A stretch of 37,536 nucleotides of DNA from Candidatus Puniceispirillum sp. Its GTDB lineage: Bacteria > Pseudomonadota > Alphaproteobacteria > Puniceispirillales > Puniceispirillaceae. Location: assembly GCA_028383305.1 (NCBI GenBank), contig JAOEVD010000022.1, positions 1 to 37,536 of the forward strand. The letters are read 5' to 3'. The stretch's first letter is position 1. Each line of letters starts with the position of its first letter. Made by a program: the position numbers and the translations under genes. Below, piece after piece: positions 1 to 37,536 of this stretch. The notes under the pieces were generated by a model. It was not told the DNA's origin. It was given only the letters and a program-made list of their open reading frames with translations, and ran no database searches.

Positions 1-441
1 CTGTACTGATTTAACGATGTTGTGATAGCCGGTGCAGCGACAGATATTTCCCTCCAATCCTTCGCGGATCTCACGCTCGGACAGGTTTTGGTTTTTTGCC
101 ACAAGTTCAATCGCGCTCATCACCATCCCTGGCGTGCAAAATCCGCATTGCAGACCATGATTTTCATGAAACGCTTGCTGCATTGGGTGCAACTCGTCTT
201 CATTGGCGATACCCTCGATTGTCGTGACATCCGCACCATCAAGCTGAGCTGCCAAAATGCTGCACGACTTGATGGACTCACCATTCACATGGACAATACA
301 GGCTCCGCATTGGCTGGTATCGCACCCAACATGTGTTCCGGTCAGCCCCAGCGTCTCGCGCAAAAATGAAACCAGCAAGGTATTGGCTGGAACATCATGG
401 CTCACACCCGTCCCATTTACCTTCATTACTAAAGTTGGCAT
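1..441 (-). CDS. Molybdenum hydroxylase small subunit, 2Fe-2S (CoxS/XDH family), 3' end cut by window
   Basis: This open frame runs from an ATG at 441 to the window edge (147 codons, no stop yet). Family members are about 155-165 residues, so only the extreme C-terminus is missing. It carries both 2Fe-2S signatures. The N-terminal plant-ferredoxin cluster has Cys40, Cys45, Cys48 and Cys60, and the helical-domain cluster has Cys99, Cys102, Cys134 and Cys136 (CGFCTPG and CRCTGY). The subunit passes electrons from the Mo cofactor in the large subunit to a FAD subunit. A GGAAGGAAA Shine-Dalgarno sequence precedes the ATG. No FAD (CoxM-like) subunit is in the window, so it may lie further left. 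Two candidate large-subunit partners lie at 11311-13620 and 13881-16283. The family call is secure; the substrate is unknown. Confidence 0.93.
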
Positions 442-500
442 ATAAGTTTCCTTCCAATTAACTGTCAAATTTTTACACTGTAACTCTATCTCTAACGCGT

Positions 501-1073
501 CTAAGAAACGCCGCTACCAGTCCAGCGCTTTACTGCTGGCAAATGGATATCGAGAAGATCAAGCGCACGACCAACCGTTTGGTCAATGATATCATCCAAT
601 GTTTTTGGCCGTGTATAGAACCCTGGAACTGGTGGCATAACAATGGCTCCAGCCTGGGTCGCCTGATCCATCAACTTGATATGACCCGCATGAAATGGGG
701 TTTCACGAAGCATCAAAACCACGCGGCGCCGTTCTTTTAAACAAACATCAGCAGCGCGGGCGGTCAATTCCTCGTTAAAACAATTGGCAATCGCACTTAG
801 AGTTTTGATTGAACAGGGCGCAACCAGCATACCATTGGTTTGAAACGAGCCAGATGAGATTGCTGCACCAATATCTTTGTGGTTATAAAGTTGATCGGCG
901 AGCAGCTTGATTTGATCCGGCGTATAATCAACTTCGGCAAGAGCTGTGCGGTAGGCAGATGGGGTAATGATGGCATGCGATTCAACATCATCAATTTGTC
1001 GCAATAGCTCAAGTGCACGGATGCCGTAGATCACCCCTGATGCACCAGTTATTGCTATAATTACACGTCGCAT
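501..1073 (-). CDS. ubiX: UbiX-family flavin prenyltransferase
   Basis: The 190-residue protein matches the usual UbiX length. It opens with the nucleotide-binding stretch [11 protein letters not shown] (residues 7-17) and has the late RETPFH and [11 protein letters not shown] segments that bind FMN and dimethylallyl phosphate in this family. UbiX prenylates reduced FMN to make prenyl-FMN, the cofactor of UbiD decarboxylases. A UbiD-family enzyme lies in the same cluster at 7761-9401 on the other strand, so this copy probably serves that enzyme rather than ubiquinone synthesis. GAGGG lies 6-7 bases before the ATG. The gene is 59 bp downstream of the small-subunit gene's start and co-directional with the genes to its right. 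Confidence 0.93.
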
Positions 1074-1194
1074 TCATTTCCCTCTCATCATATTGGGTCA
1101 CTCTATCTTGAGGCGATTTGTCGCCGCTTCAACGCTTCGGCCACAACCGCACTTTGAAAATTCTGAGTCGGCCCCAAAGCCTTTTTAGCCAGTT

Positions 1195-1641
1195 TTATTC
1201 TTTATCAATCATAATTTTCTCAAAATTATTAAAAAACGCTTTTGATAGTTTTTTTGCAGTGCTTTCAATCAATCGCGCACCCAATTGGGCAATTTTTCCT
1301 CCGGTTTCAGCCGTTGCGCTATATCGTAGCAGGGTCTCATTACCCTGATCCACCAGTTCAACATTAGCCCCGCCTTTAGCAAAGCCAGCAAGCCCACCTT
1401 CACCGGCACCAGAAAGCGTTAAATGATGTGGTGCGCGGGAAACATCCAAGCTCACAGTGCCAGAAAATTTAGCCTTGACTGGACCAATTTTCAAAACAAC
1501 CTTTGCGGCAAAATCAGTGTCACTAGTCTTTTCCAGCTCTTCACAACCTGGAATGCAGCGCTTCAAAACCTCTGGATCAATTAGACTGACAAAGACAGTG
1601 TCAAGCTGACCCGATATGACAATTTCTTCGGCTAAATTCAT
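1195..1641 (-). CDS. CoxG-like SRPBCC-domain protein (CO dehydrogenase subunit G family)
   Basis: A 148-residue protein consisting of one CoxG-type SRPBCC domain. Recognisable features are the opening IVISGQLDTVFVSLIDPEVL, the CIPGCEEL segment near residue 30, a central KIGPVKAKFSGTV strand and a C-terminal amphipathic helix. CoxG in CO-oxidising bacteria helps anchor the Mo enzyme at the membrane. Stand-alone homologues often accompany form II and xanthine-dehydrogenase-like hydroxylases of unknown substrate. This version lacks the long hydrophobic C-terminal anchor of classical CoxG. GAGG lies 8-9 bases before the ATG. The start and family are well supported; the exact role is inferred from the neighbouring Mo-hydroxylase subunits. 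Confidence 0.88.
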   Translation of the reverse strand: MNLAEEIVISGQLDTVFVSLIDPEVLKRCIPGCEELEKTSDTDFAAKVVLKIGPVKAKFSGTVSLDVSRAPHHLTLSGAGEGGLAGFAKGGANVELVDQGNETLLRYSATAETGGKIAQLGARLIESTAKKLSKAFFNNFEKIMIDKE

Positions 1642-1728
1642 AGTTATTCCTCAGATGCATAGCTGGTCTTTGAATGTAATTTTACATTTGGTTATTAATT
1701 GCGGGCTGCAAAAAACAAATTTGGACGG

Positions 1729-2559
1729 TTAGACAATATCCATTGATGCCAAAATCCGCGCAATCACATCTGGAACCTCAAGTGGGGTAAAATGGCGCGC
1801 CTGTGGAATCACCGTCAAATTTGAGCTGGGGATCACTCCATGCATTTTTTCAGCCATTACTATTGGTGTGGCATAGTCTTCCTCGCCAACAATAATTTCG
1901 CACGGAACCGTTATATTGCTGAGGGTGTCGCTTTGATTGCAACGACCCAGCATTCTGCAAGTTTCAAGATAAGCAGCAGGATCATTCGCCACAAAGACTT
2001 TGATCGCTTGTTCGACAACAACGTCGTTTTTGGCGCAAAAATCTTCTGAAAACCAACGCGTTTTTTGAAAGCCAGTCATGCTAGCCATGCCACCGGTGAC
2101 AGCTTTTTGGCCGCGTTCTTCCCAATCAGCGATCGCGGTGTCACCATACCAGGCGGTTGTATCAATCAGCGCGAGACCAACAGTACTTTCCGGGTAAAGC
2201 GCAGCAAAGGTCAGTGCGACACAACCACCCATCGACGCCCCACCGACAATAGCCGCATCCCAGTCAGCATGATCAAGAACAGCGGCAAGGTCACTGGCAA
2301 ATAGCTCAACACTGTAGGGGCCTTCGGGCTTTTCTGATGCTCCATGTCCGCGGCAATCGATAGCAAGTATATCAAAGTCAGCCCCAAGCTCGATTGCAGT
2401 GGCCTCCCAAAACTCGGCAACCATGGCAAGCGAGTGGACAAGTACCAGTTTCTTGGTAGGCGTTTTTTTGTTCTCAGAGCTACCTGACCAAATCACATAG
2501 CGAATTTTGGTGCTATCGTTTGCTATGGCAATATATTCGGTTTTCATTATGCTATTCAT
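1729..2559 (-). CDS. Alpha/beta hydrolase (enol-lactonase / C-C hydrolase-like)
   Basis: A 276-residue alpha/beta-hydrolase fold protein. The nucleophile elbow GGASMGG places Ser109, and Asp228 (GEEDYATP) and His256 (QARHFTPLE) complete a catalytic triad. The upstream HSLA (residues 42-45) is at the oxyanion-hole position and DCRGHGASE is the usual strand-4 motif. Such enzymes in aromatic-catabolism clusters hydrolyse enol-lactones or ring-cleavage products. The ATG overlaps the stop of the upstream thiamine-diphosphate gene by four bases (ATGA), so the two are translationally coupled and probably act in consecutive steps. A second in-frame ATG four codons on is an alternative start. The substrate cannot be read from the sequence. 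Confidence 0.9.
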   Translation of the reverse strand: MNSIMKTEYIAIANDSTKIRYVIWSGSSENKKTPTKKLVLVHSLAMVAEFWEATAIELGADFDILAIDCRGHGASEKPEGPYSVELFASDLAAVLDHADWDAAIVGGASMGGCVALTFAALYPESTVGLALIDTTAWYGDTAIADWEERGQKAVTGGMASMTGFQKTRWFSEDFCAKNDVVVEQAIKVFVANDPAAYLETCRMLGRCNQSDTLSNITVPCEIIVGEEDYATPIVMAEKMHGVIPSSNLTVIPQARHFTPLEVPDVIARILASMDIV

Positions 2560-4319
2560 GATAGTTCCACCATTGCGTCGCCGACATATTCTTGGCGAAC
2601 TCTAACGTCAAGGACAACCGTTGCCCCATTTTCAACGCGTTCAAGGCTATGCATTAACGCTGATTGAAGATCTGCTAAATCAACAATTGGGTCGGGCGCT
2701 TCTAGACCCATACCGCGTGCCAGGCCGGCAAGATCTGGCTCAGGCCCCTGAATTCTCTGACCAATTGACGCGCTTTCTTCAGCCCGGCCGCGATGTCGCG
2801 CAATCTTAATCTGGTGATCTTCATCATTGTAATAAGAATGGTTATTTGCGATCAAGAACAGGATTGGCAGCTTTAGGGTAGCTGCATTCCAGATTGCTGT
2901 TAATCCCATTGTAAAGTCACCATCACCAAGTATTGCCACGGCGCGGCGTTTTGAGCCTATTTCTCGAAGACCAAGCGCTGCCCCGACAGCAATTGACGTT
3001 CCGGCACCAAGGCCTCCGCCACCGGTGTGGCCCAAGAAGCCAAGTGGATGAGTTATTTCATTTGCATTAAGTGGCCAGCCAAGTGGCCGGCCGGTGATGC
3101 AAATCTCTCGATCTTTAGTAGCGTGAAAAAACGCCAACGCCAGGTTCATCAGACCAATTTCACCTTTGCCTTCAAGCTTTGGTAAATCCCAACCTTGCAT
3201 AGGCATTGCAGGCACGGGTTTTTCAAGACCATCAAGCAGCGCAGCGACTGTAGTGCTCGTTACCGTTGGTATTGACACATCGACAGCTGGCAATCCGCCA
3301 TAATCCATGTTCCACCCACGATGCATGTGAAAATCATTCGATACATTAATCACTGGCGGACGCGCCACGCCTGCGGGAAATGCCAATTTCAATGCATTGC
3401 CACCATCCAACCAATCAAGCATCAGGATCGCATCTGCAGACTGGATTGCCTCAAGTACAGCGCCTTTCAGACGCCACCCTGTCTCGCCGATAAATAATGG
3501 ATGAGTTGTTGGAAATCCGGCTGGTAATTTCATATGTGTCGCCGTGCGGGCATTCAATCGCTCAGCGAGCTTAATCCGGTTATTCCATTCCGCCTCACTG
3601 CGGCCCCCGCGGCCACAGAAAATAAATGGGCTCTTGGCCCTGGAAAGGATCCCTAGCGCCTTTGAAAGTGCAGCTTTGGGTGGTTCTGCATTGTCCGGAG
3701 TTGGGAAATGCGAGATATCATCAAATGTTGGCCTAACGTCGATTTCCTGTTCTTGAATAGACACGTCAAGATTTACATAGACGGGCCCTGACGGCGCTGT
3801 ATTCGTCAGTATTACACCTCGGCGAATAGACTCGACCGCAGCCACTGGAGATGCGGGCTGATCGTCCCATTTGGTAAAGCCCCGTACCATGCTACCTTGA
3901 TCAATAGTTGTGTGGATCCATTCAATCCATGGTCTACGTTTTGCAGCATCCAGCGGTCCCGTCGCGCCCAGAATGAGCATCGGCACCCGGTCACACCATG
4001 CATTGAACACTCCCATCGACGCATGCATCAAGCCAACATTGGAATGAACGGCTACTGCCAGAGCCTTGTCAGTGATCTTCGCATAGCCTTGAGCAATACC
4101 AACGGCATGTTCTTCATGCATACAGGTTATAATCTCAGGCGTTTGGTTACCAAGATGATTTACCAAGCTATCATGCAACCCACGATAGCTTGCTCCGGGG
4201 TTAAGGCAAATATAGGGAAAACGCTGCTCACGCAGTGCCTCGGCAATCAGGTCACTCCCGTAGAGTTGGTGATCTGGCAGGTTTGAGCTTGCCGCTGGAT
4301 TTTTCATTTCATCTCGCAT
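2556..4319 (-). CDS. Thiamine-diphosphate-dependent enzyme (acetolactate synthase / benzoylformate decarboxylase-like)
   Basis: A 587-residue three-domain ThDP enzyme. The N-terminal PYR domain carries the cofactor-activating Glu69 in the MHEEHAVGIAQGYA segment. The middle domain has the usual sugar-isomerase-like half-site (PFIFCGRGG). The C-terminal PP domain has the ThDP/Mg motif GDGDFTMG followed about 26 residues later by the Asn pair of ANNHSYYN. The family includes acetolactate synthase and decarboxylases of 2-oxo acids such as benzoylformate, oxalyl-CoA or phosphonopyruvate; I cannot pick one. The gene ends in a 4-bp overlap with the hydrolase gene and starts 22 bp after the TctA-TctB gene. 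It therefore sits within one transcription unit with uptake and hydrolysis functions, which argues for catabolism rather than branched-chain amino-acid synthesis. Confidence 0.9.
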   Translation of the reverse strand: MRDEMKNPAASSNLPDHQLYGSDLIAEALREQRFPYICLNPGASYRGLHDSLVNHLGNQTPEIITCMHEEHAVGIAQGYAKITDKALAVAVHSNVGLMHASMGVFNAWCDRVPMLILGATGPLDAAKRRPWIEWIHTTIDQGSMVRGFTKWDDQPASPVAAVESIRRGVILTNTAPSGPVYVNLDVSIQEQEIDVRPTFDDISHFPTPDNAEPPKAALSKALGILSRAKSPFIFCGRGGRSEAEWNNRIKLAERLNARTATHMKLPAGFPTTHPLFIGETGWRLKGAVLEAIQSADAILMLDWLDGGNALKLAFPAGVARPPVINVSNDFHMHRGWNMDYGGLPAVDVSIPTVTSTTVAALLDGLEKPVPAMPMQGWDLPKLEGKGEIGLMNLALAFFHATKDREICITGRPLGWPLNANEITHPLGFLGHTGGGGLGAGTSIAVGAALGLREIGSKRRAVAILGDGDFTMGLTAIWNAATLKLPILFLIANNHSYYNDEDHQIKIARHRGRAEESASIGQRIQGPEPDLAGLARGMGLEAPDPIVDLADLQSALMHSLERVENGATVVLDVRVRQEYVGDAMVELS

Positions 4320-4341
4320 CGCGTGGGAGGTTCCTAAACTT

Positions 4342-6360
4342 TTAGATCAAGCGTCCACTAAGCCGACGTAGCTCGAGAAATGAGTCGCCAAGCATCGATT
4401 GTGGCCATGGAACATGTAAAAGCTCGTGAAACAGGAACCAAACACCTCCCAAAAACGGAAGTAGAATCGCGACTGCCGTCAGTAGTTTCGTTTTACCCTC
4501 GATAATCATATAGAGAAAAATAAACAGTCCAATGGCTGGTAACATGCCGATTAACTTTACCCCAATTACCAGGGCAATTAGCCAGGCCACTTGAAGCGAT
4601 ACGGCGCGCATTGGTTCACTGGCTTCGGTGTTAAGTTTTGGGATTTTGCCAATGTAACTGAATACAGCAAAGCCCAAGGCAGTAACCAGCCCAGCGACGG
4701 CAATTGCTTGAGGAAGCATGCGTGCGGGGCCTTGCCAGCTTGACGAGGATACGAACACATAAATCATAAGAGCAACAACACCCGCCCAAAACAAAATGTC
4801 GGCCAGCATCTCGCCGCGTGTTGCATGGCCAGTTCTGACATGCTTTTGAGCATTACCATTTTTAGTATTGGAGAAATCCACGGCTTTCCAGTTAGGAAGA
4901 AACCGAACCACAAGTGGCCGTGCCAGCAGGAAGGAAATGAGGAGAAGCGTTATCAGTGGCAGTGGCATCAACATCCACTCGTAGCTATAACGAAGCTGCG
5001 AGATAAAGAGATAGTTTTCAACCAAACCGCCAAGGACAAAGGCAAGAATAAGCGGTGGCCGTGGCCAGTTCAACCGTTTCATACCCCATCCAAGAATACC
5101 AAAGGATAAAAGCACAATAAGGTCAGCGTAATCCTTTGCACCCTGATAGGCGCCGATGATCATTATACCGAAGACCAAAGGAACAAGTAGTCCTGAGCGC
5201 ACTGTCGCCAACTTGGCAAAATGCCCGGCCATAGCAAAGCAAAGCCCGGCACCTAGGATATTGGCAATCGCCACAGTCCATATCAGAGTAAAGGTCACAT
5301 CAAGTTGATCCCCCAGCATTTTTGGCCCAGGCGCAATGCCATGAATAAGAAATGCTCCAAGAAGAATAGCCATAGAGGCAGAGCCGGGTACACCAAAAGC
5401 GAGGGTTGGAACCAGAGCACCGCCTTCCTTGGCATTATTTGCGCTTTCCGATGCAATAACACCGCGCACATCGCCCTTGCCAAAACTGTCCCGGGCGCCT
5501 GGCAGCACACGCGCGGCGTAGCCATAGGAAATCCAGTCAATCACATTAGCTCCCAAACCTGGTATTGCTCCTAAGAGGGTTCCAATGCTGGAGCAGCGTA
5601 TCACAAGCCACCAATTGTCAGCAACGTCACGCAATCCTTTGAGTTGATCCCAAGGCGACATCTTTTCTGACTTGCGGGAGATACTGCGCTTTGATGCGCC
5701 CAGATCAATCATTTCAGGTACGGCGAAAAGGCCAAGCGCCACCGGAACAAGGCTGAGTCCGTCCCAAAGGTAGAAATTATCAAAAGTCCAACGCATTTCA
5801 CCAGTTTGAGGCTCGTCTCCAATGGTTGCAAAAAGCAATCCAAGGCAGGCGGCTATAAGACCTTTGAATAAGGCGCGGTGGCTAAGTGAAACTACCAAGG
5901 TTAACCCAAGCAAACAGATTGCTAAAAGTTCGGGTGTGCCGACGGCCATTATGAAAGGCCGTATAACGGGGATCGAAATTGCCAAAATAAATGCGCCAAA
6001 AAGACCACCACAAACCGATGCGGTAAAGGCGGCGCCGTAAGCACGGCCTGCCTCGCCCTTTTTTGCCATCGGGTAGCCATCCAGAACAGTTGCCGCCGAA
6101 CCTGTTGTGCCCGGTACACCAAACATTACAGCTGGTATTGTGTCAGAGGTTGTGGTGACTGCCTGAACCCCAACAAGGAATGCTAGCGCCGTATAGGGGT
6201 CCATGGCAAAAGTGAATGGCAACAGGAGCGCCAGCCCAACTAGCCCACCAATTCCGGGAATGACACCAATTATCAACCCTAGAACCGTTCCCAATCCCAC
6301 AAACATAAGACGTTCAGGGTCTGAAATAATCGAAAGTGCTGAGATAGCTGCCTCAAGCAT
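4342..6360 (-). CDS. Tripartite tricarboxylate transporter, fused TctA-TctB membrane protein
   Basis: A 672-residue polytopic membrane protein. Residues 1 to about 500 form the large TctA subunit, with its glycine/proline-rich signatures VIPGIGG, FGVPGTTGS, AIPGLGAN and FGVPGSAS. From about residue 516, after a hydrophilic linker, a second block with about four membrane segments resembles the small TctB subunit. TctA is normally about 500 residues and TctB about 150, so length and topology both fit a fusion. The system imports carboxylates using the proton or sodium gradient and the TctC binding protein. The matching tctC gene starts divergently at 6599. The gene is the first of the leftward unit ThDP enzyme, hydrolase, CoxG, UbiX and small subunit. 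Confidence 0.92.
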   Translation of the reverse strand: MLEAAISALSIISDPERLMFVGLGTVLGLIIGVIPGIGGLVGLALLLPFTFAMDPYTALAFLVGVQAVTTTSDTIPAVMFGVPGTTGSAATVLDGYPMAKKGEAGRAYGAAFTASVCGGLFGAFILAISIPVIRPFIMAVGTPELLAICLLGLTLVVSLSHRALFKGLIAACLGLLFATIGDEPQTGEMRWTFDNFYLWDGLSLVPVALGLFAVPEMIDLGASKRSISRKSEKMSPWDQLKGLRDVADNWWLVIRCSSIGTLLGAIPGLGANVIDWISYGYAARVLPGARDSFGKGDVRGVIASESANNAKEGGALVPTLAFGVPGSASMAILLGAFLIHGIAPGPKMLGDQLDVTFTLIWTVAIANILGAGLCFAMAGHFAKLATVRSGLLVPLVFGIMIIGAYQGAKDYADLIVLLSFGILGWGMKRLNWPRPPLILAFVLGGLVENYLFISQLRYSYEWMLMPLPLITLLLISFLLARPLVVRFLPNWKAVDFSNTKNGNAQKHVRTGHATRGEMLADILFWAGVVALMIYVFVSSSSWQGPARMLPQAIAVAGLVTALGFAVFSYIGKIPKLNTEASEPMRAVSLQVAWLIALVIGVKLIGMLPAIGLFIFLYMIIEGKTKLLTAVAILLPFLGGVWFLFHELLHVPWPQSMLGDSFLELRRLSGRLI

Positions 6361-6439
6361 GTAAAAGCTCCAATATTTTCGCTAGTTGATTTTTTTTTGT
6401 AATGACTCTCGTTAAGCGGCAAAAAAACACAATAGAAAA

Positions 6440-6454
6440 TATTGTATGACAATA
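6440..6454. promoter_or_regulatory. Palindromic operator candidate in the tctAB/tctC divergent promoter region
   Basis: TATTGTATGACAATA is a perfect inverted repeat with 6-bp arms and a 3-bp spacer. Its size and form resemble operators of GntR/FadR-type regulators, one of which is encoded at 10590-11300. A 12-of-13 match to its reverse strand lies in the other divergent promoter region at 13700-13712. Binding is an inference. Confidence 0.55.
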
Positions 6455-6464
6455 ATACCTTTTA

Positions 6465-6494
6465 TTTACAATCCATTTTTTTATCTGCTAAGAT
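6465..6494 (+). promoter_or_regulatory. Candidate sigma-70 promoter of tctC
   Basis: TTTACA (6465-6470) and TAAGAT (6489-6494) are separated by 18 bp and lie about 105 bp before the tctC start. The palindrome at 6440-6454 lies just upstream, so a regulator bound there could act on both divergent units. This was read by eye, without start-site data. Confidence 0.4.
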
Positions 6495-6598
6495 ATCTGA
6501 AAATCGCTAACCCCTAAACCAAAAGAGTTGGCGTGTATGCACGCCGTTGTATTCATTAAACGGGGAACGTTTAGGGTCATTTTATACGGGAGGAACAA

Positions 6599-7654
6599 GT
6601 GAAGTTTATAAAAAAAATTCGTACCATTGTTACTGCAAGTGCTGTGATAGCAACAGCAACTATGGCGTCTCATGGCGTTTATGCAAAATCGTTAGAGGAT
6701 GTCTATAAGGGTAAAACCATCACTATCATGCTGGGGCACCCTCCAGGCGGCTCTTATGACCTGTACTCCCAACTTGCAGCAGAGTTTATTGGAAAACATA
6801 TCCCGGGTAATCCAGATATTATTGTCCAGCACAGACCAGGCGGTGGTGGTCGTAAAGGCGCATCATTCTTTATCAACAAGACAGAGCCTGATGGGCTAAC
6901 GCTCGGTGTTTTCCCTGATAGCCTCGGTTTGATTCAGTTTTTGAGGCCAAAAGCAGCAAAATGGGATGCCAAGAAATTTCGCTATGTTGGTCGTTTTTCA
7001 ACTGCCAATGTTGGTTTTGCCGTCCGTACAGATAAAGCCACAACTGCTGAAGCAATGCGTGGCCAAGAGCTAGTTGTCGCTTGCACAAGTAAGAGCGCAC
7101 GTGCAGCCCAGCAAGCGTCAGCTTTGAAAAATCTAGCCGGGTTCAACTTTAAACTTGTTTGTGGCTATAAAGGCTCTCAAGCAACAGTTATGGCATCGCT
7201 TCGTGGGGAAGCTGATTTGTACTCACAGAATTATGCATCTTTCGTATCTGACCCGGCAGACCTTGGTGAAGGTGCAATGAAGATTCTTATTCAAACCGGC
7301 TTGGAGCGCGATGCTGGCATGCCAGACGTTCCACTGATGCAAGAATTAACCGATGACCCAAAGGGTAAGGCTATCTTGAGATTCCTGGGTTCTACAGCAC
7401 CGATTGGCCGGTCAATGATGATCCATCCAGATACACCTGAATTTATTGTCAAAGGCATGCGTACCGCTTTCCAAAAAATGCTCAAAGATGAGGCTTTTCT
7501 TAACGAAGCAAAAAAGCGGAGCGCCATCATTACCCCAGGAACAGGAGAGGAGCTTGAGGCAATTATGAAAGAACAAATGAGCGCCAGCAATGATTTCATT
7601 GCGGATGTGCGCGCTGCGGTTGATGCTTCCGATGCCGGTTCTGTAAAGAAATAA
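6599..7654 (+). CDS. TctC/Bug-family periplasmic substrate-binding protein
   Basis: A 351-residue extracytoplasmic binding protein. Residues 1 to about 29 form a Sec signal peptide: basic KFIKKIR, a hydrophobic core and a likely cleavage after VYA. The mature part has the family features KTITIMLGHPPGGSYDLYS, IVQHRPGGGGRKG and a two-lobe periplasmic-binding fold. It would present a carboxylate to the TctA-TctB protein encoded divergently at 4342-6360. The start is a GTG with a strong GGGAGGAAC Shine-Dalgarno sequence at 6588-6596. Bug proteins bind very varied ligands (citrate, aromatic acids, amino acids), so the ligand is open. A hairpin follows the stop codon. Confidence 0.93.
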   Translation: MKFIKKIRTIVTASAVIATATMASHGVYAKSLEDVYKGKTITIMLGHPPGGSYDLYSQLAAEFIGKHIPGNPDIIVQHRPGGGGRKGASFFINKTEPDGLTLGVFPDSLGLIQFLRPKAAKWDAKKFRYVGRFSTANVGFAVRTDKATTAEAMRGQELVVACTSKSARAAQQASALKNLAGFNFKLVCGYKGSQATVMASLRGEADLYSQNYASFVSDPADLGEGAMKILIQTGLERDAGMPDVPLMQELTDDPKGKAILRFLGSTAPIGRSMMIHPDTPEFIVKGMRTAFQKMLKDEAFLNEAKKRSAIITPGTGEELEAIMKEQMSASNDFIADVRAAVDASDAGSVKK

Positions 7655-7661
7655 TAATCGG

Positions 7662-7686
7662 GTGCGCACCTGATTTTGGTGCGCAC
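7662..7686 (+). terminator. Hairpin between tctC and the UbiD-family gene
   Basis: GTGCGCACC and GGTGCGCAC form a perfect 9-bp stem around a 7-base loop, starting 7 bases after the tctC stop. Only a weak T-rich stretch follows, so it may be a partial terminator or an mRNA-stabilising structure that lowers expression of the decarboxylase relative to the binding protein. Confidence 0.55.
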
Positions 7687-7760
7687 TGTTTACAATTTCT
7701 GATAAATCAAAAATCAGTTTTTCGCAATTAAATCGCATTATCCTGATATGGGTTTTTATT

Positions 7761-9401
7761 ATGTCCGACAAAAGCACAACTAATGCCCCAATTGACCTTC
7801 AAGATCATCTGCAAAGACTGGAAAGTCGTGGGCTTTTGCAGCGTATAGAACGCGAGATCGATAAGGATAGTGAGTTACATCCCCTAGCGCGCTGGCAGTT
7901 TCAGGGAGGCATTCCCGCCGAAGACCGTAAGGCCTTTCTTTTCAATAATGTGACTGACGCTACTGGCAAGAACTACGAGATGCCAGTTGTTGTAGGCGCG
8001 CTGGCAGCAAATCCCGAAATCTATGCGGCTGGCCTTGGGGTGACGGTAGCAGAAATTGGAGATGTTTGGACGCGCGCTATGGATAACCCTATTCAACCAG
8101 AGAGGGTTACCGATGCACCTTGCCAGGAAGTGGTTATGACAGGTGATGAGCTTACCCGTCCAGGCGGTGGTCTAGCGTCTCTTCCGGTGCCAATTTCGAC
8201 GCCAGGGTTTGATGCTGCCCCCTATTTAACGGCAACACTTGTTGTCACAAAAGATCCAGATAACGGGACGCGCAACATGGGCACATATAGGGCTCAGTTG
8301 AAGGCGCGTGATCGTTTGGGCGTTCGAATGGCCACCCGGCTTGGTGGTGCTGGTGGCTATCAGCATTGGTTAAAATACCAAAAGCGGGGCGAGGTTATGC
8401 CAGTCGCTATTGTACTTGGCTGTGCTCCAGCAATTCTGTTTACCGGACCACAAAAACTGCCAATTGATGAAGATGAAATGGCGGTAGCGGGTGGGCTTAT
8501 TGGTTTGCCAGTGAAAACTGTCCGTTGCAAAACAGTTGATTTAGAAGTGCCGGCAGATGCCGAGATCGTGATTGAAGGTGAAATAGCGACAGACTATCTG
8601 GAGCCAGAGGGCCCGTTTGGTGAAAGTCATGGGCATGTGGCCTTGGAAGACTTCAATATGTCAATGACGGTGACCGCAATCACGACGCGCCACAAAGCAG
8701 TTTTCACATCTATTATCAGTCAGGTGACGCCAAGCGAGAGCTCAACTTTAAAAAAGGTGGCTTATGAACCATTGTTCTTTGGACATCTGAAAAAGACTTT
8801 CAATATTAAAGGGATTAAGCGGGTCGTTATGCATGAGCCGTTGACAAATATCCGCAAAGTTATCTTCCTTCAATTCGATCGGGGCGTTCCGCAAACTGAG
8901 GTTTGGCGGGGCTTACAGGCAGCTGCCTCTTTGCAAGCCCAATGCGGTAAGGTGGTGATTGCTGTTTCTGAGGATATTGAACCCAACAATGCAGATGCCA
9001 TTTTCTGGTCAATCGCCTATCGTGCAAATATTTCCTCCGATGTCCATGTGGCACCCTACAGGTCGGGTGGCCACGGGCCAAAATCAGGTCGTAATGGAAC
9101 GGATGCAACTTTGATGATTGATGCCACACTCAAAGCAGATATGCCACCACTGGCTCTGCCAAAAGAGAAATTTATGGTTCGTGCAAAGGAAATATGGGAA
9201 GAGCTTCAATTGCCACGCTTAACACCACAACCACCATGGCATGGTTATGAACTTGGAGACTGGTCCGAACAATGGTCTGACTACGCCGACCGGGCTGTGG
9301 CTGGTGAGTGGGAAGTAAATGGCATGATGACATCGGCTGGTCAAAAAGGTGGCATGAAACCGGAGACACCAGTTCGTGACTTTGAAAAACAAGCGCGATA
9401 A
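7761..9401 (+). CDS. UbiD-family prenyl-FMN-dependent decarboxylase
   Basis: The 546-residue protein has the family layout: an N-terminal segment LQDHLQRLESRGLLQRI, the NMGTYRAQ prenyl-FMN-binding region around residues 172-179 (with the conserved Arg177), AEIVIEGE near residues 268-274 and the acidic PEGPFGE segment at residues 282-288 that supplies catalytic Glu residues. UbiD enzymes reversibly (de)carboxylate aromatic, heteroaromatic or unsaturated acids using the prenyl-FMN made by UbiX. The UbiX gene at 501-1073 is in the same cluster. At 546 residues it is longer than classical UbiD (about 490). It is co-directional with tctC and is followed by an overlapping AbrB-family pseudogene. 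The substrate is unknown; the context favours a catabolic acid over polyprenyl hydroxybenzoate. Confidence 0.93.
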   Translation: MSDKSTTNAPIDLQDHLQRLESRGLLQRIEREIDKDSELHPLARWQFQGGIPAEDRKAFLFNNVTDATGKNYEMPVVVGALAANPEIYAAGLGVTVAEIGDVWTRAMDNPIQPERVTDAPCQEVVMTGDELTRPGGGLASLPVPISTPGFDAAPYLTATLVVTKDPDNGTRNMGTYRAQLKARDRLGVRMATRLGGAGGYQHWLKYQKRGEVMPVAIVLGCAPAILFTGPQKLPIDEDEMAVAGGLIGLPVKTVRCKTVDLEVPADAEIVIEGEIATDYLEPEGPFGESHGHVALEDFNMSMTVTAITTRHKAVFTSIISQVTPSESSTLKKVAYEPLFFGHLKKTFNIKGIKRVVMHEPLTNIRKVIFLQFDRGVPQTEVWRGLQAAASLQAQCGKVVIAVSEDIEPNNADAIFWSIAYRANISSDVHVAPYRSGGHGPKSGRNGTDATLMIDATLKADMPPLALPKEKFMVRAKEIWEELQLPRLTPQPPWHGYELGDWSEQWSDYADRAVAGEWEVNGMMTSAGQKGGMKPETPVRDFEKQAR

Positions 9402-10495
9402 ACCTGTCTTGCCAACTTTTCAAAAAACAACCAGAAGTTGGCTTGATGCACGCCTCACAAAAATAGGTTTGGCGCTTTTCGTGGGCACCATATCTGGATT
9501 TTTTTTTGATTGGTTGACGGTACCACTTCCGTGGATGCTTGGCCCGATGTTTGTCAATATTATTGCCGCCATGATAGGCATGCCGATCGTTGGCCCAGTG
9601 CGACTAAGGCCTGCTGTTGCTGTTGTCATCGGGGTCATGCTGGGTTCTAGTTTTACTCCAGCAATGTCTGATCAGATTGCCCTGTGGGCGCCATCGCTGG
9701 CTTTCATGGTCTTGTATCTTATTGTGGCAGCGATGGTTGTTGTGCCCTATTACCGTCTTATTGCAGGCTTTGACTTACCAACGGCTTTTTTTTGGCATGC
9801 CTGGCGGGTTAATGGAAATGATGATTGTTGGCAAGGAAATGGGTGCTGACAAACGTTTGATTATCCTTGCCCACACCTGCCGCATTGTTATTGTTGTCAG
9901 CCTAGTTGCTATTTGGTTTCGGTTGGTACAAGGCATAGACCTGTCTGACAGATCACAATTTGAAATACCTTTCTCTGATATACCACCGGTAGAGCTGGTT
10001 GTTTTGACCGTTGTTGGTATTGCCGGTTTTTACGCTGGCCGATTTTTACGTCTTCCCGCGCCCATGCTGCTGGGGCCTATCCTTGTGAGTGCCGCCGTGC
10101 ACACATAAGGAATTGTGCAAAACCCACCACCTCGCGAGTTAGTAATCATTGCGCAAATTTTTCTTGGTACGATTGTTGGTTGCCGGTTTATCGCTTCTGG
10201 CCCCGCAGCCATCATCCAGGCCATGCGATTGGGTTTGGGCGCCACGCTCATAATGCTTGTCCTGACATTTGGCTTTGCCCTATCGCTGCATAATATATTC
10301 GGTCAAACAATTGAGCAATTAGTGCTTGCATACTCACCTGGGGGCCTTGCCGAAATGAGTCTTGTAGCACTTGCAATGAATGCAGATATTGCCGACGTCG
10401 CAAGCCATCATTTGGTTCGAATTTCATTTGTAATGATGATGGCGCCGTTTATATTTAGATCATTTTTGATAAAAGACCGTCACTCGCGAAAGTAA
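9376..10495 (+). pseudogene. AbrB-family membrane protein, disrupted by a frameshift and a nonsense codon
   Basis: Three pieces together make a full-length AbrB-family (putative ammonia monooxygenase/transport-related) membrane protein. The first piece starts with a GTG at 9376 inside the end of the UbiD gene. It reads to a run of eight T at 9786-9793, where dropping one T restores the conserved FFGMPGGLMEMM continuation. The second piece reaches an in-frame TAA at 10106-10108. The same frame continues GIVQNPPPRELV... to 10495 with exact family spacing, so the TAA looks like a single substitution. The homopolymer change could be a sequencing error or slippage, but the second lesion supports real decay. 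AbrB-type genes often accompany tripartite carboxylate transporters and UbiD genes; here the function is probably lost. Confidence 0.85.
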
Positions 10496-10589
10496 AGAGG
10501 TACTGTTAAAGTGAGAGTGGAAAAGCCAGACATTTATTGGAGTGCTTGGTTTTTACTTTATAACTGGTTAAGTTGAGGGTGGGTCGAAT

Positions 10590-11300
10590 TTGGTAAGCGC
10601 TAAATACACAAAAGTGAAAAGTATGAATTCTAATAAAATTTTGGTGCCTATCCGCGTTGAGACAGCACCGCTTCGTTCAAAGATCATTGAGTCGATTCGC
10701 TATGCCATTGAACATGGCATTTTAAAGCCCGGCGACCGTCTCATTGAAAAGGATTTATGCGATCAGTTGGAAGTTAGCCGAACATCGCTACGCGAAGCTT
10801 TGCGGGAACTTGAGGCTGAGGAGATTGTGGCCAAGGTGTCAGCACGTGGGCTAACTGTTGTTAAAATATCGCTACACGATGCAGCCAATATCTATCGCAT
10901 CCGTGCCCAGATCGAGGCACTGATTTTTAAACAGTTCACGGAAAACGTAACCGATGAGCAGTTGCTTGCCCTGGAGACAATTTTTGTCGATCTAATTGCG
11001 GCCTATAGTCAGGGAACATTTCTGGCGATTTCGCAGGCAAAGGAGCGTTGGCATACTCACATATGCGAAATTGCTCAAAACTCAATTGCAAGAAATTTGT
11101 TGTCACGTCTCACCCTGCGCACAGCCCAATTGCGTAATCGCTCTGTTGTACGCAAAGAACGGCAAAGCCAGAGCATCATCGAATTGCATGCTTTAATGGG
11201 CGCAATCAAAAATCGTGATGCCGCCGCCGCCGCTGATGCCGCCCAACGGCATGTTATGAGTGCGTCTGCGTCTGCTTTAATGCCGGTAACACCTGAATAA
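10590..11300 (+). CDS. GntR-family transcriptional regulator, FadR/FCD subfamily
   Basis: A 236-residue regulator. An N-terminal winged helix-turn-helix (about residues 28-95) includes the typical ILKPGDRLIEKDL and VSRTSLREALRELE. A C-terminal all-helical FCD effector-binding domain carries metal-ligand-type His residues (RWHTHICEIA and the late QRHVMSA). FCD regulators sense organic acids and usually repress nearby catabolic genes. The frame starts at a TTG preceded by GAGGGTGGG; an in-frame ATG at 10623 has a weaker ribosome site and is an equally plausible start. The gene is convergent with the Mo-hydroxylase gene, only 10 bp apart. A shared palindromic motif at 6440 and 13700 is its best operator candidate. 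Confidence 0.92.
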   Translation: MVSAKYTKVKSMNSNKILVPIRVETAPLRSKIIESIRYAIEHGILKPGDRLIEKDLCDQLEVSRTSLREALRELEAEEIVAKVSARGLTVVKISLHDAANIYRIRAQIEALIFKQFTENVTDEQLLALETIFVDLIAAYSQGTFLAISQAKERWHTHICEIAQNSIARNLLSRLTLRTAQLRNRSVVRKERQSQSIIELHALMGAIKNRDAAAAADAAQRHVMSASASALMPVTPE

Positions 11301-11310
11301 ATATTTTGCT

Positions 11311-13620
11311 TTAGGGGCTCTGTAGATTTTTAACTTGCAAGGCCCTCCATACGGCCTGTGACGTCGCCGGCATATTAACCGGGTCAGCACCAACACTGGT
11401 CAGCGCATCGCAAACAGCGTTCATCACTGCGGCTAGTGCTCCCACTGTTCCAGCCTCGCCCGCGCCTTTGGCGCCAAGTGGGTTGCTGTTTGTTGGGACT
11501 GGCTGGCTAATCACTTCCACCGCTGGAAGTTCAGTCGCTCGCGGCATGGCGTAATCCATAAAGCTTGCTGAAACAAGTTGTCCATTGGTGGAGTCATAAA
11601 CCACTTGTTCCATGAGCGCCTGACCTAGCCCTTGGGCAACGCCACCAGTAATTTGTCCTTTCAATAATTTTGGGTTAATCACAGTACCAACATCATCAAC
11701 TACTAAATATGAAATGACGTCAACACTACCTGTAGTTGGGTCAATTTCTACCTCGCAAATATGACAGCCATTTGGAAAGGTTGCATTGTCAGCGCTACCA
11801 TCAAATTCAGCGCAAATGGGCACAGCGCTCTGGCGGATAAGATCAATAAAGCTGATTGAAAGATTGCTCTTTTGAACTCGGTAGTAACCACCCTCAAAAG
11901 AAATCTCATCAATGGTGCTTTCCAATACCTGTGCCGCTGGTTCCTGCATAGTTTTTATCAGGATCTCAGCACATTTAACAATTGACGTTCCGGCCGCAGC
12001 AACGGTTCTAGAGCCAAAAGTGCCCGTACCATTGGGGGCCTCTCGAGTGTCTCCTGCGATCAGTGAAACAGCGGTGGGATCAACGCCAAGCTTGGAAGAT
12101 AGAATTTGCGCAAAGACGGTGGCATGGCCTTGCCCAGAGTCTGATGACCCACTCACCAATACAACGCTGCCGTCGGGCGACACGGTCACACGGGCAAATT
12201 CAGAATGTGGTTTTCGTTCCGGCCCACCAGCAATTTCAATCGGGCTAGCAATGCCAAATCCGCGTATTCTGCCACGCAATTTACTAGCCATTCGGCGGTC
12301 ATAAAATCCAGCCCAGTTGGCTGCAATCAAGGCAGTGTCAAGAAGACCTGGAAAATCCCCACCGTCATAGGTGAAAACAAGCCCCGTTTTAAACGGCATC
12401 TGTTCTGGGCGAATCATATTCCGGCGACGCAATTCGACTTTGTCAAAGCCCAGTTTTTCAGCAGCAATATCGATCATTCGTTCGATGATATACGTTGCCT
12501 CTGGGCGCCCGGCGCCTCGATATGGTGATACGTTTTGCGTGTTACTAAACACGCCTTCAACTAGTACATGGCTGGCTGGAACATCATAAACGCCGGTTAT
12601 GCCGCCAATATTGCTGACCACGGGATGAATGGTCGATGGTCCAATATGGGCGCCAAGATTTGCCGTAATCTTGACATCAAGGCTGAGAAACTTCCCACTT
12701 TCATCAAGCCCAAGCGCAACATCCGCTATTTGCTCACGCGCATGGGTATCGCTAAGAAACGACTCCAACCGCGATGCCCGCCAACACACTGAAATACCGT
12801 AATGCTCCGCCGCCCATAGGCCAACCGCATATTCAGGGAAAGCTGTGTTTTTCATCCCGAAAGAGCCGCCACAATCTTGGGCAATAATTTCGATAGCATC
12901 AGGCTCTATCCCCAATGCTGTGGCAAGATCAGGGCGGATACGATTTGGCGTTTGGGTGCCAACCTCTAGCCGATATTTACCTGATGCACTATTAAAGCTT
13001 GCACGGATCGCCCGTGGTTCCAATGCGGCAGCAGTCACCCGAGAAATAGTTAATTGATGTTTGACAACATACGCTGCTTTTCCATTTTCTTGCTGGACTT
13101 TTTTAGCATCACCTTTTTCAAAATGAAAGCACCGGTTATCTGGATAAATATCCCAGACACATTCCGCACCATCAGAAAGGGCATTTGCAATATCGATCAC
13201 GGACGAACTCGTCTCAAAGAGAATATCAACGGCCTCAAGCGCCAACTCTGCGCTGGCTTTATCTTTAGCGATAATGCCTAAAACCGGTTCCCCACAATAT
13301 CGAACGTAACCATCTGCCAAGGGGGTGAAGGGTGGAATCCTCATTGCCCCATTATCAGGGCCGGGAAACTGTGCGCGAGGTTTGAAACTGCCAGCTTTGT
13401 TGGCGTACATTTCGTCCCAGCCAAAAATGGCTATTACACCCTTGATAGCTTTGGCCCGATCAAGATCTACTTTAACAATCCGGGCGGCAGCGTGGGGTGA
13501 TCGAACAAACATCAAGGTTGCGTCATCAGATTGCTTGATGTCATCCGTATATTGACCCTGGCCTCTTAAAAAACGGTCATCCTCAAATCTAAGCTGGGAT
13601 CGGCCAATTTTTGTCATCAC
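11311..13620 (-). CDS. Molybdenum hydroxylase large subunit, xanthine dehydrogenase/CoxL family (copy 1)
   Basis: A 769-residue molybdopterin-binding subunit of usual length. It begins with IGRSQLRFEDDRFLRGQGQYTDDI, has the GGSFGMK loop at residues 251-257, and ends with the KGAGEAGT segment containing the conserved catalytic Glu. The active-site loop reads PYRGAGR at residues 366-372. Genuine form I CO dehydrogenases have AYXCSFR there and form II enzymes have AYRGAGR, so this is a form II-like hydroxylase acting on an unknown aldehyde or heterocycle. GTG 13620 is immediately followed by ATG 13617, and either may be the start. It probably pairs with the 2Fe-2S subunit at 1-441. Its promoter region is shared with the second large subunit. 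Confidence 0.93.
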   Translation of the reverse strand: MMTKIGRSQLRFEDDRFLRGQGQYTDDIKQSDDATLMFVRSPHAAARIVKVDLDRAKAIKGVIAIFGWDEMYANKAGSFKPRAQFPGPDNGAMRIPPFTPLADGYVRYCGEPVLGIIAKDKASAELALEAVDILFETSSSVIDIANALSDGAECVWDIYPDNRCFHFEKGDAKKVQQENGKAAYVVKHQLTISRVTAAALEPRAIRASFNSASGKYRLEVGTQTPNRIRPDLATALGIEPDAIEIIAQDCGGSFGMKNTAFPEYAVGLWAAEHYGISVCWRASRLESFLSDTHAREQIADVALGLDESGKFLSLDVKITANLGAHIGPSTIHPVVSNIGGITGVYDVPASHVLVEGVFSNTQNVSPYRGAGRPEATYIIERMIDIAAEKLGFDKVELRRRNMIRPEQMPFKTGLVFTYDGGDFPGLLDTALIAANWAGFYDRRMASKLRGRIRGFGIASPIEIAGGPERKPHSEFARVTVSPDGSVVLVSGSSDSGQGHATVFAQILSSKLGVDPTAVSLIAGDTREAPNGTGTFGSRTVAAAGTSIVKCAEILIKTMQEPAAQVLESTIDEISFEGGYYRVQKSNLSISFIDLIRQSAVPICAEFDGSADNATFPNGCHICEVEIDPTTGSVDVISYLVVDDVGTVINPKLLKGQITGGVAQGLGQALMEQVVYDSTNGQLVSASFMDYAMPRATELPAVEVISQPVPTNSNPLGAKGAGEAGTVGALAAVMNAVCDALTSVGADPVNMPATSQAVWRALQVKNLQSP

Positions 13621-13699
13621 ATAATCTCTTGAAAACTGTTTACAAAACGTTTTGCTAATTCCTTTGATTTTGACTTCTCAGTATAGACAAAACAAAAGC

Positions 13700-13712
13700 A
13701 TTGTCATACATT
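13700..13712. promoter_or_regulatory. Second copy of the candidate GntR operator, between the two large-subunit genes
   Basis: ATTGTCATACATT matches the reverse strand of 6441-6453 at 12 of 13 positions. It lies 80 bp upstream of the leftward large-subunit gene and 168 bp upstream of the rightward one. Placement in both divergent promoter regions of the cluster suggests a common regulator. The inverted-repeat symmetry is imperfect at this copy. Confidence 0.5.
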
Positions 13713-13880
13713 AATACAATAAATATCTTAACGCTTAATTTTGTACCGTTCGCAAAAATCATAGGCGCAAAAGGTGACGCCTAAACACATACAAATTTCG
13801 CCTGATTAAGTGGTGCAAGACCAAAACGTAGTTTGAACAGGCTAAAGTATGAAAAACAAGTTAGGGAAAGATGGCTTTGC

Positions 13881-16283
13881 ATGAGTGAATTTGTTTTTCC
13901 ACCGCCAGAACAGACTGCCGTCGTGAAAAGTTTTGGCGAGACTATTATTAAAAACATCGGTCAACCCATCAGGCGAAAGGAGGATAAACGGCTTCTAACT
14001 GGTGTGGGACAATTCACCGATGATTTCACCTTACCCAATCAAGGCTTTGCCGCGATGGCTCGCTCGCCCTATCCGCACGCTTTGATAAACGGCATTGACA
14101 GCGCAAAAGCACTCGCAATGCCAGGAGTATTAGCGGTAATAACAGGTGCGGATATCCAAAAAGCTGGCCTTGGGCCAATACCGCATAACCCTATTCCTAG
14201 TACAAAATACGATCTAAAACTGCGCGCCCCGGACGGCACGCATGCGACTATTGACGCGCATTATCTTTTGCCGGAAGACCGTGTCCGCTATGTTGGCGAG
14301 GCGGTTGCGATGGTTGTTGCTGATAGTTTGCAGCAAGCGCTTGACGCGGTTGAAGAAATTTTTATTGATTATTCTGTTTTGCCACACATTAGCGAGTCAA
14401 AAGATGCCATCTTGCCAGGTGCGCCTCAATTATATGAGCATATCGAAAATAATGTTCTGATTGATACGAAGTTTGGCGATCAGGCTTTAACAGATCAGGC
14501 TTTTGCAAAAGCATCACATGTTGTCGAGCATGAGTTTCATATTCAGCGGGTAACTGGCGTAACCATGGAGCCCCGTAGCGCGCTTGGCAGTTATGATGCT
14601 GATGCCGGTAAATTTACGTTGATTGCGGGAAGCGGTGGTGCGGTGCGGCAACAAAGTGAAATTGCAGCTGTACTTGGCATTGACACGTCTGAAATTCGTG
14701 TAATCTCGCCCGATGTGGGTGGAAATTTTGGCACACGGAACCGTGTTTATATTGAATTTGGCCTAGTGCTGTTTGCGGCGAAGAAAATTAACCGGCCAGT
14801 TAAATTTACAGCGACACGTAGTGAGTCATTTCTTACAGACTATCAAGGGAGAGATTTGGTCACAAATATAGCTTTAGCGCTAGATGAAAACGGCAAATTC
14901 CTGGGTTTAAAATGTGATAATATTTCAAATGTTGGAGCGCATTGTGTATCATTATCACCGCTCGGCAAAGGGTCTGGGCTTATCACCGGCTCCTATCACA
15001 TTCCAGCCGCTGTATTGCGAGCACGCGCCGTCTTTACCAACACCATGTCAACTCAGGCATATCGTAGCTCTGGCCGACCTGAAGTCACCTATGCCATTGA
15101 ACGTGTTATTGAAATTGCGGCACGACGGCTTGGCGTTGACGCGCTAGAATTACGACGCAAAAACCTGATTCCACCGTCAGCAATGCCATATGTTAACGCG
15201 GTTGGTTCACGCTATGACAGTGGTGAATATGAGATCAATATGGATCGGGCTTTAAGACTTGCCGATTGGAATGGATTTGATCTGCGCAAAAAAGTAGCAG
15301 CCAAAAACGGCCTACTGCTAGGCCGGGGGTTGGCCAATTATGTGGAATCCTCAATTGGATCTCCAGGTGAACAGGCTGAGATCACTGTGAAAACGGATGG
15401 ATTTGTTGATCTAGTAATTGGCACGCAACCAAGTGGTCAGGGCCATGAGACAAGCTTTGCTCAGGTCACTGCTGATCTCACCGGACTTCCAGTGGAAAAT
15501 ATTAACATCATTCTAGGTGACACTAAAATTGTCACTGTTGGTGGCGGCACACATTCTGGGCGGTCAATGCGCCATGCTGCAACGGTCATAGGGCTTGCTT
15601 GTGACGATTTAATTGCTGAATGCCAGGGACGGCTTGTCGAAATACTTGATTGTGCAGGTGATGAGATTGAGTTCTTGGATGGTGTGTTCGTAGTGCGCGC
15701 AACCAATCATCAATTCACATTTAATGATATTGCGATCCAAACCATTGATAGTCACGGCGTCCTTAAAATTGTCCGCAAGAACGAGATGCACACGCCAGTA
15801 TATCCAAATGGGACGGCGATTTGTGAAATCGAAATAGACCCTCAATCAGGGTCCAGCACGGTGACAAGGTACAGCACGATTGATGATGTTGGGCGTTGTA
15901 TCAACCCGCTAATTGTGCATGGCCAAACGCATGGCGGTATTGTGCAGGGCGCAGGGCAAGCATTGTTTGAACATTGCTTTGTTGATCATAAGTCTGGCCA
16001 GCCACTGGCAGGTTCATTGATGGATTATGGGATTTCACGAGCCGCTGATTTTCCTAGCTTTAAGACTGAAATTGCCGAAGTGTTATCGCCAACAAACCCT
16101 CTTGGGATCAAGGCCGGGGGAGAAGGCGGAACAACACCGGCGTTGGCTGCCATTGTGAATGCTGTGGTCGATGCATTAGCTGATTTCGGAGTTGAGGATA
16201 TCGCCATGCCAGTATCGCCGCAACGCATCTGGACAACACTAAAAGCTGCAAGTTTGCCGTCTAATCAAAAGCCTCAGGTATAA
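13881..16283 (+). CDS. Molybdenum hydroxylase large subunit, xanthine dehydrogenase/CoxL family (copy 2)
   Basis: About 800 residues from the ATG at 13881. The frame stays open back to a TTG at 13833, but those 16 residues are not family-like and have no ribosome site. The N-terminus IGQPIRRKEDKRLLTGVGQFTDDF, the GGNFGTRN loop and the C-terminal AGGEGGTTPAL with its conserved Glu are typical. The active-site loop reads AYRSSGR (near residue 391), differing from both AYXCSFR (form I CODH) and AYRGAGR (form II). It is clearly diverged from copy 1 across its length, so this is not a recent duplication. The two may have different substrates while sharing small subunits. It is followed co-directionally by a binding-fold protein and a GMC oxidoreductase. 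Confidence 0.93.
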   Translation: MSEFVFPPPEQTAVVKSFGETIIKNIGQPIRRKEDKRLLTGVGQFTDDFTLPNQGFAAMARSPYPHALINGIDSAKALAMPGVLAVITGADIQKAGLGPIPHNPIPSTKYDLKLRAPDGTHATIDAHYLLPEDRVRYVGEAVAMVVADSLQQALDAVEEIFIDYSVLPHISESKDAILPGAPQLYEHIENNVLIDTKFGDQALTDQAFAKASHVVEHEFHIQRVTGVTMEPRSALGSYDADAGKFTLIAGSGGAVRQQSEIAAVLGIDTSEIRVISPDVGGNFGTRNRVYIEFGLVLFAAKKINRPVKFTATRSESFLTDYQGRDLVTNIALALDENGKFLGLKCDNISNVGAHCVSLSPLGKGSGLITGSYHIPAAVLRARAVFTNTMSTQAYRSSGRPEVTYAIERVIEIAARRLGVDALELRRKNLIPPSAMPYVNAVGSRYDSGEYEINMDRALRLADWNGFDLRKKVAAKNGLLLGRGLANYVESSIGSPGEQAEITVKTDGFVDLVIGTQPSGQGHETSFAQVTADLTGLPVENINIILGDTKIVTVGGGTHSGRSMRHAATVIGLACDDLIAECQGRLVEILDCAGDEIEFLDGVFVVRATNHQFTFNDIAIQTIDSHGVLKIVRKNEMHTPVYPNGTAICEIEIDPQSGSSTVTRYSTIDDVGRCINPLIVHGQTHGGIVQGAGQALFEHCFVDHKSGQPLAGSLMDYGISRAADFPSFKTEIAEVLSPTNPLGIKAGGEGGTTPALAAIVNAVVDALADFGVEDIAMPVSPQRIWTTLKAASLPSNQKPQV

Positions 16284-16350
16284 CCCAAAAACCGAACAAA
16301 ACTGCCAATTCATCAAATTTCACGAACGCTTTAAGAAGAGTAATCAACCC

Positions 16351-17280
16351 ATGTCAAACAGCCCACTCCGAGTTATTGCCTTTCCCGGCGCGCCAAACCT
16401 ACCAACATTTGCTGCGATTGAACATGGACGGTTTCAAGCACGCGGTTTTGATGTTGAGCTTGAGTTAACGCCGAGCTCAATATATCAGGCGGAAAAAACT
16501 GCAGCTGGTGAGTTTGATATTATTTGCACCGCGTTTGATAATGTCGCTGCTTATGGTTCTGGCCAGGGCGCTACTAAGGCGGGCATCAACCCTGATTATG
16601 TTGTCATAATGGGAGCAACCCAGCTTGAGCTTAGTTTGGTGACCCTACCCTCTATCAAAACGCTTGCCGATCTGGCAGGAAAAACCATTGCACTTGACGC
16701 CCTTACTACCGGCTTCGCATTCGTGCTCTTTGATATGCTGGAAAAAGCTGGTGTTTCTCGAAGTGACGTGGAGTTTGTTGCTGTTGGCGCAACGCCCCAG
16801 CGCTGGCAATCGGTAAAAGACGGAACCCACGCGGGCACATTAACAATTGAACCTTTTACCAGCCTTGCCCAATTCGATGGATTTAATGTCATTGCAAAAT
16901 CAACCGATCTTTACTCTGAATATCAGGGCGGCGTTATTGCAACAACGCGATCAACGCTGGCCAGCCAACCGGAAAAAATATACGCTTTTGTAAAATCCTA
17001 TCTTGACGGGCTCGCATGGGTTCTTGACCCCATGAATGAAGCAGAGGCAAAGACGATCCTTGGGTCGCGTATGCCACAAGTCAAACCAAAGGCAATGACA
17101 GCAGTAATGAACAGTCTTACCTCGCCTGCATCGGGCCTTACCCCAGCGGCTGCACTGCTTGACGCAGGCATGGATCAGGTCATCGCATTACGATCAAAGT
17201 ATGGTAATGGCACAGCGCCAATTAGCTCAGCCGAACATTTCGTTGATTTGGGTATTTACCAGAAGGCCTTGCAAGCCTGA
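16351..17280 (+). CDS. NMT1/THI5-like periplasmic-binding-fold protein without signal peptide
   Basis: The 309-residue protein resembles SsuA/TauA/NMT1-like type 2 binding proteins: LRVIAFPGAPNLPTFAAIEHGRFQARG at the start, a central DLAGKTIALDALTTGFAF and the ATPQRWQSVKDGTHAGTL hinge-side segment. It begins directly with the first strand after MSNSPLR. There is no signal peptide, lipobox or membrane segment, and no ABC permease or ATPase lies beside it. Enzymes with this fold are known, such as yeast Thi5 and 4,5-dihydroxyphthalate decarboxylase, so a cytoplasmic enzymatic role is possible in this catabolic setting. The alternative is an exported protein with a misplaced start, but no suitable upstream sequence exists in the 67-bp gap. 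Confidence 0.8.
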   Translation: MSNSPLRVIAFPGAPNLPTFAAIEHGRFQARGFDVELELTPSSIYQAEKTAAGEFDIICTAFDNVAAYGSGQGATKAGINPDYVVIMGATQLELSLVTLPSIKTLADLAGKTIALDALTTGFAFVLFDMLEKAGVSRSDVEFVAVGATPQRWQSVKDGTHAGTLTIEPFTSLAQFDGFNVIAKSTDLYSEYQGGVIATTRSTLASQPEKIYAFVKSYLDGLAWVLDPMNEAEAKTILGSRMPQVKPKAMTAVMNSLTSPASGLTPAAALLDAGMDQVIALRSKYGNGTAPISSAEHFVDLGIYQKALQA

Positions 17281-17304
17281 CCCTGGGAATGAAAGCAAAG
17301 TTTT

Positions 17305-18951
17305 ATGCCAATTGTTGCTGACATTGACGATCTATCAATGCTTGAATTTGATTTTGTCGTTATTGGCGGCGGATCCGCTGGTTGCGTGCTTGCCTCCCGT
17401 CTTTCAGAAGACAGTACTTGCTCAGTTCTGCTGATCGAAGCTGGCCAACTTATCCGGCATCCGTTAATTCGAGTGCCAATCGGTGTCGGCAAAATATGGA
17501 GCCGCCGACTTTTTGATTGGCACTTAAACAGCAGCAAAACCCCTAGCCTTCGTAATCGCAAAATTGAACTTATGCGCGGAAAGCTTCTCGGCGGTTCATC
17601 ATCAATCAATGCGATGTCTTATGTGCGAGGTGCGCCAGCTGATTATGATGGCTGGCGGGATGCTGGCTGTGACGGGTGGTCTTTTGACGAGGTGGAGCCA
17701 TTCTTTCGAAAGGTTGAAAACTGGACAGGGCCGCGGACCAGCCGCCGTGGCATCGACGGGCCGGTAACAGTTTCGCCGGCGAAATCCACAGACATTTTAT
17801 ATGATGCTTGGTTCAAAGCGGCCACGTCATGCGGTTATGAGGTCATTGACGATTATAATGCTTTACCAGATTGGGCACCGCTTGAGGGATTTGCGCGCAG
17901 TCAGCAGACCATAGGCAACGGCTATCGGGTTACCGCATGGAGCGCTTACCTTGCCAATCATCTGAAGCGCTCCAACCTTCATATTCTGACTGACACCCAT
18001 GTAGCGCGGATAAAATTAAAGAACAATCAGGCCGACCAGCTTGATCTGGTGACAGGGCGCAACCAGCATCGATCAATCGAACTTGGTGGTACGCTGATTC
18101 TTTCCGCGGGAGCGTTTCATACGCCGCATATCCTGATGCAATCAGGTATAGGCCCTGAGGCAGTGTTAAAACGAGCTAATATTCCGATGTTGATCAAATC
18201 CGAAGACGTAGGGCGTCATTATCGCGATCACATGGCGGTGCAAATTAACTTTCGCCGCAAGGACAAGGGTGAGTTTCACCATAATATGCGGCTTGACCGC
18301 ATCAGTTTTAATTTTCCTAGGGCAGCACTTTTTGGCAAGGGGCCGGCAACGGAATTACCCGGCGCCATGCATGGGTTCGCACGGCTTAGCCCCAAAGCGT
18401 TAGTTCCCGACATCCAATTCCTATTCCGCGGCGCACCAAAGCATGCTGCCCCTTGGTGGCCGCTGATTTCTTCTGGCTATGAAGACGGCTTTGGTATTCG
18501 GCCGGTCTTGCTGCACCCTACCAGTCATGGAACTGTTGAAGCACTTAGTGATGATCCATTAAAGCCCCCAAAAATTGATGGCCGCTATCTTAATGAGCCG
18601 GAAGATGTTGAGCGGATGCTGGAAGGTGTTGAAATCGCAATGACCCTAGCGAATGATCCAGCGATGCAAGAATTCATAGCCGACAAGCAAAGCCCCATAC
18701 CCTCTGATCGTAAAAGCCGAATTGAGTGGGTACGACAAACAGCAATCACCGCCCATCATCCTTGTGGAACTTGCCGGATGGGACCCGAAAACAGCGCGCC
18801 TCTCGACATTGATTTAAGGTTTCGCGGTGTTGACAACATGCTGGTTGTCGACGCATCCGTATTTCCAAAGACAATCTCCGGCAACATCAATGCTTGTGTC
18901 TACATGCTGGCCGAAAAAACCGCAGCGATGCTGACATCGCCTGCGAGGTAA
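17305..18951 (+). CDS. GMC-family FAD oxidoreductase (choline/alcohol dehydrogenase-like)
   Basis: A 548-residue flavoprotein. The N-terminal FAD dinucleotide fold has GGGSAG at residues 21-26. The second GMC signature follows as LLGGSSSINAMSYVRG. The C-terminal catalytic region holds HHPCGTCRMG (His485 as the likely proton acceptor) and SGNINACVYMLAE, the position of the second conserved His/Asn. GMC enzymes oxidise primary alcohols or aldehydes, including choline, aryl alcohols and 5-hydroxymethylfurfural. It lies 24 bp after the binding-fold gene and closes the catabolic cluster. Mobile-element sequence begins about 100 bp downstream. The substrate is not determinable from sequence. Confidence 0.93.
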   Translation: MPIVADIDDLSMLEFDFVVIGGGSAGCVLASRLSEDSTCSVLLIEAGQLIRHPLIRVPIGVGKIWSRRLFDWHLNSSKTPSLRNRKIELMRGKLLGGSSSINAMSYVRGAPADYDGWRDAGCDGWSFDEVEPFFRKVENWTGPRTSRRGIDGPVTVSPAKSTDILYDAWFKAATSCGYEVIDDYNALPDWAPLEGFARSQQTIGNGYRVTAWSAYLANHLKRSNLHILTDTHVARIKLKNNQADQLDLVTGRNQHRSIELGGTLILSAGAFHTPHILMQSGIGPEAVLKRANIPMLIKSEDVGRHYRDHMAVQINFRRKDKGEFHHNMRLDRISFNFPRAALFGKGPATELPGAMHGFARLSPKALVPDIQFLFRGAPKHAAPWWPLISSGYEDGFGIRPVLLHPTSHGTVEALSDDPLKPPKIDGRYLNEPEDVERMLEGVEIAMTLANDPAMQEFIADKQSPIPSDRKSRIEWVRQTAITAHHPCGTCRMGPENSAPLDIDLRFRGVDNMLVVDASVFPKTISGNINACVYMLAEKTAAMLTSPAR

Positions 18952-19043
18952 TAGAACGGTTTACTAGCGACGTGATACCAATTCGTCAGTTGGGCGATAT
19001 CGAAGCTCTCAGGCTTGCTGTGATCCGCCGGCATCCCATTGCA

Positions 19044-20255
19044 TCAAGAGACAAATGGCCTGTCCTCGTTAATATATTGATAACATGAAGTAAAATGGTG
19101 CACTCGACATGTGGTCATTGCCTTAGCTATGCACCTCTTTAAGACTTTCAATGGATAGCCATTTCCATATCCATGACCAACTCCATTGGTCTTCCAGCCT
19201 CCAATAGCATCTACAATATCTGATGGACATTCTACTGCCCTTAACCTGTCACGAAGGCTATGTCTGAAGCTATGAATGACGCAGTTCTCTGGGACATACT
19301 GATGTAGCCATTTATTCAGACCACCACTGGCTGAATTAGCCTTACAGCTTCTTCCACTGCAATAGCGTGGAAAGGCAAATATACTATCATTATTAGCCTG
19401 TATAAGCCTCCTAGAAGCCCATAGAGCCTCATTGGTCAGAGGAATGAGTCGTTGACTTACTTTGGTCTTTAAGCCCCTCCACGGATGTGGTTTGAGGTCT
19501 ATATGAGGAATAGGTTCATTCACCTTTATATCCTCTTTCAACAGACCTGCAGCTTCACCAAGCCTCATCCCAGTGTCACTGATTAGAGCAATGAGCCAGC
19601 GCATCTCATCGTCATTATCTCTGCACAGAGATTGCACTCTTCTGATGTCTTCCATTGAGATAGGTTGTCTTGAGTCAGACCTGTCATCGTCAGGAAAATA
19701 CGTCTTTGCAAAGGCATTAGAACAATCAAATCCTTCTTCTGAGATAGCTAGATTTATGATGGCTCTAACAGAGGCAAAGACACGCTTGACTGTTTTTATG
19801 CCCATTCCTCTATCAATACACCAATCACGGAACTGAGCAGCTTCACTGGATGAGTAAGAAGATATGGGTCTGTCACCCAGTAGCTTAATAACATAGCCAG
19901 TATTGCGATTAGCTGTCCTTATAAACACCTTATCTTTACCAGCACCTTTAAGCCGGAGGTATAACTCACAGGCTTTAGATAACTTGATAGTGTTGTCTTG
20001 AAGGTTGTCGTTGCTTCTGACCACTTGGATAGCAGGTATATCCATATTCTGCAGTCTTAAACCAAGCCAATAATCTTCAAGCCGCTGAGTTACAGACTTT
20101 GAGGTTTGGATTGCAGCTTTAAGTGACTTAGTCTTCAGGCTAAAGCACAGCCTTGTTACTGAATAAATTGGGGCTAAATCATAAGGAATATGAAGAACAT
20201 AATAGTAAACACCATCACGAATCATCACGTGTTCGGGAGCATATTTCTTTCTCAT
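19044..20255 (-). CDS. Tyrosine recombinase / phage-type integrase
   Basis: A 403-residue integrase. The N-terminus (DGVYYYVLHIPYDLAPIYSVT) resembles the short DUF6538-type domain of alphaproteobacterial island integrases. A SAM-like core-binding domain covers about residues 90-185. The catalytic domain shows Arg231 (DTGMRLGEAAG), His328 and Arg331 (HSFRH), and a Tyr in HGYGNGY (363 or 367). It catalyses site-specific integration and excision, here probably at the tRNA-Arg(CCG) gene. The last 20 or so residues are encoded by the att core and the flanking repeat at 19050-19109, so the C-terminal tail depends on the integration junction. It lies between two att copies and has lower GC than its neighbours. 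All catalytic residues appear intact. Confidence 0.92.
   Translation of the reverse strand: MRKKYAPEHVMIRDGVYYYVLHIPYDLAPIYSVTRLCFSLKTKSLKAAIQTSKSVTQRLEDYWLGLRLQNMDIPAIQVVRSNDNLQDNTIKLSKACELYLRLKGAGKDKVFIRTANRNTGYVIKLLGDRPISSYSSSEAAQFRDWCIDRGMGIKTVKRVFASVRAIINLAISEEGFDCSNAFAKTYFPDDDRSDSRQPISMEDIRRVQSLCRDNDDEMRWLIALISDTGMRLGEAAGLLKEDIKVNEPIPHIDLKPHPWRGLKTKVSQRLIPLTNEALWASRRLIQANNDSIFAFPRYCSGRSCKANSASGGLNKWLHQYVPENCVIHSFRHSLRDRLRAVECPSDIVDAIGGWKTNGVGHGYGNGYPLKVLKRCIAKAMTTCRVHHFTSCYQYINEDRPFVS
19050..19109. repeat. Attachment-site repeat 1 (left), overlapping the integrase 3' end
   Basis: This 60-bp segment matches 27251-27310, beside the tRNA-Arg gene, at 57 of 60 positions as a direct repeat. 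Its right end is the 15-bp core ATGGTGCACTCGACA, the tRNA 3' end read on the minus strand. It overlaps the last codons and stop of the integrase gene. The layout fits an attL-type junction. Confidence 0.8.
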
Positions 20256-20319
20256 TCTATTTCACACGCCTAATCTGTTGCACATAATGTGCTGACATAT
20301 CAGGTGTTTAGATGAGAAG

Positions 20320-20365
20320 ATGGTGCACTCGACAGGATTCGAACCTGTGACCTCTGCCTTCGGAG
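20320..20365. repeat. tRNA-Arg 3'-half remnant (attachment-site copy 2)
   Basis: Forty-six bases are identical to 27296-27341: the 3' half of the tRNA-Arg gene on the minus strand, from the anticodon loop through the encoded CCA. The 5' half is absent and AT-rich unrelated sequence follows. Such half-tRNA copies mark the far end of elements that integrate into tRNA genes. It lies 65 bp upstream of the integrase start. Confidence 0.9.
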
Positions 20366-20671
20366 TACACAGATCGTAAATTAAATCATAATAAAATCAG
20401 TATATTATTTGGTTGAAGTAAAGAAAAAAGCTATTTGTAGTAAACTAATCTTACTTTTTTTCACCCTGAATGCTGCCTCCTTCACTCACGCAGTGTCCAT
20501 TCATTTCATTGCGCAAAGGAAGCACTTTCTTTCTATTATTTCTGACTTGCTGTGAATGCCTCAAGTTTTGTTCCAGCCATGCACTGTGCTGCGATTCTCT
20601 ATCAAGTTGCCCACCATTTGCCAATCGTCACTTATCACTTGAGCCGCATCTTATATGCTGAGATCACACCG
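20366..20671. other. Non-coding stretch between the att remnant and eda
   Basis: About 300 bp, very AT-rich for the first 100 bases. I see no convincing gene, RNA or terminator. The only frame here (20470-20661 on the plus strand) encodes a Cys/Leu/Ser-rich sequence with no ribosome site and is probably chance. Confidence 0.5.
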
Positions 20672-21304
20672 TTATAGCTTGCTGGCCGCTTTCGCGTTTT
20701 TGCCGATGCTATCCCAATCAGCTTGATTGATCAGCTTTGCAGGTGCAATCCATGACCCGCCAAGGCATGGCACGTTGGTCAAGGACAGCCATTGGTGTGC
20801 CGTGGCTTCAGTGATGCCGCCAGTCGGGCAGAAGCCAAGGTGTGGCAAAGGGCTTGCCAGCGATTTGATAAAGTTTGGCCCGCCTGCCGCCATCGCTGGG
20901 AAAAACTTGATAAAATGAAATCCGGCCTCGGCCAAGAGCATCATTTCAGAAACCGTAGATGCACCGGGCAAAAGCGGCAGCTTGGCATCATGACAGCCTT
21001 TGATCACAGCATCGGTTGTTCCCGGGCTGACGATAAAGCTTGCGCCGGCAGATGCCGCTTTTTGCGCCAGATCGGCAGATAGAATTGTTCCCGCACCCAC
21101 CAGCATTTCAGGGCAATGGCTGGCAATCGTCTCAATCGCATCAAGAGCCGCCGCGGTGCGAAGGGTAATCTCGATTGTTTTAATATCGTTCGCCAACAAG
21201 GTTTCAGCCAAAGGCACTGCATGCGCGGCATCATCAATCACGATCACCGGCATTACCTTGCCAAGCGCCAAAACGTCTTTAATCGTCATTATCTTATCGG
21301 TCAT
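20672..21304 (-). CDS. eda: KDPG aldolase (2-dehydro-3-deoxy-phosphogluconate aldolase)
   Basis: The 210-residue class I aldolase cleaves KDPG into pyruvate and glyceraldehyde-3-phosphate, the last Entner-Doudoroff step. The Schiff-base Lys133 lies in FIKFFPA, the general-base Glu45 in IEITLRT, and phosphate-binding segments GAGTIL and CPTGGI are present. Its ATG overlaps the edd stop by four bases (ATGA), so edd and eda are translationally coupled. It is the last gene of the leftward pgl-edd-eda run. The set lies between two att copies of a tRNA-Arg integration site, so it could be cargo or trapped chromosomal DNA. Confidence 0.96.
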   Translation of the reverse strand: MTDKIMTIKDVLALGKVMPVIVIDDAAHAVPLAETLLANDIKTIEITLRTAAALDAIETIASHCPEMLVGAGTILSADLAQKAASAGASFIVSPGTTDAVIKGCHDAKLPLLPGASTVSEMMLLAEAGFHFIKFFPAMAAGGPNFIKSLASPLPHLGFCPTGGITEATAHQWLSLTNVPCLGGSWIAPAKLINQADWDSIGKNAKAASKL

Positions 21305-23133
21305 TGTGATCCTATTAGCGGGTTCACGCCGCCTCCCTGTTCTGCCGTTGCCGCATTGCCGCGTAAGCTGGCAAATAAGGGTCGGCCAAATGCATTAACT
21401 TGTGGACGATTTGATATGGCAGGCAAAATGCGCGCGTCAAGATCGGCATCGACATGAAGCTGTCCAGTAACCGCATCAAGCGTGATCATATCACCGTCTT
21501 GAATTTTGGCGATCGCACCGCCCATCACCGCCTCGGGGCAAACATGAATGGCCGACGGCACTTTGCCCGATGCCCCCGACATTCGGCCATCGGTAACTAA
21601 TGCAACCCTATGCCCCTGTTCTTGAAGAATTGAGATAAGCGGGGTAAGGCTGTGCAATTCCGGCATGCCATTCGCTTGCGGCCCCTGCATGCGGACAACC
21701 AAAACTACATCTTTGTTGAGTTGATCATTGGCAAAGGCCGCCTTTACCTCGGCCTCGCTATTAAACACTCTAGCTGGCGCGGTGATAATATGTCGGCTTG
21801 GGTCAACTGCCGATATTTTGATCACTGATTTACCAAGCGATCCCGTTAGCATTTTTAGGCCACCGGTTGCGCTATGCGGATTTGAAACAGGCCGCAGAAT
21901 ATCATTGTCTAGGCTTTGTTTGGCGGCAGGTTTCCAGATCACATCATTTTCATCACCAAAGCCCGGCTCGACGGCATAATCACCAAGGTTGTTGCCCCAG
22001 ACTGTTCGGGCATCAGCATGGACAAGCCCTGCATCAAGAAGTTCACGAATGACATATCCTATCCCGCCAGCAGCGTGAAAATGATTAACATCGGCATGTC
22101 CATTTGGATAGATCCGCGCAAGCAATGGCACAATCTCGGATAGGTCGGCAAAATCTTCCCATTTCAACAAAATGCCAGCCGTGGCCGCCATCGCGGGTAA
22201 ATGCAGGGTATGATTTGTTGAACCGCCAGTTGCGTGAAGACCGACAATGGCATTCACAAAGGCACGCTCATCAAGAATTTCACCAATTGGGCGAATGTCC
22301 TTGGACTGGCGTGAAATCGCAACAGCTTGATGTGTTGCGGCAACGGTCAGCGCGTGACGTAAATCATCATGTGGGTGAATAAAGGCGGCACCTGGCAAAT
22401 GCAACCCCATAATTTCCATCAGCATCTGGTTACTATTGGCCGTGCCATAAAATGTACAGGTTCCGACACCATGATAGGCAGATACTTCAGATTTCAATAG
22501 CGCGGCACGACTGGCCTCGCCCTTGGCATAGGCCTTTCTTACTGCGGCCTTTTCATCATTGGATAATCCGGTGGACATTGGTCCAGCAGGCACGAAAATG
22601 GTTGGAAGATGACCAAAGGACAATGCCCCCATCACCAAGCCTGGAACAATTTTATCGCAGACACCAAGACAAAGCGCCGCATCATAGACACCATGCGACA
22701 GGCCAACGCCAGTGGACATGGCAATCACATCACGGCTGAGCAGTGATAACTCCATTCCCGGGCGGCCTTGGGTAACGCCATCACACATTGCCGGAACACC
22801 GCCGGCAACTTGCGCTGTTGCCCCAACGTTGCGCGCGGCAGCCTTGATGATTTGCGGAAATTTTTCAAAAGGCCGATGCGCTGAAAGCATATCATTATAC
22901 GCGGTGATAATCCCAATATTGGGTTTGATCACGCTGCTTGTTGCCAGCACGTCATCCTGATCACTACCAGCCGCTGCCGCTGCATGCGCCATGTTCGAGC
23001 ACGATACCGAACGCCGGTCACTATCGGGGTCAACCTGCATCGAGGCAATGCCGGCAAGATAGACCTCGCGGCTGTCGCGGCTTCGTTTCCGAATGCGGTC
23101 GGTAACGGCATCAATAACAGCATGTAAGTTCAT
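21301..23133 (-). CDS. edd: 6-phosphogluconate dehydratase
   Basis: The 610-residue IlvD/Edd-family dehydratase converts 6-phosphogluconate to KDPG. The length fits Edd (about 600-610) rather than dihydroxy-acid dehydratase (about 560). Typical segments are the early NIGIITAYNDMLSAHRPFE, the Fe-S-ligand regions CDGVTQGRPGMELS and LCLGVCDKIVPG, and the late GRMSGASGKVPSAIH. The start overlaps the upstream pgl stop and the end overlaps the eda start, both by ATGA, which makes a tightly coupled three-gene operon. Base composition resembles the core genes at the right of the window more than the small genes to its right. Confidence 0.96.
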   Translation of the reverse strand: MNLHAVIDAVTDRIRKRSRDSREVYLAGIASMQVDPDSDRRSVSCSNMAHAAAAAGSDQDDVLATSSVIKPNIGIITAYNDMLSAHRPFEKFPQIIKAAARNVGATAQVAGGVPAMCDGVTQGRPGMELSLLSRDVIAMSTGVGLSHGVYDAALCLGVCDKIVPGLVMGALSFGHLPTIFVPAGPMSTGLSNDEKAAVRKAYAKGEASRAALLKSEVSAYHGVGTCTFYGTANSNQMLMEIMGLHLPGAAFIHPHDDLRHALTVAATHQAVAISRQSKDIRPIGEILDERAFVNAIVGLHATGGSTNHTLHLPAMAATAGILLKWEDFADLSEIVPLLARIYPNGHADVNHFHAAGGIGYVIRELLDAGLVHADARTVWGNNLGDYAVEPGFGDENDVIWKPAAKQSLDNDILRPVSNPHSATGGLKMLTGSLGKSVIKISAVDPSRHIITAPARVFNSEAEVKAAFANDQLNKDVVLVVRMQGPQANGMPELHSLTPLISILQEQGHRVALVTDGRMSGASGKVPSAIHVCPEAVMGGAIAKIQDGDMITLDAVTGQLHVDADLDARILPAISNRPQVNAFGRPLFASLRGNAATAEQGGGVNPLIGSQ

Positions 23134-23702
23134 GATGGTGAATCCATTATAATTTCAATATTGGTTATTTTCTGCTGCAAAAGCGCGGCAATAGGCAAAT
23201 CGTGATTATGTTGCGCGTCTGCGAACACCTCCATTTTGGCCCCGCCGTTGACCAGCAGGTAAATATGGCTTGATTGTAAAATCATTGCCAGATCCATGGT
23301 AACTCTGGGATGTGCTGGGGATCCTTTTATGCCAGTTCGCAAAATTGTTGGAGCGGCACCAAGGCCAAATGCTGCCTCATCGGATATCATGTCGGGGAAT
23401 AGAGATGCAAAATGCCCATCAGTCCCCATTCCCAACAGCATAACATCAAACGGGCGCGCAATCATGACAACCTTATCGGGGTCTCTTGCCAGTGAGATGA
23501 AATTTGTGCTGGCAATTTCGCCTTTTAACAGATGCGTTTGCAACAGCAATTCGTTTGAGTCCTTATGATCGGCCGGTACATCACGGTCATCAACCAGACT
23601 GATTGTGACCTTCGCCCAGTCAATTTTCATTGCTGTAAGCGCCTTGAAAATTGCCATTGGGCTCGATCCACCCGACACGATCAAACTGGCCGCGCCCCTT
23701 TC
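23130..23702 (-). pseudogene. pgl: 6-phosphogluconolactonase, 5'-truncated
   Basis: The remaining frame reads ERGAASLIVSGGSSP..., then the conserved MLLGMGTDGHFASLFPD and SPAHPRVTMDLAMI, and ends normally in an ATGA overlap with edd. Family proteins are about 225-240 residues. Here homology stops at about 23702, leaving about 190 residues and losing roughly 35-40 N-terminal residues, including the first strand. Upstream the frame runs into a repeat and hits a stop at 23739-23741. The only in-frame start is a TTG at 23684 with no ribosome site. The break coincides exactly with the first copy of a 36-bp repeat, so an insertion or deletion there removed the 5' end. A zwf gene, the usual upstream neighbour, is also missing. 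Confidence 0.82.
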
Positions 23703-23804
23703 ACTATAGCACTCTGGTGATTGAGGATCTATAGCAACTTAATGCCTTTGGTTATATCAATTGCATCGACTATAGCACTCTGGTGATTGAGGACTTATAG
23801 CAAC
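23703..23804. repeat. Pair of 36-bp direct repeats at the pgl break point
   Basis: Copies at 23703-23738 and 23769-23804 differ at two positions, with 30 bp between. Copy 1 has CTATAG near both ends; copy 2 keeps CTATAG at its left end and CTTATAG at its right. Copy 1 begins exactly where Pgl homology ends, so the pair may mark the edge of inserted DNA. No transposase is nearby. Confidence 0.75.
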
Positions 23805-23836
23805 GAGCTAAGAATATCCCCAAGGTATGCTAATCC

Positions 23837-24109
23837 TCACCAATCTATGGGTTGGAGTTCTTCAGTCACCATCTCGTATATTCCGACGAACTCTGCGTCC
23901 TGTATCTGGTCTGGTTGGTAATCCAACTTCTCCAGACGCTTTGTCAGCATCACGTTACACATTTCTACTTGAGTATTGCTAAGAGCCTGCAGTTTTGGCA
24001 GCCCTACGGCTGCGGTCACCCTCTTTGCTAAATCTTCTAATTGCTTTTGGTCCAGCACTTCTATCTCCATCGTTTTCATGAGGAAGAACTGCCACGACAA
24101 TGAATGCAA
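23837..24109 (-). CDS. Small protein of unknown function in the element
   Basis: A 90-residue frame that I do not recognise. It reads from a TTG at 24109 preceded by AGGGG at good spacing. Internal ATGs at 24079 and 24070 have poorer ribosome sites. From residue 14 the protein is acidic and helical-looking (MEIEVLDQKQLEDLAKRVTA then LEKLDYQPDQIQDAEF), without Cys pairs or membrane segments. It is the last gene of the leftward series of small genes starting near the primase and lies 20 bp after the preceding gene. It is probably real because of that context. No function is claimed. Confidence 0.55.
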   Translation of the reverse strand: MHSLSWQFFLMKTMEIEVLDQKQLEDLAKRVTAAVGLPKLQALSNTQVEMCNVMLTKRLEKLDYQPDQIQDAEFVGIYEMVTEELQPIDW

Positions 24110-24129
24110 TGGCAGCCCCTGGTGTTGAC

Positions 24130-24627
24130 TTAGCCCCAGACCTCACGGGCTATCGCCTGAACATCCTCGACACTCAGGCAGCCGGTATTGTTAATCCAGT
24201 GATAGTGATCAAGGCACTCATGTTCCGCCTCGTCTTTCCAGGACGCCATCAGCATATGGGCAGCTATAGTCCGCTCATCGGCTTCGGTCTTTCCTGAGTA
24301 AGCCATGAAGTTCCACCACCAGGTCCATGGCACATCATGATCATTGACAAAGTTGTCCCAGAATGCCCAGCCCCATGGCTTGGGGTTGATGTAGTAATTG
24401 GCGATCCTGTTATTCATGGGTGACCATGCCCATTCGACACTGCAGACAAAGGTCAGCTTTCTGGGCGTGCCTTTGGGATAATGCTTAGATTTGATGGGGT
24501 CTTTCCATTCGATCAGGACATTGAGGTCATCAGGCTTATCAGGAAGCCCAACAACCTCATTCAGCCTTTGCTTGGGCCGAACATCTGGTGTCATGGGAAT
24601 GAAGGATGTGTGTTTGGTATGTTTCAT
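24130..24627 (-). CDS. Tryptophan-rich hypothetical protein of the element
   Basis: A 165-residue protein of unknown family with about a dozen tryptophans, many clustered (KPWGWAFWDNF, PWTWWWNFMAY). Its C-terminal part has several His, Asp and Glu residues (DEAEHECLDHYHW). There is no signal peptide or membrane segment, and the aromatics are interspersed with charged residues, so a folded soluble protein is likely. A GGAG site precedes the ATG by 6 bases. The upstream 57 bp (24634-24690) are nearly identical to the leader of the gene at 24849-25055, which suggests shared control. It resembles uncharacterised phage or satellite proteins in style only. Confidence 0.7.
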   Translation of the reverse strand: MKHTKHTSFIPMTPDVRPKQRLNEVVGLPDKPDDLNVLIEWKDPIKSKHYPKGTPRKLTFVCSVEWAWSPMNNRIANYYINPKPWGWAFWDNFVNDHDVPWTWWWNFMAYSGKTEADERTIAAHMLMASWKDEAEHECLDHYHWINNTGCLSVEDVQAIAREVWG

Positions 24628-24633
24628 TATACT

Positions 24634-24690
24634 CTCCGCTTTAGTGCTTTAGCCGGGATGGCAAGGCGCACAAGTTGGTGATTAAGTGCC
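24634..24690 (-). repeat. Duplicated leader, copy A (upstream of the Trp-rich gene)
   Basis: Matches 25065-25121 at 54 of 57 positions, with the first 46 identical. Each copy ends in the Shine-Dalgarno region of the next leftward gene. On the minus strand it contains the tandem CTAAAGCACTAAAGC. It is probably a duplicated promoter/operator or 5' UTR. Confidence 0.8.
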
Positions 24691-24701
24691 TTTGGTTCGA
24701 T

Positions 24702-24848
24702 CTAATTAGTCTTTGAGGTCTCCTCAGCCTTCGCGTCTTTCTTCACGGAAGGTTCTGCGCGAACTTGAGGGATGATAATAGAATAGCCCATGTTTCTTGC
24801 TCGCATCTTTTCCGGGCTATCTATGATCGTAACTTTCGTAACGCCCAT
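24702..24848 (-). CDS. Small 48-residue protein of the element
   Basis: A short frame of 48 codons. Its ATG (24846-24848) directly abuts the TAA of the upstream gene (24849-24851). An AGGAGG ribosome site lies within the end of that gene, so the two are translationally coupled. The protein starts MGVTKVTIIDSPEK, has a short Ile-rich strand (YSIIIPQV) and ends in a Lys/Ala/Glu-rich tail. No family is recognised. The strong ribosome site and exact stop-start junction are the evidence that it is real. Confidence 0.65.
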   Translation of the reverse strand: MGVTKVTIIDSPEKMRARNMGYSIIIPQVRAEPSVKKDAKAEETSKTN

Positions 24849-25055
24849 TTAATCCTCCTGCTTTGGGAGTGAGCCCAAGACAAGTGGTGAGCTAGTGTAG
24901 CTGTCAAGATGATCACGGTTGCTAAAGGACCTCTCCAGCTTTGTGATCTTGAGGCCAGAAGCTGTCTGCTCATAGGTAATCAGCTCCTGCTTCAGCACTG
25001 TGCCTTCAGGTTGATTAGTCTTGGTGTGATATAGGGAAACGTGGTGCGTAGTCAT
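24849..25055 (-). CDS. Small hypothetical protein of the element
   Basis: A 68-residue frame with GGAGGA 9 bases before the ATG, preceded by leader copy B at 25065-25121. The protein is soluble and rich in Ser, Thr and Lys (TASGLKITKLERSFSNRDHLD), with no recognised motif. Its stop abuts the start of the 48-residue gene and carries that gene's ribosome site, forming a two-gene unit. No function can be assigned. Confidence 0.65.
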   Translation of the reverse strand: MTTHHVSLYHTKTNQPEGTVLKQELITYEQTASGLKITKLERSFSNRDHLDSYTSSPLVLGSLPKQED

Positions 25056-25064
25056 AACGCTGTC

Positions 25065-25121
25065 CTCCGCTTTAGTGCTTTAGCCGGGATGGCAAGGCGC
25101 ACAAGTTGGTAGTTAAATGCC
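25065..25121 (-). repeat. Duplicated leader, copy B (upstream of the 68-residue gene)
   Basis: Partner of 24634-24690 (54 of 57 identical, direct orientation). The last differences fall at the end farthest from the gene, so the conserved part is the gene-proximal 46 bp including the ribosome site. That argues for a functional leader rather than random duplication. Confidence 0.8.
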
Positions 25122-25153
25122 TAATTTGAAGATAGCTGATGATACCGACGCAG

Positions 25154-25372
25154 TCAATGCTTCCAGTTCTTATCCAGCTTCCGGAACATGCGTACGACAC
25201 TGAGGTTAATCACGTTCTCTGGCGGTCTAATGTCTTCCATAACGACCTTTGCGCCACAGTCATCACAGTAGGTTCCCCCATGATCATTAGGTCTTGAGCC
25301 ATCAAAGCACCAGTTGATTCTCTTGTGGATTATAATGATGTTCTCGGACCCGCATTTGTTACATTTGGTCAT
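25154..25372 (-). CDS. Small zinc-ribbon-like protein of the element
   Basis: A 72-residue protein with two Cys pairs, CNKC (residues 4-7) and CDDC (residues 36-39), spaced like a zinc ribbon. A basic HKRINWCFDG segment lies between them. Such small ribbons are common in phage and satellite genomes as DNA-binding or regulatory proteins. It lies between leader copy B and the large inverted repeat at 25484-25566. The ribosome site is weak (GGGG, about 11 bases upstream), so the start is moderately certain. The Cys pairs make the frame credible. Confidence 0.65.
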   Translation of the reverse strand: MTKCNKCGSENIIIIHKRINWCFDGSRPNDHGGTYCDDCGAKVVMEDIRPPENVINLSVVRMFRKLDKNWKH

Positions 25373-25483
25373 GTTATGAAGAGCCCCAGCCTGCCTAAAG
25401 AAACGACCGCCAGCCTAAAGGCACGACAAAAACAGACCAAATGATACTGCTGGTGGAGCTATGGCCTTTGGTGATCTTCGATA

Positions 25484-25566
25484 GTGTAGGGCGTGTAGGG
25501 TAAAACCCTTATTATTCTAGAGTAATGTTCTAGATAAGTTAGGTCTTAGCCCTACACTGCCTACAC
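25484..25566. repeat. Long imperfect inverted repeat (possible origin or terminator)
   Basis: A 17-base arm at 25484-25500 (GTGTAGGGCGTGTAGGG) pairs with 25550-25566 at 15 of 17 positions around a 49-base AT-rich loop. The loop holds two TCTAGA palindromes at 25515-25520 and 25529-25534. Each arm contains GTGTAGG-type tandem units. It lies 20 bp beyond the primase stop. It could be a replication origin, a strong terminator or both. Confidence 0.6.
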
Positions 25567-25586
25567 TCTTTTGCTGCCTTTAGAGG

Positions 25587-26987
25587 TCAAAAAAGGTTGT
25601 TTTTTACAGTAACAACATCCTTGTAAAACACACCTGCATTAGACCTTGTCTTCAGCAACCCTCGCTCTTGCATACGTTTACTAAAGATTTGCTGACTGAT
25701 TGTGTCGTTATCTCCATTGAGCTGACACCAGCCACAATAGTGGTCATAGAGTTCCCTTGCAGACACCTTGGAGCCCTTTTGTTCTCTTGTGCATTCATCA
25801 AGAAAGCGTGTCGGTAGATCATTGTCGTATCTGTATTGATCAACCTGCTCATCTATGGCCTTGCAAGGGCCAAGACCAGTTGAGCCGCTGGCAGCAAGAG
25901 CTCTGTGATAGGCTACCGCTCCTTCTACTAACCACACAAGGATACCACCGCGCTCCTGCCAGAGCTTGTCTGGCAAGTTGCTGTCGCGCTCATCATTGGC
26001 AAAGCGTTGGTTAAAGGGGATAACCTTGATCCGTCGCCAGAACCCGAATGACCCATCCCCTACAAAAGGCAGCTGGTTTACAAGGAACCAGAGCTTGAAC
26101 TGGGGCTGGAAACTGAAGCTTTCCCCATGCAGCTTTGCGCCTTGCAGTACAGCATCTCCGGTTAGTTGTTTGATGAGGTCTTCTCTGAACTTGCGGGTAC
26201 TGTCAGCCTCTGATGCCAGCGCAAGGCGCATGCCCTTAAGCTTGCCGACAGCCTCCATGGAGCGGACGTCGGATGCTTTGCCGTAAAGGAATGTATTGAA
26301 GCTGGCTGTCGTGCTGTAATCATTCATGATCCTCGAGACGACCTCGATTAGCGTTGATTTCCCGTTTGCTCCGGTGCCGAGAGCCGCAAAGAGAACCTGC
26401 TCGCTTGTCGAGCCGGTAAGGCTGTAGCCAAGAGCCCGCTGCACCCAGTCAATCAGCTCTTTGTCGTGACCGAAGATTTGCCCGACAAACGTCTTGAAGA
26501 GGGGTGCCTTCGCATGGGGGTCGTAATCAACATTGATAATCTTGCTGACATAGTCTTTTGAGGTGCGCCCCAATAACTGACCGCTGGTCAGATCGATGAT
26601 GCCATTGAGGCAGTTTATCTGGGTTTTGTTCTTGTCGAAATCACTAAGCCTAACCTGAATATCTTCATGTTTGCATGCCATATTGATCATCGACCTGATC
26701 TTTGCCTCGCTCTGGGAGGTAAGTGACCACTTTCTGAGGTCGTTAGCCTCTGCTTCAGCTGCGGCATGTCTTGCTTCGCTCTGGATCTTGAGAACCGTCT
26801 TGCGGGCAAGGTTGAAGATGTCTGCGCGGGAAACGGGTTTCCAGCGGTTATCTGTCCATTTGAACACTGCTCCGGATGAGGTGGACCTTATGTAATCTTT
26901 ATGCTGGTCGATAAACCTCTCCATATTGCCGAGATCGGTACATGGGAAGGTTTGAGGGGTGTTTTGGTTTGATGTTTGATTTGTCAT
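25587..26987 (-). CDS. Phage/satellite primase-helicase (D5/P4 type, superfamily 3 ATPase)
   Basis: From the ATG at 26987 (AAAGGAGAC ribosome site) the protein has about 466 residues. The frame stays open another 72 codons upstream, but that part overlaps regulatory repeats and is unlikely to be translated. The N-terminal part (to about residue 190) is a D5-N-like domain. The SF3 helicase core follows with Walker A GTGANGKST, an acidic LALASEAD Walker B-like strand and the sensor Asn in WFLVNQLP. It ends with a winged-helix-like region. Such proteins unwind the element's origin in phage satellites and plasmids. The N-terminal prim-pol/TOPRIM domain of full P4 primases is absent, so it may rely on host primase. 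It is the largest gene of the element. Confidence 0.9.
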   Translation of the reverse strand: MTNQTSNQNTPQTFPCTDLGNMERFIDQHKDYIRSTSSGAVFKWTDNRWKPVSRADIFNLARKTVLKIQSEARHAAAEAEANDLRKWSLTSQSEAKIRSMINMACKHEDIQVRLSDFDKNKTQINCLNGIIDLTSGQLLGRTSKDYVSKIINVDYDPHAKAPLFKTFVGQIFGHDKELIDWVQRALGYSLTGSTSEQVLFAALGTGANGKSTLIEVVSRIMNDYSTTASFNTFLYGKASDVRSMEAVGKLKGMRLALASEADSTRKFREDLIKQLTGDAVLQGAKLHGESFSFQPQFKLWFLVNQLPFVGDGSFGFWRRIKVIPFNQRFANDERDSNLPDKLWQERGGILVWLVEGAVAYHRALAASGSTGLGPCKAIDEQVDQYRYDNDLPTRFLDECTREQKGSKVSARELYDHYCGWCQLNGDNDTISQQIFSKRMQERGLLKTRSNAGVFYKDVVTVKNNLF

Positions 26988-27026
26988 TATTGTCTCCTTT
27001 CCTCCACAGCCATCGTGGCGGTGGCG

Positions 27027-27041
27027 CACACACTGTGTGTG
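27027..27041. promoter_or_regulatory. Perfect palindrome upstream of the primase gene
   Basis: CACACACTGTGTGTG is a perfect inverted repeat (7-bp arms, 1-base centre) 39 bp before the primase ATG. The position suits a repressor operator. No regulator gene is recognised in the element. Confidence 0.45.
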
Positions 27042-27157
27042 TTCTAGGTGGACACAAAACTTAGCGTTGATTTCATTGGATAAAATGGTACCGAAAGATG
27101 CGCAAGTATCTTTCAAAGAAAGACCCCTACACGCAATAATATTCTGATTTGGATGTG

Positions 27158-27180
27158 GATTTGTCACACGATTTGTCACA
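27158..27180. promoter_or_regulatory. Iteron-like tandem repeats upstream of the primase gene
   Basis: GATTTGTCACA occurs twice with a 12-bp period (27158-27168 and 27170-27180). A third TTGTCAC lies inverted at 27237-27243, and CAGTTC/GAACTG arms (27179-27184, 27194-27199) overlap the second copy. One-helical-turn spacing suits an initiator or regulator protein binding the same DNA face. The 26988-27296 stretch otherwise holds no gene. Confidence 0.5.
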
Positions 27181-27250
27181 GTTCGCCCAGATAGAACTGG
27201 CAAAACCTCAAGGAATCCGCTAGTTTTGGATTCTTAGGTGACAAGGGACA

Positions 27251-27296
27251 GATAAATGGCCTGTCCTTGTTAATCTATTGATAACATGAAGTAAAA

Positions 27297-27310
<14 letters not shown>
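27251..27310. repeat. Attachment-site repeat 3 (tRNA-proximal)
   Basis: Direct-repeat partner of 19050-19109 (57 of 60 identical). It ends in the core ATGGTGCACTCGACA, which is the last part of the tRNA-Arg gene. From 27296 rightward it also matches the half-tRNA copy at 20320-20365 for 46 bp, so this junction combines both repeat types. Confidence 0.8.
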
Positions 27311-27373
<63 letters not shown>

Positions 27374-27585
27374 ATCTTTGGTACGGCACTGGTTCATGGG
27401 CGGGGCAATTCATCCCGCTATCAAGCCAAAATCAGAATGGTTTTCTTCTATACTGACTTTGCACCCGTGCCAAGGGGGTAATGATGTATCTTTGCTGGCA
27501 TCATGGTTTTGCCTCTGGCGGTTACGCCGATGTCATATGCCGATCATATGCCAGTCACATGCCCCCAAACATGGCTTATATCAGC

Positions 27586-28557
27586 CTATTTTGTCAGGCT
27601 CAGAAACACATCCTCAAGGTCGGGTTCGGCGGTGCTGATATCGCTCACCTCAAATCCGGCAAGCCGTACTTTATGCAAAATATCAACCGCATTGCTTGTC
27701 GCCGGGTCAAAGCTGATCGACAGCCGGCCATCACGCCATTGCGCGCCAAGCGTGCCAAGCGAGTCGGGCAGTGGCAGCGGCGGCGCTGTTTTCAGGCTGA
27801 GATGAAGTGTTTTCTGGCCAGCCGAGGCCAATAGATCGGCCTTGGTTTTTGCCGCAATAATTTCGCCCTTGTTAATGATGGCGATGCGGTCGCATAAGGC
27901 TTCAGCTTCTTCAAGATAATGCGTTGTCAGCACCACCGTTACGCCGGCTTGGTTCAGGCTTTTGATACTGTCCCATAACCGTTGACGAAGCGCGACATCA
28001 ACACCGGCGGTTGGTTCGTCCAAAACCAGAATTGGCGGGCGATGCACCATTGCCTTGCCAACCAAAAGCCGTCGGCGCATGCCGCCTGAAAGCCGCCGCG
28101 AATAGAAATCAGCCTGTTCGGTTAGGCCCACCATTTCCAAAATCTCATCCGTATGGCGTTCGGCCTTTGGCACGCCAAATAGCCCTGCCATCATATCTAA
28201 AGTTTCGCGCGGGGTGAAAAAGGCATCAATATTTAATTCTTGCGGTACAATGCCGATATTGGCGCGCGATTGTCGCGGATTGGCATCAATATCCGTTTCC
28301 CATATCGAAATGCTGCCGCTGGTTTTCACCACCGTTCCCGCCATGATATTGATAAAGGTCGATTTGCCAGCGCCATTCGGCCCCAAAAGCCCGAAAATAC
28401 AGCCAATTGGCACTTCGACATCAATTGATTTCAAGGCATGATGCGCGCGTCCACCAGCATCATAAATCTTGTTCACATTGCGGGCTTCGATCGCCAGCCC
28501 AGAATCGGGGCTGTAAGTAAAGCCGGCAGTCGGAATGACGGTATTTTGCGATGTCAT
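27586..28557 (-). CDS. ABC transporter ATP-binding protein (DrrA/CcmA-like, ABC-2 exporter type)
   Basis: About 323 residues from the ATG at 28557 (the frame extends to a TTG at 28587). It has all nucleotide-binding motifs: Walker A GPNGAGKST, a Q-loop region, the signature LSGGMRRR, Walker B ILVLDEPTAGVD and the switch His in TTHYLEEAE. It is followed by the C-terminal extension typical of ABC-2 exporter ATPases for drugs or polysaccharides. Such genes are normally followed at once by an ABC-2 permease. Here the next feature downstream is the tRNA-Arg gene 213 bp away, so the partner lies elsewhere or was lost when the element region formed. Confidence 0.93.
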   Translation of the reverse strand: MTSQNTVIPTAGFTYSPDSGLAIEARNVNKIYDAGGRAHHALKSIDVEVPIGCIFGLLGPNGAGKSTFINIMAGTVVKTSGSISIWETDIDANPRQSRANIGIVPQELNIDAFFTPRETLDMMAGLFGVPKAERHTDEILEMVGLTEQADFYSRRLSGGMRRRLLVGKAMVHRPPILVLDEPTAGVDVALRQRLWDSIKSLNQAGVTVVLTTHYLEEAEALCDRIAIINKGEIIAAKTKADLLASAGQKTLHLSLKTAPPLPLPDSLGTLGAQWRDGRLSISFDPATSNAVDILHKVRLAGFEVSDISTAEPDLEDVFLSLTK

Positions 28558-28785
28558 GTAGGCTGCCTTTTTGATGTGAAAGCCCAAAGGGAGCCCGCTC
28601 GGAAGATATAGGCTGTTATGATGCGGGCGGCAAGGGGGGCAAAGAATCTTCGCTGGCCAATGCCGGTTACAATTGCATCAATCGGAAAGCCGCTATAGGT
28701 TAGCAAATACGGATCGCGCTATCTGATTGAGGCGCACCGCAAACAGATTTTGGCCGTAACTCCATATGATGCGAATGAGGATATC

Positions 28786-28986
28786 ATGACCCCGAACAAG
28801 GCTGGCACGAAGGCTGATCAGTCAGCCGCTTCATCATCAAATGTAATTGTTACAAACCAGTCGCGGGTGGCCTGTAATGGTGGTGGTGGCCCGCTTGGCC
28901 ATCCACAGGTATGGTTGACGCTTGGCACCGATGGCAAGGTGACTTGCCCTTATTGTTCTTGCGCATTTGTTGCGGTGGCCGAATAG
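28786..28986 (+). CDS. Small zf-CHCC zinc-finger protein (NDUFS6-like)
   Basis: From the ATG at 28786 (GAGG 6 bases upstream) a 66-residue protein carries the zf-CHCC pattern Cys30, His39, Cys54, Cys57, with the typical core GGGGPLGHPQVWLTL and VTCPYC. The family is related to the C-terminal zinc finger of the mitochondrial complex I subunit NDUFS6 and is widespread in alphaproteobacteria. The frame extends 12 codons upstream to a TTG, but without a better ribosome site. It precedes polA by 144 bp on the same strand. Confidence 0.85.
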   Translation: MTPNKAGTKADQSAASSSNVIVTNQSRVACNGGGGPLGHPQVWLTLGTDGKVTCPYCSCAFVAVAE

Positions 28987-29130
28987 CGATTTTGGCCAGA
29001 TAACTGTTTCGGCCAAACAAGTGTTGTTGGCTAAATAACAGTTTTGATACGGGCGCTAGGGCGATTGAAATGCCATTTGTGGCGATGAAGGCGACCAATA
29101 TCTTGGCCAGCTTTTGAATTGTAGGGCGAT

Positions 29131-32034
29131 ATGAGTGAAAAAGGCAGATTGGTACTGGTTGACGGGTCGGGATATATTTTCCGTGCCTTTCACGCCCTGC
29201 CACCCATGACACGCCGCGATGGCACGCCGGTCAATGCGGTTTATGGCTTTACCGCCATGCTAATGAAGCTGATCGATGATCTGCAGCCTGATCATGTTGC
29301 CGTGGTGTTTGATGTTGCGCGCAAAACTTTTCGCTCGGATATCTATCCCGAATATAAGGCCAATCGGTCAGACCCGCCCGAAGATCTTGTGCCGCAATTT
29401 GCGCTGGTGCGTGCCGCAACCAAGGCGCTAAGCCTGCCCCTTCTCGAAGCGCCCGGATTTGAAGCGGATGATTTGATCGCAACCTATGCACGGCTTGGCG
29501 AGGATGCCGGACTTGCGACGCTTATTGTGTCGTCAGACAAGGATTTGATGCAGCTGGTGCGCGGTGATGTCACCATGCTTGACCCGATGAAACAGCGCCG
29601 TATTGGGGCTGATGAAGTGTTCGAGCGGTTTGGTGTTGCGCCGGAAAAAGTAATTGATGTGCAGGCCTTGGCTGGTGATTCAACCGATAATGTGCCGGGG
29701 GTGCCGGGCATTGGTATCAAAACCGCGGCTGAATTGATTCAAACTTTTGGTGATCTTGATAATTTATTGGCAAATGCGGCAACGATCAAACAGCCAAAAC
29801 GCCGGGAAAATCTGATTAATTTTGCTGGGCAGGCGCGGATATCACGCCAGCTTGTGATGCTTCGTGATGATGCGCCAATGCCGCTTGAGCTATCCGCATT
29901 ATCGACACCGCAGCGCGACATGGATCTATTGACGGCTTTCCTGAAAGACCAGGAATTCAACCGCTTGCTTGTTCGCATTGGTGCCGATGCTGGAAATGCC
30001 AATGGGAATGCCAATAGGAATGGAAAAAAATTGGGCGGTGCGGTGCGGTCGATGGCATCCAACCCGTCACCATCAGATAAAACCAATCCTACGCCATCAA
30101 CTGGTCATGCTGCCGCACCTGACGCTGTGACGGGGGCGAGCCAACCTGTTGATGTTGATTACCAGCTTATTACCGATGTTGACGGGCTTGCTGCCTTTCT
30201 GGCGGCGGCAAAAGCTCAGGGTTTTCTGGCGGTCGATACGGAAACAACTGGCCTGAATGCGGCAGCGGCCGATTTGGTTGGCGTGTCGATGGCCTTGGCG
30301 CCTGGCAAGGCTTGCTATGTGCCGCTTCGTCATGGCATGGTTACAAAGGAAATTGGTGACGCGCAGGGCGGGCTTGATTTTTTAGCCGAGGCACCGGTTG
30401 CCTATGAACAAATCGGCTTTGAAACGGCGATGTCGTTGTTGCGGCCAATATTCGAAGATCCGGCCATTTTGAAAATTGGCCATAATCTGAAATATGATTC
30501 GCATATTCTGCTTTGGCCGCGTAATGGCGGGATAAAGCTTTCGCCAGTTGATGACACAATGTGTCTTTCCTATGTTCTGGATGGCGGGCGTGTTGGCGGC
30601 CATTCAATGGATCATCTGGCAAAACATTGGCTGGATTATAACACGATTAAATTTTCCGATGTGTGCGGCAAGGGGGCAAAGCAGGTTCCCTTTGGCACGC
30701 TTAAGCCCGAGGCGGCCTTGGGTTACGCCGCTGAAGATGCTGATATCACGCTTCGTCTTTGGCAGTTATTCAAGCCGCGCCTTGGGGCTGAACAGGTTGC
30801 GTCGGTTTATGAAAGGCTGGAACGTCCGCTTATTCCGATCCTTGCCGAAATGGAAGCAAGCGGCGTCACCGTTGACCGGACTATTCTGGCACGCATGTCG
30901 AATGATTTTGCCAAACGCATGGCCGTGTTTCAAACTGAGATTCACCAGCTTGCCGGTGAAGAATTCAATATTGCCTCACCAAAGCAGCTTGGCGAAATCC
31001 TATTTGAAAAAATGGGGTTTGAGGGCGGTAAAAAAGCCAAAACAGGTGCTTTTTCCACCTCGGCAGATGTTTTGGAAGATCTTGCCACTTCGGGTGTTGA
31101 AATTGCCGCCAAGGTTCTTGAATGGCGGCATTGGGCAAAATTGAAATCGACCTATGCTGATGCGCTTGTCGAGTCAATCCTTGCCACAACAGGGCGGGTT
31201 CATACCTCATTTTCGATGGTTGGTGCCAACACTGGCCGCCTGTCATCATCTGATCCGAATGTGCAAAATATTCCAATCCGAACCGCCGAAGGCCGACAAA
31301 TCCGCACCGCCTTTATCGCGGCAGATGGCCATAAACTGATCTCGGCTGACTATTCGCAAATCGAATTGCGGCTTGTCGCGCATGTGGCGCAGGAAACCAC
31401 CATGATCGAGGCGTTTCGCGCTGGCATTGATATTCATGCGCGAACCGCATCCGAGGTATTTGGCGTGCCGCTTGACCAGATGGATAGCGAAACCAGACGC
31501 CGCGCAAAGGCCATTAATTTTGGCATTATTTACGGTATTTCGGCCTTTGGACTGGCGCGCCAGCTGGGCATTTCACGCGGCGAGGCGAGTGATTATATCA
31601 CGGCCTATTTCAAAAATTTTCCGGGCATCAGGGATTATATGGAACGGATCAAGGTTTCGGCGCGCGAAGATGGGTTTGTCGAAACACTATTCGGGCGGCG
31701 CATTCACATTTCGGGCTTTTCGGGTGGTAATCAGGCGATGCGCGGCTTTGCTGAACGCCAAGCGATCAATGCGCCGATTCAAGGCAGTGCTGCCGATATT
31801 ATCAAACGGGCAATGATTCGCATTCCCGCAGCGTTAAAAGCGGCTGGGTTAAGCGCAACAATGCTTCTTCAAGTGCATGATGAATTGATCTTTGAGGCTC
31901 CCGAAGCCGAGGCTGAGGCCACCAAGGCGTTGATTACATCGGTTATGGAAAATGCGGCTGACCCTGTTTTGACATTGGCGGTGCCAATTGTGGCTGAGGC
32001 GGGGATCGCCGATAGCTGGGCCGACGCCCATTAA
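29131..32034 (+). CDS. polA: DNA polymerase I
   Basis: The 967-residue protein has all three domains. The N-terminal 5'-3' nuclease (about 1-290) includes LVDGSGYIFRAFHALPP and the helix-hairpin-helix VPGVPGIGIKTA. The proofreading 3'-5' exonuclease looks active, with DTETTGL near residue 369 and YAAEDADIT later. The polymerase has motif A DYSQIELR near 739, motif B RRRAKAINFGIIYG near 789 and motif C QVHDE near 914. A low-complexity linker rich in Asn, Gly, Ser and Pro (about 288-345) separates nuclease and exonuclease and begins with a short Asn-Gly/Ala repeat. It functions in Okazaki-fragment maturation and excision repair. The gene stands alone, and a hairpin overlaps its stop. Confidence 0.98.
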   Translation: MSEKGRLVLVDGSGYIFRAFHALPPMTRRDGTPVNAVYGFTAMLMKLIDDLQPDHVAVVFDVARKTFRSDIYPEYKANRSDPPEDLVPQFALVRAATKALSLPLLEAPGFEADDLIATYARLGEDAGLATLIVSSDKDLMQLVRGDVTMLDPMKQRRIGADEVFERFGVAPEKVIDVQALAGDSTDNVPGVPGIGIKTAAELIQTFGDLDNLLANAATIKQPKRRENLINFAGQARISRQLVMLRDDAPMPLELSALSTPQRDMDLLTAFLKDQEFNRLLVRIGADAGNANGNANRNGKKLGGAVRSMASNPSPSDKTNPTPSTGHAAAPDAVTGASQPVDVDYQLITDVDGLAAFLAAAKAQGFLAVDTETTGLNAAAADLVGVSMALAPGKACYVPLRHGMVTKEIGDAQGGLDFLAEAPVAYEQIGFETAMSLLRPIFEDPAILKIGHNLKYDSHILLWPRNGGIKLSPVDDTMCLSYVLDGGRVGGHSMDHLAKHWLDYNTIKFSDVCGKGAKQVPFGTLKPEAALGYAAEDADITLRLWQLFKPRLGAEQVASVYERLERPLIPILAEMEASGVTVDRTILARMSNDFAKRMAVFQTEIHQLAGEEFNIASPKQLGEILFEKMGFEGGKKAKTGAFSTSADVLEDLATSGVEIAAKVLEWRHWAKLKSTYADALVESILATTGRVHTSFSMVGANTGRLSSSDPNVQNIPIRTAEGRQIRTAFIAADGHKLISADYSQIELRLVAHVAQETTMIEAFRAGIDIHARTASEVFGVPLDQMDSETRRRAKAINFGIIYGISAFGLARQLGISRGEASDYITAYFKNFPGIRDYMERIKVSAREDGFVETLFGRRIHISGFSGGNQAMRGFAERQAINAPIQGSAADIIKRAMIRIPAALKAAGLSATMLLQVHDELIFEAPEAEAEATKALITSVMENAADPVLTLAVPIVAEAGIADSWADAH

Positions 32035-32050
32035 GGTCATTCTGGCCTTA
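32032..32050 (+). terminator. Hairpin at the polA stop codon
   Basis: TAAGGTC and GGCCTTA can form a 7-bp stem with one G-T pair around a 5-base loop, starting at the polA stop codon. No T-tract follows directly, so termination is possible but not certain. Confidence 0.35.
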
Positions 32051-32235
32051 TCATGCCGATTTTCTGCCCTATATTGGCCTTGATTTGCCCGCAGGGTCAA
32101 ACTCAATTGTGTTGATCCGCTGGCGATGGGCATGACTGGCCATGAACATGATGGGCCAATTCAGGCTTTTGCCAGTTTAGACTTTTGGCCGTTCAGATTT
32201 TGCCAGATCAGATTTTGTGGGAATGGGAGACCAAA

Positions 32236-32934
32236 ATGGCAGACCGTATTGCACTTGTTGATGATGATCAAAATATCCTGACATCAGTGTCCTTGACGCT
32301 CGAATCCGAAGGGTTTGAGGTCGATTGTTACCATGATGGTGAGGCGGCTTTGGTCGGGCTTGCCCGCAGGCCTGCCAATCTCGGTGTCTTTGACATCAAG
32401 ATGCCGCGCATGGACGGCATGGAGCTTTTGCAAAAGGTGCGGAGCCAGTCACAAATGCCGGTGATTTTCTTGACCAGCAAAGATGATGAGCTTGACGAGG
32501 CGCTTGGGCTTGGCATGGGAGCCGATGATTACATCACCAAGCCATTTTCCCAGCGTTTGCTGCTTGCGCGTATTCGTGCCGTGTTGCGGCGTGCCAGTGA
32601 CGGGGTGATGAAAACATCTGGCCCGAATATCATCCGTCTTGGCGAATTATTGATGGATCCAGACCGGCATTTATGTAGCTGGCGCGGTACTGAAGTTAAA
32701 TTAACCGTCACCGAATTTCTGATTTTGCAGGCGTTGGCGTCGCGCCCGGGCATGGTGAAAAACCGTGACCAGCTTATGGACGCCGCATATGGCGAGAGTA
32801 TTTTTCTGGATGACCGCACAATTGACAGCCATATCAAACGGCTGCGCCGCAAATTACGCGCCCATGATTCCGACTTTGACCAGATCGAAACGCTTTATGG
32901 AATTGGCTATAAATATAAAACATCTTCATCATAA
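32236..32934 (+). CDS. chvI: Response regulator, ChvI-type (OmpR family)
   Basis: About 232 residues from the ATG at 32236 (GGGAG site). The frame is open for 17 more codons, but receiver homology starts at [11 protein letters not shown]. The receiver has the acidic pocket Asp9-Asp10-Asp11, the phosphorylation site Asp53 in [10 protein letters not shown] and the conserved Lys in DDYITKPF. The C-terminal OmpR/PhoB winged helix includes [26 protein letters not shown] and [13 protein letters not shown]. The ChvI name rests on similarity in style and on the adjacent sensor kinase and rapZ, the usual alphaproteobacterial chvI-chvG neighbourhood. That pair responds to envelope or pH stress in rhizobia; its signal here is unknown. 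Confidence 0.9.
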
Positions 32935-33095
32935 GGGTCGCGCCATACCGATGAAGGCTGCATAATGGCCGCATGATCGTTATGGTGCCTGATGATATTT
33001 ATGTTGATGGTGGGTTATAGTCAGGGAGCGGAATTATAGATACTTCGCGATGGCGTCGATTACTGGACTGGATTCGTGGCAAGGGTAGATGGCTT

Positions 33096-34673
33096 GTGAC
33101 GCCATTCCGCATGAGCCGCCTTACCGCGCGCATCATGGCAATTATGTTGTTTCCGCTGGCGATTTTTCTTGTTGGCCTATTGTCGCTTGATCAATATCGA
33201 ACAACCTTGATCCAGTCAGAATTTGTCGCGCTTGAACGTCAGGGCTTTACCTTGGCGCGATCGCTCGCGCTTGCCGAGGCTGAACGTGACCGGCGCGTTG
33301 CCCGCCGCCAGCTATCGCCAGAAACCATGACGCATCTAATTCCGCTTGTTGGGCTTGGCAGCTCGTTACGCGCGCGGGTGTTTCAGCCAAATGGATCGCT
33401 TCTTGCCGATACGGCGCGGCGAAGCGGCTTTCAGCCAAATGTCGATATTCGGCGGCATCGTGACAAAAGCTGGCGGCGGAAAATCCGCAATAATTTAAAT
33501 GATATGGTGGCGGCAGCATCGGGCTGGTTCAGCCCTTTTGACGAATTGCCAGCATATGTCGAACGCCGGCGCCAGCGTGCCAGCCAATATGCAGAAGTCA
33601 TTGCCGCCTTATCGGGCGAACCGCGCCGCGCCTTGCGAATTGATCGTGATGGTAATTTGATATTGTCGGTGGCGGTGCCGGTACAAGATTTGCGCCTTGT
33701 TCGCGGCGCGTTGATGGTTTCGATTGGTGGCGGCAAAATCGAACAGGAATTGGCCAATGTGAATATCGTGTTCTTGCAGCTATTTGTCGGGGTGTTATTG
33801 GTAACGCTTGGGCTTAGCCTTTATCTGGCGCGGTCAATCACCACGCCAATCTCGCGTTTGGCGACAGCCGCCGATAAGTTGCGGCAAAGCGCCGACATGT
33901 CCAGCCGTTTGCAGCGATTGCCGCATCGCAATGATGAAATTGGTCAATTATCAGATTCATTGATTGATCTGACCGATGAATTGCAAAAACGGATTCAGGC
34001 AACGGCGGCCTTTGCCGCCGATGTGGCGCATGAAATCAAAAATCCACTTTCATCGTTGCGGAGCGCCACCGAAACCTTTAGTCGGGCAAAAACAGCGGCG
34101 CAAAAAAAGCAGTTGCTGAATGTCATCTTGCAGGATGTGCAGCGGCTTGATCGTTTGATTACCGATATTTCACAAGCAAGCCGTGTCGATACTGAAATTA
34201 TCGGCCAAGATCGTGATCCGCTTGATTTTGCCAGTTTGATCGATAATTTTATCCAGATGCGATCGCAAACCCATAGCCAATATCAGTTGCGATACGAGCA
34301 TCCGCCATTGCCAGTGTTGGTGCGGATGAATGAAAGCCGCATGGTGCAGGTGATTGATAATGTGCTGAGCAACGCCATTTCCTTTAGCCCGAAGGGTGGC
34401 ATGGTACAGTTTATTCTGGCCGCTGATCCAATCCGCAAAAATGCGGTTTTGGAAATTCTTGATGATGGGCCAGGAATCCCTGATACTAAACTGGAAACGG
34501 TGTTTGACCGGTTTTATACCGAGCGGCCTAGCGGCGAGGGATTCGGCGAACATTCGGGTCTTGGCCTGTCGATCGCGCGGCAGATTGTCGATGCGCATAA
34601 CGGGCGATTAACCGCCGAAAACCGGCCTGAAGGCGGGGCGTGTTTCCGACTTGTTTTGCCACTGGAAAGCTAA
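33096..34673 (+). CDS. chvG: Sensor histidine kinase, ChvG-type
   Basis: A 525-residue membrane kinase. TM1 lies at about residues 12-28, an extracytoplasmic stretch of about 190 residues follows, then TM2 (FLQLFVGVLLVTLGLSLYLA), a HAMP domain and a dimerisation domain with His312 in HEIKNPLSSLR. The ATPase domain shows an N box (VIDNVLSNA), DDGPGIPD and GLGLSIARQIV. It would phosphorylate the ChvI-type regulator just upstream. The start is uncertain: GTG 33096 gives TPFRMSRLTARI, but the frame stays open to 33021 and encodes a plausible Arg/Trp-rich leader (DTSRWRRLLDWIRGKGRW) with no standard start codon. In many relatives hprK follows; here rapZ follows directly. Confidence 0.9.
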   Translation: MTPFRMSRLTARIMAIMLFPLAIFLVGLLSLDQYRTTLIQSEFVALERQGFTLARSLALAEAERDRRVARRQLSPETMTHLIPLVGLGSSLRARVFQPNGSLLADTARRSGFQPNVDIRRHRDKSWRRKIRNNLNDMVAAASGWFSPFDELPAYVERRRQRASQYAEVIAALSGEPRRALRIDRDGNLILSVAVPVQDLRLVRGALMVSIGGGKIEQELANVNIVFLQLFVGVLLVTLGLSLYLARSITTPISRLATAADKLRQSADMSSRLQRLPHRNDEIGQLSDSLIDLTDELQKRIQATAAFAADVAHEIKNPLSSLRSATETFSRAKTAAQKKQLLNVILQDVQRLDRLITDISQASRVDTEIIGQDRDPLDFASLIDNFIQMRSQTHSQYQLRYEHPPLPVLVRMNESRMVQVIDNVLSNAISFSPKGGMVQFILAADPIRKNAVLEILDDGPGIPDTKLETVFDRFYTERPSGEGFGEHSGLGLSIARQIVDAHNGRLTAENRPEGGACFRLVLPLES

Positions 34674-34710
34674 GGCTGTTTTTTCTTTTCTGCTATTGTA
34701 GACTGTTGTG

Positions 34711-35592
34711 ATGTTGAACCCAATTTCGTCAAAAAAGCTTGTTCTTGTGACTGGTGTGTCTGGTGCTGGACATTCAACGGCACTGAAAATTCTGGAAGAT
34801 TACGGTTTTACCGCGGTTGATAATTTGCCTTTGGCGCTGGTTGACCCGCTGATCGCGCTTGAGGTTGAAACGGGTGGCCGGTCAATTGCCATTGGGCTCG
34901 ATGCGCGTACCAGCGGTTTTGGGGCTGATGCGGTGGCGCGGCTTATAAAAAATCTGGCAAAGCGCCTTGGCGATGGCTTCAAGATGGTTTTCATCAGTGC
35001 TGGCCATGCCGATTTGATGCGCCGCTATAATGCGACAAGACGCCAGCACCCGCTTGGCCATGATTATGATCTTGACGCTGCGGTGCGCGCCGATATGGCG
35101 CGCATGGCCGATGTCGAAGCGTTGGCCGATATTGTGATTGACAGTAGTGGTCTGGCACCAGCTGATTTGCGCGGCGCGTTGCTTGACACTTTGGGTCTTG
35201 ATAAATCGCCGCCAATTCCAGTGCATATCGTGTCATTTTCCTACCGGTATGGCCTTCCTGAAACCGCCGATCAAGTTATTGATATGCGCTTTGCCAAAAA
35301 CCCGCATTGGGATGATGATTTGCGTGATAAAACCGGCCTGGATTCCAAAGTGGCGGAATTTCTGGCCAAAGATGAAATGGCAATTGCGGTTCTTGATCAG
35401 GTGAAATCGATGTTGGTGTTAATGTTAAGCCGGATGAACAATGATGGTCGAGCGCATTTAACACTGGCCTTTGGCTGTACGGGCGGCAAGCATCGTTCGG
35501 TATGGGCCGCAGCGCAGATCGCTAGCTGGATTGAGGCTGAAGGTCATCCGGTGCGCCTTGGACATCGTGAATTGGCCAAAACATCGGGCTAA
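34711..35592 (+). CDS. rapZ: RapZ/YvcJ-family nucleotide-binding protein
   Basis: About 293 residues from the ATG at 34711 (a GTG directly before it is also in frame). The family signature is clear: an N-terminal P-loop domain with ALKILEDYGFTAVDNLP, a Walker B-like region and the C-terminal domain with FSYRYGLP and the highly conserved CTGGKHRSVWAA. RapZ proteins bind nucleotides and, in enterobacteria, guide RNase E to the sRNA GlmZ. The P-loop reads GVSGAGHST, with His21 (codon CAT) where most members have Lys or Arg, which may weaken nucleotide binding. It lies between chvG and ahcY, the position usual in alphaproteobacteria, but without hprK or HPr genes beside it. Confidence 0.93.
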   Translation: MLNPISSKKLVLVTGVSGAGHSTALKILEDYGFTAVDNLPLALVDPLIALEVETGGRSIAIGLDARTSGFGADAVARLIKNLAKRLGDGFKMVFISAGHADLMRRYNATRRQHPLGHDYDLDAAVRADMARMADVEALADIVIDSSGLAPADLRGALLDTLGLDKSPPIPVHIVSFSYRYGLPETADQVIDMRFAKNPHWDDDLRDKTGLDSKVAEFLAKDEMAIAVLDQVKSMLVLMLSRMNNDGRAHLTLAFGCTGGKHRSVWAAAQIASWIEAEGHPVRLGHRELAKTSG

Positions 35593-35718
35593 CCAAACAT
35601 CACTCTCATCGCAATCTAAATGTGTTTTTTGACGCGATCAGATCTATCGCTTTAAAAGAGCGTGTTAATTTGCTATGACGTGGCGAGATTTTCACCGACA
35701 TATAGATAGGATTGAACT

Positions 35719-37113
35719 ATGGCGCAGGATTATGTGATTGCCGATATCGGACTTGCTGACTGGGGTCGCAAGGAATTATCGATTGCCGAAACCGAAATGC
35801 CTGGCCTGATGGCGCTTCGTGAAGAGTTCGGCTCGGACAAGCCGCTAGCTGGCGCGCGCATTGCTGGCTGTCTTCATATGACGGTTCAAACTGCGGTTTT
35901 GATTGAAACGCTTGTCGCGCTTGGTGCCGATGTGCGTTGGTCGAGCTGCAATATCTTTTCAACACAAGATCATGCCGCCGCGGCAATTGCCAAATCAGGC
36001 GTTCCCGTCTTTGCCATCAAAGGCGAGACATTGGCTGAATATTGGGAATATGTTGACCGTACTTTTGATTGGCCGAATGAACAGACTGCCAATCTTATTC
36101 TTGATGATGGTGGTGATGCCACCATGTATATTCTCCTTGGTGCGCGTGCCGAAGCTGGCGAAGATGTGCTGGCAAAGCCTGAAACCGAAGAAGAAGAATA
36201 TCTAAAAGCACAATTGCACCGCCGTCTTGCCAGCAGCCCGGACTGGTTCACCCGCCAACGTGATGCGCTCAAAGGGGTTTCCGAAGAAACCACCACTGGC
36301 GTTTTGCGGCTTTATCAACTTGCTGAAATAGGCGGATTGCCTTTCCCAGCGATCAATGTGAATGATTCGGTTACCAAATCAAAATTTGACAATCTTTATG
36401 GCTGTCGCGAGTCATTGGTTGATGGCATTCGCCGCGCCACTGACGTGATGTTTGCTGGCAAGGTTGCGGTTGTTGCTGGCTATGGTGATGTTGGCAAAGG
36501 CTCGGCAGCGTCGCTTCGGCAAGGCGGTGCGCGGGTCATGGTAACCGAGGTCGATCCGATCTGTGCGTTGCAGGCCGCGATGGAAGGCTATGAAGTCGTC
36601 ACAATGGAACAGGCAGCGCCTAAGGCTGATATCTTTGTGACCGCAACCGGTAATCGTCATGTTATCACCATCGACCATATGCGTGAAATGAAAGACCGTG
36701 CGATCGTCTGTAACATTGGCCATTTTGATAATGAAATCGATGTTGCATCGCTGAACAATTACACTTGGTCCGAAGTAAAGCCGCAGGTTGATGAAATTGA
36801 ATTTCCAAATGGCAAGCGGATGATCCTTCTTGCCAAGGGACGTTTGGTTAATCTTGGATGCGGGACAGGACACCCGTCTTTCGTCATGTCGGCGTCATTT
36901 ACCAATCAGGTGTTGGCGCAGATCGAGCTTTGGTCGCGCGGTGATCAATATGAAAACAAGGTCTATACCTTGCCGCGTCATCTAGATGAAAAAGTGGCAG
37001 CACTCCATCTTGCCAAGGTTGGCGCAAGCTTAAGCACGCTTCGCCCTGATCAGGCTGATTATATTGGCGTTGAACAGCAAGGGCCGTTCAAGAGCGAACA
37101 ATATCGCTATTAA
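35719..37113 (+). CDS. ahcY: Adenosylhomocysteinase (S-adenosylhomocysteine hydrolase)
   Basis: The 464-residue NAD-dependent enzyme splits S-adenosylhomocysteine into adenosine and homocysteine, clearing the product inhibitor of methyltransferases. Conserved parts include [16 protein letters not shown] and [15 protein letters not shown] in the substrate domain, [10 protein letters not shown], the catalytic [13 protein letters not shown], the NAD fold [17 protein letters not shown] and the C-terminal KSEQYRY that completes the partner's cofactor site. Its length matches alphaproteobacterial forms, which carry an insertion of about 40 residues. A TAGGA ribosome site precedes the ATG. I looked for an SAH riboswitch in the 126-bp upstream gap and saw none. 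The tsaE gene follows 6 bp after the stop. Confidence 0.98.
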
Positions 37114-37119
37114 TCACCA

Positions 37120-37536
37120 ATGCCAGTTCTGCAATTAGAATTACCCGATCTGTCAGCAACCGAAACGCTTGGTTCGTTGCTGGCTGACGGGCTGGCGGCC
37201 GGTGATGTGATTTCATTAAGTGGGCCTCTTGGTGCAGGCAAATCGGCATTGGCGCGGGCGATTATTCAGGCGGCAAATCCAGCTGAAACCGATGTGCCAA
37301 GCCCTACCTTTACGCTTGTTCAAACCTACGAGCTTGGGGATGGAACGCGGCTTTGGCATCTTGATCTTTACCGGATTGAAAGCCCCGAAGATGCGATGCA
37401 GCTTGGGCTGGATGATGCGTTTATCGATGCGGTTTGTTTGATCGAATGGCCGGACCGACTAAAAAAGCTGCTGCCAAAGACCAATCTTTCAATCCATCTT
37501 TACATGGCCGATGCTGATGATAGCGGTGGTTCATCT
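37120..37536 (+). CDS. tsaE: TsaE, tRNA threonylcarbamoyladenosine ATPase, 3' end cut by window
   Basis: An open frame of 139 codons runs from the ATG at 37120 to the window edge. The Walker A motif GPLGAGKSALARA lies near residues 35-47. The family strands VPSPTFTLVQTYE and LWHLDLYRIESPEDAMQLGLDD follow, then the Walker B-like VCLIEWPDRL. TsaE is the ATPase of the TsaB-TsaD-TsaE complex that makes t6A37 on ANN-decoding tRNAs. The usual length is about 150-160, so most of the protein is here. The start lies 6 bp after the ahcY stop, indicating cotranscription. No strong Shine-Dalgarno sequence is seen, so translation may depend on ahcY. Confidence 0.92.
   Translation, partial: MPVLQLELPDLSATETLGSLLADGLAAGDVISLSGPLGAGKSALARAIIQAANPAETDVPSPTFTLVQTYELGDGTRLWHLDLYRIESPEDAMQLGLDDAFIDAVCLIEWPDRLKKLLPKTNLSIHLYMADADDSGGSS

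Follow-up and report, generated by a model that had tools for sequence, protein, structure and literature searches.

What process is served by a cluster of about 15 genes that SAR116 bacteria have in common with some ocean and root-associated bacteria? The window analysed here is the whole 37,536-nucleotide stretch of a Candidatus Puniceispirillum contig. An initial annotation had proposed that it holds a catabolic gene set joining Mo hydroxylases, a UbiD/UbiX pair and a TctABC transporter, and every part that it named was found in its place with Pfam and NCBIfam support. On balance, comparison of sequences inclines us to the view that the genes would form one regulon for the uptake and breakdown of a small aromatic or heteroaromatic carboxylic acid, free of CoA and of a ring-cleaving dioxygenase, under GntR/FCD control via the candidate operator WWTGTATGACARW; we infer all reactions, the order of the steps, the regulator-operator pair and the substrate. 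The contig end coincides with the start of the window, and the truncated ORF of the CoxS-like [2Fe-2S] subunit of a Mo hydroxylase (1–468, minus strand; Pfam Fer2_2 and Fer2) is still open at base 1. As the related locus L033 has an FAD subunit gene (L033:1364-2167) after its 2Fe-2S gene, the contig end probably cuts off an FAD subunit expected beyond base 1. The initial annotation had overlooked this contig end, as well as a CoxG/SRPBCC protein (1195–1641, minus strand; Pfam COXG, 108 bits), whose gene in rhizobia lies between the 2Fe-2S and NMT1-fold genes, and a broken gene for an AbrB-family membrane protein (9376–10495, plus strand). A change of frame and a stop codon within the frame split the latter into three pieces, Pfam AbrB matching three ORFs (profile positions 1–88, 90–192 and 200–313); in L033 the gene is intact as one ORF (11616–12719).

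The gene set is more than a chance assembly, since it recurs across families. Found jointly in SAR116, Rhodobacteraceae and Rhizobiaceae are UbiD, UbiX, the Mo-hydroxylase large subunit MoB with 2Fe-2S and FAD subunits, a PcaD-like hydrolase, GntR and a binding-fold protein of the cytoplasm; this core set is repeated in most of the 40 named loci (L032–L071) and in plasmid loci. Gene presence was scored by tblastn, because choosing the longest frame in high-GC loci yields many antisense ORFs that are spurious; start codons of homologues were picked near the start of the window gene, and possible longer readings were then checked. Gene content is kept and gene order is kept in blocks, consistent with the single conserved, catabolic-looking unit that had been proposed. 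The carrier type changes among loci (TctABC, ABC, LctP-type, NCS2-type) and the core remains unchanged. Orthologues of a ThDP enzyme (59–84% identity) and of a second large subunit, MoA (51–85%), occur in the identical 17 of 32 genomes and the other 15 have weaker matches only (ThDP at most 50%, MoA at most 42%), by identity thresholds chosen after the gap in the lists was seen. This search covered 32 genomes from 33 of the 40 named loci, with L064 left out, and on the UbiD tree the co-occurrence amounts to only three changes that are independent (p 0.25 in a sign test). Counting against the proposed route, one plasmid locus (L076) has a UbiD match in three pieces, no annotated Mo genes and an annotated intradiol ring-cleavage dioxygenase about 1 kb away. 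No description of the gene set was found in a search of the PMC open-access literature.

The UbiD-family prFMN decarboxylase (7761–9401, plus strand) matches Pfam UbiD, UbiD_N and UbiD_C over its N, Rift and C domains. It belongs to the family by domains above the Pfam cut-offs and by Arg177, Glu283 and Glu288, the catalytic residues of the family, which are invariant in 42/42 rows (at least 60% identity, after length and identity filters) and matched in 6h6x. UbiX (501–1073, minus strand) exceeds the cut-offs of two NCBIfam models (NF004685, 251 bits against 188; TIGR00421, 233 against 108.9) and is thus a flavin prenyltransferase, the enzyme that makes prenyl-FMN. The two large subunits are as unlike as had been claimed, MoA (11311–13620, minus strand) and the core one, MoB (13833–16283, plus strand), being 37% identical. 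The loop PYRGAGR and Glu722 of MoA are invariant in 20/20 rows, and AYRSSGR and Glu764 of MoB in 35/35. MoA trees and motif checks used identity filters of 45% or 48%; the MoB trees and motif check were made without L033, with no identity filter in the first tree and one of 55% in the motif check and AU tests. In a comparison with characterised enzymes that covered PDB and NCBIfam, UbiD (159 bits to its best solved relatives, 6h6x/6h6v) and the large subunits (393 and 384 bits) are far from every solved enzyme in PDB, and all three fall under every listed NCBIfam equivalog cut-off. Of the two outcomes that the initial annotation had named as refuting, tight clustering with enzymes of one described pathway was not seen in this comparison, nor was a loss of gene order in all relatives.

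The coupling of a ThDP enzyme (2556–4319, minus strand; Pfam TPP N/M/C) to an alpha/beta hydrolase (1729–2559, minus strand) was confirmed, as their ORFs share four bases (2556–2559). The ThDP enzyme resembles benzoylformate decarboxylases, its best solved relatives at no more than 93 bits, and falls well below the equivalog model for that enzyme (138.7 bits against a cut-off of 493); its Glu69-Glu70 and GDG motifs are invariant in 19/19 rows, under the 45% or 50% identity filter used in trees and motif checks. The hydrolase is of the enol-lactonase type and scores 175.6 bits with the PcaD model TIGR02427, short of the cut-off of 255.85 for 3-oxoadipate enol-lactonase. From its triad of Ser109, Asp228 and His256, invariant in 21/21 rows, it is predicted to be a serine hydrolase of the PcaD fold.

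For uptake, all three components of a tripartite tricarboxylate transporter are present, namely TctA and TctB fused in one ORF (4342–6360, minus strand; Pfam TctA 438 bits, TctB 33 bits) and the periplasmic binding protein TctC (6599–7654, plus strand; Pfam TctC). A cytoplasmic NMT1/SBP-fold protein (16351–17280, plus strand; Pfam NMT1) adjoins MoB, and its gene lies at most 300 bases from MoB on the same strand in 33/33 loci from which both were extracted. The lack of an export signal noted earlier holds for the window, where the frame has no start codon upstream; in 24/34 loci no upstream start adds more than 12 residues, and a longer reading is possible in 10/34. The AlphaFold2 model (pLDDT 93) matches binding proteins, Thi5 and DszB in PDB. 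Thi5 and DszB have the same fold and likewise no export signal, but their identity to the protein is 12–15%, and whereas DszB has Cys27 (C27S mutant in 2de3), which we take to be catalytic, the family in the cluster has no fully invariant Cys or His, His160 being nearly invariant. The probable role of the NMT1-fold protein is to hold, or to act on, a compound of the pathway. The GMC oxidoreductase (17305–18951, plus strand; Pfam GMC N and C) had been counted as a member of the set; it is not core but a SAR116 addition, being found in 3/40 named loci (L032–L071), which are both SAR116 loci (L032, L033) and weakly (43%) one of Rhodobacteraceae (L037).

The GntR/FCD regulator (10590–11300, plus strand; Pfam GntR and FCD) is presumed to work through WWTGTATGACARW. 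The two exact matches in this assembly both lie in divergent promoter regions of the cluster, ATTGTATGACAAT at 6441–6453 between TctAB and TctC and ATTGTCATACATT (other strand AATGTATGACAAT) at 13700–13712 between MoA and MoB. In ten genomes 23 matches were counted, 16 of them inside the cluster, two at 11–13 kb from it before an NCS2-type permease and five elsewhere, with a consensus that had been fixed after reading loci counted later; a reversed control pattern gave 2 matches. Since both divergent regions have this candidate operator in common and 16/23 copies are in the cluster, the cluster is likely to be one regulon. Against this, and lowering our confidence somewhat, the operator core has no copy in 11/44 loci (L032–L075), and two of these (L035, L036) have sites with two mismatches instead. 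The five outside copies were considered as further regulon members and set aside, three being beside genes with no evident link. Of the remaining two, one is followed in the L033 genome by a second operon for a Mo hydroxylase and the other in the L047 genome by a gene for DAHP synthase; either may belong to the regulon.

The core of the proposed route would consist of three steps: MoB, with its 2Fe-2S and FAD subunits, would put a water-derived hydroxyl group on the ring of an acid R-COOH; UbiD, with prenyl-FMN supplied by UbiX, would take off the carboxyl group; and the PcaD-like hydrolase would open the enol lactone so formed, or its ring analogue, to give a central metabolic acid with an open chain. 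In an optional upper module, a 2-oxo acid (R-CO-COOH) taken up by TctABC would be decarboxylated to R-CHO by the ThDP enzyme, and MoA, using the same electron-transfer subunits, would oxidise R-CHO to R-COOH. By general chemistry, hydroxylation and decarboxylation of the acid could lead straight to a hydrolysable lactone if the ring has five members, which makes such a ring the most economical candidate. It is conceivable, if rather doubtful as a whole, that this would be an undescribed CoA-free and dioxygenase-free route for five-membered heteroaromatic acids, distributed over marine and root-associated Alphaproteobacteria, with three core steps, an exchangeable ThDP and second-Mo upper module, a GntR operator of its own and, in the cytoplasm, a binding-fold part with a new function.

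Other assignments explain some of these genes as well. The CoxL and CoxG names of automatic annotation would imply an aerobic CO dehydrogenase, and CODH models and CoxL structures are indeed among the top matches, but the large subunits remain far under the NCBIfam CODH cut-offs (453–534 against 950 bits; 415–418 against 991) and their loops PYRGAGR and AYRSSGR differ from AYXCSFR, the active-site motif of form I enzymes, so that we give this assignment almost no credence. A modified Hmf furan pathway, in which the GMC oxidase would form furan-2,5-dicarboxylate, UbiD would convert it to 2-furoate and MoB would oxidise the latter, is improbable, even though the window does contain a Mo enzyme, a UbiD/UbiX pair and a GMC oxidoreductase and the 6h6x/6h6v relatives of UbiD are presumably HmfF. 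His 296 of 6h6x, which we take to be the H297 of the study cited next, corresponds to Ser327 in 42/42 cluster UbiDs, and Arg 304, presumably a substrate-pocket residue of HmfF, to Tyr335 in 40/42. In the accessible part of PMC7976604, H297 of HmfF is described as key to furan-type specificity. With the pocket His and Arg missing, the UbiD is of a non-HmfF type, distinct from the FDCA decarboxylase, and the Ser speaks against a furan acid of the HmfF type. The GMC gene, present in few loci, has other enzymes as its best solved relatives. As stated in the initial annotation, no acyl-CoA synthetase is visible: the 20 ORFs scanned in the window, which meets the contig end at base 1, include no CoA ligase/AMP-binding family and no family of ring-cleaving oxygenases, and the 10 scanned neighbour proteins likewise contain neither CoA ligases nor such oxygenases. 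Equally improbable is the reading as two unrelated neighbouring operons, one for transport, ThDP and UbiD and the other for the Mo enzymes and the binding-fold protein: the halves are separately transcribed and rearranged between families, but the same candidate operator occurs in both divergent regions, and MoB, the NMT1-fold gene and UbiD remain together across families.

Two further readings concern the substrate and the order of steps. The ThDP enzyme and MoA may act after ring opening, the hydrolase giving a 2-oxo acid that ThDP would decarboxylate to an aldehyde for MoA to oxidise. The gene overlap in the window would also suit this order, which we nevertheless regard as unlikely, as the core would then lead to no end in the 15/32 genomes without close ThDP and MoA orthologues, and in Neorhizobium petrolearium the hydrolase lies several kb from ThDP. 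A tentative case can be made for an N-containing ring of the pyridine, pyrrole, imidazole or pyrimidine type, which MoB would hydroxylate beside the nitrogen and UbiD would decarboxylate before hydrolases, the PcaD-like one and in some rhizobia an isochorismatase-type amidase, open it and free ammonia. Mo hydroxylases often act on N-heterocycles; seven ThDP-less loci (L043, L047, L052–L054, L057, L069) have an amidase, whose best solved relatives in L043 are N-carbamoylsarcosine amidohydrolase and isochorismatase-family hydrolases, and an exact operator stands 45–55 bases upstream of the NCS2-type permease in L043 and the L069 genome. This amidase and the permease, present in some rhizobia that lack the ThDP enzyme, would fit a ring with nitrogen better; against it, clustering found neither gene in the window or in ThDP-type loci, window scans found no six-membered-ring-cleaving oxygenase, and among solved structures MoA and MoB come as close to CoxL-type as to nicotine- and quinoline-type enzymes, so that N-rings are not singled out.

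The proposed CoA-free route can be set beside known systems. Mo hydroxylase pathways for N-heterocycles include those for nicotine, quinoline and nicotinate; a three-subunit Mo hydroxylase is common to both, as is the amidase in some relatives of the cluster, but the cluster adds decarboxylation by UbiD and no dioxygenase was seen in the window. With the Hmf pathway the cluster has in common a UbiD-type decarboxylase with UbiX, a three-subunit Mo enzyme, a hydrolase and an alcohol-oxidising enzyme; it differs in having no visible furoyl-CoA synthetase and no His/Arg pair of 6h6x, the presumed HmfF, and in adding ThDP, TctABC, the cytoplasmic binding-fold protein and a second Mo large subunit. 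According to the accessible part of PMC12064950, and partly general knowledge, the Hmf genes are HmfABCDE for the lower part, HmfF/HmfG, and HmfH or PsfGA for the upper part. PA0254/HudA is a pyrrole-2-carboxylate decarboxylase that acts with prFMN on a five-membered heteroaromatic acid, and the accessible part of PMC7976604 mentions no Mo enzyme or lactonase with it, unlike the cluster. Both are prFMN decarboxylases, but the cluster UbiD reaches about 72 bits at most to solved members of the HudA branch. If the proposal is true, it would give a function to recurring genes that genomes of SAR116, Rhodobacteraceae and rhizobia list by family name alone, and would add a logic of ring-acid breakdown without CoA and without O2-dependent ring cleavage. 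Through its operator, the regulon is open to tests in cultured carriers, and for a binding-protein fold, work in the cytoplasm beside a Mo hydroxylase would count as a little-known function. Among the family-only names are UbiD family decarboxylase, xanthine dehydrogenase family protein and carbon monoxide dehydrogenase subunit G.

As to the origin of the halves, DNA polymerase I served as the vertical yardstick in place of Edd, which is flanked by tRNA-Arg repeats and could be found neither in four genomes of the same genus nor in the L033 genome. In the trees, UbiD and ThDP of SAR116 cluster with those of Rhodobacteraceae (L034–L038) and MoB does not. A mixed origin of the two halves was not borne out, because a common clade of SAR116 and Rhodobacteraceae is not rejected by the AU test in the case of MoB (p 0.078) and agrees with the MoA data. 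The test rejects a clade of Rhodobacteraceae that excludes SAR116 in the case of UbiD (p 0.026); with ThDP it does not (p 0.077).

All genes that the initial annotation had joined into a possible undescribed catabolic pathway were recovered by ORF calling and family scans of the window, which corresponds to positions 1-37536 of contig C15 in a 2.41 Mb assembly of 81 contigs that is 84% complete. On the minus strand, in order from base 1, lie the 2Fe-2S subunit (cut off), UbiX, CoxG, a PcaD-like hydrolase, a ThDP enzyme and a fused TctAB, and the plus strand carries TctC, UbiD, an AbrB-family membrane protein whose frame is broken into three pieces, and a GntR/FCD regulator. These are followed by a divergent pair of Mo-hydroxylase large subunits, MoA (11311-13620, minus) and MoB (13833-16283, plus), and then by an NMT1-fold protein (16351-17280, plus) and a GMC oxidoreductase. 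Base 1 is the contig end, and because the locus L033 of Candidatus Puniceispirillum sp. AH-135-F23, with a gene order identical throughout, has an FAD subunit after the 2Fe-2S gene, the FAD subunit of the window was probably lost with the contig end. The AbrB-family gene beside UbiD (9376-10495) contains a frame change and a stop, reflecting decay or an assembly error, and is a single ORF in L033. A second UbiD in the same assembly (contig C11, 46124-47104, cut by the contig end) is 55% identical to that of the window, and a 55% relative also occurs in the same-genus genome G381. The 2.4 Mb genome holds nine matches to Mo-hydroxylase large subunits, including MoA and MoB (contigs C23, C3, C29, C15, C78, C28, C1 and C2).

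For the distribution of the cluster, a pattern-and-tblastn scan of a genome collection (84,980 species by the collection's description) yielded 40 distinct loci with UbiD relatives, the closest named ones being those of SAR116 cluster bacterium AG-325-I21 (88% by UbiD) and AH-135-F23 (83%). UbiD is flanked by cluster genes in most of these loci, with little of the set in, for example, L065, L067 and L071. Adding four plasmid loci gave a set of 44 (L032-L075), in which tblastn at 75% coverage detected the NMT1-fold protein in 34/44 and MoB in 38/44, the latter including distant 27-47% matches in L066, L070 and L075. According to its public annotation, one stretch of a Neorhizobium petrolearium plasmid encodes the FAD and 2Fe-2S subunits, CoxG, the binding protein (the NMT1-fold protein), MoB, UbiD and MoA, and further GntR, UbiX, TctC, the ThDP enzyme, a tripartite permease and an alpha/beta hydrolase. 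Nearly the same set is found on plasmids of Sinorhizobium meliloti LMB1 and S. fredii NGR234, the PcaD-like match being absent from the NGR234 stretch examined. Gene order across relatives is kept in blocks and rearranged between families. The cluster is rare, as its NMT1-fold marker was identified in 3 of 61 genomes from the family to which the window belongs, a count that includes the own genome, and in 2 of the 398 genomes of a phylum sample (the own genome and one 37% match). The molybdate transporter genes modABC of N. petrolearium (L072, 2772-5393) are a few kb away from the cluster. A DUF2390/TIGR02444 protein is encoded near the cluster in 12 loci (e.g. L043, 13106-13807), with none seen in the window.

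Where the stretch is long enough, the constant core consists of MoB, the 2Fe-2S and FAD subunits, the NMT1-fold protein, UbiD, UbiX, the hydrolase and GntR. Orthologues of the ThDP enzyme (59-84% identity) and MoA (51-85%) occur together in 17 of the 32 genomes searched, the remaining 15 having weaker matches only (at most 50% and 42%, respectively), with thresholds placed at the gap visible in the identity lists. This association represents three independent changes on the UbiD tree and is thus not significant when relatedness of the genomes is allowed for (sign test, p 0.25). An isochorismatase-type amidase is present in seven loci lacking the ThDP enzyme, three of which (L043, L047 and L069) additionally have XdhC and a gene for an ABC transporter, and an LctP-type permease precedes the hydrolase gene in the Formivibrio- and Acidocella-labelled loci L058 and L059. 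Between the hydrolase and XdhC genes of the L069 genome lies a gene for a class II DAHP synthase (L125, 2587-3954).

Both halves of the cluster likely form one regulon, for which the distribution of a shared operator is the strongest evidence. The TctAB/TctC intergenic region contains ATTGTATGACAAT at 6441-6453, and the MoA/MoB intergenic region contains the reverse complement of this sequence, altered at one position, at 13700-13712. Matches in the window are no more numerous than chance at three mismatches (10 versus a mean of 14.9) and number 5 versus 3.6 at two mismatches to the degenerate form, so that the exact core and its position carry the case. In the window and 44 loci (899,142 bases) there are 69 copies of the core TGTATGACA versus 6.9 expected from uniform letters, counts that are not independent, given the close relatedness of many of these loci. 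The core is absent from 11 of the 44 loci; 65 of the 69 copies fall outside listed ORFs, and most precede TctAB/TctC, MoA/MoB, MoB/UbiD, GntR, TctC or the hydrolase gene. A search of ten whole genomes found WWTGTATGACARW 23 times, versus twice for a reversed control. Of these 23 copies, 16 are in the cluster, two (in the L043 and L069 genomes) precede an NCS2-type permease gene 11-13 kb from it and five are elsewhere; both matches in the window's assembly are within the cluster. From its position and family, the GntR protein is presumed to act on this operator. The NCS2-type permease (L043, 19367-20818; L125, 5045-6502), whose ORF has an exact operator 45-55 bases upstream, is a possible clue to the substrate. 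In the L047 genome, an operator copy likewise stands upstream of a gene for class II DAHP synthase (L127, 8072-9584). In the L033 genome (L128, 6831-6917 and 7092-14001), two operator-like sites with two and one mismatches precede a second Mo-hydroxylase operon (large subunit at 8497-10875), after which come an amidohydrolase-like ORF, called by eye and without an NCBIfam match, and a ThDP enzyme.

The UbiD Arg/Glu/Glu set is present in 42/42 rows, the GE motif is kept in MoA (20/20) and MoB (35/35), whose loops are distinct (PYRGAGR in 20/20 and AYRSSGR in 35/35, respectively), and the ThDP and hydrolase motifs are invariant in the aligned rows. Such residues are catalytic in the respective families. 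Among solved structures, the best match to UbiD is 6h6x/6h6v (159 bits over 456 residues), which we take to be HmfF, the decarboxylase of the Hmf furan pathway. A passage of PMC7976604 names HmfF H297 as key to furan-type substrates. Because the residue aligned to HmfF-type His296 is Ser327 in 42/42 cluster UbiDs and that aligned to Arg304 is Tyr335 in 40/42, the cluster UbiD is, as judged from the alignment, not of the HmfF type. His296 in 6h6x chain numbering is presumably the published H297.

The gene set, the shared operator and these residues are observed; the preferred reading, with its chemistry inferred, is a route by which a small aromatic or heteroaromatic acid would be broken down free of both CoA and dioxygenases. 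MoB would hydroxylate the ring acid, UbiD would decarboxylate the product and the PcaD-like enzyme would hydrolyse a lactone, while an upper module of the ThDP enzyme and MoA may convert a 2-oxo acid to the ring acid. A furan acid would lead through a butenolide to succinate semialdehyde, close to central metabolism. As the cluster UbiD lacks the HmfF-type His and some rhizobia carry N-related genes, an N-heterocycle is an equally plausible substrate. One observation against the dioxygenase-free reading comes from a Phyllobacterium zundukense plasmid, where a UbiD match in fragments, at a locus without annotated Mo genes, has an annotated intradiol dioxygenase next to it. Ring-acid catabolism by UbiD and Mo hydroxylases is known; no account of this gene set was found in the open-access literature, searched mainly by titles and abstracts, and by that measure the combination with a dedicated operator may be new.

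For the NMT1-fold protein, an AlphaFold2 model from 24 aligned homologues (pLDDT 93) had periplasmic binding proteins (CAE31940, thiamin- and taurine-binding) as its first Foldseek matches, and Thi5 and DszB, both enzymes, were matched as well. Its ORF in the window has no in-frame start codon upstream; in 24 of 34 homologous loci no upstream start adds more than 12 residues, and in the other 10 a longer reading is possible. The gene lies at most 300 bases from MoB on the same strand in 33/33 loci with both extracted. Fully invariant are FPGAPNLP, TAFDN, D116, R151-W152 and IEPFT, with no Cys or His among them, His160 being nearly invariant.

SAR116 is nested inside Rhodobacteraceae in the UbiD tree, and a Rhodobacteraceae-only clade was rejected (p 0.026). 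The window UbiD is 81-83% identical to those of L034-L038, compared with 52-57% for DNA polymerase I in the four genomes of this group that were searched. At least the UbiD part has likely been transferred horizontally. Tree tests for a separate history of the Mo genes did not demonstrate one.

Downstream of the cluster, the 3' end of tRNA-Arg(CCG) with its flank is repeated at 19049-19109, 20317-20365 and 27250-27341. These repeats surround genes for a tyrosine recombinase (19044-20255), Eda (20672-21304), Edd (21301-23133), a 6-phosphogluconolactonase-family protein (23130-23684) and a D5-type helicase (25587-27203), and the region is probably a tRNA-Arg integrative element bearing an Entner-Doudoroff set. 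A search of four same-genus genomes did not find Edd. The putative element also contains a 58-base direct repeat, 95% identical, at 24634-24691 and 25065-25122.
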